DNA from: Hippasteria phrygiana
Taxonomy: Eukaryota; Echinodermata; Asteroidea; Valvatida; Goniasteridae
Length of the DNA: 64,000 nucleotides
Assembly: GCA_037893225.1 (NCBI GenBank)
Contig: JAZGUH010000261.1
Coordinates: 2,294,001 to 2,358,000 of the forward strand
Direction: 5' to 3'
Position numbers and translations under genes: made by a program. This document shows, piece by piece, positions 1 through 64,000 of this stretch (positions within the stretch are counted from its first letter, which is position 1; every line of letters begins with the position of its first letter). The notes beneath the pieces are model-generated. The model did not search any database, was not told where the DNA came from, and saw only the letters and a list, made by a program, of their open reading frames with translations.

Positions 1-2500
1 CTTGCAGAAAGCTTTGATATCAAAGTTTTTAGTGGAGCTAAAAAGACGCATGTAAATGGTCTGGTAACTAAGGCACTTGTTGAAAGTAGGTACATTGAAG
101 CTGAAACCGAATCATCAAGTCAAAATGAATTGAAAATGCTGAGATTGCAACTTAAGATGAGGGAAATTGAAAAAGAAACGGAGCTGGAAAGGTTGAATTT
201 TGAGCGTGATAAAATGAATCACGAGTTGAAGATGAAAGAACTTGAACTCCACGGGCACACCGAAAAACTGACTCATTTTGGCTTCGACTTTGCTAAAAAT
301 ATTCGGTTAGTCCCGAAATTTGATCAAAGAGAAGTTGCGAAATATTTCACTTCGTTTGAAAATTTGACGCAGAAACTCAATTGGCCTAAAGAACACTGGA
401 CCACTTTACTCCATAGTGTCTTTGAGGGCAAAGCCAGAGATGTGTATACTGCACTATCAGCTGAGCAAAGTTCGGACTATGATGTGGTAAAGCAAATAAT
501 TCTGAAAGCTTGCGAACTTGTGCCCGAAGCATATAGACAAAAGTTCAGAAATGTTAAGAAACAACCAAATCAAACTTATGTGGAGTTTGCCCGAGAGAAA
601 ACTAATCACTTTGATAGGTGGCTTCATTCCAAAGATGTCACCAATGACTTTGATAAGTTGCGTAATGTCATGCTACTTGAAGAATTCAAAAACTGCATCC
701 CTAGTCCGATCAAAACCCATTTGGCAGATAGAGGAGTAGAAGCACTTGAGGCCGCTGCCATTATGGCAGATGACTTTGAATTGTCTCACCGTCAGTCGTT
801 TAGTTCACCGAATTTCAATTCCCCAAAACGATGGTACAAAAATAGCGGGAATAACAAATTCAAATCCCCGCACTCGAGTAGTTCTGGGTCGGAGTTAAAC
901 TCCGCCAAAGAACAAGGGTCTAGCTCAAAGGGACAAGAGTCTAACCCTTCCGGTAGTTCGCCAAAGTTTTTAAGGCGAAATACCAGACCGATCTGCAGTT
1001 TCTGTCACAAACTTGGGCATATATATGAAACGTGTTTCAAAAGGAAACATCAAATGGAAAAGGGTGTTGCTTTAACTGCCAACATTTCTTCAGGGATATC
1101 CCACAATGATTTGACCCCTTCCATTGTTTCAAATCCTGTTAGCAGATCGGCACTGAATCCAGAAATTGCCCAAGATTCAAGTCGTTTAAACGTTGAACAA
1201 AATAGCTATGAACCTTTCATGTCAGAAGGTCGTGTTTCGTACACTCAAGATGGCGATTCGTATTTGGTTCACATTCTAAGGGATACGGGTGCTGCCCAAT
1301 CATTGCTTTTGAGTAGTGTTATCCCATCTATTGGTGACCGTAATAGCGGAACTAGTGTGTTAATTAGAGGGGTAGGAAGCGAATTTCATAGTATTCCTCT
1401 CCATCGGGTGTACCTTAAATCAAATTTTAAGACTGGACTTGTCAATGTTGGTATTGTTCCCAGTCTGCCTGTAGAGGGCGTTTCATTCATTCTAGGAAAT
1501 GATATTGCAGGATCAAAGGTAGACCCTCAATGCACACCTTGTGTTCAACTAACGACTAATCCTTCCTCTAATCTTGACACAGAGCGGATTTCTGAAATGT
1601 ATCCGGGTATTTTTCCCGCCTGTGTAACTACTAGGTCTATGGCCTGTAAACGTGGGGAGGATATAATCCTATCTGAAGATAGGGCCAAAAATGATGAATG
1701 TTTTAAGTTGGCAGATACATTCTGGACAAATATTGAAAACGAGGTACCTTTGAATCGAATCCAAACTCAAAAGAGTTTCCAAGATTCTCAGTCTAAGCCC
1801 ATTGTGTTCTGCAAGTCTGGGCTAATTTCAGAACAACAATCAGACTCTGAATTAAGTAAATTGCGTAGTACTGCCCTTAGTGAAAAGGAAGCCGAACAAG
1901 TTCCGATTTGTTACTTTGAGTCGGAAACTGGGGTGCTCATGCGAAAATGGCGGCACCCTGAAGTTCTCGCTGATGAAGAATGGGGTGAAATCTATCAGAT
2001 TGTGGTTCCCCCATCCTATCGTGCAGAAATCATGAGGGTTGCTCATGAACTGCCAATGTCTGGCCACCTTGGAGTACGCAAAACTCAAGATCGAATTATG
2101 CGGCATTTCTTTTGGCCAAAATTGCATAAAGATGTCAGTGAATTTTGTAGAACTTGTCATACATGCCAAATTGTGGGCAAACCTAACCAAAAAATACCAG
2201 TTGCCCCTCTGATCCCAGTTCCTGCATGTGGGCAGCCCTTTGATAAGGTCATCATTGACTGTGTCGGACCTTTACCCAAAACCAGGTCGGGTCATGAGTA
2301 CCTCTTGACAATCATGGATGTAGTGACCAGATATCCCGAGGCTATACCTCTGAAGAAAATTACGGCCACTGTCATTTCAGAGGCCCTCGTTAAGTTCTTC
2401 ACCAAAATGGGATTGCCAAAAGAAGTTCAGCATGACCAGGGGTCTAATTTCACCAGTAAAGTGTTCAAACAGGTACTGAAATCTCTAGGGATATCTCAGT
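1..2500 (+). pseudogene. Retrotransposon gag-protease-integrase (N-terminal part), broken by Polinton insertion
   Basis: The frame is open from base 1, so the true start is outside the window; the first in-window ATG is at 130. The N-terminal part is a charged, coiled-coil-like gag. A CX2CX4HX4C zinc knuckle lies at about 994-1035. A retropepsin DTGA active site lies at about 1282-1293. An HHCC zinc-binding integrase N-terminus (His, His, then CRTCHTC) spans about 2040-2170, followed by the first catalytic Asp (IIDCVGP, about 2250) and the second (VQHDQGSNF, about 2430). The frame ends at 2502 only because the TIR of element 1 starts at 2501. The catalytic Glu lies beyond the insertion, at about 17420. 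Confidence 0.85.
2496..2500. repeat. Target-site duplication TCAGT, left copy (element 1)
   Basis: TCAGT directly abuts the left TIR of element 1 and recurs at 17374-17378 directly after the right TIR. A 6-bp reading (CTCAGT versus TTCAGT) would need one mismatch. With one copy and the element removed, the two retrotransposon flanks are in the same integrase reading frame, which supports these exact ends. Confidence 0.85.
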
Positions 2501-2770
2501 AGTAGTAAGGGAGATGCCGATTCAGCGACAAATCCGATTTTTTCACTTTCTTCCCCAATTTTGCTGTGGGTACATACGTCAAATTTAAAAAAACCCAAAA
2601 TAGTCTAAAATACCCCAAATTTAATTCAAAATTTTGCTGGGGTACTACACACCAAAATTTGCACAAAATCAAGAAAATAAAAAGTGTTTTTCATATCCCA
2701 CAAGCGTACTAAAATGCCGGGGCGCCCGGGCGAACAAGGCAAAACATGATTTGTCGCAAGGCAAAAAAAA
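2501..2770 (+). repeat. Element 1 left terminal inverted repeat
   Basis: This sequence matches the reverse complement of 17104-17373 almost perfectly. It starts AGTAGTAAGGGAG, fitting the usual Polinton AG...CT termini. At least one substitution is visible, near the A-tract at about 2587-2596. Low divergence between the TIRs argues for recent insertion or gene conversion. Confidence 0.92.
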
Positions 2771-2811
2771 TTAAATAATTTTTTATTTAAAAACAAAATA
2801 TTATATTGCCA

Positions 2812-2818
2812 TTATAAA
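2812..2818 (+). promoter_or_regulatory. TTATAAA start-proximal motif of element 1 PolB
   Basis: TTATAAA ends 2 nt before the PolB ATG at 2821. The same heptamer abuts the ATG (0-2 nt gap) of genes at 14075, 14821, 16283, 21818 and 27274. It is too close to the ATG for an ordinary TATA box with a 5' UTR, so it probably marks a very short leader or a late-type promoter that overlaps the start. Confidence 0.5.
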
Positions 2819-2820
2819 AG

Positions 2821-5800
2821 ATGGAAACACAACCCATGATTCGAGGATACAATAGATGGAACAAAATATCTTTAAAAAAATATATCGATAAGTATAAATT
2901 ATCTTTAGGATCGCCAACAGGACGCCGTAATACGTATATAAGGCGAGATTATATTCGAGCTATAAAAAGAGAAGACAAATTTAAAAATTTGAGAATACGA
3001 TCTAAAGCTTCGTTAGCGCGAGTCGTACGTGATAAAAATATTCGAGTTGTATCAACGGGTAGAAATGGTCGAGCGATAAAAAAAGATTACGTCGAAGCTA
3101 TAAAAAGATTTAAGGAGCAAAATACTTTTCGAGAAGCAGACTTTCGAGAGACTAGAAGATTTGAAAACAGTTATAGAAATTTGGAACTGATTCCGAGTCT
3201 GTTTACCGACGATCCAGAGCAATTTTACAACACCCATACGTCGATGATAAAAAACAAAATCGTCGCTGAATTAAGAGAAATAAAAACGAAACTACAGATC
3301 GCTATGAAAATAAAGTATGTAAAAAAATCAGGTGTTGAGACTACAACATCAACCGATACTCATTTTAGTTATCAAAATCGAGTCTTAAACAAGAGCGAGA
3401 TAGCTACGACTATCGGGAAACAATATGAAACGATATTATCTCAGATAGATAAATATACGAATGAAGGAAGTGGTTGGACTATAGATAAAATAGTCGCGTT
3501 TTACATTAACATAAACAGAGTTAACCCTCTGGTAGGCGCTTCTTACGTAAAACTACCCGAGTATGTAGCTAACAAACACGCAACCGTCAACATCAAAAAT
3601 GAAGATCAAGAGTGTATAAGATGGTGTTTAAGAGCCGCCCTAGGTATATATACCGATAGAGTTAAAAATCAAATAGCAACCAACCCGAATTATGATTTTC
3701 AAAAAAACAGAACTTCTACTTATAAAACCGATGACGGATTAAACTTCACCAACATAGACTTCCCCACACCTATAAGTCAGATAGCGAGAATAGAAAGACA
3801 AAACGATATAAGTATAAACGTGTTAGGATACGACGCAGACTGCAAAAATAAAACCTATCCGCAAGATAAAAGGGGCTTGATATATCCGCTATATTTATCT
3901 AAAAGACCATACGATACGGAAACTATCAGTTTGCTATTATATGACGGTCATTATTGTTGGATAAATGACTTACCTAGATTCTTATCTGGCGTTACCAATA
4001 GTCAGCATCGCAAACTGTTTTGCTTGAGATGTTTAACCCATTTTAATTCGAAAGAGAAGTTGGACATACACGTAAAAGATTGCGAAGGAATAGACTCTGC
4101 TTTATCTACCGTTAAAATGCCTCATGAAAATGCGAACAAATACTTGGACAAAAGCAAATTAATGTTTAAAAACTTTAAGAATTTACAAGATGCACCCTAT
4201 GTCATATACGCGGATTTTGAATCTATCTTGGTACCCTCTACACCCTACGAGTGTAGCTGCGCGAGTACGAGCGTAGCTACGCAAGTACCCCAAGAAAAAA
4301 CAAAGGAGCCGTCGAGTAAAACTCACGAACATAGAGCCTGCGGCTATTCGTACGTTGTAGTGAAATGCGATGGTCGACAGATCAAGCGAAAGACTTATAG
4401 AGGTGAACGCGCTATAAACAATTTTATAACCTCGTTGCAAGAACTCGAACCTAAAATTAATGACTTACTAGCTCGCATTAAGCCGATAATATATACGCTA
4501 AAAGAAGAAAAAATTCACCTAAACTCTAACGAGTGCTGGATTTGCGAAAAACCAATTTATCCAAATTACTCGTGTAATTGTAAGTGCTGCAAGCCCGTAG
4601 AACCTAAAAGCAAAGAAGAACTTGAAGAATACACGTACGAAAACGAAAAGGGATACGTCGAGAAAACTTGTATGTTCTGCCAAAAGAAAATTAACAAATT
4701 TCGAAAAGTAAGAGATCATTGTCACACTACCGGCAAGTACAGAGGAGCCGCACACGCTTACTGCAATCTTAAATTACGAGTAAAACCCGGTGAAACGAAA
4801 ATACCGGTCGTCTTTCACAACTTAGAAAATTATGACGCGCATTTGATCATGCAGGGTATTTCCAAGTATCAACAAGATATCTGGTGTATACCCAAAAATT
4901 CAGAAAAATACATTTCATTTTCGATCGGTCAATATAGATTTATCGACTCGTTTCATTTTATGTCTAGCGGTCTCGACAAATTGGTAATGTCTTGCCCGAG
5001 AGACGCCTTTAGGCTACTCCTGAAACGATATGGCGAAGAAAACGCGGATCTCTTATTACAAAAGGGTGTATATCCGTACGAGTACATGGACAGCTTTGAA
5101 CGATTTAGCGAGAGTAGTTTGCCGCCTAAAGAATCTTTTTTTCAGCGCTCTAAAAGATAAACATATAACGGACGAAGACTACGAAAGAGCGCAACGAGTA
5201 TGGCGGACCTTTGACATAAAAAACATGGGCGAATACCACGACTTATACGTAACCGCGGATACTCTATTACTAGCCGGCGTATTCGAGAATTTTAGACAAA
5301 TGTGTAGAATGAATTACAAGTTGGATCCAGCCAACTACTTCACAGCACCGGGATTAAGTTGGGACGCGTTGCTGAGACATACTAAAATAGAATTAGAATT
5401 ATTAACCGATGTAGATAAACATCTATTTTTTGAAAAAGCAAAAAGAGGAGGAATATCGAGCGTTGGTAGTACGCGCTATGCTAAGGCCAACAATAAGTAC
5501 CTGAAAGATTACGAGCAAGATAAACCCGATTCGTATATTCTCTATCTAGACGCCAACAACCTCTACGGATGGGCCATGAGTCGACCGCTACCTTACGGAG
5601 GATTTAAATGGGTCTGTACGAAACAATTTACCCACGATCGTCTCATGGCGTTAAAAGATGATACTAAAACGGGATATATGTTCGAAGTTGACCTGGAATA
5701 TCCAGCCGAACTACACGATCTACACAACGATTATCCTTTAGCCGCCGATAATATAATCATACCTGAAGAATGGTTATCCGAGTATCAACGAGAGTTGGCG

Positions 5801-6844
5801 AGTGAGATAGGAGACACTACTAAGGTAAAAAAATTAACCGGTACGCTATATCGCAAAGAAAAATATGTATTGCACTATGTCAATTTGAAACAGTGTTTGA
5901 GGCTAGGCCTAAAACTAACTAAAGTATATCGGGCGTTACAATTTAAACAAAAACCTTGGATGAAATCGTACATCGATAAAAACACGCAACTCAGAACGAA
6001 AGCAAAGTCGGATTTCGAAAAAGACTTTTTCAAATTGATGAATAATTCCGTATTCGGCAAAACGATGGAAAATGTCAGAAATAGAATAGATGGTGCGCTA
6101 CTGAGAAACGATCAAGTAAAAGAATACAAAGAGATGGTTTCTAAACCTTGTTACAAGTCTACTACGGCGTTTAAAGAATGCGGTCTCTCATTCGTGGAAT
6201 CGTACAAAAAGAAAACGTATTTAAATAAACCCATCTATTGCGGCGTTAGTATCTTAGACTTATCGAAGACTCTAATGTACGACTTTTATTACAATCAATT
6301 AAAAAAGACGTATGGCGATAAAGTAAGATTGATGTATACAGACACGGACTCGCTGCTTTTGATTATCTATACGAAAGACGTTTATCGGAATCTAGAAAAA
6401 CAGTCTGACTTGTACGATTTTTCTAACTACGAGAAAGACCACTTTTTATACGACGATACTAACAAGAAAGTTATCGGCAAGTTCAAGGACGAATGCGGGG
6501 GAAAAGTCATAAGCGAAGCTACTTGCATCAGATCGAAGATGTACTCGATTTTATACGGAGACGTCGTACTAAAGAAGGCCAAAGGCGTAAACCGAGCGGT
6601 TATAAACAACGATCTATCTTACGAAAAGTATAAGCGATGCGTTTTATCGAACGAATGCTATTCAAACAAGATGATTCGTTTTGGAACTGAGCGTCACATG
6701 ATATACACGGAGGCTCAAGTCAAGCAATCTTTAAATCCTTTAGATACTAAGAGATATATTTTACCTAATGGTATAGACACTCTGGCTTATGGTCATCGTT
6801 CTAACCAGAACAAGACGATCGATAAATATCTACTCGAAAAATAA
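2821..6844 (+). pseudogene. Protein-primed-type family B DNA polymerase (element 1), one frameshift
   Basis: This is the viral replicative polymerase of the DNA_pol_B_2 type used by Polintons for protein-primed copying of linear DNA. The N-terminus has two SAP/HeH-like repeats (KKYIDKY..LGSPTGR at about residue 19, then about residue 60). Exo I is YADFES (about residue 463). A recombination endonuclease VII-like Cys/His insert (CMFCQ...DHCHTTG..RG...CN) spans residues 617-655. Exo II is NLENYDAH (about residue 667). In the second frame come motif A (DANNLYGWAM, about 5550), motif B (NNSVFGK, about 6040) and motif C (YTDTDS, about 6340). The frame changes at a T7 run (5136-5142), consistent with one extra T. 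The two open halves are 2821-5160 and about 5130-6844. The lesion may be real or a homopolymer sequencing error. It converges with the penton-like gene by 44 bp. Confidence 0.88.
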
Positions 6845-7526
6845 ATGTCTTATGGTTATTATAGACTAACTCGCCGTCGCAGTCTCTGAAAGAAAAACTC
6901 AGTTCGGGTATTTTACTCCTAATTAGAGGTATGACAGTTTTTCTTTTATTCTGAACAGTCGATATTACATTCGATTCAACCTCAGTATATGCAATCGGTA
7001 TAACGTCTAACAAGTGCGTGCTCTTTCCGTTATAGAAATTATTAGACGTAGATAACTGATCGCAATGTAAAAAAATTGCATTCACATAATTTATATTATA
7101 ATATCCTACAATTTCACCATCAGTTATGGGGAACCAATTACGGGGTAGACCCAACACTTTTTGAGTATATAGATCGAAATTAATATAAACATATTTATCT
7201 TCCGATATCGCACCGGCATTAAAAATAATCTTTTTATTAATCTTGTCTACGGAAACTACGATCAATCTTAATTTATTAAATTCATCTATTAACTCATCGA
7301 TAGTATAATTTCCAGCCGGAATTACCTTTTCACCGTTTTGGTTACTCGCCGTATCGCCGCCATATGTACTCCATACTATAGTCATACGTTGAGTTATATT
7401 ATAAAAACCGACGGTAAATATCGCGTTGTTTAAACTTATGCAGTAATCTCCCTTAGAGTTATCTATAGGTTTTGACAGACTAAACGTTTGTTCGTTATCG
7501 GTCATTTCAAAAACGTGCGATTCCAT
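6801..7526 (-). CDS. Penton-like (minor capsid, single jelly roll) protein A
   Basis: The product is 241 aa. It shares the order of motifs seen in the element 3 penton (45519-46265): a β-rich N-terminus, IPAGNY near residue 70, a LGLP-like step, IFLHCDQLSTSNNFYNG, LLDVIPI and a terminal SFSFRDCDGEL block resembling the I-I-D-G motif. In Polintons this family is the minor capsid protein expected at icosahedral vertices. The start at MESHVFEM is conserved with its tandem neighbour. It is paralogous to the gene at 7559-8257, and its 3' end overlaps the PolB 3' end by 44 bp. The assignment rests on motif order, not a search. Confidence 0.65.
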   Translation of the reverse strand: MESHVFEMTDNEQTFSLSKPIDNSKGDYCISLNNAIFTVGFYNITQRMTIVWSTYGGDTASNQNGEKVIPAGNYTIDELIDEFNKLRLIVVSVDKINKKIIFNAGAISEDKYVYINFDLYTQKVLGLPRNWFPITDGEIVGYYNINYVNAIFLHCDQLSTSNNFYNGKSTHLLDVIPIAYTEVESNVISTVQNKRKTVIPLIRSKIPELSFSFRDCDGELVYNNHKTFIFRVDIYRSSCSG

Positions 7527-7558
7527 TTTATTTAAATATTATAAAAGCGTTAAAAAGC

Positions 7559-8257
7559 TTAAAATTTACCTATCATCAAGTTAAAACTAATCTTTTTTCC
7601 TCGATTATTTATTAAATCGCCGTCTCGGTCTCTGATACTAAAGCTAAGTTGGTTTATCTTATCACCCACGAGTCTACGAGCGGTTAATCTTGCACGCTCG
7701 ATAATCGTATCGTCTCTTTTCGTTATCGGTATAACGTCTAGCAAGTGCGTTCCCCTTCCGTTATAGAAATTATTAGACGTAGATAACTGATCGCAATGTA
7801 AAAAAATTGCATCGACAGGCATTGTATTATAATACCCTACGTAATCTACGCCAAAAACTAAGTTTTTGACCGTTATCCCCAACAATTGTTTAATGTTTTT
7901 ATCAAAGCGTAGGACGTTATTTTCTTCCGTTACATTTAAAGATATTTTTTTATTAAGTTTATCTACGGAGACTTCTAACCAAACTAATTTACTGAGTCTC
8001 TCTTCGATCCAATCTATATCGTAATATCCAGCAGGAATATCAATTTTACCATCCGTACTACCCGTTTTTTTCCCAGTGTTTGGATCGATTTGATGTATAA
8101 AATAGAGAATTTCGCTATTACTAACCATGTTGTAGAAGCCCGCGGTTACTATCGCGCTGGTTAAACTCATACTGTAATCTCCCTTAGAGTTATCTATAGG
8201 TTTTGACAATCTAAACGTTTGTTCGTTATCAAACATTTCAAAAACGTGCGATTCCAT
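7559..8257 (-). CDS. Penton-like (minor capsid, single jelly roll) protein B
   Basis: The product is 232 aa from the chosen start MESHVFEM, which is shared with protein A. The open frame extends 19 codons further up to 8314, but that would overlap the divergent gene at 8300. It carries the same blocks as protein A: SKPIDNSKGDY, IPAGYY, FLHCDQLSTSNNFYNG, HLLDVIPI and SFSIRDRDGD. Head-to-tail duplication of the penton gene is clear. The DNA of the FLHCDQLSTSNNFYNG block is nearly identical between copies, while the middles have diverged. This suggests conversion, or constraint on one surface. The neighbour at 8300 is divergently transcribed. Confidence 0.65.
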   Translation of the reverse strand: MESHVFEMFDNEQTFRLSKPIDNSKGDYSMSLTSAIVTAGFYNMVSNSEILYFIHQIDPNTGKKTGSTDGKIDIPAGYYDIDWIEERLSKLVWLEVSVDKLNKKISLNVTEENNVLRFDKNIKQLLGITVKNLVFGVDYVGYYNTMPVDAIFLHCDQLSTSNNFYNGRGTHLLDVIPITKRDDTIIERARLTARRLVGDKINQLSFSIRDRDGDLINNRGKKISFNLMIGKF

Positions 8258-8299
8258 TTTATGTAAAAGATTAAAAATATTTGGTTTATTAAAAATAAC

Positions 8300-9922
8300 A
8301 TGAAATTCGCTCAATTTGTGAAATTTTTAGACCCTAATAATCAACCGGTAACGAATGCTCCAGATATCGCGAATCTAGCTGCTCGCGTAGGGCGTACTCA
8401 AGTAGCTACGCAAGCACAAAGCGCTAGCGACAAGCACGAAGCGATTACCCAGGAGAGTACCCCGTTAAACATGCACTTGAGTCAACTTAACATCATCGTA
8501 AACACCAACGACAACAGGTCTTTTATCGCTCGACTAGTTGATATATTTAGCGCTTATAAAATGTCCGACGTAAAACACGACGAAGTGGTCGAACGTTACG
8601 CATCGGACCCCATGACGTTTTATCAAAATCAACTCAACTTCGCATTTTGGTGCGCGACGTCGGGTTGCGGCGTAGGACTAGAATCGTTACTACATAAAAA
8701 CCCCGTAATATCGGCTTTATTCAAGTTTCACGTATATTTCACGATCAGAAAGATACTTTACTTTCTAAAATGCCCAGTTCCAGGAGACAATGTATTCGAC
8801 GATCTAGACAATGGCATCGATAAAGGCGCTTATAGCGATGCTTGTCGACGCTTTCAAGTCGATAAAAACGTGAGTTTTAAACAGACCGTAGACTTAACTT
8901 CTGGAGGATTAGGTACGGCGTATTATTACAATATGGACTCGCGTAAATATATACCCGTACCCGGTAGAAATTACGACTCCCACGAGCTCGATCAGAATGA
9001 GATCGTATACGATTGGCGGAAATACCCCGGTGCTACCTATATGGGTTTTGGAGAATCGGGTGATGCGTATCATTTTAGTAGATATACAGTCTCGTGGGTC
9101 AGACAATCTGCGGATGTTGTACGACTCGGTTTTAGAAAGTTTATACGTCAGAAGAGCTCGTTTACCGACGTTGGTATAGAAAAAATAAACGAAAGCGTTA
9201 GAACGTACGTGTACGCCATACTCGGTGCGCAAGCCCAAACAAAAACGAGTATACTAACTGCAGGTACCGGATTAGATGCGCAAAGACAATTTGAAAATAT
9301 AGTAGAAGACATAATCAACAGCCCTACGGACTTGGAATCTTCTATAACCAGATTTCAAGATTCTTTACAGTACGCTAGAAGCTCGTTAAACTTTGTGATT
9401 GGCCCAGGATTATACTTAATTCCATCAAATATGGAGCTTTTGGTCGGTATTCACCAAGGTTATAATAATAATATACAGATAGCTACACCCGACGCATCGA
9501 TAGGATTAAACATCAACTTGAACTCAGACGTCGTAGCTACGCCAACACCTCCACCCTCTCCCGTAAAAAAGAGTCGTGCAGTAACCCAACAAAATTTAGA
9601 CGATTTAGACGATTTAGACGATTTAGACGATTTAGACGATTTAGACGATTTAGATCCATTACCAACCCCACCCTCTCCCGTAAAAAAGAGTCGTGTAGTA
9701 ACCCAACAAAATTTAGACGATTTAGACGATTTAGACCCGTCAGACGATTTAGACCCGTCACCAGCCCCTACACCTCTATTCTCAGACGTACTCCCTACGG
9801 GCGTAGCTACGCAAGTACCCCCTCCCCCAGACTCGCACGAACAAGAAAAAACGGCTTTAGTCATTGGTTTAATGGCCGCTGCTGGGGTTGGGTATCTAGC
9901 TTACGATATTTTACGTCGCTGA
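8300..9922 (+). CDS. 540-aa unnamed virion-type protein with acidic repeats and C-terminal membrane segment
   Basis: I cannot assign a family name. Residues 60-390 are a mixed globular region with YDWRKYPGATYMGFGESG at about 235-252 and RTYVYAILGAQAQ at about 300. The C-terminal third contains two copies of SPVKKSR (basic, proline-directed), each followed by tracts of LDD repeats. The last about 20 residues are hydrophobic (LVIGLMAAAGVGYLAYDIL) and could anchor or insert in a membrane. The LDD tracts come from a 9-bp DNA repeat and probably vary in length. The 3' end overlaps the convergent integrase gene by 12 bp. Position among capsid genes suggests a structural role (inference). Confidence 0.7.
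   Translation: MKFAQFVKFLDPNNQPVTNAPDIANLAARVGRTQVATQAQSASDKHEAITQESTPLNMHLSQLNIIVNTNDNRSFIARLVDIFSAYKMSDVKHDEVVERYASDPMTFYQNQLNFAFWCATSGCGVGLESLLHKNPVISALFKFHVYFTIRKILYFLKCPVPGDNVFDDLDNGIDKGAYSDACRRFQVDKNVSFKQTVDLTSGGLGTAYYYNMDSRKYIPVPGRNYDSHELDQNEIVYDWRKYPGATYMGFGESGDAYHFSRYTVSWVRQSADVVRLGFRKFIRQKSSFTDVGIEKINESVRTYVYAILGAQAQTKTSILTAGTGLDAQRQFENIVEDIINSPTDLESSITRFQDSLQYARSSLNFVIGPGLYLIPSNMELLVGIHQGYNNNIQIATPDASIGLNINLNSDVVATPTPPPSPVKKSRAVTQQNLDDLDDLDDLDDLDDLDDLDPLPTPPSPVKKSRVVTQQNLDDLDDLDPSDDLDPSPAPTPLFSDVLPTGVATQVPPPPDSHEQEKTALVIGLMAAAGVGYLAYDILRR
9597..9755 (+). repeat. 9-bp (GATTTAGAC) coding minisatellite within a larger duplicated block
   Basis: Six contiguous GATTTAGAC-type units are followed, after a repeated block encoding PPSPVKKSR...QQN, by more units. 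The repeat encodes acidic Leu-Asp-Asp tracts in the 540-aa protein. Open frames on the other strand here are shadows. Confidence 0.85.
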
Positions 9923-10918
9923 AGAAGGTGGTAACTCAGTATCTGATGGAACGACCATTAATTCTTTCTTAACGAACGATCTCTTGGGGCCGTGAGTCAG
10001 CCAGTACAACGCGGGCTGTCCAGGATTTGTCGTTCTCCTTCTAATCGTATACATTTCTAAGCTCCAAATAGGATCGGTAGCTCTTCTTCTAACGTCTTTT
10101 TCGAGCTCTCCAGGAGCGTAAAGATATCTAACGATATCGTCATTTACGCTTAGCGCGACTTCGGGGCTCTTGAGCCCCGAGGAACTCAATTGTTTTATTT
10201 CTAACTGAGACATAGCCGCTCGAGGAGTTAACGGTTTGCCTTTCATAGTCGATATCAATCTAGTTTCTTCGTTGTTTAACGCAGCTACGACATCGGGCAA
10301 TCTTTTTACCCACTCGCGGCTGCGATCGGTAGGCTCTAACATTTCTTTAGCGTATTGATGACCGAATAATCTTTCGGCTAAAGTACGATTAAATCTTTCT
10401 ACTATACCTTGAGCTCTATGATTTCCAACCTCGCCTTTCTGTACTGCGACGTTGCGAGTTCGCATCAAAGTATTAAATTCAGCCATAAATTCTGTACCGG
10501 GGTCTACTTTTATCGTGAGAGGCCAAGACAAGGGCGATCTTTTGTAAATCTTTTTTATCGCCTCTACAACTTGAGTACTCGTTTTATTCGTCAAGGGTTC
10601 AGCTTCTTTATATCTAGTGGCCACATCGACGATCGTCAACGCGTATTTATATCTTTTACGTTTAACTACATCGTGAGGTAGATACAACAGATCCGCTTGA
10701 TGTTGTTCATTAGGCCGCCCTATAACCTTATTGAGACTCGTAGGTCTCGGTATAAAACTGGGGGCTGGCAAATATATTTGCCACATGGCTTGTTTTCTCA
10801 ACCAATTTCTAACGTCTGGCTCGGGTACGTTGGCTTTTAACGATAATTTTTTTATGGCGCCTGCACCTTTCCAATATCCTCTAGGACTGTAAAATATTTT
10901 ACTTAATTTTCTTTCCAT
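9911..10918 (-). CDS. Retroviral-type DDE integrase of element 1
   Basis: The product is 335 aa from the start MERKLSK. An upstream ATG 10 codons earlier gives a non-conserved extension. The RNase H-like catalytic core has Asp76 in QADLLYL, Asp139 in IKVDPGTEF and Glu174 in GIVERFNRTL, a DDx34E spacing. An N-terminal helical region (residues 1-45) resembles the zinc-less head of Polinton integrases. The C-terminus (about 265-330) looks like an SH3-type domain, and no chromodomain is visible, unlike element 3. All three catalytic residues are present, so this could be a working enzyme able to insert this element or relatives such as element 2. It is transcribed divergently from 10957. Confidence 0.9.
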   Translation of the reverse strand: MERKLSKIFYSPRGYWKGAGAIKKLSLKANVPEPDVRNWLRKQAMWQIYLPAPSFIPRPTSLNKVIGRPNEQHQADLLYLPHDVVKRKRYKYALTIVDVATRYKEAEPLTNKTSTQVVEAIKKIYKRSPLSWPLTIKVDPGTEFMAEFNTLMRTRNVAVQKGEVGNHRAQGIVERFNRTLAERLFGHQYAKEMLEPTDRSREWVKRLPDVVAALNNEETRLISTMKGKPLTPRAAMSQLEIKQLSSSGLKSPEVALSVNDDIVRYLYAPGELEKDVRRRATDPIWSLEMYTIRRRTTNPGQPALYWLTHGPKRSFVKKELMVVPSDTELPPSSAT

Positions 10919-10956
10919 ATTATAATAAGTTTTTATAAACGAACACAAAAAAAAAA
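10919..10956. promoter_or_regulatory. Compact divergent promoter between integrase and 137-aa gene
   Basis: Only 38 bp separate the two divergent start codons. The interval is nearly all A/T apart from a CGAACAC core and holds TTATAAT on the integrase side and TTTTTATAAA on the other. Confidence 0.5.
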
Positions 10957-11370
10957 ATGGCGAGTGTATTAATGATGATTGGTGGAGCTATAATAAATGC
11001 TGTAGCGTTTACAGGATCGAGCTTTATATTTTCTAAGCTGGGTGGGTCGTCGGATGTAGAACGTAAACGACACGACCTCGCTTTAGAACAATTAACTCGA
11101 GCTAAACAAGAGTGGGTGGAACAAAGAACCAAGGTTCTAGATTATCTAAACGATCGACTACATAAAGAAGCCAGGGCTCAAAAAGATTTTAAAAATGTAG
11201 ATGATGCGTTGAGGCTATATAACGAAGTAACCAACGAAGATATGCGATTACCTCGTGAGCCTGTATTGTCAGACTTTTACGTACCCAGCGAAGGTCAAAA
11301 AGATGGCGAAATTGCATTTATCGTAGGAGGCACTGCTGTTTTAGGTTATTTAGTTTATAAGTTTGTCTAA
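10957..11370 (+). CDS. 137-aa small membrane-anchored Polinton protein
   Basis: A hydrophobic, Gly/Ala-rich N-terminus (MMIGGAIINAVAF, SGSS-like) is followed by a charged helical middle (ERKRHDLALEQLTRAKQEW, a likely coiled coil, residues 35-70). A conserved-looking block, LSDFYVPSEGQKDGE, lies at about 107-121, and a C-terminal hydrophobic segment ends at the stop (FIVGGTAVLGYLVYKFV). I recognise this layout from Polinton-type elements of corals and other invertebrates but know no function. Its position directly before the major capsid gene suggests a virion or assembly role (inference). Confidence 0.7.
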   Translation: MASVLMMIGGAIINAVAFTGSSFIFSKLGGSSDVERKRHDLALEQLTRAKQEWVEQRTKVLDYLNDRLHKEARAQKDFKNVDDALRLYNEVTNEDMRLPREPVLSDFYVPSEGQKDGEIAFIVGGTAVLGYLVYKFV

Positions 11371-11425
11371 AAGTTTAAGTTTATTTAAAAGTTTTTTTGC
11401 TTTTTATTTTGTTTCGTTAAGTAAA

Positions 11426-12703
11426 ATGAACGCAATTTATGGAAGCAAACTGAATCCGCACAGAAGTTTAAAAAATCCTAGAGCGTTAAAGGGGTTGAGA
11501 CAATCGATGGTCATTACTCATAATCCTAGTACCGCGTCGGCTGGCAGTCTGTTGATCGTTGAATTTCCTATGTTGAGTCAAGACGATGTAGTAGTACCGG
11601 GTACTGTACGATTAGCTTTTAATATAGACTTAGAATCTGAAGGCACTGGCGAAGATGATGCAAGAACTCTATATTATAACGTCGCACGAAATTTAATTAG
11701 TGGCGTAAGAATCAAACTAGAAGGTAAAGATTTCGTAGCGTTTACGGATGCCGATGTATATAACGCGTATAAAGACTTGTGGCGACCAGCCAGCGCGAAT
11801 GATGCGTATCGAGGACTCGAAGATAGCAACGTTACGAAACTCAGAATCGGCGCTAGCGATGGGGTTGCTAGCGCGAATGGTGGAAAAGACAAAGCGATTG
11901 CCAACGCTTACGGTAACCGATATTACATTCCTCTAGATTTTGAAATGCTTACGGATCATCAGCCTTTTAGTCCATCGACGCTCAAAGATAGACTAACTTA
12001 TGAATTTACATTTAACGATCACTCGAGCGTAGTAAAATCTACCGATTCTAACGCGAAGTATACAATTTCGGGGTTAGATCTCGAGTTTGAAACGGTGACT
12101 AATAAAACATTGGCCGATAGTATCAGACTAAAATATCGAGGTAAAACTCATTTTCTATACGAAAAAGTTCAAAGATATACGGTTTTAACGTTAAACAAGT
12201 CCGACACTACTTGGAACATTAATCTTAATCAAGCCATTAGAAGTCTCAAAGGTATACTTCTTTTATTTAAAGCATCGGGCGAAAAAGATCCTCGAATTTT
12301 TTATAATCCAAAGATCGAAAAAGTAGACGTTACGATAGAGGGTAAGCCGAATCAATTGTATAGTCAGGGCATGAAGCGTTATCAACACTGGGATGAGATT
12401 ACCAAGTTTTTCGGTGACTCTAATACAGAATTTGGTGCCAGCGTGTCCAAAGACTTAGGGTTGCACGATATGTCTATAGGCTCCTACTTAAGCACTAGTT
12501 ACGGTCTTTGGCTAGATACGAGGGTAACCGACGACAACAAAAGTCACGGTTCTGGCAGGAAAATAGGAGACGTAGGTGGCGGTATTTCTCTTCATTTAGA
12601 AAGAGAGGCTGAGGCATCTGGTGCTCTAAAATGTTACGTTTTCTTGGTGATGGATGGTCAGTTGGTGCTAGAAGATGGACGATTTAGCGGTAGTTACTCT
12701 TAA
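11426..12703 (+). CDS. Major capsid protein (double jelly roll, hexon-like)
   Basis: The product is 425 aa from MNAIYGSKLN. The frame is open from 11363, but the extra 21 residues are hydrophobic and low complexity, and AGTAAAATG resembles neighbouring starts. The sequence is β-rich, with a typical Polinton MCP N-terminal strand pattern (SLLIVEFPMLSQDDVVVPGTVRLAFNIDL), a ligand/loop region YYIPLDFEMLTDHQPFSP, and a C-terminal strand LKCYVFLVMDGQLVLEDG. It is followed after 30 bp by the packaging ATPase, the usual pairing. It is strongly diverged from the element 3 MCP. It would form the trimeric hexon of an icosahedral capsid. Confidence 0.8.
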   Translation: MNAIYGSKLNPHRSLKNPRALKGLRQSMVITHNPSTASAGSLLIVEFPMLSQDDVVVPGTVRLAFNIDLESEGTGEDDARTLYYNVARNLISGVRIKLEGKDFVAFTDADVYNAYKDLWRPASANDAYRGLEDSNVTKLRIGASDGVASANGGKDKAIANAYGNRYYIPLDFEMLTDHQPFSPSTLKDRLTYEFTFNDHSSVVKSTDSNAKYTISGLDLEFETVTNKTLADSIRLKYRGKTHFLYEKVQRYTVLTLNKSDTTWNINLNQAIRSLKGILLLFKASGEKDPRIFYNPKIEKVDVTIEGKPNQLYSQGMKRYQHWDEITKFFGDSNTEFGASVSKDLGLHDMSIGSYLSTSYGLWLDTRVTDDNKSHGSGRKIGDVGGGISLHLEREAEASGALKCYVFLVMDGQLVLEDGRFSGSYS

Positions 12704-12733
12704 AATCCAAAAAAGTAAACCTTACTATTAAAT

Positions 12734-13369
12734 ATGTATAAAACGTTTCCAAAAACACCACACTGCGCGCTAGTATGCGGTAGGACTAATTCGGGCAAAA
12801 CCAAATATATTTTAGATCTATTAGAAACTGAGTATAAAGATCACTTTGAAAATATCGTAGTTATTTGTCCTACGTTGAGTAACAACAAGACTTATCGCGA
12901 GAGATGTTGGTTGTGGTTAGACCCCGAGATATACCTATGCGATTTAGAGGTAGAAAAAGTGTCTCTCAACGAAGCTTTAGCATTTTATAGAGCTCGATTT
13001 AAAGGATCGCACGTTCTGTTTTTGATAGACGATTGTAGCTCGGAACAAGACATAAAATATCGTAAGGCGGCTCTCGGGAAAAACACTTGCGTTTTAACGA
13101 AATTGGCGTTTAGCGGTAGGCACGACAATCACTACTGTTGGTTGATGACTCAAAAGTATAATTGCGTAATGACAGATTTTAGAGCTCAAACTGCATTTGT
13201 CGTATTGTTCTATTGCAAAGATAAAAATAGTTTCGATCAATGCCTCGATGAAAATGATGCGGTGCCTTTAGAAGAAAGATCGAGAATTAAAAAGATTTTA
13301 AGAGATGTGCCTTTTAGTAAATTATTGGTAAAAACTGATCCTCCAGTCTGTTGGCAGTTGATCTATTAG
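12734..13369 (+). CDS. Genome-packaging ATPase (A32/FtsK-HerA type)
   Basis: The product is 211 aa, a typical length. Walker A is GRTNSGKT (residues 16-23) and Walker B is VLFLIDD (about 94-100), followed by a sensor-like SGRHDNHYCWLMTQ. This family pumps DNA into preformed capsids in Polintons, virophages and NCLDVs. The gene sits 30 bp after the MCP and no lesion is seen. The start is fixed by ACTATTAAATATG. Confidence 0.9.
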   Translation: MYKTFPKTPHCALVCGRTNSGKTKYILDLLETEYKDHFENIVVICPTLSNNKTYRERCWLWLDPEIYLCDLEVEKVSLNEALAFYRARFKGSHVLFLIDDCSSEQDIKYRKAALGKNTCVLTKLAFSGRHDNHYCWLMTQKYNCVMTDFRAQTAFVVLFYCKDKNSFDQCLDENDAVPLEERSRIKKILRDVPFSKLLVKTDPPVCWQLIY

Positions 13370-13412
13370 ATAACTGTTAGATAACTATAGATTATCTAGT
13401 CATCTATAAAAT

Positions 13413-13640
13413 ATGATAGAATATCTAGACCTATTATTAAAACTAGTAATAGCCATCAACTTATCTTTATTTTCTTACGATTATATTTCTTGTAGAAATA
13501 AGATTAAAAAATATAGTTCTATTTTAAATGAGCAAGTCGATAGAATCTCTAAGCACGTTATCTCAAGAACCTCATCCAATAGTAGCTGCTACACCCACGA
13601 CCATAGCGACGATCCCAGAAGCAACTATGCACAAAAATAG
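13413..13640 (+). CDS. 75-aa small single-pass membrane protein (hypothetical)
   Basis: One N-terminal membrane segment (LLLKLVIAINLSLFSYDYI, residues 8-26) is followed by a basic and a Ser/His-rich tail. The start is preceded by CTATAAAATATG, like other element 1 genes. Its last 113 nt overlap the next gene in another frame. No family is recognised, and it could be non-coding. Confidence 0.4.
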   Translation: MIEYLDLLLKLVIAINLSLFSYDYISCRNKIKKYSSILNEQVDRISKHVISRTSSNSSCYTHDHSDDPRSNYAQK

Positions 13641-14247
13641 ACTTTTGGGTGTAGTTGCGAGTGGTGATTCTAAAAAATATTTCGGTAAAGAATACTCCGT
13701 CAATGAAATAGAGGGCTTGACTGCGGAAAAACAAGAAAAGCTATATAAAAGATACGAAGCCAAGTTCGGTAAAGAAATGATAGTCAGTTTGGGGAGTTGC
13801 GTGTTGACTTTTTACGCAAAAGCTTTAGGCGCGACTTTGCCGCTGGCTTCGCCATTCGGTTATAAACTTTGTTTAGATTCTGAAGAAGCCCTTATCAACG
13901 ACTTAGAAAAAGATCCCGTTATTTCTAGCAGCTTGTCCAGTTTACTTTGCGAAGTGAATTACAATTATGGGGTTTATTTATCTCCTTTGGTGGCTATGTT
14001 TATCACGACTAAACATTTACAGGTAGATAGTAGCAATAATAGTATTACAAATAATAGTAGTATTATTATAAAAGATGAGTCTAGAAACGACAACGACGGA
14101 TCAAATAGCAGAGACTCCCCCGCCTCCCCAAGAGCCTCCCCAGCCTCCCCAGCCTCCCCAGCCTCCCCAGCCTCCCCAAGAGCCTCCCCAAGAGCCGGCT
14201 CAGTCGACTCTATCAAGAGTCACAAAAAAAAGAGCAAAAGACCCTAA
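13528..14247 (+). CDS. 239-aa helical Polinton protein of unknown function
   Basis: The central region (residues 60-165) has GLTAEKQEKLYKRYEAKFG, SPFGYKLCLDSEEALINDLEKDP and CEVNYNYGVYLSPLVAMFITTKH. I associate this pattern with an uncharacterised protein common in invertebrate Polintons. The C-terminus becomes a low-complexity Ser-Pro-Ala-Ser run and a lysine-rich tail, read through the same 9-bp repeat that the next gene reads in another frame. The start TATTTTAAATGAGC is chosen; a second Met at residue 34 is possible. It overlaps genes on both sides. Confidence 0.6.
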   Translation: MSKSIESLSTLSQEPHPIVAATPTTIATIPEATMHKNRLLGVVASGDSKKYFGKEYSVNEIEGLTAEKQEKLYKRYEAKFGKEMIVSLGSCVLTFYAKALGATLPLASPFGYKLCLDSEEALINDLEKDPVISSSLSSLLCEVNYNYGVYLSPLVAMFITTKHLQVDSSNNSITNNSSIIIKDESRNDNDGSNSRDSPASPRASPASPASPASPASPRASPRAGSVDSIKSHKKKSKRP

Positions 14248-14530
14248 AAGAGTAGAGCAAGGTAAAAAACTGGCCGAAAGAAACAGAAAGATGAAAGAAC
14301 AAATACAAAAAATGCAAAGTATAGAAGAAGAACCTCCCCAGCAAACGCCAGCGCTAACGATGAGAGACATTCCGAGCTGGGGATATGCGATAGTTGGTTT
14401 GGTTGTTTTAGGAATTGGATATCTCGCGTTTAAAAAGAGTAAACCTGTAGATTCGCAGCGAGAGGTGGGGGTAGGAGTTACGATCGCAACTTCAACCCCT
14501 AAAGTTGAAGAACTATTAGAAATGGAATAA
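14075..14530 (+). CDS. 151-aa proline-rich, basic, membrane-anchored protein
   Basis: The N-terminus is a (PPQ)n tract (residues 15-42), followed by a basic coiled-coil-like region (KKRAKDPKRVEQGKKLAERNRKMKEQIQK) and one membrane segment (YAIVGLVVLGIGYLAF, about 109-124). It starts at TTATTATAAAAGATG, matching the PolB start context, which supports real use of this start although it lies inside the preceding gene (173-nt overlap in a different frame). The function is unknown. The layout (disordered, basic, single TM) resembles minor virion proteins. Confidence 0.6.
   Translation: MSLETTTTDQIAETPPPPQEPPQPPQPPQPPQPPQEPPQEPAQSTLSRVTKKRAKDPKRVEQGKKLAERNRKMKEQIQKMQSIEEEPPQQTPALTMRDIPSWGYAIVGLVVLGIGYLAFKKSKPVDSQREVGVGVTIATSTPKVEELLEME
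14110..14195 (+). repeat. 9-bp CCTCCCCAG-type coding repeat read in two frames
   Basis: About eight imperfect units of CCTCCCCAG occur in the overlap of two genes. One frame reads Ser-Pro-Ala and the other Pro-Pro-Gln. A 9-bp unit keeps both frames open whatever the copy number. Confidence 0.8.
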
Positions 14531-14561
14531 ATAAAAAAAATAAAATGTTAGTACAAGTAAA

Positions 14562-14795
14562 ATGGATACGAAGAACATTGCAAATACTCTTTATCACGGC
14601 GCTGTGTTGAGTTTGTTGACCGTAGGTTATACTATGTTGAGTAAAAAACTTTTGAAAATTAAGCCCGCCGATTTAGGAAAGTTAGACGTAGAAGATACGG
14701 TTAAAATCACCGCTACGGTAGGTAGCGCTCTAGCTACTCAGACTTGGTTAGTGAGTCAAGGAGTAATTCCTCAGAATGTGGTAAATACTACGTAA
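14562..14795 (+). CDS. 77-aa small hydrophobic protein
   Basis: The start MDTKNIANTLYHGAVLSLLTVGYTML contains one predicted membrane segment (residues 11-27). A second amphipathic region (VKITATVGSALATQTWLVSQGVIP) follows. A similar small protein, beginning with a residue pattern around a YHGAVLS-type block, is common in invertebrate Polintons, but no function is known. It is placed 32 bp after the previous gene and 26 bp before the next, in a same-strand cluster. Confidence 0.6.
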   Translation: MDTKNIANTLYHGAVLSLLTVGYTMLSKKLLKIKPADLGKLDVEDTVKITATVGSALATQTWLVSQGVIPQNVVNTT

Positions 14796-14813
14796 AATAT
14801 AAAATATACGACT

Positions 14814-14820
14814 TTATAAA
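14814..14820 (+). promoter_or_regulatory. TTATAAA directly abutting ATG
   Basis: GACTTTATAAA-ATG occurs here and identically at the gene at 16283. The motif leaves no 5' UTR if it acts as a TATA box, so initiation within or just after the motif is more likely. Confidence 0.5.
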
Positions 14821-16266
14821 ATGGCTGAAGGTGGAGAAGATTTTGAAATTGGCGATCGAGGTCGAGAAGACGAACAAAATGATGCTGATGATGCTTTTGA
14901 AGATGCTAATGCCGACGATGATTTAGGAATAGACCCCGACCATGATTTTGAATGGGATAGATCGGCTGAACCACAACCACCTGAGATGATTGATAAAGCT
15001 GGTCAGTATAATTATGAATTAGGCAGACCGGCTGAACCGCAACCACCTGAGACGATTGATGAAGCTGGTAATATTATAGATAGATATCGTGATGCGTATA
15101 AAGAAGGTTTAGCTAATGATTTTTATGATTATTGGGAGGGGAGAAAAGAGAAATTTGTTAGACCAAAACTCATTAGGTACGAACGTTTTACTAAAGATAA
15201 AAAAGGTATTTACTTCGACGGTGTTAGATTGACTTCTAAAAAAAATCCCGATAAATTTATAGGTGGATCGACGTTACAAAAAAACTATGAGGTGAAGTTT
15301 CCAAACGGAAACTTTACTACATTTAAAAAAAAAGATTTGGGTTTATTAACAGAAAACAAACAAAAAGTGATAGAGTTAGAACACTTTATAGATGATGCTG
15401 TTTCTACACACGTCACTCCAAAACGACAAGTTTCTATAGCTGGCGATCTGCACTATCGCTTAACAAGTATGTTTGGCCCCGATTTTGGAACCGATGGTTA
15501 TACAATTCCTCCCCCTCAATCGAGAGAAGTAGATGCTCAAGCGCAAACTGAGGGACTAAATTATAGAGAACTTGTAGCTTTAGACAAAAAACTACAAACT
15601 ATTAGCGGTAATGCCGAATTAAATTTAGCCGAACTGAGTAAACTATACGATAGACGCAAGGAGATAAAAACAGCCATCGAAGTAGTAGAATCCGATAATG
15701 AGATGCGAGACTTAATGAAAGAACAAGACGATGTTGAAAATGAAATAGAGAGTAGATTAAGTCTCAAGCACAACCTTAAACTAAGCATGAATGATCAATT
15801 CGCTAGAATCAAAGAAACGATTAATAAAATATTAGAAAGAGATACCTCGCTAAGAGAAAAGATTAGAATTCTGTTTCGAGAACAGGGTGTGACGGTCGTA
15901 AGTATATTGGCCACGTTTGCTTTAGCTATAAGTACGATCGTTTCTTCTTTGGTGGCGGCTATTGGTGGGGGTGGTTCGGCTGCAGCAGCTGGTGCAGCGG
16001 TTGTTCCTGCTCCGACTCCGGTTCCGCCTAAGCCCGGAGGTAACGTGAAAGATTGGATAAGTAATCATTTAAAAAACTTGGCTAATTTGCTAAAAAAGCT
16101 GGGGGGTAAGTTATTAGCCGCTTTACCGGGTATTTTGGGCGGTATCGCGAGTTGGTTGTTCAATCTATTGAGCAAGAGTGTCGGTTGGTTGGCGGAGCAC
16201 GTGTGGGCGTTATTGGTAGGTGTCGGTACTTTGATTCTCATATACATGCAAAAAAAATTAAAATAA
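14821..16266 (+). CDS. 481-aa Polinton protein with hydrophobic, membrane-active-like C-terminus
   Basis: The acidic N-terminus (residues 1-60) has two copies of a AEPQPPE.ID block. A globular middle follows, then a coiled-coil region (about 245-345: KLYDRRKEIKTAIEVVE...DVENEIESRLSL). Next come a membrane segment (VVSILATFALAISTIVSSLVAAIGG, about 359-385), a Pro/Gly linker and a long amphipathic to hydrophobic C-terminus (DWISNHLKNLANLLKKLGGKLLAALPGILGGIASWLF...) ending in a further TM. This C-terminal signature recurs in invertebrate Polintons. I infer an internal virion protein that could disrupt membranes during entry, analogous in role to adenovirus pVI. That role is not shown by homology. 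Confidence 0.7.
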   Translation: MAEGGEDFEIGDRGREDEQNDADDAFEDANADDDLGIDPDHDFEWDRSAEPQPPEMIDKAGQYNYELGRPAEPQPPETIDEAGNIIDRYRDAYKEGLANDFYDYWEGRKEKFVRPKLIRYERFTKDKKGIYFDGVRLTSKKNPDKFIGGSTLQKNYEVKFPNGNFTTFKKKDLGLLTENKQKVIELEHFIDDAVSTHVTPKRQVSIAGDLHYRLTSMFGPDFGTDGYTIPPPQSREVDAQAQTEGLNYRELVALDKKLQTISGNAELNLAELSKLYDRRKEIKTAIEVVESDNEMRDLMKEQDDVENEIESRLSLKHNLKLSMNDQFARIKETINKILERDTSLREKIRILFREQGVTVVSILATFALAISTIVSSLVAAIGGGGSAAAAGAAVVPAPTPVPPKPGGNVKDWISNHLKNLANLLKKLGGKLLAALPGILGGIASWLFNLLSKSVGWLAEHVWALLVGVGTLILIYMQKKLK

Positions 16267-16282
16267 TATAAGACTTTATAAA

Positions 16283-16918
16283 ATGACCGCAGAATCCGTT
16301 TACCCTAAATTGCCCGTTGTTCCTATAGAAACGAACGAGTCTTCAGTCTTTAGGTTAAATAAAATCGAACGTGTGCAAAAAGAGATAGCCAACGAGAGAG
16401 ATAAGAGAGAACGGTTGCACAAAAAGTATAATAAAATTATTACCTGTTTATCTAACGCAGAGACCGTTATAGAATGTTTAGGAGCTTTATCCGGTACAAT
16501 AGGCATAGTCAGCGTTGTTGGTATCATTAGTATACCTGTAGGTGTGGTGTTAGAAGGATTAGCTATATGATGCGTGGGTGTAAGTTTGGCATTAAAACGA
16601 TTTAGTAAAAAGTTTAGAGGTAAAGCTAAGAAACACGATGAGATTAGAGTAGTAGCAGAAACAAAATTAAATACGATAAATGAATTAGTGTCTCAGGCTG
16701 TAGACGATGGTGATGTAAGTCACGAAGAATTTACTTTGATTAACGATGAATTAAAAAAGTTTTATGGAATGAAAGAAGCTATTAGGACTCAAACTAAAGC
16801 TAGAGAAGAGTCTGTTTCTAACCAAAAAGAAATAGACGATGAGGTCGAAAAGAAAGTGGTCGAGCTTCTAGCGAAAGAAAAAAAAGATCTTATCGCAAAA
16901 CTTACAACTTTAAATTAG
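16283..16918 (+). pseudogene. Helical/hydrophobic Polinton protein gene interrupted by an in-frame TGA
   Basis: Two open segments, 16283-16567 and 16571-16918, are in the same frame, separated by a single TGA at 16568-16570. The first has a coiled coil and a hydrophobic stretch (GTIGIVSVVGIISIPVGVVLEGL). The second continues with a basic KKFRGKAKKHDEIRV block and a charged helical tail. In related Polinton proteins I recall, these blocks are contiguous, so this is one gene of about 211 codons with a nonsense mutation. TTATAAA abuts the start. Stop readthrough is possible but unsupported. Confidence 0.65.
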
Positions 16919-17103
16919 AAATATGTAAAGAGTATGAGTGTGATTCTAACGTGAGTAGAGATGAGCCTCCTAGCTACACAAGTGCTCAAGAGAGTTTAGA
17001 GACTAGGCCTAGCGCTCCTTGCAAAGAGTAGTTGTAGTTAGTAACGCAGTAGATCTACGTAATACAAAAAACCCTCATCTCTACTGAGTGTAGAGATGAG
17101 GGT
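16919..17103. other. Non-coding right end of element 1 with a strong hairpin
   Basis: No credible gene is present. Arms CCCTCATCTCTAC (17072-17084) and GTAGAGATGAGGG (17090-17102) form a perfect 13-bp stem with a 5-nt loop, followed by T9. It could be a transcription end or RNA-processing signal for the + strand gene cluster, or a replication-associated hairpin next to the TIR. Confidence 0.6.
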
Positions 17104-17373
17104 TTTTTTTTGCCTTGCGACAAATCATGTTTTGCCTTGTTCGCCCGGGCGCCCCGGCATTTTAGTACGCTTGTGGGATATGAAAAACACTTTTTATTTT
17201 CTTGATTTTGTGCAAATTTTGGTGTGTAGTACCCCAGCAAAATTTTGAATTAAATTTGGGGTATTTTAGACTATTTTGGTTTTTTTTAAATTTGACGTAT
17301 GTACCCACAGCAAAATTGGGGAAGAAAGTGAAAAAATCGGATTTGTCGCTGAATCGGCATCTCCCTTACTACT
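17104..17373 (-). repeat. Element 1 right terminal inverted repeat
   Basis: Reverse complement of 2501-2770, ending ...CTCCCTTACTACT at 17373. An open frame that seems to start at 17276 inside this TIR is a chance extension of the retrotransposon frame. Confidence 0.92.
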
Positions 17374-17378
17374 TCAGT
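17374..17378. repeat. Target-site duplication TCAGT, right copy (element 1)
   Basis: Directly follows the right TIR and equals 2496-2500. Confidence 0.85.
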
Positions 17379-19486
17379 CCATATCATCAGCCTACCATCC
17401 ACAGTCACAAGGTGTATTAGAACGGTATCACCAGACACTAAAATCTATGATCAGAAAGTTTTGTCATGATCGGCAAGATGACTGGGACAAAGGTATCGAT
17501 TTCCTGTTATTTGCGACTAGGGAAGCTCCTTGTGAGGCCACGGGGTTTAGCCCATTTGAATTGGTTTTCGGCCACGAAGTTCGTGGACCGCTGAAATTCA
17601 TCAAAGAGAAATTGATCTCACCAGAACCACAGTCTGAAACAAACATACTTGATTATGTGTCAAACCTCAAAGAAAGGATGCATGCAGCGTATGAAATTGC
17701 TCAAGCAAACTTGGATCAATCGCAAAAACTCATGAAGTCTAGGTTTGACAAACATTCCGTGGATCGAACCTTTGACGCAGGTGATCGGGTCTTAGTCTTA
17801 CTTCCGGTACAAGGTGGAGCCTTAAGAGCAAAGTTTAGCGGACCCTACCTGATTGAGAAGAAACTGAACAGTGTTAACTATGTAGTGAAAACACCTGACC
17901 GTAGGAAAAGTAGACGGGTCTGTCATGTAAATATGTTAAAGAGATATCGTGAGAGAAAATCTCCAGTTGCAGTTGCAATCGTTGAACAAGTAGAAGAAAA
18001 AGCCACTGACCTACAAGTCGAGAATGATGACCCTATCATGCCCGGTTTACAAGTCTCTGCTACCATGACGGAAAATTCTGAAGTGTTGAGCAAGCTCGAA
18101 ATCAAGCTGCAACACTTGCCTGATGATAAGCAGACTGAGATTATTAACATAATCAACTCTTATGATTGTATCTTTTCAGATAAACCAGGGCGTACGTCAG
18201 TGCTTTATCATGACGTAGATGTCGGCGAGGCCAAACCAATTAAACAGCATCCGTATCGCCTCAATCCTACTAAACTCAGGGCTGTTAAGGAAGAAACTGA
18301 GTACATGTTGGATAATGATATAATATCTCCTACTCAGAGCCCATGGAGTTCCCCAGTTTTGCTTGTACCTAAGGAAGATGGATCCCGCAGATTTTGCATT
18401 GATTACCGAAAGGTAAACTCCGTGACCAAAACGGATTCATTTCCCATACCGAGGCTGGATGACTGCATTGATAGGATTGGCCATGCTACACATGTAAGCA
18501 AATATGACCTATTGAAAGGCTACTGGCAAGTGCCACTCACTGAAAGAGCAAAGGAAATTTCAGCTTTTACAACACCATTTGGTCTTTTTGCATGTAATGT
18601 AATGCCTTTCGGCATGAAAAATGCTCCCGGTACTTTCACTAGGTTGATGAGTCAGGTAACAGCAGATGTTGAAGGTTGTGTAGTGTACATCGATGATGTT
18701 GTGATCTATTCAAATTCTTGGGAAGAACATGTAGAAAGGACAAAATCCCTATTCGAAAAGTTGTCTGAAGCCAAACTCACTGTAAACTTAAAAAAGAGTG
18801 AAATTGGAAAAGCTAGTGTCACTTACCTTGGACATGAAGTAGGAAACGGCAAAATTCTGCCGAAGTCCGCAAAAGTTCAAGCAATTGATGATTATTCACC
18901 ACCTCAAAACAAGAGGGAATTGATGAGATTTCTAGGAATGACAGGTTTCTTTCGGAAATTTTGTCCGAATTTTGCAACGATAGCATATCCACTGACCTCT
19001 CTTTTGGCTAAAAGTGTTAAATTCGAGTGGTCGCATCCATGCCAGTTGGCATTTGAGACGTTAAAGAAAATTATGACAAGTGATCCTGTCCTTTTGATAG
19101 GTAATTTTGACAAGCCTTTTAAAATGGCTATCGATGCAAGTGATGTGGGTGTAGGAGCCGTCTTGTTTCAAGAGGACTCCCAAGGATTTGACCACCCAGT
19201 CAGTTATTTTTCTAGAAAACTAAACAAAAATCAGAGAAATTACTCAACGATTGAGAAGGAGACGTTAAGTCTGATTCTGGCAATTCAGCATTATGAGATA
19301 TATGTTACAGGTCCCTTTCCAGTAACAGTTTACACAGATCATAATCCACTTACTTATATTAACAAGTTCAAGAACAAGAGTCAGAAGCTTATGAGATGGA
19401 GTCTTTTCCTCCAAGAATATAACTTGAATTATAAACATATACCAGGAAAGGAGAACGTTCTTGCTGATAGTTTGAGTAGATGTTAA
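17379..19486 (+). pseudogene. Retrotransposon integrase C-terminus, reverse transcriptase and RNase H
   Basis: This is the continuation of the split polyprotein. It begins inside the integrase core just before SSAYHPQSQG and the catalytic Glu in GVLERYHQTLK (about 17420), then an integrase C-terminal domain with a DRVLVLLPV block (about 17785). The RT follows: FCIDYRKVN (about 18393), FGLFACNVMPFGMKNAPGTF (about 18580) and the catalytic YIDDVVIYS (about 18689). The RNase H has AIDASDVGVGAVLFQ (about 19130), the Glu in STIEKETLS, TDHNPLTY and ADSLSR at the very end. All catalytic residues of RT and RNase H are visible and the frame is open to the stop at 19486. It is inactive only because it is cut off from its gag-protease half. 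Confidence 0.9.
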
Positions 19487-19737
19487 ATATATGTGCAACC
19501 ATCACAGAAAATCATAAAGTATAGATTTAGAATGTTTTTTATGACGAACACAGTTATTCACAGTTGAATTTAAAGTGTTACATAAAAAAGCACTATACCT
19601 GACTATACAGGCAGGATTGCTTTGAAGTCGTTTATTAATATTTATCGTAAAATTTTGATAATTATGTTTAATGAATTTGGAGGTTTAAAAAAAAAAATAC
19701 TCCTGATGTTGTATTTTGTTTTCTTTATGGGGGAGGG
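19487..19737 (+). other. Retrotransposon 3' untranslated region with polypurine tract
   Basis: No gene. The run GGGGGAGGG at 19729-19737 immediately precedes TGTTATATTC and fits a polypurine tract that primes plus-strand synthesis at the U3 edge. Confidence 0.55.
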
Positions 19738-20681
19738 TGTTATATTCGCTGACCTAGTACATGTATTGAGTACCAGAGTTAATTCTTTGGAGTTGGTCAG
19801 GAGTAAAAAGTAACCTAATTATTCATCCTTCAGCCGTACACGTATAGACCGAATGCGGGTAATACGTAATACTCTATTGTAGTAACTTTCTGGTACACTT
19901 TCTAGTACACGTATAGACCGAATGCGGGTAATACATAATACTCTATTGTAGTAACTTTCTAGTACACTTTGTTAAAACTCGTTCAATGGTGTGACAATTA
20001 ACCCCTTATAAACCTGGGCGTGAGGTTTGCACGCCAGAGCTGTTACTTCTGTTACATGGGCGTGCCGTCGCTGCCGCTCTCCAGTCGATTTCATAAGCAC
20101 GCCCTGACGCTGCTCGACGGGGTGTTACATCTTAACTTGAGGGGCCGGGGCCGGGGCCGCGGTCGCTACCGCGTTGCTGTCTCGTTTTGCTACGGCCTGC
20201 CTGATGTGATCAGACGTCTGCGGGATCCCACATTAAATCTCGGTACAGGAGCTGGTCCCGCTGAGTTGATGGCCTAGATCTGGGTCCAACGGCCCGTCGT
20301 CCACCGGACTTGCATCTTATTGCCGGTTCCACACTCCTTGCGGGACTTGAGACCTTGAGCTCTACCGATGCCTGCCTGACCATGTCGCCTCCTGCCGTTC
20401 ATCTCTTCGTCCGCCGGCTGCCAAGTCTACCTCTCGAGCCCCTCATCATGTGTATCTTATTCGGATACCGGTATCCTATTCATTTATCTTATTAATAATG
20501 TATTTCTTAGTCGCCAGTTCGTTCACTCGATGTAAATATTCTTTTGTTTGAGGAGTAATTATTTAAATTTCGTTTAATACATTAATCTCGTCTCAGCCGT
20601 CTTATTCTTTACGGGTTTAGCCCTTGTCTGTCTTAGTTTGGCCTATTTCCTTTTACCAGTTTGATATCTGACTTCGTAACA
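19738..20681 (+). repeat. Probable 3' LTR (about 944 bp)
   Basis: It begins TGTTA directly after a polypurine tract and ends TAACA at 20677-20681, short inverted termini typical of LTRs. It contains a duplicated 69-bp U3-type repeat and a TTATAAA box at 20006-20012. The 5' LTR is outside the window, so the right end cannot be checked against it. Confidence 0.55.
19836..19971 (+). repeat. 69-bp tandem duplication in LTR U3
   Basis: Two nearly identical copies start GTACACGTATAGACCGAATG at 19836 and 19905, upstream of the TATA-like box. Their placement fits duplicated LTR enhancers. Confidence 0.85.
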
Positions 20682-21026
20682 TGCTGCCATTCGTGAAAAG
20701 GACTTTGGAATGTGCAGTTGGTTGCGCCTGGCTGATTATCTTGGGTCATCTTCCATGCTCGTGTATGTGTCCATGTACATGTAGGCCTACTTAATTATTG
20801 TAGTGGAGAACTTCTTTTGATTGCCCCAATGCCAAGATGGTTGGCCTACAGTTCACAACTGAGCAGCGAGGCTTTATGGTCAAAACCTTCCTTAGAAAAT
20901 TCACTCTGTTTGAGTGAAAAATCACTCCCACAGTGATCTGAAACTAGGGACCAGATGTTTAAGAGTGAAATTCATTCAATCGAAAAGATCGAATTTTCAC
21001 TCGAGTCGCGACTGAATTGGTTCGTT

Positions 21027-21130
21027 TTTGTCTACCAACAACCCAAGTTTGAGCTCAATCGGACCTACTGTTCTCTAGATATGGGCCCTTCAAAAACGCA
21101 TGTTTAAGATGACGTCACGTGACACGTGAT
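21027..21130 (+). repeat. Dispersed host repeat, left copy
   Basis: About 100 bp, starting GTCTACCAACAA and containing TCTAGATATGGGCCC and TGACGTCAC, recurs as reverse complement at about 52895-53025, on the other side of element 2. Confidence 0.8.
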
Positions 21131-21439
21131 GACGTCAGAGAAACATGCACGAGTTCGGTACAGGGTCTCAGTCTATGCAAACTTTCATTAAGATAGACGT
21201 CTGTTTAATGGCAAAAGTGACGTCCGCAATGAAACATGTGCATTGTCTATGGCAATTTGAAACATTTGAAAATTCATAGAAAATCAGCCGCTGACGTCAT
21301 CATGACGTCACTTCGGATTTTTCATGCTGATGACAATATCTGCCTACCCACCAATTTTCGTGACGATCGGATGTACCCTTATATCAGGCATGCAACTCTT
21401 CAATTTCCAAAAACGCGGAAAATAAAATGCGAGCGCGTG

Positions 21440-21444
21440 GCGCC
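21440..21444. repeat. Target-site duplication GCGCC, left copy (element 2)
   Basis: GCGCC abuts the AGTAGTAGAG terminus and recurs at 52499-52503 after the opposite terminus. A sixth base does not match. Confidence 0.75.
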
Positions 21445-21809
21445 AGTAGTAGAGAAGGGGATCCTAGACATAAATTTTGTTTTCTTATTTCCCTCTCCCA
21501 ATTTCTCAGAGTTTTTAAAAAACCTTTAAAAAAAAATAATAATAATTAAAAAATCTAAAATTTTCAGGAGGTTTCCCTACTTTTAAACCTCAAAATCTCA
21601 ATCTCTAACTCAAATTATAAATTCCCCCAAATTATAAATTTATAATCTCTAACTCGAAAATATAAATTCCCAAATCCTAAACTCAAATCTAAAATCTCAA
21701 ACCAAATTTGCAAATCTAAATCTCTCAGAAAACCCGAGTCAAGCTACAACTTCAAGTCCAAGAAAAAATGAAAAAAATTATTTAGTTTAAAGAATAAAAT
21801 AGTTATCTA

Positions 21810-21816
21810 TTATAAA
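21810..21816 (+). promoter_or_regulatory. TTATAAA start-proximal motif of element 2 PolB (left arm)
   Basis: TTATAAA, one G, then ATG at 21818. The same context is kept in the right arm before the ATG at 51939 (- strand). Confidence 0.5.
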
Positions 21817-21817
21817 G

Positions 21818-24800
21818 ATGGAAAACATAATTATACCCGCAACGGGTTACACGCGTTGGACAAAAAACGATCTGAAAAAATACATCGACAAATATACCCT
21901 CACGTTGGGCCCACCAACCGGACGCGATGGCGCGTATATCAGACGAGACTTTCTATCGGCCATAAAAAGGAACGAAGCGCTATATAACAATTTGCGATCC
22001 AAGTCTAAAGAATCATTAGAACATTTAATCACCGATAAACATATTCCACTGGGCGAACCAACGGGGAAAAGGGGTCAGTACACTAAAAAAGATTTAGAAT
22101 CTGCCATACGACGATACTATAAAAAACCCGATGAAAAACTTGTTCCCTTAGATTTTAGCGAAACAGCTCCGAGACCATTCAAAAATTATTTACGTAATTA
22201 CGAGATGAATATCGACAGAATTCTCGTAGATCCTATAGCATTTTTTAACGAAAACAAACTTAAAATCATAGACGAATTGAAAGAAACGCTAAACGAATTT
22301 AGAAGCTTTAAATTTCAACTCGCATTTAAAGTTACGTTGAGAAAGTATAATCACGTAAACGACACTTTTACCGAAGTCACGAGCATGTTTTGTGGTTTTC
22401 AATCAGTCGTATTAAACGAAGGCGGAATAGAAAACCAAGTACAACAACAGATAGATATCATAATCGAAAAAATAGAAAAATTTCAAACAAACGGAAGCGG
22501 TTGGGTCATTTACGATTTAAAGGCGCTCTACATCAACGTTTCTAAATATCAACCGATAAGAGGCAGTTCTTATATCCCATTACCCCCTCACATAGCCCTT
22601 AAACACGCAGTCGTCAATGTAAAAAATATAGACCAACGATGCATAAGATGGGCGTTGGGAGCCGCTTTAGGGATATTTAAGCCCTCCGTCAAAGAATCGA
22701 TTAAAAACAACTCCAACTTTAAAATTCACTTTGATCAAACTTTTATCTACGAAAAAGACGACGATGGCTTAGACTTCACCGGCGTAGAGTTTCCAACCCC
22801 CATCGCAGATATCGGCAAGATCGAAAAACAAAATAATCTTTCTATAAGCGTTTTCGGTTATGGAAACAACAACATTTTCCCGCTGAGAATAACGACCGGC
22901 GATAAACCGGTCATAAATCTGTTGTTATTTTCTGAAGGAAACAATAATCATTACTGTTGGATAAAAAACCTAGACCGTTTATTGTCTAAAGAAACTAAAC
23001 ATAAAGAACGCAAATATTTTTGCGTGTGGTGTTTGCAACATTTTAGTAGGCAAGATATTTTAGACAGACACGAGATAGATTGTAGGGGTGTTAGCCAAAC
23101 CCCGGCTTTAGCGGTATTACCCGACTCAACCAACAACATTCTAAAGTTCAAAAACTTTAAAAAATAAACAACCGGTACCTTTTACTATATACGCGGACTT
23201 TGAAAGTATCTTAGTACCACTACAAACCCCAGATAAAAAAACGTTCACTATACAAAGACTCGTGAACATGAAGCATGCGGCTACGCATATATCATAATCG
23301 GGCCCGACGGGCAAGTCTTGGACTCGCCCAAAACTTATAGAGGGGCAGATGCAACATCAGATTTCTTATACAGTTTAACTCTAGAGAAAGCTAGAATCAA
23401 CGAGATATTTGAACGGCGCAAAGATATGATTTTTACCCCGCAAGATAAAATCGATTATGAAAAGGCTAAAGACTGTTGGATTTGCGGGTATTCTCTCGGC
23501 CGTAAAGAAAATACTTGCGAATGCGAATGTCCGGAACAAATTGGAGAAGAATTTGATTGCGAACCTAAATACTACTCTCTAGACATAAAAACTCCGAAAG
23601 AACTACTAACACTCATCAAAGACGGAGGAATAAAATTGGGAAAACCTAGTGGAAAAAGAGGCCAGCACCTTAAAAAGGACTTGCTACGCGCCATATGGTA
23701 CCATCCTAAACCTAGAAGATTTCAAAGAGCCGATGTAGACAAAAATAATCCGAAAAGTAAACATCCTCTAATATTTTGTGAGTTGTGTGATAAAGAGATA
23801 TACGCGTTTAGAAAATGTAGAGATCATTGCCACATCACTGGTAAGTACAGAGGAGCCGCTCATATGTGCTGTAACTTAAAATTACAAATAAAATCCGGAG
23901 TAACGCCAATCCCAGTCATTATTCATAATTTAGAAAATTACGACGCTCATTTGATCATGCAGAGTATTTCGAAAACCTGCGGAAAACTAAAGTGTATAGC
24001 TAAAACGTCCGAAAAATACATTTCATTTTCGGTAGGCCAACTCAAATTTTTAGATTCGTGTCATTTCTTAGCCACGTCGTTAGAAAAACTAGTAGCCGCC
24101 TGTCCGAGAGAAGCGTTTAGAACTATCGATAAAGCGCTAGTGCCAGCCGACCCCGCTAAACGCGATCTTTTAATTAAGAAAGGTGTATATCCGTACGAGT
24201 ACATGGATGATTTTGAACGATTTAACGAAACCAAACTTCCCGATAAACGTCATTTTTATAGCGGTCTAACCGATTCCGATATAAGCGACTCGGACGACGA
24301 ACACGCTAAAAAAGTATGGCAAACTTTTGACATTAAAGACTTGGGTGAATATCACGACCTCTACGTACGTATTGGCCGATGTAAACTCCTCAAAAAAAGT
24401 TCGGAAATTCAAGTTTGACTGACGATTTCTCTCTTGTTTCCAACTCCTTTTCCTTGAATTTGATATCATTGGGAAGCCCTGTTATTCTTCTTTACAATGA
24501 TGTATCATTTGTTATGATTAAGCAATTGAGGGATGTGCAGCACAGCTGAATATGGGGGTGGGTGTAAAGTGAAATGTTACAAAATGCATTGATATTGTAA
24601 AAAAGTGTATTGACTCTTGCTGTTAGGAGTTGTTTGGAGGATTGGTGTGTCTTGAATGATTCTCTGCTTACTAACCAATATTTAAAGGTTGTAAGCTTTA
24701 AATGTGTTAATGTGCTTGCGTTTCAAACAGAGTAAAAGAATTTGTCATTCTCTGCACTCTGTAACAAGAAGTCTCTCTCACAGTACAATGCAACACTCTA

Positions 24801-26676
24801 TCACTAACAAAAGCAAAAACAAGACGTAAGGAAAGTCTTTCTTTTCTGGTTTAATCATTCAACAGTTTCTTCATTGAACAATGTTAAGTCAAGAGCCTCG
24901 GTAGCGGGTGGACGATCCGAATGCAGCCACAACAGCCTGGCATTGGGGCAATCAAAAGAAGTTCTCCACTACATACTGTTCACGAGCCGGGTCACACGTT
25001 GCTGTGGGATGGCGTCCCATTCATCAGTCAGGATCTGTTGCAGATCTGTTGCACATTCCCATCCTCCAAGCAAAAGGGGAATACACTTTTGGACAATAGC
25101 AATGCATTTTGTAACATTTCACTTTACACCCACCCCCATATTCAGCTGTGCTGCACATCCCCAAAGTGCTTAATCATAACAAATGACACATCATTGTAAA
25201 GAAGAATAACAGGGCTTTCCAATGATACAAAATTAAAGGAAAAGGAGAAATCGTCTGTCAAACTTGAGTTTCCGAACTTTTTTGAGGAGTTTATTATTAT
25301 TGACCGATGTGTTTGAAAACTTTAGAAAACTCTGTATAGTAAATTACGGATTAGATCCGTGCCATTATTTCACATTACCCGGTCTAAGTTGGGACGCTTT
25401 ATTAAAACACTCGAAAGTCAAATTAGAACTCTTGACCGATATAGATCAGCATTTATTCATAGAGAAAGGAACCAGAGGGGGAATATCTAGCGTGGGTAGT
25501 ACTCGCTATGCCGAGGCTAATAACGAGTATCTAAAAGATTACGATCCCGATAAACCCAACTCGTATATTTCGTATCTAGATGCCAACAATTTGTACGGTT
25601 GGGCCATGTCTCAACCATTACCGTACGCAGATTTTAGGTGGATTGACCAACAAAAATTACCCCTGTTTACCACCGAATATATATTGTCTCTAGCCGACGA
25701 CTCTTTTTGGGGTTATATTTTTGAAGTGGATTTAGACTATCCAAAACATTTACACGACTTACACAACGGTTATCCTTTAGCACCCGTAAACCAAGTCATA
25801 CCTTTAGAATCGATGAGTCCTGATCAGCTAGACTTAATGGAAAAAACAGACTCACAACCGTCGAATGAAACTAAGTTGGTGGCGACGGGCGGACCAAGAA
25901 AGAATTACGTAACTCATTATAGAAATCTAAAATTTGACTTGCTTCACGGGCTAGTTATAACCCGAGTACATAGGGTTTTAAAGTTTACTCAAGCGCCTTG
26001 GATGAAATCTTACATCGATAAAAATACCCAACTCAGAAAAGAAGCTAAGTCTGATTTCGAAAAAGACGTTTCTAAATTGATGAACAACTCGGTATTTGGC
26101 AAAACTATGGAAGATGTTAGAAAGCGAATGGACGCTCACTTGTTAAGAGCCCACGAAGAAACTAAAATTCGTAAATTGATAGCCAAACCAAATTACAACA
26201 GCAGGATAATTTTTGAACGCTGCGATCTATTAATGATAAACATGTATAAAACTCAAGTTCTTTTAAACAAACCCGTCTATTGCGGTATGAGTATTTTAGA
26301 CCTTAGTAAACTTTTAATGTACGAATTTTATTACGATAAACTAAAAGTAAAATACAAAGACAAAGTCGATTTGATTTATACCGATACGGACTCGTTGCTC
26401 TTACGTATTGAAACTGAAGACCTATACAAAGACATGGAAAAAGACAAAGAATTATACGACTTGTCGAATTATCCGAAAGACCACTTTTTATACGACGATT
26501 CTAATAAGAAAATAATAGGTAAGTTCAAGGACGAATGTGGTGGAAAACCGATCAAAGAAGTGGTTTGTATCAGATCAAAAATGTACTCCATTTTTATGGA
26601 CGATGGGGAAAATATTAAGAAATCAAAAGGAGTCAGAAGGTACGTCGTTTCAAACGAGATAACTTATCAAGATTAT
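21818..26676 (+). pseudogene. Family B DNA polymerase, element 2 left arm (multiply broken)
   Basis: It is the same polymerase type as in element 1. Two N-terminal SAP/HeH-like repeats (KKYIDKY..LGPPTGR; ITDKHIPLGEPTGKRGQ) and a third inside the protein (IKDGGIKLGKPSGKRGQ) are visible. Exo I (YADFES, about 23195), an endonuclease VII-like insert (CELCDK...DHCHITG..RG, about 23780-23880), Exo II (NLENYDAH, about 23930), motif A (DANNLYGWAM, about 25580), motif B (NNSVFGK, about 26085) and motif C (YTDTDS, about 26378) are all present. The frame is broken near 23160 and near 23250-23310, by a 4-bp duplication near 24367, and by the Tc1-like element at 24384-25291. The C-terminus is deleted. This copy is a dead gene. 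Confidence 0.88.
24384..25291. mobile_element. 908-bp non-autonomous Tc1/mariner-type element with about 220-bp TIRs
   Basis: The ends AACTCCTCAAAAAA / TTTTTTGAGGAGTT are inverted, and similarity runs about 220 bp inward. TA at 24382-24383 and 25292-25293 is the duplicated target. The uninterrupted right arm of element 2 shows a single TA at this site. The interior on the - strand (about 24960-25060) reads a Tc1-like transposase tail (EWDAIPQQ..TRLVNSM), so this is an internally deleted transposon. It splits the left-arm PolB. Confidence 0.85.
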
Positions 26677-27124
26677 CTCGTGGTGTATCGAACATTTCGG
26701 CAGACGTAATCTAGCGCCTAAATCGTGTTTAATTTGTGGCTATGGAACTAGGTCACGTAATCAACTTTGTATGAATCATTCTACGAAAGGAAAACACCGG
26801 CTACAACTCATCGAAAATATGGCTAAAACTAGGTATAAAAGAGTTATAAAAGAACTCGATATAAAATTTAACCCCGAAAAACGTCGATGTTCTTGGTTAC
26901 TTTGTAGTAGCCCAAACCGCTGTAATAAGTCAACTGCCAAGTCTGACCCTATATATTGCTCTTTACACGCGTATCGATTTAAAAAAGTCGGTAGAGCCTA
27001 AGAGCCCTGTAATATCTGCGGTCGCGGTACTTTTTCTAAAAACGGTAGTTGCACCGAGTGTAATAAAATTAAGCACCGTGGCTTTAAAGCTTGCCCAATC
27101 AGATATAATAAGTCTAAGATATAA
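26677..27124 (+). pseudogene. Cys-rich zinc-binding-like ORF, left-arm copy (5' deleted, one stop)
   Basis: Copy of the right-arm ORF at 30123-30623. It lacks about the first 20 codons through the 270-bp deletion that joins it to PolB, and it has an in-frame TAA at about 27000 where the right arm reads Leu. The remaining CxxC/CxxxH clusters are conserved. Confidence 0.75.
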
Positions 27125-27273
27125 CTAGTCTTTATGTTAAATTTGCTGTTTAGCTAGCTGATAATTGCGTAGTTAGTTGATATCTAGACGTTTTTAAATT
27201 TCTGCTGTATAGATATACAACTAGATTTATTAAAAAATTTAAACGTATAAACGTATAAACGAATATTTATAAA
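27125..27273. other. Intergenic spacer before clamp gene
   Basis: A/T-rich, with TTTCTGCTGTATAGATATACA at about 27199-27219. The same half-palindromic motif recurs near 30040 (arm copy) and as a full palindrome, TGCTGTATAGATATACAGCA, near 52071 in the terminal non-coding DNA. It may be a regulatory or replication motif of this virus. Confidence 0.5.
27267..27273 (+). promoter_or_regulatory. TTATAAA abutting the clamp gene ATG
   Basis: TTATAAA-ATG with no gap, as at 14821 and 16283 of element 1, although the genes are unrelated. Confidence 0.55.
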
Positions 27274-28032
27274 ATGACCAGCAACATTTTTAGCGTAACC
27301 ATCAAGAGCGGTTATGTTATAAAATCTATCGTAAATATGCTGGGCTCCTTTATGCAAAAGACTCAGTTTAAAATCGACGATACGGGGTTGTATCACGTCT
27401 ATTACGATGAAAATACGAGTATTTATGTAGATATCGCTCTTCCTAGAGATCAGTTTTCAAAATTTAATTACTACGAGAAAGAGCCTATCTATTTCTTTTT
27501 AAATTTGAAACACCTACAAAAAATTACCAAGAGTATAAAACGTAAAGAATCTGTAAATTTAAAAATGAGCGACGATTATTTATCTATTACCGTTTATAAC
27601 GACTGTAATAGTTCGAAGGTATACACAATAGTAGTCGGGAGAATTAGAGATTGCGAAGCGATTCAAATTCCAAGCAAAGAATCTTATTATAACGCCCAAG
27701 TCGTAGAAAGTAAATGCTTTTCTAAAATCAAAAATATGATAAGCATGAGTAAATCGGTAGACTTGCGTATACATAAAAACTACCTGGCTATAAGTTGTAA
27801 AGAGGGTCAACTATATAGCTCTTGTCTTAAAATTGGGAAAAAGGACTATAAACCGTTGTATAACTATACGTTCGATAGCAAAAACTTTGCCGTCGTATTA
27901 AAAATGTGTAATTTAGAAAAACAGATTCAAATATTTGCCCCAAAAGATGAAGACGACCCTCTTAAATTGACAATATTAGCCGGTAATTTAGGAGTCGTAA
28001 CTTTGTATATAAAAGGACTAGCTATTTCATAG
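27274..28032 (+). CDS. PCNA-like DNA sliding clamp
   Basis: The product is 252 aa, close to the 255-265 aa of PCNA. The layout matches two clamp domains. An N-terminal helix (SGYVIKSIVNMLGSFMQ) leads into FKIDDTGLYHVYYDENTSIYV, comparable to the W-D-I-S-x-S-G-V...D-x-S-H-V block. Then come LNLKHLQKITKSIKRKESVNLKMSDDYLSI, comparable to the GVNLxxMSKILK...ITL segment, an interdomain connector, and a second domain repeating the pattern. It ends in LTILAGNLGVVTLYIKG, like the final β-strands of PCNA. Clamps tether polymerases to DNA, and protein-primed polymerases usually do without one, so it is unusual here. The frame is intact. The 3' end overlaps the convergent VLTF3-like gene by 11 bp. The assignment is by pattern and not by a search. 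Confidence 0.72.
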   Translation: MTSNIFSVTIKSGYVIKSIVNMLGSFMQKTQFKIDDTGLYHVYYDENTSIYVDIALPRDQFSKFNYYEKEPIYFFLNLKHLQKITKSIKRKESVNLKMSDDYLSITVYNDCNSSKVYTIVVGRIRDCEAIQIPSKESYYNAQVVESKCFSKIKNMISMSKSVDLRIHKNYLAISCKEGQLYSSCLKIGKKDYKPLYNYTFDSKNFAVVLKMCNLEKQIQIFAPKDEDDPLKLTILAGNLGVVTLYIKGLAIS

Positions 28033-28929
28033 GGATCAATTTCCAACCTAGGTACTCGAAAGCTTTCATCATAGCTTCTTCGTGTTCTTCTTCTTTGACT
28101 TTTGTTTTTATTATGTAAAAATCGCTCTTTTTACACTTATAAGAATTTTTTTGTAATAATTTATAAAGCTTGTAATTTACGCTCAGCGAATTTATTCTAT
28201 TCGTGTAGTTTACTTTTCTCAAAGCTTCTTCTAATTTGTCAAAATCTACCAATAAACGATCGACATAATCCGATATATCTGGACATTTCCTTTTTGTAAT
28301 TAAATTATAAATTAAATTTATATCGTCGTAAAAACTACCCAGGCCGTTTTCTGACAAAAACATATAAACTTGGTCTTTAGTTATACAATTTTTAGACGCT
28401 AAATTAGAACAAAGTTTATGTTGTACGATTTCTCTTTCTATAGTTTCAATAACTTTACAAATTTTAAAACAGTTTACATTTTGATCTCCCTGAAACTTTT
28501 TTATGGCGTCTTTAAAATGGCCCTTGCGAGTATGCGTATATTTATTCGATAAATTTACTCAATCTACATCTTTAAAACTAGAACAGAAATCTATGTCTCG
28601 TTCCGTTTTACATACCGCGCAGTATATACCGGCGTCGTCTTCGATAAAATTATTACTGCCGCATACGCAAGATATCGGTTGGCTCTTTAACAATGTTAAA
28701 TCGATGTCTATATATCTCGACGCAATCAGTAAATAGGCTCGTCTTATTTTTTTTGTCTTTTGTCTGAATCGTTTTTATAACTGAGAGACTTTATATAACC
28801 GCCGTTTTCCCACAGGTCTAAAATTTCGCAAGTTTGCCAGATAAAACAAAATTGTTGATGACTCGATAAATTGTTTCGAATTTTAAAATGTAAATTAACG
28901 ATATCTATGGTAGCATCAATTTCCCCCAT
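28022..28929 (-). pseudogene. VLTF3-like late transcription factor (one frameshift, one stop)
   Basis: The C-terminal segment (28022-28363) ends with a block DFYIIKTKVKEEEHEEAMMKAFEYLGWKLIP. This matches the conserved poxvirus/NCLDV VLTF3 C-terminus (F-x-x-LKT...H-D...LGW-x-F-I-P). Upstream in the same frame are a HF.DAIKKFQGDQN block, typical of VLTF3 cores, and two zinc-type pairs, CVCG (about 28664) and CAVC (about 28615). The frame is broken by TGA at 28559-28561 and by a shift at a T8 run (28747-28754) that separates the N-terminal 60 codons (start chosen at MGEIDAT, 28929). In large DNA viruses VLTF3 switches on late genes. It converges on the clamp gene. I am fairly confident of the family, less of the exact start. 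Confidence 0.7.
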
Positions 28930-29071
28930 TTTAAAATTCAATTAACAACTTTTTATAACGTTAAACGAAAACTCTTCACCAGAATCGTTTGTAGCGGTTG
29001 TCTGGCTTGTAAAGTTTAAACGTTAACTTTTTAAATTATAGCGAACAAAAAATGAGCGATATAGTAGATTC
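28930..29071. other. Upstream region of the VLTF3-like gene
   Basis: A/T-rich. On the - strand, TTATAAAAAG lies about 30 nt before the ATG at 28929. No gene is seen between here and the minisatellite. Confidence 0.5.
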
Positions 29072-29789
29072 TCTGAACTATAGATGAACTATAGATAACT
29101 AATAGATGAACTACAGATGGCCGATAGATGAACTATAGATGAACTATAGATGAACTATAGATGAACTATAGATAACTAATAGATGAACTACAGATGGCTG
29201 ATAGATGAACTGATAGATGAACTATAGATGAACTATAGATGAACTATAGATGAACTATAGATGAACTATAGATGAACTATGGATGAACTATAGAAAACTA
29301 ATAGATGAACTATAGATGAACTATAGATAACTGATAGATGAACTACAGATGGCTGATAGATGAACTATAGATAACTGATAGATAACTGATAGATAACTGA
29401 TAGATGAACTATAGATAACTGATAGATGAACTATAGATGAACTATAGATGAACTATAGATGCACTATAGATAACTGATAGATGAACTATAGATGAACTAT
29501 AGATAACTGATAGATGAACTATAGATGAACTATAGATAACTAATAGATGAACTATAGATAACTAATAGATGAACTGATAGATGAACTATAGATAACTAAT
29601 AGATGAACTATAGATGAACTATAGATAACTAATAGATGAACTATAGATGACCTATAGATAACTAATAGATGAACTATAGATGAACTATAGATAACTAATA
29701 GATGAACTATAGATAACTGATAGATGAACTACAGATGGCTGATAGATGAACTATAGATGAACTATAGATGAACTATAGATGAACTATAG
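29072..29789. repeat. 11-bp minisatellite (ATAGATGAACT and variants), about 720 bp
   Basis: Variants ATAGATGAACT, ATAGATAACTA, ATAGATAACTG and ACAGATGGCTG alternate in irregular higher-order order. It has no constant spacers and direct repeats, so it is not CRISPR-like. It fills the centre of the palindrome and directly abuts the truncated clamp gene copy. Confidence 0.95.
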
Positions 29790-29973
29790 AAAACTGATCT
29801 CTAGGAAGAGCGATATCTACATAAATACTCGTATTTTCATCGTAATAAACGTGATACAACCCCGTATCGTCGATTTTAAACTGAGTCTTTTGCATAAAGG
29901 AGCCCAGCATATTTACGATAGATTTTATAACATAACCGCTCTTGATGGTTACGCTAAAAATGTTGCTGGTCAT
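29789..29973 (-). pseudogene. Truncated copy of the PCNA-like clamp gene (first about 62 codons)
   Basis: Identical start and TTATAAA-ATG context to 27274. Homology stops after the codons for RDQFS, at GAAAACT, where the minisatellite begins. The few residues read after that come from the repeat. Confidence 0.9.
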
Positions 29974-30122
29974 TTTATAAATATTCGTTTATACGTTTAT
30001 ACGTTTACATTTTTAAATAAATCTAGTTGTTTATCTATACAGCAGAAATTTAAAAACGTCTAGATATCAACTAACTACGCAATTATCAGCTAGCTAAACA
30101 GCAAATTTAACATAAAGACTAG

Positions 30123-30623
30123 TTATATCTTAGACTTATTATATCTGATTGGGCAAGCTTTAAAGCCACGGTGCGTAATTTTATTACACTCGGTGCAACT
30201 ACCGTTTTTAGGAAAAGTACCGCGACCGCAGATATTACAGGGCTCTAAGGCTCTACCGACTTTTTTAAATCGATACGCGTGTAAAGAGCAATATATAGGG
30301 TCAGACTTGGCAGTTGACATATTACAGCGGTTTGGGCTACTACAAAGTAACCAAGAACATCGACGTTTTTCGGGGTTAAATTTTATATCGAGTTCTTTTA
30401 TAACTCTTTTATACCTAGTTTTAGCCATATTTTCGATGAGTTGTAGCCGGTGTTTTCCTTTCGTAGAATGATTCATACAAAGTTGATTACGTGACCTAGT
30501 TCCATAGCCACAAATTAAACACGGTTTAGGCGCTAGATTACGTCTGCCGAAATGTTCGATACACCACGGGTCTCCATCTTTTTCGCACGTAGTTAGCTTT
30601 CCGATGTTTAACCACTTACACAT
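30123..30623 (-). CDS. 166-aa Cys/His-rich, probable zinc-binding protein
   Basis: Four clusters of paired Cys with trailing Cys/His are visible: CIEHF; CLICGYGTRSRNQLCMNH; CSWLLCSSPNRC with YCSLH; and CNICGRGTFPKNGSCTEC. The middle is basic and helical (HRLQLIENMAKTRYKRVIKELD). It lies 31 bp after PolB and upstream of the clamp gene in the same orientation, so a replication or transcription role is plausible. I know no family for it. The intact copy is in the right arm, and the left-arm copy is truncated. Confidence 0.6.
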   Translation of the reverse strand: MCKWLNIGKLTTCEKDGDPWCIEHFGRRNLAPKPCLICGYGTRSRNQLCMNHSTKGKHRLQLIENMAKTRYKRVIKELDIKFNPEKRRCSWLLCSSPNRCNMSTAKSDPIYCSLHAYRFKKVGRALEPCNICGRGTFPKNGSCTECNKITHRGFKACPIRYNKSKI

Positions 30624-30654
30624 GATCTATATATATTATTATTATTATTAATTT

Positions 30655-32010
30655 CTATTTCACTTTTTCGATACGATAATGATTGTGCATCAGAGTATGA
30701 ATTCCATCGTCTAAGATATACCGTTTATCGTCTCTGGGATTGAGCGATACCTTATTTTGAGTTAAAGAGTTCATGATATGCTTGTCGCTTCTCAACATGT
30801 TCATGTCGTGCCGATAAATTGATGAGTTAAACAGACAGTCTTTATAATCTTGATAAGTTATCTCGTTTGAAACGACGTACCTTCTGACTCCTTTTGATTT
30901 CTTAATATTTTCCCCATCGTCCATAAAAATGGAGTACATTTTTGATCTGATACAAACCACTTCTTTGATCGGTTTTCCACCACATTCGTCCTTGAACTTA
31001 CCTATTATTTTCTTATTAGAATCGTCGTATAAAAAGTGGTCTTTCGGATAATTCGACAAGTCGTATAATTCTTTGTCTTTTTCCATGTCTTTGTATAGGT
31101 CTTTAGTTTCAATACGTAAGAGCAACGAGTCCGTATCGGTATAAATCAAATCGACTTTGTCTTTGTATTTTACTTTTAGTTTATCGTAATAAAATTCGTA
31201 CATTAAAAGTTTACTAAGGTCTAAAATACTCATACCGCAATAGACGGGTTTGTTTAAAAGAACTTGAGTTTTATACATGTTTATCATTAATAGATCGCAG
31301 CGTTCAAAAATTATCCTGCTGTTGTAATTTGGTTTGGCTATCAATTTACGAATTTTAGTTTCTTCGTGGGCTCTTAACAAGTGAGCGTCCATTCGCTTTC
31401 TAACATCTTCCATAGTTTTGTCAAATACCGAGTTGTTCATCAATTTAAGAAAGTCTTTTTCGAAATCAGACTTAGCTTCTTTTCTGAGTTGGGTATTTTT
31501 ATCGATGTAAGATTTCATCCAAGGCGCTTGAGTAAACTTTAAAACCCTATGTACTCGGGTTATAACTAGCTCGTGAAGCAAGTCAAATTTTAGATTTCTA
31601 TAATGAGTTACGTAATTCTTTCTTGGTCCGCCCGTCGCCACCAACTTAGTTTCATTCGACGGTTGTGAGTCTGTTTTTTCCATCAAGTCTAGCTGATAAG
31701 GACTCATCGATTCTAAAGGTATGACTTGGTTTACGGGTGCTAAAGGATAACCGTTGTGTAAGTCGTGTAAATGTTTTGGATAGTCTAAATCCACTTCAAA
31801 AATATAACCCCAAAAAGAGTCGTCGGCTAGAGACAATATATATTCGGTGGTAAACAGGGGTAATTTTTTTTGGTCAATCCACCTAAAATCTGCGTACGGT
31901 AATGGTTGAGACATGGCCCAACCGTACAAATTGTTGGCATCTAGATACGAAATATACGAGTTGGGTTTATCGGGATCGTAATCTTTTAGATACTCGTTAT
32001 TAGCCTCGGC
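30655..32010 (-). pseudogene. Family B DNA polymerase C-terminal part, element 2 right arm
   Basis: Carries motif A (DANNLYGWAM), motif B (about 31440), motif C (YTDTDS, about 31130) and the full C-terminus, ending in KRYILDDGIHTLMHNHY, which matches the element 1 PolB end. It is separated from its N-terminal part by element 3, which entered within the SSVGSTRYAE region. At motif B the right arm reads NNSVFDK where element 1 and the left arm read NNSVFGK, a change at an otherwise fixed Gly. Confidence 0.9.
32005..32010. repeat. Target-site duplication CTCGGC, left copy (element 3)
   Basis: A perfect 6-bp match to 49147-49152, the duplication length usual for Polintons. Confidence 0.95.
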
Positions 32011-32188
32011 AGTAGTATATACGGAGCCAGTGAGACCCCTATTGGCGGTGCTGCCTCGAATTGCGGCGCCACCGCCTCGAGGCGCGGTGCTGGCGGTGCT
32101 GCTGGAGCTGCCTCCCTCATTTGGCGGTGCAGCTGGCGCATAGCGCTTTCACCTTCTGCACCGCCTCCGAGAGTGGTGCCGGATTGTG
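32011..32188 (+). repeat. Element 3 left TIR
   Basis: Nearly identical to the reverse complement of 48969-49146. It is GC-rich, with repeated GGCGGTGCTG-type units, in contrast to the AT-rich flanking DNA. A few mismatches lie near 32140-32155. Confidence 0.95.
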
Positions 32189-32216
32189 TGTGGGTGGGTG
32201 TGTCAAAACGTGATGG

Positions 32217-32372
32217 GCTCGATGCCGATTGGTTAATTTAAAAATAACGGTCGATGCTGATTGTTTGATTTAAAAATAACGCTCGATGCTGATTGGTTAA
32301 ATTTAAATTTGAAGCTCGATGCCGATTGGTTGATTTAAATGTGGCGTTCGATGCTGATTGGTTGATTTAAAT
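32217..32372 (+). promoter_or_regulatory. Five about 32-bp repeats each with an inverted CCAAT box
   Basis: Units of the form CTCGATGC(C/T)GATTGGTT(A/G)ATTTAAA start at about 32217, 32249, 32281, 32314 and 32346; the second has lost the box (GATTGTTTG). ATTGG is CCAAT on the other strand. More ATTGG copies lie near 32590-32602. A TATA-like AATAAAAG lies at about 32644, 100 bp before the first gene. Together this looks like an NF-Y-type promoter for the WW-PC4 gene. Confidence 0.6.
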
Positions 32373-32477
32373 TAAATAAGTATTTTCGAAGTTTGGGAAA
32401 ATAGACACCGCAGACGAGGGGTGTTGACGAGTCTGAACGTGTCAAATGTAAATTGCAATGTAGATGACGTTATAGGT

Positions 32478-32494
32478 GTGACGTCACGGACAAG
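32478..32494 (-). promoter_or_regulatory. CRE-containing 17-mer (inverted copy)
   Basis: The reverse complement of the 17-mer CTTGTCCGTGACGTCAC, found twice on the + strand in PolB intron 1 (35501-35517, 35599-35615). TGACGTCA is the CREB/ATF core. Confidence 0.6.
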
Positions 32495-32744
32495 CTCGGG
32501 CAAGCCCGGAGAGAACAATGGCGCACATTGTGTAAGGGATGAGGATGTTCCGGACAAGATTAATCTCTGAAACGTATATGCTGTGTTCTGATTGGTCGAT
32601 TGGTAAACAGTAATGGGTTGTTGTGGATACGAGAGGTCGGGGCAATAAAAGTGGGAGCGTTTGAATTCCGGCTCTCACTCGTGTGTCAGCCACTGAAGAT
32701 ATCACACTCTCTGCATCAACCAAATTTTATCACTTAATGAAAAG

Positions 32745-33326
32745 ATGGACCCAGCACCAGGACCAAGCGTACCCCCGTCTTCCCCTTCTGGCGGTTTGGA
32801 CAAGGGACCGTTTGAGTGTGTGAAGAAATTGACTCACGCCCAAGTTAAAAAGGGCTGGCGCGAAGCTTACAGCGCGAGTGAGAAGAGGCCGTACTATTAC
32901 AACATTTACACCCGAGAGAGTCTGTGGTCCATACCTACCTTCCAACCAACGCAACAGGAGGAGAGTCAGGCGGACTCCGGACCCGCACCGGACTTGCTGG
33001 CAGCTGCCATTGCAGAACTTTCCGGTACGGCGGATTTCACCCAGCCCCCGTTCGTGAAGGGAAAAGGCAAGAAGAGAAAGTTCAGCCCAGACCCCGACCA
33101 GCGGAAGAACGACAATGAGGCCGTCAGATTTCAAATTGGAGGTGAGCGTTACGTTTATGTCAAGCGTTTCAAGGGCCGTGTGTACGTTAACATCAGAGAC
33201 TATTATTTTAACGAGGACAAAACTAAACTACTGGCAGGAAAAAAGGGGCTGAACCTGACGACCGTGGAATGGATGAATTTGGCCGATCGGTGCAAGGCTA
33301 TCACCGAGGCCATAGACATGGTCTAA
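32745..33326 (+). CDS. WW domain-PC4 (ssDNA-binding coactivator) fusion protein
   Basis: The product is 193 aa. Residues about 36-66 form a WW domain: GWREAYSASEKRPYYYN...ESLWSIP, with both Trp, the YYYN and the Pro. A basic KGKGKKRKF stretch (about 106-114) could be a nuclear signal. Residues about 125-190 form a PC4/Sub1 domain (FQIGGERYVYVKRFKGRVYVNIRDYYF...LAGKKGLNLTTVEW). PC4 binds single-stranded DNA and aids RNA polymerase II transcription. WW domains bind Pro-rich peptides such as the polymerase II tail. As first gene after the promoter it may be an early regulator (inference). A good splice donor inside codon 133 allows an alternative product. Confidence 0.85.
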   Translation: MDPAPGPSVPPSSPSGGLDKGPFECVKKLTHAQVKKGWREAYSASEKRPYYYNIYTRESLWSIPTFQPTQQEESQADSGPAPDLLAAAIAELSGTADFTQPPFVKGKGKKRKFSPDPDQRKNDNEAVRFQIGGERYVYVKRFKGRVYVNIRDYYFNEDKTKLLAGKKGLNLTTVEWMNLADRCKAITEAIDMV

Positions 33327-33384
33327 ATTGATCTTCACAGTGGATATCAACACTTACATTTCCTACTTTTTCTACACACTACAG

Positions 33385-33860
33385 ATTCCACGAATCAAGA
33401 CATCGTCGATCGGCGGGCACGGGCGAGAAGACTCACCAAGCGAATTCTGACCAAGCTCATCACGGACGAGATATTCACCCTAGTCTACCGGGCGCAGGAA
33501 CAGCTGGGCTGCGAGGGATGCGAGGAGGACTGGCCGTGTCAGTGGGACCACGCATGCCTGTTCTTCGGCATGACTCCCGAGAGCTGCCTCGATGATTTTC
33601 TATCCCAACACTTTGATGAAGCCATACAATTGCTTGACACGGGGAAATTACTTCCTATATTTTATGCAGTAGCAGCCCTTTTGGGCGCTGGCTCGTTCGT
33701 GGGGGAAGGAATGGACTCGAACACTGAGATAAACTCAACGATTGCAGACATTTTGAATGAGTGGAAGACTGAGCAATCAGATATCGTCATTTCGTTCTAT
33801 TCGATGTTTTTCAACAACACCACTGAACTTGTTCAATATACAGTTGATCTCATTGAGTGA
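33385..33860 (+). CDS. Second exon of a predicted alternative WW protein; Cys-rich ORF
   Basis: The frame is open without an early ATG, so splicing is likely. A strong acceptor (pyrimidine-rich tract, then ACACTACAG) ends at 33384. The donor GAG|GTGAGC in the WW-PC4 gene (last exon base 33141) is in phase 1, and this exon starts in the matching phase, so residues 1-132 of the WW protein would join about 157 residues from here, replacing PC4. The exon encodes a basic helix and the cluster CEGCEEDWPCQWDHAC, a possible zinc site like one I associate with an uncharacterised Polinton protein, then an acidic, partly hydrophobic tail. The intron would be 243 nt. An unspliced message gives WW-PC4. 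Splicing itself is unproven. Confidence 0.55.
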
Positions 33861-34930
33861 CATTTTAAATAACCTAAATAAATTGTTTCCGGGTTGTAAA
33901 ATGTTCAAGTCATACCCAATGATCTAAATGGTTGATGTCGCTAATTTTCTCGTTTTCATTTATATTTAGTAAAATAGGTACATGTAATTGGTATTGTTGT
34001 TGCTAATGTGGTGGTGGGTAAAGTTTCAAGTTTGACCAAACAAACGAATTAATAAAATGATTGAGGAGAAGAAAAAAGAAATCAGAAATTCTTTAGTGTG
34101 TTCATTTGATGATGTCTGTTTAAATATAATTATTTAATTAGTAGTCTAACGTTAGTATCAAAATTATATATACAAAAAACAAACAAACAAACAAACAAAC
34201 AAACCAAACAAACAAAATAGAAAACAAACTAACACGGATTTGCTTAAAATATGAAATAATACAATATTTTTAATGCGGGTATATAGGTAAATCAAAGAGT
34301 GGTTGTATAACCAATGTAATAAATGAACGTACTACTCAAACATATCCGCCTATTCAAGGTTATTCACGTCCGGTGTTGTTCGCAAGATCTTGTTCCTTCC
34401 CATTGCCGGCGTTTTGACTTGGGTGTTTACCATTTCCTGCATTTTGACTGAGTTTTTTCTTTATCAGTGTGAGACGAAAGTTTCCACCTTTTACTGGGAT
34501 GGAATGGTGGAGTATAGCGCTGTATCATAACGCCATCAGTTTGGTCTTTTGCCACATTTCGAAACACTTGACTTGGTTGTTCATCCAATTTCCTGAGTTT
34601 GTTCTTTATCTGTGTGAGACCATGGAGGAAGGAACACTGTTCCTTCCTCCATGGTGAGACGAAGGTTTCACCTTTTACTGGGATGGAATGGTGGAGTATA
34701 GCGCTGTATCATAACGCCATCAGTTGGCCTTTTGTCCCATTTCGAAACACTTTTTTTCTTTCTTAATCTGCGCTGCTTCCCATTTCGAAATACTTAGTAG
34801 CGTGGGTATATAAAACACGAAAACAAAAACAAATGGTCACCGACGTGTAATTTGAAAGTCCAAGTGCCTATATAAACTAGCTTCGCTTTATTGTTCACCA
34901 TTTTCAATCCTTGCTGCTGGTGTTGCCATC
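33861..34930. other. Intergenic region with microsatellite, 185-bp tandem duplication and perfect palindrome
   Basis: No gene is seen. There is an (AAAC)n run at about 34174-34213. A segment starting GTGAGACGAA is repeated at 34469 and 34654. Between them sits a 37-nt palindrome (34619-34655). A TATA-like TATATAAACTAG lies at about 34870, 60 bp before the PolB ATG. Confidence 0.7.
34619..34655. repeat. Perfect 37-nt palindrome, 18-bp stem with 1-nt centre
   Basis: Arms CATGGAGGAAGGAACA and its complement are centred on C34637. It marks the junction of the 185-bp duplication and probably arose by the same event. Confidence 0.9.
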
Positions 34931-35089
34931 ATGGCTCAGCACGAAGACTACCAATTTTCTCCTGATCCGACCGAGTCTCAGCTAAATCTTATTGCGCGGA
35001 TGGAAGACGAGGCACTTGCTGGGCCATCCAACGAACCCCAAGTCATCCCAGAGACACCGCCTCACTTGCAAGGCATAGACAATATGGAG

Positions 35090-35743
35090 GTAAGAAACAT
35101 TTAATATTTGTAAACTCGTAATTTTGTCAGTTCACTCTTACAAACAATCATGATACGTTGTTTCCAGCAACAGTTGTAGTTCATACTTGCAATCTGATTT
35201 TAAGTTAGAGTCGTGTATACTGGCAGTATGATTATTTGGCAGTTGAACATATGCCATAAAACTGTCAGAGCCCGAATCTTTAGTCTGGAAAAATATGTAC
35301 GTTAATTATAGCTAACGATACTTATGGCTTTTGCCAAGAATAATTGGTGAATCACACATGTCCGCACGTGTCCGTAGCGTTAGAAAGCTACACTTTACCA
35401 TTTTGTTTTCATGAAATCACTCAAAGATACTCAAATTGTTTTGGTACACGTAAACACCCTCTAATTTTAACCTCGCGCATTGCTCTGTTTCCCGTCTTGA
35501 CTTGTCCGTGACGTCACACACACACGACCGTACTTTACATCTTGTTTTAAATTAGAATATAATCTCAGTGTGTATTGTCATCCTTTTGCTTGTCCGGACT
35601 TGTCCGTGACGTCACATAAGCCTCGCCACACGGGCAACGTTTTGCAAACGTTGACGGTAGTCGATTTGGTAAAACATAATGAATTTAATCCAGTCAGTAT
35701 TTGGACCGCCTGTAAGTTTGGTTTATGTTATCGTTAATTTCAG
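35090..35743 (+). other. PolB intron 1 with two CRE-containing 17-mers
   Basis: 654-nt GT-AG intron. CTTGTCCGTGACGTCAC occurs at 35501-35517 and 35599-35615, the inverted form of a site in the first promoter of the element. It could be an intronic regulatory site. Confidence 0.65.
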
Positions 35744-36426
35744 AACGCGAGGACGAGTGCTTCTACATCTGACAATCCCCTGTCTGAAGAAGAACCCATG
35801 GTAAGTAAAACAATTATCCACTATCATTTATTATGAATTTACAATGGAATTATAAACAACAAGTTTGGATTAAGATAAAATTCGGGATTTGTTGTCACAC
35901 GGATGAATGCCATGTTTGATCGCCAGACAGATTGTTCAACGGTGCTTTTATGCGCTAAGATTCGGGATGCGCTTTTGAAGGTTTAATCTAAACACGTTAC
36001 TAATTCATTCTTGTTTGTCCTTTTTGTTTGTTCTTTAAAGGACATTTCAGATGGAAATATGTCCGAGGAGGCTGATCAACCACCCCAAGAAGAGAGACGG
36101 CGAGTACTGTATCCATGCCCGGAGTGTGAGAAAACTTTCACACGAAAATTCAGCCTAAAACGACACAAGCGGCACGTCCATGTTCAAGGTGCGCCAAATA
36201 TTCCTGCACCGAAAACGTTTAGATGCCGCCAATGCGACAGTTTTTTTAGTCGACACGACACCCTGCGAAGGCATCAACGTGTCCATGCCCAGCAACCGCC
36301 TCAACAGGACGTACCGGCACCGAACCAACCAGCAGCAGCACGCCCACAACGACCCTTTGCCTGCCAAACCTGTGGGAGAACATTCAGTAGGCGAGACAAT
36401 CTAAGGCGGCACGTAAGAACAGCGCA

Positions 36427-36789
36427 CCCTCCTGCCCCGGCTGATCCTCCCGCCCCGGCTGATCCCCCCGCCCCGGCTGATCCCCCCGCCCCGGCTGATC
36501 CCCCCGCCCCGGCTGATCCTCCCGGCCCGGCTGATCCTCCCGCCCCGGCTGATCCTCCCGCCCCGGCTGATCCTCCCGCCCCGGCTGATCCTCCCGCCCC
36601 GGCTGATCATCCCGCCCCGGCTGATCATCCCGCCCCGGCTGATCATCCCGCCCCGGCTGATCCTCCCGCCCCGGCTGATCCTCCCGCCCCGGCTGATCCT
36701 CCCGCCCCGGCTGATCCTCCCGCCCCGGCTGTTCCTCCCGCCCTGGCTAATCCTCCCGCCCCGGCTGATCCTCCCGCCCCGGCTGATCC
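36427..36789 (+). repeat. 18-bp coding minisatellite, 20 PPAPAD units in PolB
   Basis: 20 near-identical units encode (PPAPAD)n, with a few variants (HPAPAD, PPGPAD, PPAPAV, PPALAN). It is a GC-rich spacer between the zinc fingers and the polymerase body. The Arg/Gly-rich open frame on the - strand is a shadow. Confidence 0.95.
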
Positions 36790-39700
36790 CATGGTAGAAG
36801 ACCCGATCCACTTCCCAATTAGATTGGGAAGAGTTGAACGAAATGAGAATGCTGACCGCGCCGGAGATGATTTTGATGATGAAGAGGATCATGAACTGAA
36901 CAATTTTTTGCGTGAACACTGGCCCTCAGTCAGAACTCGCCATGCAACAGATAGACCCGTGCAGGACATGTACAATTTTAGACTGCTGGGTTCGCGACGC
37001 ATTGGTGCGGGTGTTGATATGGCGGCTGCTTTGAGGGCAGTCTTTCGTCGACTTCGGCAACGGGTAAAAATTAATGTGTCGTTCGGATTGGTCTTACGAC
37101 ATTCCTTGACGGGCGAGTTAAGATATTTTCATCCTTGTCATAACAATGCCCGGTTCTTTGAGGAGCCATTCGTCATCGCGTCCGCAGCAGATCTCGAATT
37201 ATTGATAGAAGCGCTGAACGAGGCTGATATTGCGGAACATGGACGGCGGCAGCGGCCTGACACGAGGTGGACAGTTGAGTCAATAACTAACGTGACTGTG
37301 TTCGTTAACAAGACCGATTTTATCATCGGTGTGTTGCCGGGTGAACTCCCTCCCTTTGTAGTGAACAACAGCGGACTTATCAATTTGAAACGAAACCGGC
37401 ATACCGGCCAGCGGTATAAGGATAAACTGTGCTTTTTCCGTTGCGTGGCCCTCCATAACAATCATGACGTTAACGGCAGGCATTTGGAACGCGACACACA
37501 CCACTTACTACACACATTTCGTGAAGGTGTTGGGAATCCAGATGTAGATGGGGTAACTCTAGATGATCTGGCCGAGGCAGAGAGAATTTTTCAAACTAAC
37601 ATTCAAGTGTACTCACTTGTACCGAAGGAGGATGGAGAATCAGAGGGGGAGGAGGAGGAGGAGCATCAGGACCGAGAAAGACAACGAGTAAGAGCTGAAC
37701 TTGTCCGCCGTTCAACCCGCCGTCACCCTAGCACCCTGAATTTGAATCTTTGCGGGACACACTTTTCGTATATACGCGACCTGTGTAAATACAGCAAGTC
37801 GTATGCCTGTTCAAAGTGTGGACAGTGTTTTAACAAAGCACACAATGTGCACCGCCACGAAATCACATGTGACTCTAACGTCCGTTATAAGTTTCCCGGT
37901 GGTGCGTATCGGCTTCCCATGACAGTCTTTGACAAACTTGCCGATTTAGGGGTGCACGTTCCTGCCGACCTTCAGATATATCCATATCGCGCCACGTACG
38001 ACTTTGAAAGCTATTTCCAGACAGTACCGAACCAGGGGCAGGCCAATGGACGACTCAGCTGGGAAAGTCGCCACGAAATTCTCAGCTGTAGTATCGCAAG
38101 CAACGTTCCCGGTTACGAGGCTCCGAGGAGCTTTGTAACAACCGGGAGCTCCAGCGACCTGGTGGATCAGGTGGTGGATCACCTGCACAGCATCTCACAC
38201 GCCGCGCACGAGAGGCTGCTGGAGAGGTACGAGGGTATCTTTGAGCAGCTTGACCGCCTCGTCGAAGCAGCCGACAACGACGGAGGGGAGCAGACAACCA
38301 GGAAGACACACCCAGCCGCACGCGTCAAGGAGGAACTCGGGGACTTCTTAGAAGAATTACCGGTCTTGGGTTTCAACAGTGGTAAGTACGACATTAATCT
38401 TATCAAGCGACACCTGTATTCAAAACTTCAAAGGGACGACCCTCTGAAATTTATCGTGAGAAGGACCGGTACATACATGGCGCTGAAAACCCAACGCTTG
38501 AAATTTCTTGATGTGACAAATTACCTAGCCCCGGGCTATAGCTATGCCAAATTTCTAAAAGCGTATGACGTCGCCCAAGAAAAGGGGTTCTTTCCGTATG
38601 AATGGATTGATTGCCTAGAAAAACTAGAATGCCCAAACCTACCGCCACATGAAGCTTTTTTCAGCAGGCTTAAACAACAAAACATAACCGATGAAGAATA
38701 TGCTTACTGTAAACAAATTTGGAAAAGCAAAAACATGAAAACTATGAAAGATTTTCTGATTTGGTATAACAACCTGGACGTCGTACCATTCCTAGATGCA
38801 CTACAAAAAATGAGTGAATTTTATGCCGACCGAGGCATGGATATGATGAAATGCGCCATTTCTGTACCGGGCCTCTCTTTAAGGTACTTATTCCTTACTC
38901 TTGGCCCCGACATCTACTTCTCTCTCATTGACAAAGCCAATAGCGATCTCTATTTCAAAATGAAGCAGAATATCGTCGGTGGACCTTCCATAGTTTTCAA
39001 TCGGTACCATGAGAAAAACAAAACTCACATCAGAAACGGGCCAAAAATGTGTAAAAAAATTGTTGGGTTCGATGCCAATGCCCTGTACCTATGGGCGCTC
39101 ATGCAGGACATGCCTACCGGCACTTTTGTGAGGCGAAAGGCTGAGCAAAATTTCAAACCAGTTAGGGCACAAAAGTATGGTGTTATGGCAACTGAATGGT
39201 TGGACTGGGTATCTAAGACGAATAATATCCATATCGTACACAAATTTAATGGCACTGAAAAACGCGTTGGCTCACGAAAGTTACCGGTCGATGGGTTTTG
39301 CTCGGAGACCAACACTATTATGCAGTTTCACGGCTGCTGGATTCACGGACATGTATGCCACCTCAACAAGGCCGATTTCAATCAGTTAAGGGGGGTTAGT
39401 GCTGAAACACTGCGAAAAGAGACTGAGCAAAATTCTGCGTATATCAGAGCACAGGGTTATAATTTAATAGAAATGAGGGAGTGTGAGTGGAAGGCTTGTC
39501 AAGAGAACGATCCAAACTTGAGAAGATTTTTAACTTCCATTCGTCTGCCACACTTTCAAAGAAAACATATGTCCCAGGAGCAAGTGTTAGACTTTATCAG
39601 GGATGACACGCTCTTCGGTCTCGTAGAGTGCGATTTGCGGGTCCCGGACACGATGAAAGACAAATTCGCCGAAATGCCGCCAATTTTCAAAAATGTACAG

Positions 39701-40742
39701 ATCGGTAGAGCGGATATTGGGGATCACATGAGAGAGTTTGCAGAAAGGGAGGGGTTGTTAAAAAAAACCACGCAGAAGTTTGATCGGGAGCATGTTTGGC
39801 TCTCGAATCTTATTAGCAGCTCCCCTACTCCGATGGTACCTGTCGCATGGGTTAAAGGTTGATCACATTTACGAAGTCATTCAGTATGGGAAAAATGATT
39901 GTTTCCGGGATTTTGGGGAAGCTGTCAGCGATGCGCGACGAGCTGGGGACAGCGATCCTTCGAATTCGGTTATCGCTGACACAATGAAACTCTTAGGAAA
40001 TTCGGCCTATGGAAAAACAGTAACGAATCAACTGAGACATTTGAATGTAAAAATATGTAATGACACGGACGCCCCAATTTTTGTCAACAACAAGCGTTTT
40101 CGAGCACTGCATAGTATCGGTGGGGGACTTAATGAGGTGGATATGTTTAAGAAATCGATGAACCTGAACCTTCCCATACAGATTGGTTTTTTCGTTTACC
40201 AATTTGCCAAACTTCGGATGTTGGAATTTTACTATGATTTTTTGCTAAAATTCATTGATCCCTCCAATTTCGAATTCTGCGAAATGGACACAGATTCGGC
40301 CTATTTGGCCATTTCGGAAGATAATTTTGAAGATATAATCAGAGAAGACAAAAAGGCCGAATTTCAAAGAGAACAATCCCTGTGGTTCCCAAGAAACGAC
40401 ACTCCTGAAAACGCGGCGTACGATAAGAGAACCCCTGGCTTATTTAAAGTCGAATGGGAAGGGGATGGAATTGTTTCCCTTTGCAGTAAAACATATTTTT
40501 GTTTTGGAGCCCAGAACAAAATAAGTTGCAAGGGGTTAAACAAACGCACAAATGACATAACTAAAGAGAAATATCTTAGTGTTTTGACATCAGAAGTCCC
40601 CGGATTGGGAATTAACCGCGGATTTCGCATGAGAGGGGGTGACATGTACACATATCAACAGATAAAAACAGCCTTCTCTTATCTCTATCCAAAGAGAAAA
40701 GTGGCTGTTGACGGTCGAACTACAACCTACCTTGATTTGTAA

Positions 40743-42105
40743 AATAGGAAAGAGAGAGAGAGATAGAAAAATCTACATACAAGTGTCGCTTGATAAGATA
40801 GGTGTCGTACTTCCACTATCCAAGTGTGAATATATTGTACTGTATTTATGATTTCATCATGTTTATATTTTGGACGTCTTAGCTTAGATTGTATTTATTG
40901 TTATTATTATTATACATATTATTATTAATTTTTTAATATTTGAATTGCGATGCTTGATTTGGATAATTGAATTTGAGTTTTTCAAACGACCTGTTTAAAT
41001 TTGAATATTTTTTTATTTTTATTTTTATTTTTTTTGAATCTATACATTGATGATTTATTTGCATTTGATTAATTTAATATATTTGTGTTTTAATTTGACT
41101 TCTTTCAATTTATCGTCAAAGTCAAAGGTTTGTTCACTTTGTAAATGCGGATTTGATTGATTCTGCATTTTGCTTTAATTGAATTGGATATATTTGCATT
41201 TGATTATTTTAAATTATTTGTGTTTTAATTTGACTTGTAGAAATTTATCATCAAAGCAAAAGGTTTGTTCACTTTGTAAATGCGGATTTGCTTGATTCTG
41301 TATTTTGAGTTAATTGAATAGGATTTGTTTGCATTTTATTAATTTCATTTATTTTTGTTTTAATTTGACTTGTTTTCAATTTATCGTCAAAGCAAAAGGT
41401 TTGTTCATTTTGTAAATGCGGATTTCATCGATTCTGCACACCGATAATTTCGTTTGCGTTTTAAATTCATTGGCTTTTATTTGTTTATAATTGGATTTGG
41501 TTTGCGTTTTATTTTAATTTTCATTTGTATTTGTATTAATTTATTATTATTCTAATTTTCCTCAATTGCCGGTTAGGGCGACACATAATCCTGGAAAAGA
41601 GTGGGTTAGGGTGACCTGGTCGAATAGGGCGACAATTTGGTGTCGCCCTATTGTGAAAGTCGCCCCTTTGGAGTGTTTTTTAGTAAGGCGCGTTGGGAAA
41701 GTGCTCTAAAAGGGCGACACTCGTGTCGCCCCAATAAGGTTATTTCGGGAAGAGTCGCCCATTTGCCGCATCCAGGAGATTTATAATTATTATTATTATT
41801 ATATTTGTTTATTTTTTATTTATTTATTTTAATTTTTTTTATTATTTTTTTTTTTTCAAGTTTGAATTTAGAACTAAATTTTGCTTTTTATTAATTTGAT
41901 TGAAGTTGAAATTTAAATTGATTTGCCTTAAGATGAATGTGTTGATTTTGAAATACAGAATAAACAATTCAAAACAAGATGATTGAAAAAAAGAAGAAGA
42001 ATGAAACCAAGCAGTGTCTCTATTGTATATTTTCCTTCGGGGTGGTGTCAAGGTTTTCTTATCCTTCTTTTATGCATCGGCTATAAAAGATGAAACATTT
42101 TAAAA
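40743..42105. other. AT-rich intergenic region with about 130-bp tandem repeats and GGGCGACA hairpins
   Basis: No gene is seen. Three diverged about 130-bp repeats (about 41057-41446) each contain CAAAGGTTTGTTCA(C/T)TTTGTAAATGCGG-type cores. Two hairpins with GGGCGACA/TGTCGCCC arms follow at 41623-41652 and 41712-41731, plus further GGGCGACA and GTCGCCC half-sites. A TATAAAAG at about 42082 precedes the ATPase start. Confidence 0.75.
41623..41731. repeat. Two strong hairpins with GGGCGACA/TGTCGCCC arms
   Basis: Hairpin 1 has a 12-bp stem with a 6-nt loop (41623-41652). Hairpin 2 has a 9-bp stem (41712-41731). They lie between the PolB 3' end and the ATPase promoter. The duplicated copy of this region downstream lacks them. 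Confidence 0.8.
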
Positions 42106-42123
42106 TTGTTCTCATTTGCTCAG

Positions 42124-42340
42124 ATGGATGTCCGACTTAAGCACCCCTATACCGGTGTTGTCGCTGGACCGACTGCTTCTGGCAAAACTCAGTTTGTAAA
42201 ACGTTTGCTTATTTCACCTGGAAATAGTATAATTGAACCACCCCCCGTTAACATCATTTGGTGTTACGGGGAATATCAAGATGCTTACGACCATTTGGCT
42301 AGTCTGGTGCCTCAGATACGATTTGTGGAGGGCTTTCCCG
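42124..42340 (+). pseudogene. Partial duplicate of packaging ATPase N-terminus
   Basis: Encodes Walker A (GPTASGKT) in an open frame to EGFP, then runs into repeated intergenic DNA. It is the upstream half of a 596-bp tandem duplication covering promoter and gene start. Confidence 0.9.
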
Positions 42341-42719
42341 TAATTTTTATTTGTATTTGTATTAATTTATTATTATTCTAATTATTATTATTATTATATT
42401 TGTTTATTTTTTATTTATTTATTTTAATTTTTTTTTATTATTTTTTTTTTTTCAAGTTTGAATTTAGAACTAAATTTTGCTTTTTATTAATTTGATTGAA
42501 GTTGAAATTTAAATTGATTTGCCTTAAGATGAATGTGTTGATTTTGAAATACAGAATAAACAATTCAAAACAAGATGATTGAAAAAAAGAAGAAGAATGA
42601 AACCAAGCAGTGTCTCTATTGTATATTTTCCTTCGGGGTGGTGTCAAGGTTTTCTTATCCTTCTTCTATGCATCGGCTATAAAAGATGAAACATTTTAAA
42701 ATTGTTCTCATTTGCTCAG

Positions 42720-43363
42720 ATGGATGTCCGACTTAAGCACCCCTATACCGGTGTTGTCGCTGGACCGACTGCTTCTGGCAAAACTCAGTTTGTAAAACGT
42801 TTGCTTATTTCACCTGGAAATAGTATAATTGAACCACCCCCGTTAACATCATTTGGTGTTACGGGGAATATCAAGATGCTTACGACCATTTGGCTAGTCT
42901 GGTGCCTCAGATACGATTTGTGGAGGGCTTTCCCGCTGATCTACTTCTGTCCCTCGATCGACGTGAAAGCAATATGGTTATCATAGACGATCTCATGTCC
43001 GAAAGTGGCAACAACACTAAGGTCGCCGATCTTTTCACTAAAGGAAGTCACCACAGAAATCTGTCAGTTATTCTTATACTACAAAATTTATTTTACAAGG
43101 GAAAGGAAATGAGAACAATAAGTTTGAACGCTCATTACATGGTCCTTTTTAAAAATCCGAGAGACGCTTCGCAAATTACCCACTTAGCGAGGCAGATGTA
43201 CCCCACCAAGTCCAAGTACATGATGGAGGCCTACCGCGATGCTACATCCGTTCCCTACGGCTACCTCTTTGTCGATTTAAAACCAGACACCGAAGAAAAC
43301 CTGAGACTTAGAACTAATATTTTTCCGGGTGAATATCCAATTGTTTATACTCCAAAGGTATAA
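42720..43363 (+). pseudogene. Genome-packaging ATPase (A32/FtsK-HerA type), 1-nt deletion
   Basis: Walker A is GPTASGKT (about 42765-42788) and Walker B is MVIIDDLM (about 42974-42997). The C-terminal part is typical, including a SVILILQNLFYKGKEMRTIS sensor-type stretch. The frame breaks at a C-run (42837-42841) that has five C where the upstream duplicate has six, and the rest is open in another frame from about 42845 to 43363. The upstream duplicate has the intact N-terminal frame but lacks the rest, so neither copy alone is complete. It is followed immediately by the basic protein gene. Confidence 0.88.
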
Positions 43364-43399
43364 ATGACGAAGTTGGGGCTGATCATCAATCATTTGAAG

Positions 43400-43726
43400 A
43401 TGTCGAGGCGTATGCATCACAACGCTCCCTACCTCCACGTGTTGGCCAAGGGAAGCGACAAACAACGCCAGGGTGTGCTCCAAGGAGCGAACAAAGAATT
43501 GATACATTGTTTATGTGAGTGCGCCCTCAACGTCCTTAATGGTAACATACTTCTTAAACCGTCTGAAAGGAAAAGATTGATGAGATATAAACGTCACATG
43601 CGAGTTCTCAGTAATAAGAAGATTGGCGTTCAAAAGAAGAAGAAAGCATTACGTCAAAAAGGAGGATTTCTCGGTGCTTTACTCACTCCAGTATTGAGCG
43701 CCCTTGGTGGATTGCTGTTTAAATAA
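43400..43726 (+). CDS. Small basic virion/core-type protein with GGFLGALL C-terminus
   Basis: The product is 108 aa from MSRRMHHNAPYLHVL; an upstream ATG at 43364 would add 12 residues. A Cys-containing helical segment (LIHCLCECALNVLNGN) is followed by a strongly basic stretch (RKRLMRYKRHMRVLSNKKIGVQKKKKALRQK) and a hydrophobic Gly-rich end (GGFLGALLTPVLSALGGLLF). This layout is very common in animal Polintons. I infer a DNA-condensing core or membrane-active minor protein, by analogy with small adenovirus core proteins. There is no direct homology evidence. Confidence 0.75.
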   Translation: MSRRMHHNAPYLHVLAKGSDKQRQGVLQGANKELIHCLCECALNVLNGNILLKPSERKRLMRYKRHMRVLSNKKIGVQKKKKALRQKGGFLGALLTPVLSALGGLLFK

Positions 43727-43728
43727 AC

Positions 43729-44232
43729 ATGGAGCACACCAAGAAAATGGTCCTGGTACCTCAAGAAACTTTGACAAAACTACAATCGACCAGACGATTG
43801 GAACAAACACCAACCACGCGCGTTGTACATAGTTTGGATGGTGAGATGAGGGAGCTCTTGGAACGACAAGATCTTTCAGACGAGGATAAAATTAAACTGT
43901 ACCACCAGACACTGTACCGGTACATGAACCTGAATAAACAGAGAATGGCACCACTGAGCATGACCTTAGAGACCCAGAAGGAAAAAGACCATCCACCTAA
44001 ACTTGAGTTGATGACGGACGTGGAGCACGGGCCACCGAAATTGGAGAAGGAACCCGGCTTTGGCGATACCTCCAAAGTAAAGGTGCGCTTGCACGAAGAA
44101 CCGGCAGAGGAGGAAGAATACCAGCTGCCCCGGCTGTTTGCCGAAGCATCCCATCTGAAAACTACGCCCAAAACAAGGAAAAAGAGAAGTAAAAAATCAC
44201 CAAGTTCGAAGCCCAAATGGAGTCCATATTAA
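43729..44232 (+). CDS. 167-aa conserved Polinton protein of unknown function
   Basis: It starts 2 nt after the preceding stop. The block KMVLVPQETLTKLQ...LDGEMRELLERQDLSDEDKIKLYHQTLYRYMNL (residues 6-68) is a pattern that recurs in small ORFs next to Polinton integrase genes. The second half is charged and low complexity, ending in a lysine-rich tail. The function is unknown. Confidence 0.7.
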   Translation: MEHTKKMVLVPQETLTKLQSTRRLEQTPTTRVVHSLDGEMRELLERQDLSDEDKIKLYHQTLYRYMNLNKQRMAPLSMTLETQKEKDHPPKLELMTDVEHGPPKLEKEPGFGDTSKVKVRLHEEPAEEEEYQLPRLFAEASHLKTTPKTRKKRSKKSPSSKPKWSPY

Positions 44233-44391
44233 CACGGACACTACCGTCAACTTTATCATTTGAGGCTTTACCCACCATGGAGTGTTGTCAACCAAAACCA
44301 GGCTGTGGATTTAAACGGCTTGCCGGAAAAATTCGTTGTTGGTGCGTTTGCTGTCGCAGTAACGTCATAATTGAAAACACAGATTTTAGTG

Positions 44392-45468
44392 ATGGCACAG
44401 CACGACACGTACCTGAAACAAGTGTACTTCGACCCAAAAAATCCAGCCGCGTTTGGTGGTGTGGAGGCTGTCTACCGTGCTGCCCGAAAAGACGGCGTCA
44501 ACATCAACCGGAAGAAGATCAAATCCTGGTTAAGTAAGCAACCGACATACACGCTACATAAACCGATACGTAGACAATTTAAGCGTAACAGAGTCATCGT
44601 GGGCGGCATTGACCAACAGTGGCAGGCGGATCTGGTGGATATGAGGTCGCTCAGTCGGTTTAATGGAAACTATATCTATTTGCTGACGTGTATCGACGTA
44701 TTGTCCAAATACGCATGGGCGATTCCACTGAAAAATAAAACCGGCACTTCGCTCATTGACGGTTTTAAAAAAATCTTACAAAGTGGGCGGAAGCCCAAAA
44801 TGCTACAGACCTATAAAGGCACCGAGTTCACCAATCGCCAATTCCAGTCCTTTCTCAAGAAAAACAAAATCGGGTTCTTCACTACTCAAAATGAAACAAA
44901 AGCCAGCGTGGTGGAGAGATTCAACAGGACGCTGAAGACAAAGATGTACAAATATTTCACGGCTACCAACAGCCACGTTTACGTCAAGGCATTGCCGAAA
45001 TTAATGACCGCGTACAATTACGCTTTTCACAGAAGCATAAAGACCGCCCCGGTCACGGTCAATAGTGAAAATGCCGAAAGTATTTGGAAAACCCTGTACA
45101 GCGATAACGGGACTGCAGTCAAAGCTACTTCGTTCAAGTTCAGCGTGGGCGATACGGTGCGCATTAGTATGATGACCAGACCGTTTAGGAAAGGCTATCT
45201 TCCAAGCTGGACCACCGAATTGTTCACGGTCAGCGCTCGAATCCCGCGCCATCCTCCCGTGTACAAGTTGAAAGATTATGATGGAGAAGAATTGGACGGT
45301 ACGTTCTACGAACAAGAACTTCAACGAGTGATTAAATTGGACGATCTGTACCGCGTGGAAAAGGTACTACGGACGCGAAAAAAACGAGGAAAAACGGAGC
45401 ACTTTGTCAAGTGGATGGGCTACCCGGACAAGTTTAACAGTTGGGTAACGAGTCTGCGCAAATTATAA
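44392..45468 (+). CDS. Retroviral-type integrase with chromodomain; second catalytic Asp is Tyr
   Basis: The product is 358 aa from the ATG at 44392 (MAQHDTYLKQVYFDP); the frame upstream has no ATG. The RNase H-fold core has Asp80 in QADLVDM and Glu175 in VVERFNRTLK, at the expected places. The position of the second Asp, before KGTEF, is Tyr141 (TAT, 44812-44814), so the DDE triad is incomplete and the enzyme should be inactive. The C-terminus has an SH3-like part and a chromodomain (YRVEKVLRTRKKRGKTEHFVKWMGYP...SWV) that may read histone marks at target sites. Element 1 integrase lacks this domain. Confidence 0.9.
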   Translation: MAQHDTYLKQVYFDPKNPAAFGGVEAVYRAARKDGVNINRKKIKSWLSKQPTYTLHKPIRRQFKRNRVIVGGIDQQWQADLVDMRSLSRFNGNYIYLLTCIDVLSKYAWAIPLKNKTGTSLIDGFKKILQSGRKPKMLQTYKGTEFTNRQFQSFLKKNKIGFFTTQNETKASVVERFNRTLKTKMYKYFTATNSHVYVKALPKLMTAYNYAFHRSIKTAPVTVNSENAESIWKTLYSDNGTAVKATSFKFSVGDTVRISMMTRPFRKGYLPSWTTELFTVSARIPRHPPVYKLKDYDGEELDGTFYEQELQRVIKLDDLYRVEKVLRTRKKRGKTEHFVKWMGYPDKFNSWVTSLRKL

Positions 45469-45518
45469 AACTCCAACGACATCATAATTTTGTCCACACA
45501 GTGCGCCTAAGCTTCAAC

Positions 45519-46265
45519 ATGGCGGACTCATTTTACGTCACGCTCCCTAGCAACAGTTCGATGGACAGTCACCCCAACAACACATTGAGCCATTTCTTTG
45601 TCAATTTACCCACACCCCTATCATTCGAAGGAGAGTGGGAAGTGGCACTGGCTGAAGTTACTTACCCTCACCGCTGGTTTAATGTAACTGAAGGAAACAA
45701 CCAACTGGCGTGCTCGGCCGAGGGTTCTAATGCCGAACTTCACATGCACCGCATACCGGAGGGGTACTACCCGACACCTGAGGAATTATTCGAGAGTTTT
45801 GTACCTCCGATCGAGCATGGCAATCTAGTCCGATTTACTTACAACAAATATATTCAAAAAGTCATAGTAAAGACGGGTAGCAGTGTGTATCTTAAGTTGC
45901 TGGGTCGTCTAGCGAACCTGCTCGGCTTTGACGAGGGCGCGGTCGTGACGGGTACCGAAAAGAGCACGAGAGTAGTGGACCTGCAGCAATTTTATTCATT
46001 ATTCATCTACTCCAATATTGTCGAGTACCACACCGTGGGAGACACACGTGCGCCCCTATTACGTATCGTGAATGTGGATGGGAAGTATGGAAAAACCGTT
46101 ACAAAAACCTACGACAGTCCGCATTATATGCACCTGAAGCACAGGTTGATGGACACGATCGAAATAGATATAAGGGACGGCACGGGCCAACCTATTCCAT
46201 TTGTGAGCGGGAGAGTCATTGTGAAACTTCACTTTAGAAAAAGTCGCTCGTCCTACTTTAACTGA
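45519..46265 (+). CDS. Penton-like minor capsid protein
   Basis: The product is 248 aa from MADSFYVTLPSNSS; a longer open frame from 45441 overlaps the integrase end. A β-rich single jelly-roll pattern is visible: GEWEVALAEVTYPHRWFNV, IPEGYYPTPEELFE, LLGFDEG, LQQFYSLFIYSNIVEYHTVGD, LLRIVNV and IEIDIRDGTGQPIPF. This is the Polinton minor capsid protein expected at vertices. It lies directly before the other virion genes. Motif order links it to the two penton-like genes of element 1. Confidence 0.8.
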   Translation: MADSFYVTLPSNSSMDSHPNNTLSHFFVNLPTPLSFEGEWEVALAEVTYPHRWFNVTEGNNQLACSAEGSNAELHMHRIPEGYYPTPEELFESFVPPIEHGNLVRFTYNKYIQKVIVKTGSSVYLKLLGRLANLLGFDEGAVVTGTEKSTRVVDLQQFYSLFIYSNIVEYHTVGDTRAPLLRIVNVDGKYGKTVTKTYDSPHYMHLKHRLMDTIEIDIRDGTGQPIPFVSGRVIVKLHFRKSRSSYFN

Positions 46266-46270
46266 TCATC

Positions 46271-46696
46271 ATGAGGAGCCATTATCTACCCAGCAGCAAG
46301 CACTACGAAGATTACTACGTCGGACAAGTGGGGCGTGGTCATCCGGTGTTCACTGGACCGAGAAGTCAGAAGGGATACGGTCTTGGGGGAATTTTAGGGG
46401 GACTTTTCCGCTCGGCCATGCCCCTGATCAAACAAGGAGCCAAGACATTGGGTCGCGAAGCTCTAAGGACCGGTGTAGGTATTGCGCAAGATGCACTAGA
46501 GGGTAAAAGTATCAAGTCGGCGGCCAAAGACAGACTTGAGCGTGCCGGACGCAATATGGTCCACACGGCCCTGAGCGGTGTGAATACCCGGCTTTCACAA
46601 GGCCAACGACGTGGTATAAAAAGGAAAGCAAACGGCAGACGTGCCACTTCCTCGTCCAGCAGGAGATCGAAAAGATCAAAGGACATATTTGATTAA
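46271..46696 (+). CDS. 141-aa Gly-rich, basic minor virion protein (pVI-like layout)
   Basis: A short N-terminal region ending in GYGLGGILGGLFRSAMPLIKQGAKTLGREALRTG (about 36-70, amphipathic) precedes an Ala/Lys helical part and a Ser/Arg/Lys tail with RRSKRSK, a likely nuclear signal. This is common in Polintons between the penton and MCP genes. An internal capsid protein with membrane-active or DNA-binding character is likely (inference from layout and place). Confidence 0.75.
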   Translation: MRSHYLPSSKHYEDYYVGQVGRGHPVFTGPRSQKGYGLGGILGGLFRSAMPLIKQGAKTLGREALRTGVGIAQDALEGKSIKSAAKDRLERAGRNMVHTALSGVNTRLSQGQRRGIKRKANGRRATSSSSRRSKRSKDIFD

Positions 46697-46727
46697 GTGC
46701 TTTACGCGCTAACCTACAACCGTCATC

Positions 46728-48059
46728 ATGTCGCTGTTGCACAATAACTCGTGCGAATGCACTAAATCCGAACTGGACATTTTTTCCGTCCCACCCACAC
46801 AAACTAGTATCGAAAAAGGACAGTGGGAGGAATTTCATCCCATTTCTACCATTTCGGATGGGGGACCGATAGAATTCTTCGTGCCTGGATCCGGAGAAGA
46901 ATACATGGATTTGAACCAAACGCAGCTGTATATCAGAGCAAAAGTCACCAAAGCAGATGGCTCTAACCTGACAGATGCCGACCACGTGGGTCCAGTCAAT
47001 TTATTTCTACAATCTCTATTCAGCCAGATTGATGTGAGTTTGAACGATCGGTTGATTTCCCCTTCCACACCTACCTACCCCTATCGCGCAATGCTTGAAA
47101 CCCTACTCAGCTATGGCGGTGATGCTAAGCAATCCCAGCTTACCGCCGCTTTGTTTTACAAGGACACCGCCGGCAAGATGGACAATGCAGACCCACAGGC
47201 AGACGATGATGTGGCCAATCTGGGCCTGAAGAAGAGATACGCGTTTACAAAAAACAGCAGCGTGGTAGACATGATCGGACCGATACACAGCGACATTTTC
47301 TTTCAAGACAAGCACATGTTAAATGGCGTAGATTTGAAACTGAAACTGATCCGCAGCAGCGACGCCTTCTGCCTCATGGCGTCCGGGGCCAACCCCACCT
47401 ACAAAGTGGTCATCCAGAACGCGTCCGTGTTTGTCAGGAAAGTCAAAGTCAGTTCGGCCGTCATGCTGGGGCACATAAAGGCTTTGGAGAAAGGCACCGC
47501 CAAATATCCCATCAAGCGCAATCTGTGCAAGATGGTGTCCGTGCCCCGCGGTAACCTAACCCTCACCCAGGATCACGTGTTTCTCGGGCAACTACCGAAC
47601 CGTATCGTGGTGGGATGTGTGACCAACACAGCGTTCAACGGCCGATATGCAAAAAATCCCTTCAAATTTCAACATATGAATGTCAACTTTTTGACGGTTC
47701 ACATTGACGGGGAACAAATACCTTATTCCCCACTAAAGCCTAAATTTGCCGAACCGTCCAAAAATTACATCAGAGCCTATCAGACCCTCTTCTCCGGTAC
47801 GGATAAAATGTACCAAGACGAGGGCAACAGCATTACTCGTGAGGACTACGCCGGAGGGTACACACTGTTTGCTTTTGATCTGAGTCCAGACTTGTCCGTT
47901 GGAGGACACTTCAATCTCGTGAAGCGGGGCAACCTGAGGCTAGAGGTGCATTTTGCCAGACCACTGGATGAAACCATCAACGTCATCATCTACGCCGAGT
48001 TTAACAACATACTGGAAATTGACCAGGCTCGCAACGTCATCTTTGACTACAGCAGTTAA
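46728..48059 (+). CDS. Major capsid protein (double jelly roll, hexon-like)
   Basis: The product is 443 aa. The N-terminal part has a classical Polinton MCP pattern (DIFSVPPTQTSIEKG, EFFVPGSGEEYMDL.QTQLYIRAKV), then DHVGPVNLFLQSLFSQIDVSLNDRLISPS, TYPYRAMLETLLSYG and HSDIFFQDKHMLNGVDLKLKL. The C-terminal strands include YTLFAFDLSPDLS and GNLRLEVHFARPLDETINVIIYAEFNN. This family is often annotated as an uncharacterised host protein in animal genomes. The frame is intact. The protease gene starts 17 bp downstream. Confidence 0.92.
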   Translation: MSLLHNNSCECTKSELDIFSVPPTQTSIEKGQWEEFHPISTISDGGPIEFFVPGSGEEYMDLNQTQLYIRAKVTKADGSNLTDADHVGPVNLFLQSLFSQIDVSLNDRLISPSTPTYPYRAMLETLLSYGGDAKQSQLTAALFYKDTAGKMDNADPQADDDVANLGLKKRYAFTKNSSVVDMIGPIHSDIFFQDKHMLNGVDLKLKLIRSSDAFCLMASGANPTYKVVIQNASVFVRKVKVSSAVMLGHIKALEKGTAKYPIKRNLCKMVSVPRGNLTLTQDHVFLGQLPNRIVVGCVTNTAFNGRYAKNPFKFQHMNVNFLTVHIDGEQIPYSPLKPKFAEPSKNYIRAYQTLFSGTDKMYQDEGNSITREDYAGGYTLFAFDLSPDLSVGGHFNLVKRGNLRLEVHFARPLDETINVIIYAEFNNILEIDQARNVIFDYSS

Positions 48060-48075
48060 ACCACACGTCGACAGC

Positions 48076-48603
48076 ATGGATAGTTATGAAATCACCCGGA
48101 TTTTGAAAAATGACCGTATCACCAAGCATTACTTTAGAGGAGTTTTTGCCTGCGACCAGCTGCCCAAACACTACCTCCCCCGGCCGAGCGCCCTCGTTTT
48201 CAACACAGATCCATCCACGAAACCCGGACAACATTGGGTGGTCATTTACATCACGGGAGACGGAGAGGGCGAATATTTCGACTCCTACGGACAACCGGCG
48301 AAGCTACCCCAGGTCAAGCAATTCCTCCAGAAAAACGTCACGTGCATCCGATACAACTGCCGATCCCTGCAGGGCCCATTGTCAGCCGTTTGTGGACAAT
48401 ATTCCATCTTCTACCTGCTGCAACGCTGCCGGGGATTAGACATGACCAAAATTACGCTCTTATTTTCTTCGGATAAAAGAGACAACGATGTACTCGTTAA
48501 TGAATTCATAAGGAAACACTTTCCTCGTGTAAACACATCGGTGTATGACGTAGAATTTCTTAAAAAGCAAATTGCAAGAGCTTTGATCAACAGCTTAACG
48601 TAA
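48076..48603 (+). CDS. Adenain-like capsid maturation cysteine protease
   Basis: The product is 175 aa from MDSYEITRIL; the frame is open further up within the MCP gene but that part is not conserved in character. Catalytic residues are visible in adenain order and spacing: His53 (GQHWVVIYI), Asp69 (EYFDSYG) and Cys106 (AVCGQYSIFYL). The length is close to adenovirus protease (about 205 aa). It would cleave core and minor capsid proteins during maturation. It is the last gene of the element, and the frame is intact. Confidence 0.9.
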   Translation: MDSYEITRILKNDRITKHYFRGVFACDQLPKHYLPRPSALVFNTDPSTKPGQHWVVIYITGDGEGEYFDSYGQPAKLPQVKQFLQKNVTCIRYNCRSLQGPLSAVCGQYSIFYLLQRCRGLDMTKITLLFSSDKRDNDVLVNEFIRKHFPRVNTSVYDVEFLKKQIARALINSLT

Positions 48604-48968
48604 CTCTCTGTGATTTCTTCGGTGATGACTAATTCATTTATTGTTTTCAATGTTTTATAAGCTTAGCGTGATAGTAGTTGTTGCTTAACAGTCGGTGAGA
48701 ATTATTGTTTTTGGTTTATTGTTGTTTTTTTTAATCCGTGTATTTTTAACTGTAGACATCTTTAGCGTTTCATTTTGTTTTAAACCTTTTGTACCGATTA
48801 TATTTTCAACTGTAGATTATAGTCATTGTTTATCCGTACATGGTTTTGGTGAAATAAAATTCGCATAAATGTATATTGCCCGTTGACTACATAAGGAATT
48901 CTGTTGAATTCCGGTTGGTTTTAGGCACCCCGTGTCGTCTCTTATTTTCCATGCGTTCGTGTCTCTAC
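48604..48968. other. AT-rich right end of element 3
   Basis: No gene is seen. AATAAA-type signals occur (for example about 48853-48858), which may serve polyadenylation of the + strand cluster. Confidence 0.6.
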
Positions 48969-49146
48969 CACAATCCGGCACCACTCTCGGAGGCGGTGCA
49001 GAAGGTGCAGGCGATAGGCGCCAGCTGCACCGCCAAATGAGGGAGGCAGCTCCAGCAGCACCGCCAGCACCGCGCCTCGAGGCGGTGGCGCCGCAATTCG
49101 AGGCAGCACCGCCAATAGGGGTCTCACTGGCTCCGTATATACTACT
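48969..49146 (-). repeat. Element 3 right TIR
   Basis: Reverse complement of 32011-32188 with few mismatches, ending ATATACTACT. Confidence 0.95.
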
Positions 49147-49152
49147 CTCGGC
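49147..49152. repeat. Target-site duplication CTCGGC, right copy (element 3)
   Basis: Equals 32005-32010. Confidence 0.95.
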
Positions 49153-51939
49153 ATAGCGAGTACTACCCACGCTAGATATTCCCCCCTCTGGTTCCTTTCT
49201 CTATGAATAAATGCTGATCTATATCGGTCAAGAGTTCTAATTTGACTTTTGAGTGTTTTAATAAGGCGTCCCAACTTAGACCGGGTAATGTGAAATAATG
49301 GCACGGATCTAATCCGTAATTTACTATACAGAGTTTTCTAAAGTTTTCAAACACATCGGTCAATAATAATACATCGGCCAATACGTAGAGGTCGTGATAT
49401 TCACCCAAGTCTTTAATGTCAGAAGTTTGCCATACTTTTTTAACGTGTTCGTGGTCCGAGTCGCTTATATCGGAATCGGTTAGACCGCTATAAAAATGAC
49501 GTTTATCGGGAAGTTTAGTTTCGTTAAATCGTTCAAAATCATCCATGTACTCGTACGGATATACACCTTTTTTAATTAAAAGATCGCGTTTAGAGGGGTC
49601 GGCTGGCACTAGCGCTTTATCGATAGTTCTAAACGCTTCTCTCGGACAGGCGGCTACTAGTTTTTCTAACGACGTGGCTAAGAAATGACACGAATCTAAA
49701 AATCTGAGTTGGCCTACCGAAAATGAAATGTATTTTTCGGACGTTTTAGCTATACACTTTAGTTTTCCGCAGGTTTTTGAAATACTCTGCATGATCAAAT
49801 GAGCGTCGTAATTTTCTAAATTATGAATAATGACTGGGATTGGCGTTACTCCGGGTTTTATTTGTAATTTTAAGTTACAGCACATATGAGCGGCTCCTCT
49901 GTACTTACCAGTGATGTGGCAATGATCTCTACATTTTCTAAACGCGTATATCTCTTTATCACACAACTCACAAAATATTAGAGGATGTTTACTTTTCGGA
50001 CTATTTTTGTCTACATCGGCTCTTTGAAATCTTCTAGGTTTAGGATGGTACCATATGGCGCGTAGCAAGTCTTTTTTAAGGTGCTGGCCTCTTTTTCCAC
50101 TAGGTTTTCCCAATTTTATTCCTCCGTCTTTGATGAGTGTTAGTAGTTCTTTCGGAGTTTGTATGTCTAGAGAGTAGTATTTAGGTTCGCAATCAAATTC
50201 TTCTCCAATTTGTTCCGGACATTCGCATTCGCAAGTATTTTCTTTACGGCCGAGAGAATACCCGCAAATCCAACAGTCTTTAGCCTTTTCATAATCGATT
50301 TTATCTTGCGGGGTAAAAATCATATCTTTGCGCCGTTCAAATGTCTCGTTGATTCTAGCTTTCTCTAGAGTTAAACTGTATAAGAAATCTGATGTTGCAT
50401 CTGCCCCTCTATAAGTTTTGGGCGAGTCTAAGACTTGCCCGTCGGGCCCGATTATGATATATGCGTAGCCGCATGCTTCATGTTCACGAGTCTTTGTAGT
50501 GAACGGTTTTTTATCTGGGGTTTGTAGTGGTACTAATTAAGATACTTTCAAAGTCCGCGTATATAGTAAAAGGTAACTGTTGTATATTTTTAAAGTTTTT
50601 GAACTTTAGAATGTTGTTGGTTGAGTCGGGTAATACCGCTAAAGCCGGGGTTTGGCTAACACCCCTACAATCTATCTCGTGTCTGTCTAAAATATCTTGC
50701 CTACTAAAATGTTGCAAACACCACACGCAAAAATATTTGCGTTCTTTATGTTTAGTTTCTTTAGACAATAAACGGTCTAGGGTTTTTATCCAACAATAAT
50801 GATTATTGTTTCCTTCAGAAAATAACAACAGATTTATGACCGGTTTATCGCCGGTCGTTATTCTCAGCGGGAAAATGTTGTTGTTTCCATAACCGAAAAC
50901 GCTTATAGAAAGATTATTTTGTTTTTCGATCTTGCCGATATCTGCGATGGGGGTTGGAAACTTTACGCCGGTGAAGTCTAAGCCATCGTCGTCTTTTTCG
51001 TAGATAAAAGTTTGATCAAAGTGAATTTTAAAGTTGGAGTTGTTTTTAATCGATTCTTTGACGGCGGGCTTAAATATCCCTAAATCGGCTCTCAACGCCC
51101 ATCTTATGCATCGTTGGTCTATATTTTTTACATTGACGACTGCGTGTTTAAGGGCTATGTGCGGGGGTAATGGGATATAAGAACTGCCTCTTATCGGTTG
51201 ATATTTAGAAACGTTGATGTAGAGCGCCTTTAAATCGTAAATGACCCAACCGCTTCCGTTTGTTTGAAATTTTTCTATTTTTTCGATTATGATATCTATC
51301 TGTTGTTGTACTTGGTTTTCTATTCCGCCTTCATTTAATACGACTGATTGAAAACCAAAAAACATGCTCCTGACTTCGGTAAAAGTGTCGTTTACGTGAT
51401 TATACTTTCTCAACGTAACTTTAAATGCTGTTGAGTTGAAATTTAAAGCTTCTAAATTCGTTTAGCGTTTCTTTCAATTCGTCTATGATTTTAAGTATGT
51501 TTTCGTAAAAAAATGCTATAGGATCTACGAGAATTCTGTCGATATTCATCTCGTAATTACGTAAATAATTTTTGATTGGTCTCGGAGCTGTTTCGTTAAA
51601 ATCTAAGGGAGCAAGTTTTTCATCGGGTTTTTTATAGTATCGTCGTATGGCAGATTCTAAATCTTTTTAGTGTACTGACCCCTTTTCCCCGTTGGTTCGC
51701 CCAGTGGAATATGTTTATCGGTGATTAAATGTTCTAATGATTCTTTAGACTTGGATCGCAATTTTTTATATAGCGCTTCGTTCTTTTTTATGGCCGATAG
51801 AAAGTCTCGTCTGATATACGCGCCATCGCGTCCGGTTGGTGGGCCCAACGTGATGGCATATTTAAATGTCGATGTATTTTTTCAGATCGCTTTTTGTCCA
51901 ACGCGTGTAACCCGTTGCGGGTATAATTATGTTTTCCAT
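49147..51939 (-). pseudogene. Family B DNA polymerase N-terminal part, element 2 right arm (frameshifted)
   Basis: Mirror copy of the left-arm PolB from its ATG (51939, with TTATAAAG just upstream) to the element 3 insertion. The SAP/HeH-like repeats, Exo I, endonuclease VII-like insert and Exo II are all recognisable. Open pieces are 51657-51848, 50511-51413 and 49172-50323. Breaks lie near 51865 (extra bases), 51660, 51420, and near 50535 where an ATTA insertion follows Exo I. Several breaks differ from those in the left arm, so the arms decayed separately. Confidence 0.88.
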
Positions 51940-52498
51940 CTTTATAATAGATAACTATTTTATTCTTTCAACTAAATAATTTTTTCATTTTTTCTTGGCA
52001 TGGTTTTTATAATATTTTTGAAGGGTCTTTTTTCTTGTTTTCTTTTTTTTGTCGATGATTTTAAATTTCTGCTGTATAGATATACAGCAATTTTAAATAA
52101 ATTAGATTATATGACTTGAAGTTGTAGCTTGACTCGGGTTTTCTGAGAGATTTAGATTTGTAAATTTGGTTTGAGATTTCAGATTTGAGTTTAGGATTTG
52201 GGAATATATAATTTCGAGTTAGAGATTTAAATTTGTAATTTGGAGGAAGTATAATTTGAGTTTTAGATTTGGGAATTTATAATTTCGAGTTAGAGATTAT
52301 AAATTTAGAATTTGGGGGAATTTATAATTTGAGTTAGAGATTGAGATTTTGAGAGGTTTAAAAGTGGGGAAACCTCCTAAAAAATTTTGATTTTTAAATT
52401 ATTAAAAAAAATTAAAAGGTTTTTTAAAAACTCGGAGAAATTGAGAGAGCGAAATAAAAAAAAAAAATTATGTCTAGGATCCCCCCTTCTCTACTACT
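51940..52498 (-). repeat. Element 2 terminal non-coding region/TIR, right copy
   Basis: Reads inward AGTAGTAGAGAAGGGG..., then an A/T-rich stretch with repeated units of AATCTCTAACTCGAAATTATAAATTC type. It contains two segments missing from the left copy, including one with the palindrome TGCTGTATAGATATACAGCA near 52071. Confidence 0.85.
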
Positions 52499-52503
52499 GC
52501 GCC
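52499..52503. repeat. Target-site duplication GCGCC, right copy (element 2)
   Basis: Equals 21440-21444. Confidence 0.75.
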
Positions 52504-53569
52504 AGCGTGAAGCTCTTACGACATCGTGCATACATGTACATGTAGGTATAGTGTCCGTATCCCGATATATTGTATTGTATTCATTGACGCGAGAAAAATA
52601 TTCGGGAACCAGACTATCAGTCTATAGTCGATTGAGGGCGCTATAGCGACTAGTTCATACAACGGCAAGACTATACATGCATGAGACAGAATGTGTACGG
52701 AGTCTGTGTCCTGCACCTTTCTATGTAATGTATGTATACAAATAGCAATATTGGTCATGTTGGTGGATAATTCCGCGGTCGGCACGGTGGGAAACGAGCT
52801 GATGAAGCGCGGATTTTTTTCACGGTTGGATTTTTAGAAACGTGGAAATCCGAGGATCCGCGGAAAAATGGCATGCCTGTTTTGAAAGCACATTTTTGAT
52901 GACGTCATCATGACGTCACACATTTTTCACGTGACGTCATCTTAAATGTGCGGTTTTAAAGGGCCCATATCTAGAGAACAGTAGGTCCGATTGAGCTCAA
53001 ACTTGGTTTGTTGGTAGACCGGCTTTTTTTATAGATGAAAATTTATGCGAGGTCATGATGACGTCATCATACAATTTCATAGTAACTTTTAAGTTTTTGA
53101 ACCTTTAAGCTATATCTCGACAACAGAACATGCTAATTTCGAAATTCTTTTTGTAATATAGGTTTGCTATTGTACATACATATTGTAACGAAAATACAAG
53201 TCATGATTAATTTTCAGTAAGCACACTTTATTCTTTACTCTGATAAAATACAGGTTCATTTCATAAACTTAACTGATAGGAGTTTACGAAAGAAAAGAAA
53301 TAAGTATCAAGTTAACGATTCGTATTTCAGTGAGAAGAATTAATGCCAATACAGTTGACCACGTATTAATAATAGGGCCTATGATAAACTAATAGTAGAA
53401 AACTGTTAAATGAAATGACTTATTACAAGTTTAATTCATCTGAGCTTTCTAGGTCAAGACGCTAGAATTATTGTGATTTAGAATAATATTTGGCGTAGTG
53501 GTTTATGACCAATCAGAGTATTGCAAGAGACATTTTGTTATGAGACGCTGGCTCCTCGCGTTATGTTGA
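52504..53569. other. Flanking host DNA right of element 2
   Basis: No gene is seen. It contains the inverted partner (about 52895-53025) of the repeat at 21027-21130. A TGTAACG at about 53183 could be the start of a decayed LTR of the following Gypsy remnant, but no matching end is visible. Confidence 0.5.
52895..53025 (-). repeat. Dispersed host repeat, right copy
   Basis: Inverted match to 21027-21130 with extra TGACGTCATCATGACGTCA-type sequence. Confidence 0.8.
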
Positions 53570-54632
53570 CATGACGGGCATACCCAACGGCACCCTACAA
53601 GCTACAGGAAGCACTAGCAAAAGAGCATTTCATGGATGCTCTAAATGATGCTGACATCCGTTGGCGAGTGTTTCAGTCCAGGCCGATCAACATTGATGAT
53701 GCCGTGAGAGTTGCCATTGAGCTTGAGGCATTTTATATGGCAGAGAGACAACGGGGCCAAATAGGACGGTCAGCACCTGTTGCCAGAGTGGTAACCTCTG
53801 ACATGTAAGATACAGTAGCCGCACCATTACTGGAATGACAGCTTGCTGCATTTACGTCTATAATCGGTAATGCTATTACCGAAGGGTTCAACAATCTACA
53901 GAAACAACTAAATGGGGAAGGGAAGACAGATAATGGCCAAAAGTTCACCCCCAGACCATCAACACAACGAAGATGGGCACGCTAGGGAGACAAAGGCACC
54001 GTGGGGTGTTGGAATTGCCACGAGACTGGCCATTTCCGACGAGAATGCCCAAAAGCCGGTTCATGGAGAAATGATTCAAGCTCACGTCAGGGAAACGGCG
54101 GACAGTCGAGCTTGTGGGCCAAAGATCGACTCCAGCACCCAGGCCCAGACCCACAGACCCAACCACAACAATAAAGCCACGCATCAGATCGACAGCGGGG
54201 GCAGGTGGCATGTATGTAGCCGGACATCTAGAAGGGGTTGGTGCGAATTTTCTGGTAGATACAGGGGCCAACATAACGAGAGTGAGGCCAGAGATTTACT
54301 ATGCCATACCAGAATCAACGCGACCACGACTAGAGAATAAAGAAATTACCATGGTAACAGCAGATGGCAAGGCCCTACTCTCCATTGGGCGTGGGAGTTT
54401 TCAACTTAAAATCGGCAAGCAGAGCCCTCAGGTACAACATGATGTATAGGTGGCTGACATTGACCTAGACGGTATCCTGGGCTATGATTTCATGATGAAA
54501 TATAACTGTAATCTAGATGTGGGTAAGGCAGAAATGAAACTACACGACATACCCATAGCGTGCACAGCTACTGCACGGGCATCATCAACATCGTGCCGCA
54601 TCACTGCATACACTACTGTGAGCATTCCACCA
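53570..54632 (+). pseudogene. Decayed Gypsy gag-protease remnant
   Basis: In broken frames it reads a Gypsy gag segment (LAKEHFMDALNDADIRWRVFQ..RP, about 53600-53690), a CCHC knuckle (CWNCHETGHFRREC, about 54006-54047) and a retropepsin active site (FLVDTGAN, about 54250-54275), then VTADGKALLSIG and DGILGYDFM. Stops occur at several places. The homology ends abruptly at about 54632, where the Harbinger element starts. Confidence 0.75.
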
Positions 54633-54825
54633 GGGCCCAATTTCATAAAACATGTAAGCACACGTTTTGTGCTTACAGAGTGTCCCTTAGCGGTATTTCT
54701 ATTTCATAAACCGCGTTAGCAACGTTTTTCTGCTGAAAGCCCTAAGCAACCTAAAACGTCTGCTTACCGACAGATTTTGTGCTTATTTTTGACGCCATTT
54801 TTATTTTAGATCAAAAATCAGCAAA

Positions 54826-57800
54826 ATGGTAGTGCGGAGACAGGCAAGACGCCGGCAAAACCGCCGACTAAATTATCCAGTCGTACGGCAAAGACGCGTT
54901 TTCCGCGACAGGGAAAACCCCCTTGAAATTTTCACAGAGGACCAAGTTTGGTCAAGATATCGATTCAGACCACGCACCATCCTATTTTTGGTGACGATAC
55001 TAACGCCCCTTCTAAATCATACGACCGACCGGAACATGGCACTTCCCCCGATTCTTCAAGTTTGTTTGGCCTTGCGCTATCTGTCTTCAGGGACATTTGC
55101 GATCGTTGTTGGCGATACATGCCCAAGAGTCAGCCCACCAACTGCATGGAGAGCAATCGATAGAGTAGTGCAGGCAGTGCTAAGAGTTCTCGGGAATGAG
55201 CGAAAATGTATAAAGTTTCCCGCTCCCCACGACAGGCAGTCCCTCCTCTCCTTGAAACAAGGTTTCTTCAGGGTCGCTGGTAAACTTAACTATGTATATA
55301 AAAATAATACAATTAAACGCAGACCTTTTTGAAACAAAATTACCACGGACGTAGGGGGCCTAACATTGCACAACCACAGAATAGGAGAAGGCAAATTTGT
55401 TTTAATGTATTTTTTCTGCTCTGCTGCCCTCCATTGGTCATACAAATGTGACCTTTGTCCCGGATTTGTCTTTCTTGCAACATGTCTGCGCCCAAAATCG
55501 CATTTTTTACAGGACGTCTATGTTGAGTTTACCCACAATAACCGTGATTTTTCTTCCATTTGCTGCACATCAAAAAGTCAGAAACACGTTCTCCATTTCT
55601 GCTAGTCATGGCAGTGCTTGAGCAAGGTATGTTTTAATCAGACTCTAACATGATTGTCTAATCGAAATCGGCAAATCATGTGTTTTATTTCTCCATACCA
55701 TCCATGGCCTAACCATAGAGCAAGGAATTATGGAGGTATTTAATACCTCCATGCCTAACCCTACCTCCATGGCCTAACCATGTATAACATTACTGACCCG
55801 CCGGCAGCGTTCATTCATTCACCATTATAAATATAGGGAGTCCACCATTTTTGACTGTATATCTAAACCCATGCAAAATTAGGTGTTTTCAGACAATTAT
55901 AATTGCTATTTTGAGCAGTCCAAAAAACATAAGAAGTGAAGTATTTATTAGGCCTATACCCTATGTGGGCAAAAGGTTTATCTTATTATTCATCTATTTA
56001 GTTTACAAACTTGAAGGTGAGAAAGTCACTTCAAAAGTTGCCATTGTTATAAGATCAAAACATTTTTCACAATAAAATCTGAACCAAACAAAATGCCTCA
56101 AAACGCATTCACGAATCACGTGTAGACAGGTTAGACCTTCCTTAACATAATGCTATCGGTAATAATGACAGCACGTTAGGCGCATTTGGTCGCCACTTTT
56201 ACAGACACCGGCACCCAGAAATTACACCATTAAAGTGCCATAACTCTGAAATGCAAGTACCTATCGAGCTAATTTTCATACCATTCAATTTGTCTTGCAT
56301 TTCCCTTTCCATTGATATCAAATTTGTGACAAATAGCTAAAAAAAACAAAAAACGCCGGACTCCCTAATAAATAACGTAGTCGTTGGCCAGTCACATGCC
56401 CTGACAAACAATGCTGACGGTCATGACAGTGTAAATACTGGATTTCACACCCATACAATTCTATTTGATTCATTATAAGACTAAGGGTTTTAGTTATTTA
56501 CTACTCGTGTTCAGGAAAGAATGTAGTATCCAGACGCCACATCACCAGTTGTGTACAAAGATAATTGAGAGTCAAGAAAGTATTTCCTAACAGAATTGCA
56601 ATTTTGTTTAGTCTCAGAGTCATGTCTTTTAATTTTTTTGCAATGACTGACCTTTTGTTATGATGATATAAAGAACAAAATTGGCATTGACGCAATGTTC
56701 TACTTTCCACTGTTTATTCCGGTTATTAATATGGCTGCAATTTAACAATTCGAACTTTTTTGTCTCCCAAATTTACAGAATTTGAGTGGACTTATCGAAT
56801 ATCGTGCTATGGATCATCATCATGGCCTCAAAACACACAAAGCACAAAACAGACGAAATGAGAACCAAACAGGCACAAGGGGTACAGTGATCCCAGTAAA
56901 AACAACTGGAAAAATAGAGGACGGGAAAGAAAAGCAGCTAAGACGAAGAAGAAAGCAGAAGAAAAGAAAACTGCGCAAGAGGAGAAGAAATGACAAAGAT
57001 AGCAGAAAGAACCAGGCAAACGCCTCGCCCAGAAACCTTGCTTAGCGAAGATGAGGAAATCGATGAGGGTGATGACACTTTTTGTACAAAGTAATGTGCC
57101 TTGGATAGTGGATGAACCATGGCATTGGATTCTTGTAGAACTTAGGTACAGTGAGTGGTTTCATGATCACTGTACATAATGACATGATATAAATTTGTCA
57201 TGTGTGCACTGCTGATTTATAGTGACCTGCATAATTTATTTTTTGGAGAGAAAATTGTTTCGGTTGTGCTATTGAGCGTCAACCTGAGAGTGTCAACAAG
57301 CGTCAACAACCTCCAAATGCACGTTTCAGCTTTAAAACAACTATTCGTTGTATTCAACAAACTCTTTAGTGTCTGATTATAGTAAAAAAAATAGGGAAAA
57401 TTCACATTCACAATCCCACATAAAAACACAATTTTTCTGGGTGACAAAATTATGGTTAATGGGAGCTGCCATCTTTTGTGTGCTAGTGTACTATGTCCCA
57501 GAACAAAAACAAGATGGCAGCCAGTTTCGCTGGAAAAATGCTCCATTGATGTCATACTTATTGGCTGACAAATTGTACATTTTAAGATCGTTTTTAATAT
57601 TGTGATACATTTAAAGTAATCTTGTTGATGCTTAATAGCACAACTCAATTAGCATAAAAGTAAGGATTAAACATGCAAATTTGAAGCATTTATGTTCCAT
57701 TGAAACTAGGTCAATAAACTTGTGACAGTTATATTGAGCAGACAAATGTTTGCGGTTACTCAAGCTGCTTTTGAATTTTTTAAAGCAAAACATGGCCCAT

Positions 57801-60800
57801 GTGAAATATATATATATACACTTGAAAAATAATACTTGGGAATACAGAATGCCCATAACAAACACCACCATTCAACTTTAATGATGTCCAAAAATAGAAA
57901 TAGTAGAATTGTTTTCAACAAAAATTAAAAATTCTTTAAATGATATAATCAAACTCTTTATTAAACACTTGGGCACATCTAAGATATTCAGTTTTGTTTT
58001 CTATATTCATTTGTACACTTTTGATGGTAAATATTAAGGATGAACCCTAACAGTCCTCAATCCTCCAATTTCGATACGATTTTCCACACACCCTAGGGAG
58101 TTAAGGTTAACCCTATGAACATCTAACAAAAGAAAACCCACTCAGTCCTTTGTAACAAAGGACTGCGTGGGTTTTCTTTTGTTAGATGTTCATAGTGTAA
58201 AACTCTAAAGATGCGGACCACTTGCCCCAATAGTGGGGGCTAATTAGTAGTCCACTTTTATATGATTTTTTCCCTTTATTTAATATTCATAAGTTTAATT
58301 AATGTGATTGATTTCAACTGTTTGCAATAAACGAGCAAGTGTGCTTAAGTGGTCCAGCAACCCCCGTCTTCCCCTGTACCTATTGACAACATAACAGTGA
58401 TACACAGAATAGGCATGCGGGTCAAGAAACTTTCGGTTATAGAGTCCAAAAATCTTGCCGGGATTCAAGTCCATCACAGTATACAAAAATTCAACCACCC
58501 CCATAAATCTCTCATTCTCATTCCCCCCCCCCCCCCCCCCCCCCACCTCCCCAGCCAGGCACACACAAGGAATAATAAAGCTGAAACGAAGACAATTTAG
58601 ATTATTCAAAGATGTTAAAGAGGCTAGACAGAAGTTTCAAAAATCCTACTATTAAGTAGTTTCAAGTTATTATCAAGCAATTACACTGGGAAAGATTTTA
58701 CTTTAATACCTCACCAAAATCAGTCAGGAACAGCAAATCTTGGAAAATAACTATCCATCGGTGTTTAGAATTGTATAAACACTTGGCACAACCTTTAAAT
58801 TTGAGAATTTTTGGGGGAAATTTTCGTTAAATATAAGGAAAGAAACTTTGTGGTTTCTGTTAAATGTTCTTGGCACAGTGTATGTTCACTCAAAGTGTTT
58901 TATTTGTACATACTGATTTCTGCATCATTTGTTAGTTTGGCTGACATAAATTTTGAAATAACCGGTTGTGCCACATGTTTAGACAGTTGTTAACAAGGGG
59001 GGTTGGTTATTTTCTAAGATTTTGCTGTTCTTGATCTATTTTGGTGGGGGTATTAAATGAAAATCTTTCCACACACTGAACAAAACGACAATAGGAAGCT
59101 TGATGTGCTGAATAATGATGAGTTTTATTTACAACAATTGCTGAAAATTTAGTTTGATTTCAAGAGCAAGGAAGATTTATATACAACTCCCAAGTATTGC
59201 TAACCCTGTCTCAATGCATGTCATATATTTATGTGTGGTATACTCCAAGTCTAAAAATGCACTAAAAGCAAAAATTTACAATAAATGTTAATAGGCCTAC
59301 ATGTACAAAATATTTAAACTATGAATAAATAATTTATCGCATTTTTAATAGTGAAAAATACAATAAATAGATCATTTCACACTCGGGTTATTGATATTTT
59401 GTTGTCTATTTGATTTTGAAAATCAGGGTTCCCAAATGTTATAGGAGCTGTGGATGGTACACATGTACCTGTACAGCCACCAGCGGATGTCAGGAATGAC
59501 TATATTAACAGAAAAGGATATACATCCCTTAACTGTCAGGTAAAGACCATTTAAAATTCGTTATGGCTGTAATCTGATTTGGTTTAAAACTATGTATATA
59601 TTTATAATTGTGTTTAATAATTACCAATCCTGTATTTTGTTTTTAAGAGAGATACATCAGAAAACCTGTCTGTGCCAATTTTGTCAATATTATGATTGCA
59701 CTTCAAATGGAAATATGGGGACAATTAACTTTATACAGGCAACTTTATACCGAATACCCTTTTTTATAAAGTTTTAATTTCATCCCCTGAATATCCCAAA
59801 TAGCTGTACCAGATCACCCTTATAAGGTAATTTAACTGATTCCATGTCTTGCTTCTGATACAGATGGTATGTGACCACAGGAAGAGATTCCTTGATCTTG
59901 TGATCAGATTTCCCGGTTCAGCACATGACTGTCGGATTTGGCGAGAGAGTCTTCTGGGAATAGCCATGGAAGCAAGTAAATACCTCATGTTTTCAAAATT
60001 ACTTTACAACTTCATACTTTGATACTCTGTTTAATGCCGATTATAAATAGGAGATTCTTTTCGCAAGTTTCAAATTTTTCATTTTTGCACAAACTGAAAA
60101 ATCTGAGAAGTAATACCGGGTCATTCCATGTCAAATCACACAAAATCAGGGTATCTCCCATTTGTCCCGACTCAGATTTGGCTGGAAAAATGTCTAAAAA
60201 TACCTTGGTATACCAAACGAAGGAAAATCAAGTTTCAGCTTGATACTTGAAACGGTTTTGCTGTTACAGCCTCTCAAAGTGTGGGTGTCACGACCCCTTT
60301 TTGCACCCCTAAATTCTTGCTCATTTTGGTAGCATCTTTGAAGGCCTATATATTCTATACTAATGAAGATGAAATCGGCTGATAATTTGTCTCTGGGCTA
60401 ATTAGTGGTCATATTTTCAGATTCTTTGATCAGAAATGAATTATCTCTTCAAATTCTCAACTTATGGACTCACAAAATCCTGGTACCGGTACCGTGTTTA
60501 GGGGGTGCAAGAAGGGGTCGTGACACCCACACTTTGAGAGGCTGTAACAGCAAAACCGTTTCAAGTATCAAGCTAAAACTTGATTTTCCTTCGTTTGGTA
60601 TACCAAGGTATTTTTAGACATTTTTCCAGCTAAATCTGAGTCGGGTCATATGGGAGGGTGTTTCAATTGAAACGCAATGACCATACCTTTAATTTCTCAA
60701 TATCCATCAATTCCAGATAGGTGGCCCAACTGCTTCATATTGGGAGACTCGGCATATGCCCAACGGATTAACATGATGACCCCATACCAAGACCCTGACA

Positions 60801-61817
60801 CAGACATAAAGGTCAACTACAACAGAGTACATGCAGTCACAAGGTACATTTTGGGCTTTTAAACTGAAACATTTAGACATTCACATTATTACTTGTCAAT
60901 GTTCACATACGTACACAATGTTGATTACAATAACATCAGTATTCTTTGCTCAGTGACATTTGTATCGCTCATCAAGAGTGATGAATTTTAAAAATAACTG
61001 CAAAAGTACACATAATTATGCCACTTCCACCTTAACAATAAAAAAAAACCTAAAAAAACATATTTTTTTCCTTATAGATCCCTAATAGAACAGACATTTG
61101 GGATTTGCAAGAGAAGGTTTTCACTCATGAAAACTGGAACAAGAGTGAGGAGTATGAGTAAGGCAGCAAGGGAAATTACTGCCTGCTGCTTGCTTCACAA
61201 TTTTGGGATTGATGAAGGTATATTCCATGTTTACTTAACCAACAATTTCTTATGTACCCATTTATCTTCAAATTTCGATCTAAATAGTCTAATCTGTGGT
61301 CAAATAGAGATGTCTCGAATATACCAAATATTTCATCATCAATTGAATATTTGAATAGCTTTTAGTTGGTTTGAATGTTTGAAAAAAGTAAACTATACAC
61401 GTGCACTGTGGAGTCATTTTAATCATTTTAAATAAATTTACATGCAACTTTTGACCAGCGAAAGACTTAAGGCAGATTCAGCTAGCTTGTATAAAACTTA
61501 TCGGTTTCGATTTTTCAAATATTCAGTCAAGTGCAGTTTCGAATAACCGAATACTAAATTACTTGAAAATGGACAGCTCATTGCCTTAAACATTTTTTAA
61601 TCTTTTCTGATAACACAATTTTATCAGTGAATAACCATGCAAGCACATCTATCATATTTCAGGGGACTTGATGCCTGCAGAACCTGGGGACAACATACAT
61701 GTACCAGATTGTGAGCAGCCATTGCAGCACATCGGAGGGGCGGGGCTAGCACTGGGACAAGCCATGAGGGACCAAATAAGCAGGTCGATGTACCTCAACA
61801 GGAACCACATAAATTGA
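54826..61817 (+). CDS. HARBI1-like (PIF/Harbinger) transposase, six exons
   Basis: Predicted exons are 54826-55279, 59427-59539, 59864-59975, 60717-60843, 61078-61217 and 61663-61817. All introns are GT-AG and phases agree, giving 1,101 nt and 366 aa (human HARBI1 is about 349). The N-terminal helical region (RVFRDRENPLEIF...ALPPILQVCLALRYLSSGTF) matches HARBI1. The DDE nuclease residues are visible: Asp in GAVDGTHV (exon 2), Asp in LGDSAYA (exon 4) and Glu in IEQTFG (exon 5). GSAHDCRIW (exon 3) is also a family hallmark. Being intact and intron-bearing, it could be an active transposase or a domesticated gene. The first intron is 4.1 kb and holds other repeats. Confidence 0.85.
55836..56365. 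mobile_element. MITE-like element with GGGAGTCC termini
   Basis: TA-GGGAGTCC...CATTTTTG at the left and CAAAAAACGCCGGACTCCC-TA at the right form short inverted ends with a TA on each side, as for small Tc1/mariner-type MITEs. No coding sequence. Confidence 0.5.
58113..58195. repeat. 83-nt near-perfect palindrome (41-bp stem, 1-nt centre, 1 mismatch)
   Basis: Arms CTATGAACATCTAACAAAAG... are mirrored around A58154, with the single mismatch at T58142/C58166. Confidence 0.95.
58523..58544 (+). repeat. Poly-C tract (22 C)
   Basis: An unbroken C22 run within a C-rich patch. It could form i-motif/G-quadruplex structures, and its length is likely variable. Confidence 0.9.
60117..60682. mobile_element. 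Foldback (long-TIR) MITE in HARBI1-like intron 3
   Basis: Arms of about 190 bp at 60117-60310 and 60500-60682 are reverse complements with few mismatches. ATACC flanks both ends (60112-60116 and 60683-60687), a likely 5-bp target duplication. It does not touch the exon borders. Confidence 0.85.
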
Positions 61818-61926
61818 AACCGATCCATTCCTATGAGTTATCTAATATGGGCGATCTCCAACATTGAATACCAAGAGGTTGTCACAGAGAGTCCATTTTT
61901 CAAGTTTAAGGACAACAAAAGGGTGC

Positions 61927-62137
61927 AAGTCAACTCGGTCCCAAGTCAACTCGGTCCCAAGTCAACTCGGTCCCAAGTCAACTCGGTCCCAAGTCAACTC
62001 GGTCCCAAGTCAACTCGGTCCCAAGTCAACTCGGTCCCAAGTCAACTCGGTCCCAAGTCAACTCGGTCCCAAGTCAACTCGGTCCCAAGTCAACTCGGTC
62101 CCAAGTCAACTCGGTCCCAAGTTAACTCGGTCCCTAT
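61927..62137 (+). repeat. 16-bp minisatellite (AGTCAACTCGGTCCCA), 13 units
   Basis: Nearly identical units start 110 bp after the transposase stop. Since 16 is not a multiple of 3, the open frames across it are by-products. Confidence 0.95.
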
Positions 62138-63171
62138 GAAAAAATATCGAAAAACAAATACACAAACAAAGGTCAGATAATTTTAAGTCTGTTTTATTAA
62201 ATTCATCGATCGTTTCTCATAATGCACTGCGAAAAGTAGACTTTGCAACAACCTCTTGGTAGTACACTGCGGGCAGAACTTTTTAATTCATGTGCGTGTT
62301 CATAGAACACAATTAAATTTGATGGAGTGAATTTTGAATGTGTACTCTGAATGCAACGTGTTAGAACAATATACGCTAACAACTTACGCGAAAAAAACAT
62401 CTGCAACGAAAATGTGCAGACGTTTGCATCGTTTCTGCAAACCAAAATGAAATGCTCATTTCCTGATTTTGCATTCCAGTTTTGGGCATATTACGCAAAT
62501 GTGTAGAATACAAGCACAGATATAGCCGTATAAAAGCCGAACAAAATTTTAAGATTTCCATAGGTTTGTGCTCAAAGAGTGCGCCCAGCAAATATTGCTT
62601 TGTACATCGCTTACCTTTGACTTGAGAATCAGTGGGCTCAGTGAGGGATTTCTAATACATTGCAACATCAAGAGTTTGCCAAGATTTTTCAAAGACGGCA
62701 GTCGACATGCAGTAAAGATAAAGCAAGCTCTTGGTGGTGCACTGTATTATAAATACTAGCCAGAAAGCAGAATTAGGCCAAAAATCCATGTGTCCGTCGT
62801 GCGTTAAGCACAGCGCGCTTAACGGACACATAGCTCCAAATAAAGTAATGGTGCCAAGGCCCTGCAGTACTGAACCCATCAAAACTTGACAAAACCTGCT
62901 GTTGGAGTTTGCAAGGCTTGGGGTAGTTTTCTAACAAAATAATATTTGGCGTGAGATTATGGGTAAGGTAAAAGGGAATCATGGTGGAGTGTGTCAGCTT
63001 TTTAAATGCCAATATTAATAGGTCATCGTCATTTGAAAGAGACCTATTGAGATTCCAAACCTTTGTCAGGTACTCTGTAAAGGGAGTTCAATAAGTAGTA
63101 TTATATGTAAATGAGAATCCTACAATAAAATTCATTTCAGGCTATTATCCTTGACTAAAAATAATGCATAC
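62138..63171. other. Region between the two Harbinger genes
   Basis: No gene is seen. A small imperfect hairpin with ends TGTGTCCGT/ACGGACACA lies at about 62789-62832. Confidence 0.5.
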
Positions 63172-63806
63172 CGGCTTGTTCAAATTGCTCAGGGTCCAGC
63201 GGGTTGTCAAACGCAGTGCTGCATGACTCACTGAGCAAAGATCCTAATAATAAATTTAAGGGAAATGTACAATCAAGTTGAAATATACAAATTAACACAA
63301 AACAAAGTTTGAAAACATGTTATTTAATAATTTTTGTTTTTAAATGTATTTATATTACTGGTGAAGAGCTAATTCAACAGCATTATTTAACAAATTATTA
63401 GTTCACCTTGAATATTTGATCAATATGGAGATTTGATATTCTTTTAGCTTTTTAACATTGAAAAAGGCCCAGAGGAGCACTGCACCATTTTATGAGTTTT
63501 ATTTGTTACTTTTTGTGTGCATTTGAATTATAATAAATTATATATGTTGAATAATGGTCTCATGAGGTCGAAAAATAATGTTTGCTTTTTATGGAAGTAA
63601 GGAACATTGAACAAAAAAATATGAAACTGTTAAAACATATCAATTGTCCATTGTTGTGTTCTTACCAGAGAAAGTGTCAATTGGTTGAGTTATTCCTTCT
63701 AATTTGTCTTTTGACAACAAGCCTTCAACCACCTTCTGTGCCGGCGTCAACTCTGGTGGCTGGCTTCCTCCACTAGTTGCCCGGACCTGTCCTCTTCTCT
63801 TTGTGA
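63172..63806 (-). CDS. Two exons of a probable Harbinger Myb-like partner gene (partial)
   Basis: On the - strand, 63806-63666 is open between an acceptor (TTAACTTTCCAG) and a donor (CTCTG|GTAAGAA). It reads VTKRRGQVRATSGGSQPPELTP...VVEGLLS, ending in PIDTFS, like the GGGPPP..L...E..V...D linker of Harbinger-associated Myb/SANT proteins. The next exon, 63243-63172, has matching phase and good splice sites. The rest lies beyond the window. It converges on the transposase gene, which fits the usual two-gene arrangement. The family call is by pattern only. Confidence 0.4.
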
Positions 63807-64000
63807 CTGGAAAGTTAACACATAATAAATAGACAGCGAGTTTCTATTTGTGTTAAATAGAAAAAGTATAACTGCCTCTTAAAACGATTTAAGTTTAGTA
63901 TGACTGCATTAATATTAATCAAGACAAATCTTAAATTTCTTTATCATCCAATTACTGTGAATCGTCTACATGTAATCTGATTGGTCAATAATAGCCGTGT

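Follow-up and report, generated by a model that had tools for sequence, protein, structure and literature searches.

Adenovirus and other defective genomes can carry one end duplicated in inverted form, and in linear protein-primed replicons such products are commonly seen as dead ends. The stretch of Hippasteria phrygiana DNA analysed here (64,000 nucleotides, henceforth referred to as the window) contains a Polinton-like element with the same layout, in which two inverted arms, each bearing a viral end, enclose a short centre. This raises the question of whether the element is a one-off defective genome, as had been proposed from the sequence alone, or belongs to a lineage that inherits its palindromic form. 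Our results indicate that it is probably one copy of an established palindromic Polinton-derived family, which would be helper-dependent, founded by end duplication and now replicating as a palindrome.

Architecture and gene content of the element

Self-BLAST of the window confirmed an inverted repeat in which 21434-27458 (+) pairs piecewise with 52507-29789 (-). The element consists of the following features:

21440..21444 (+), target duplication GCGCC, left copy, direct orientation
21445..52498, whole palindromic element including nested insertions (from self-BLAST and the ends)
21445..27458 (+), arm 1: terminal inverted repeat (TIR), PolB, Cys-rich ORF and the first 185 bp of the clamp gene
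21445..21760 (+), outer TIR, beginning with AGTAGTAG
21818..26676 (+), PolB of arm 1, frame-broken, split by the insertion at 24384-25293 and lacking its 3' end
24384..25293, later insertion of ~0.9 kb with inverted ends, arm 1 only
26681..27121 (+), Cys-rich ORF of arm 1, with one arm-specific stop
27274..28032 (+), PCNA-like sliding clamp, 252 aa (PCNA_N, E 2.3e-9), spanning the arm/centre border
27459-29788, unique centre of 2.3 kb: rest of the PCNA gene, VLTF3-like gene, minisatellite
28025..28774 (-), VLTF3-like transcription factor, split by an in-frame stop
29074..29790 (+), 11-bp minisatellite, 65 units, at the arm 2 junction
29789..52498 (-), arm 2: inverted counterpart of arm 1, with a nested Polinton inside
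30126..30626 (-), Cys-rich ORF of arm 2
30655..51967 (-), PolB of arm 2, interrupted by 32011-49146, frame-broken
32011..49146, later Polinton insertion, arm 2 only, with its own 6-bp target duplication CTCGGC and an integrase at 44371-45468
52499..52503 (+), target duplication GCGCC, right copy, direct orientation

Both element ends are marked by AGTAGTAG, which starts at 21445 and recurs as its complement at 52498. By coordinate subtraction the arms measure ~5.10 kb (arm 1) and ~5.57 kb (arm 2), and ~275 bp of arm 2 (30569-30843) are missing from arm 1. The sequence-only reading was therefore accurate on the layout, i.e., arms of about 5.1 and 5.6 kb in which TIR, PolB, Cys-rich ORF and the beginning of the clamp gene flank a 2.3-kb centre on either side, and identical outer TIR ends within a GCGCC duplication. 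From the outer to the inner side, piecewise alignment gave an arm divergence of 1.53% (40/2617) over 21758-24383, 0.89% (2/224) over 25292-25515, 0.77% (9/1171) over 25506-26676 and 1.15% (9/780) over 26679-27458. Because kilobases of inverted repeat are 98-99% identical, a chance origin is impossible. The outer 0.3 kb diverges more (6.6%, plus indels of 71 and ~114 bp), and within the outer 160 bp the two ends differ at 17 of 152 sites, far above the level of the arms.

The element has the AGTAGT-type ends and terminal inverted repeats of Polintons/Mavericks; its family shares AGTAGTA ends with both integrase-bearing Polintons of the window. The window holds two complete Polintons, with TIRs of 270 and 178 bp, which served as controls and indicate that a palindromic form is not the general rule for Polintons of this genome.

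The polymerase assignment is supported by a DNA_pol_B_2 match in arm 2 (49172-50323, E 2e-7), and the family PolB is 61% identical to that of element 1, a complete Polinton in the window. Sequences of solved PCNA structures support the clamp assignment (E 2.5e-8). The VLTF3-like gene, which the earlier reading had not listed, matches PF04947 over 28025-28558 (E 1.1e-25); its N-terminal piece was assigned because it forms one frame with VLTF3 in another copy (L013). As had been claimed, the window element yielded no gene for an integrase, capsid or ATPase, and Rfam and tRNA scans found none of their targets.

A further copy (C869, 318514-332290) has open frames for PolB, the Cys-rich protein, PCNA, VLTF3 (303 aa) and a 223-aa Death-domain ORF. 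Among its ORFs of at least 100 aa, in a reading that covered all but 1.45 kb of the mirror arm, no integrase, capsid or ATPase frame was found; likewise, no rve domain was found in the scanned ORFs of the window arms, the centre or the same part of the C869 copy. The Death-domain assignment comes from Pfam (E 2.8e-5; 24.6 bits against a cut-off of 22.6), with no match among PDB sequences, and the ORF occurs in one clade of the family (clade B). Together with a SCAN domain, this Death domain points to an animal genome.

A family of palindromes in the genome

The earlier reading had proposed searching the genome for more copies, and they were found. We searched 944 Mb in 1285 contigs with the window centre, which gave at least 42 matches at at least 40 places (40 of 100 candidates scored). 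Stretches of 10 kb were read around 20 of the 41 other centre matches. For 19 further matches the right side was read in stretches of 3 kb (10) or 1.5 kb (9), together with 201-bp left pieces for the 12 of these that had a right arm; the remaining two matches are second pieces of places on C137.

PolB lies inverted on both sides of the centre at 28 of the 40 places, the window included. Two of these (L011 and L012) represent one insertion duplicated with its flanks, leaving 27 palindromes that are independent as far as tested. Two places on C210, read on the right side, have a short right arm with the TIR and PolB start only, and one (L032) is ambiguous, its inverted PolB being just 67% alike. 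Four (L013-L016) are ordinary, with a TIR end 2.7-3.3 kb past the centre; three of them, the C152 copies L013-L015, match beyond the element end, so the ordinary places amount to two independent ones. These four non-palindromic places count against the palindromic-family reading. The other five (L024, L063, L066, L067, L068) stand outside the arm tally, and at L068 (C559) an inverted PolB turned up 6 kb to the right in a separate PolB search.

Searching with the PolB of one copy (L023) gave 951 first-look candidates, and 32 of the 40 scored form 16 facing pairs, of which two are one duplicated insertion and one (C57) is 14 kb apart. Among the TIR matches, 18 pairs (a duplicated insertion on C607 counted twice) are spaced 12.0-16.7 kb from TIR to TIR, with one at 39.4 kb and a median of 13.9 kb, and 4 of 40 full TIR matches are unpaired. 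The palindromic unit measures ~13-14 kb, with a centre of 2-3.6 kb between arms of ~5 kb. VLTF3 has 88 matches in the genome.

Insertion as a palindrome

Nine independent insertions had both ends read, and eight of them carry perfect direct 5-bp duplications, all different: GCGCC (window), CCTTG, GGGTT, CATGT, CCTCG, GGGGG, TAACC and CCTCA. Since each of the eight has its own 5-bp duplication, it is the palindrome itself that inserts, which supports the earlier claim that the window element was integrated in this form. The duplications differ from the 6 bp typical of Polintons/Mavericks, being 5 bp in eight insertions and lacking in the ninth. The ends of a copy on C39 match at 258 of 259 bases. 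In a tenth insertion (L009; L055/L056), on the same contig as the window element, the element ends were not found. Its one end region that was read is closer to the window's right end than to its left end.

The ninth insertion, C869, has no direct duplication; its host flanks are inverted over the ~2.27 kb read, with the first 110 bp identical and 4 differences in the next 2158 bp. These mirrored flanks are either a larger inverted duplication or an assembly haplotype fold, and they too weigh against the family reading. They could also be taken as a sign that the palindromes are assembly artefacts, i.e., fold-back joins at repeats, as two haplotypes might give. We attach next to no probability to this explanation: the window element and seven other insertions have differing flanks with direct duplications, and the window arms carry different insertions and 60 substitutions.

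Arm identity, selection and ageing

Within copies, the largest arm block is 98.95-100% identical at all 15 palindromic loci read at 10 kb, and some smaller blocks go down to 96.9%. Three copies (L019, L023 and L025) have arms exactly alike over 2.9 kb, with the compared PolB stretch open. A tree was built from both arms of 13 copies (excluding L012, L017 and L021), and in 12 of them the two arms are sisters. The exception is the window pair, inside which L009 falls under midpoint rooting; the L009 arms differ from each other by 0.0175 and from the window by 0.0180, arm distances that again count against the family reading.

Between copies, the dN/dS of PolB has a median of 0.21 (range 0.045-0.65, 66 pairs) in the 12 open-frame rows kept of 16 examined (L010, L018, L020 and L027 were dropped); judged by these ratios, PolB is under purifying selection between copies. 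The Death-domain ORF gave a dN/dS of 0.35 (10 pairs of 5 rows, chosen from copies carrying it in full).

The two arms of the window element tell a different story. They differ by 60 substitutions (outer 0.3 kb left out), of which 56 lie in reading frames (12 silent, 43 replacing and 1 stop), matching the neutral expectation (crude omega 0.93, p 0.87). In our reading of the aligned PolB and Cys-rich pieces, every frame break is confined to one window arm. Neutral drift together with arm-specific breaks implies that both window arms were initially copies of a single open gene, and that they then drifted as fossils. The claim that one viral end was duplicated in inverted form is upheld, in that neutral arm differences and the lack of a shared frame break fit a single origin.

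The same observations speak against independent viral parents for the two arms, and against prolonged conversion in the window copy. An arrangement of separate full-length parents inserted back to back, raised in the earlier reading as an alternative, was rejected on account of the neutral arm differences, the grouping of the arms in the tree and the direct outer duplication. An old window copy homogenised by conversion was likewise rejected, given that no frame break was seen in common between the arms.

Alternatively, the elements may be palindromic and their arms kept alike mainly by host gene conversion after insertion, and not during replication. Long inverted repeats do recombine, with the TIRs of Galileo as a parallel in the available part of the published account (PMC3573991), and L010, which has broken frames, still retains one 1.55-kb arm block at 99.9%. 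Against this, the neutral differences at 56 in-frame sites of the window arms, with no visible shared break, imply little conversion there, and L019, L023 and L025 are exact over 2.9 kb while the compared PolB is open. We consider this explanation somewhat unlikely.

Shared junctions and the origin of the palindrome

The window element and L009 have the same arm/centre junction. A second junction is common to seven clade-B copies (one of them approximately), and four more copies (one approximately) show a close variant of it, with 37-46 bp in place of 110-115 bp; L010 has a distinct junction of its own. Because inner junctions are shared, the palindromic form is inherited. Their distribution suggests that clade B goes back to a single palindrome, and that the borders of the arms move over time or were formed more than once. 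In a tree of 21 centres, the ordinary places L013-L016 cluster with the window, L009 and L010, so that the change in this group may have run in either direction.

These results bear directly on the original proposal of a copy-back defective genome that formed a single time and integrated by means of helper proteins. In its favour are the architecture of the window copy, with one end inverted and duplicated around a unique loop (as in the other palindromic copies), and the apparent descent of its arms from one open PolB. However, a copy-back genome would arise anew, outside any lineage, and here we found shared junctions (the exact window junction recurring in L009), 25 further independent palindromic places, distinct duplications, near-identical arms and purifying selection on PolB. 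We leave this proposal a very slight chance, and as a full account it is refuted, although the origin of the founder may still be described in this way.

In another scenario, elements would first insert in ordinary form and become palindromic within the host chromosome, when a break in their right half is repaired by copying of the left half, beginning at the inverted TIR. Such repair would keep the target duplication and would accommodate both the inverted host flanks of C869 and the outer TIR of the window element, whose outermost 0.16 kb is far more diverged than the arms, a point that also counts against the family reading. It is nevertheless very improbable, considering that seven copies have one junction and four a related one, with differing flanks where ends were read, that the window arms show no common frame break, and that comparison of 62-210 outer bases between clade-B ends revealed just 0-3 differences.

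For the palindromic family, we envisage a parent that carried PolB at one end and an ordinary TIR at the opposite one. An inverted duplicate of the PolB-bearing end would have taken the place of the latter, either through copy-back or through break-induced copying begun at the TIR. The resulting palindrome would replicate from two identical ends via its own, predicted protein-primed PolB; displaced strands may snap back through the 5-kb arms, and repair of the duplex would keep the arms identical. Autonomous Polintons resident in this genome would supply the integrase, and any capsid. Subsequently, the window element would have aged neutrally and received its two insertions.

It is the missing genes that point to helper dependence, and these together with the abundance of related integrases that point to integration in trans. 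Element-1-type integrases gave 2175 first-look candidates, and the 117 scored are all 95-100% identical to that of the window, making an element 1-like helper possible. Apart from the integrase of element 1, which neighbours the window element, none of these 117 has a VLTF3 match within 20 kb. It counts against the family reading that no helper is linked to the family, which duplicates 5 bp where the nested Polinton duplicates 6 bp. The difference in duplication length would also fit a family that integrates autonomously, through an unrecognised function of its PolB, Cys-rich or Death-domain protein. We find this quite unlikely, as the scanned ORFs have no integrase domain and the AGTAGTA ends are those of the two integrase-bearing window Polintons.

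Relation to known elements and replicons

With Polintons/Mavericks (adintovirus-like), the family has in common a PolB with the polymerase-B signature, AGTAGT ends, a TIR and a target duplication. It differs in that no integrase, capsid or packaging ATPase was found, PolB lies inside arms of ~5 kb, the duplication is 5 bp and not 6 bp, and PCNA, VLTF3-like and Death-domain genes are carried. According to the available parts of the respective sources, the AGTAGT-type end motif occurs in vertebrate Polinton elements (PMC8097293) and a 6-bp target duplication is typical of Polintons (PMC12747079). Adintovirus-like insertions in Amoebidium similarly combine VLTF3 with an adintovirus-type PolB in an integrated element; they differ in encoding capsid proteins and in reaching ~30 kb when complete, and the part of the account available to us does not mention a palindrome (PMC11244446).

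Outside the genome, one PolB piece used as a query against viral contigs matched 1 stretch, which was not confirmed, and none of the 144 candidates from a PCNA search of 5.8 billion proteins was confirmed. The VLTF3 search gave 4 relatives with 52-57% identity, which are located on contigs of 1.1-1.6 kb. A PolB alignment as query matched two IMG/VR contigs (43-45%); among the 10 ORFs scanned from these, L081 has an integrase and an A32 ATPase, and none is a PCNA or VLTF3.

Whereas the defective adenovirus genomes mentioned at the outset are laboratory or de novo variants, the form is here inherited and multiplied in a genome. The same contrast holds for the human cytomegalovirus (HCMV) variants Towne and AD169, in which, as far as the available text goes, a genome end is replaced by an inverted copy of the other end (PMC2885757). 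In the linear Streptomyces chromosome, which has a terminal protein, the part of the source at hand describes recombination at inverted homology that replaces one arm by the other (PMC5869714), although this is a bacterial chromosome and not an integrating element. As these cases illustrate, end duplication through template switching or arm replacement is a known route to such a structure in linear replicons. The TIRs of Galileo in Drosophila likewise extend by recruiting internal sequence, but the longest TIR named in the available part of that study is 1.26 kb (PMC3573991), and our family has a selected polymerase gene in each arm.

Among the matches listed in a literature search of titles and abstract openings, with most subscription papers outside its scope, no palindromic Polinton and no PolB inside TIRs appeared. 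A search combining Polintons with a phrase for non-autonomous or defective elements gave no match, and 'palindrom' is absent from the main texts of PMC11071308, PMC4642659 and PMC6431247. An end-duplicated form is here heritable, multiplied and under selection in a genome. Its many natural copies offer material to study the identity of inverted arms and a possible action of integrase in trans on Polinton ends, as well as the question of whether such a palindromic satellite imposes a burden on its helper or silences it.

Possible exchange of the centre

A broader reading, which we hold to be evenly poised, is that palindromic Polintons form a lasting class of mobile satellite, in which a chassis of PolB arms would be copied as a snap-back duplex and inserted by the integrases of autonomous Polintons, with an exchangeable centre. 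Two further loci (C860 and C272) have family TIRs, 93 and 96% identical to the C607 TIR, and their 201-bp pieces at mirror positions are PolB in opposite orientation and mutually identical. No VLTF3 match was found between these TIRs in the genome search, which a decayed VLTF3 might escape. At a third locus (C529:798430-810417), where VLTF3 again gave no match, two PolB copies face each other at a distance of 4.2 kb. At least these three palindromes, with related arms and TIR, suggest that the centre may be replaceable.

Ends and flanks of the palindromic copies

In the palindromic Polinton-derived copy of the window, divergence between the outer terminal inverted repeat (TIR) ends (window 21445-21600 vs. 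52340-52498) is about nine times that between the arms. An inverted 110-bp repeat with 91% identity (window 21030-21137 and 52911-53019), probably a dispersed repeat, was found 0.3-0.4 kb beyond each end, and a locus near the palindromic copy L009 contains a segment (L055:504-613) with 85% similarity to window 21273-21382. At the C869 locus (L023, L039 and L059), the palindrome runs on past the element end through all of the host DNA that was read (about 2.27 kb), with 4 differences across 2158 bp of mirrored host sequence. These flanks represent either a large inverted duplication or an assembly haplotype fold.

Additional ORFs

L023:5631-6299, minus strand: Death-domain ORF, present in clade-B palindromes
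L013:5023-6161, minus strand: two ORFs (161 and 107 aa) in an ordinary, non-palindromic copy (C152)

The Death-domain ORF of clade B (a subgroup of the family, seven copies of which share a junction, one approximately), possibly a host cell-death modulator, was unmatched in the window, L009 and L010. The two C152 ORFs, which lie between the VLTF3-like transcription factor gene and the TIR, had no convincing match in those palindromic copies that were compared (L009, L010, L019, L023 and the window).

Other Polintons in the window

2501-17373: element 1, a complete Polinton with PolB, integrase, A32 ATPase and 270-bp TIR
32011-49146: nested Polinton with chromodomain-carrying integrase, PolB and WW/PC4 ORF

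The TIR copies of element 1 are 99.6% identical, and no clear target duplication was found for this element. It sits within a retroelement whose SCAN, H2C2 and rve domains lie on one flank; the other flank holds an integrase C-terminus, RT and RNase H, a Gmr1-like domain order. Element 1 also contains a tandem duplication (6994-8277). The PolB of the nested Polinton, inserted in arm 2, is only 24% similar to that of L023, and the element's WW and PC4 domains occupy a single ORF (32745-33326). This Polinton carries a recent 560-bp tandem duplication (41781-42935); elsewhere in the window lies a 16-bp minisatellite (61926-62134).
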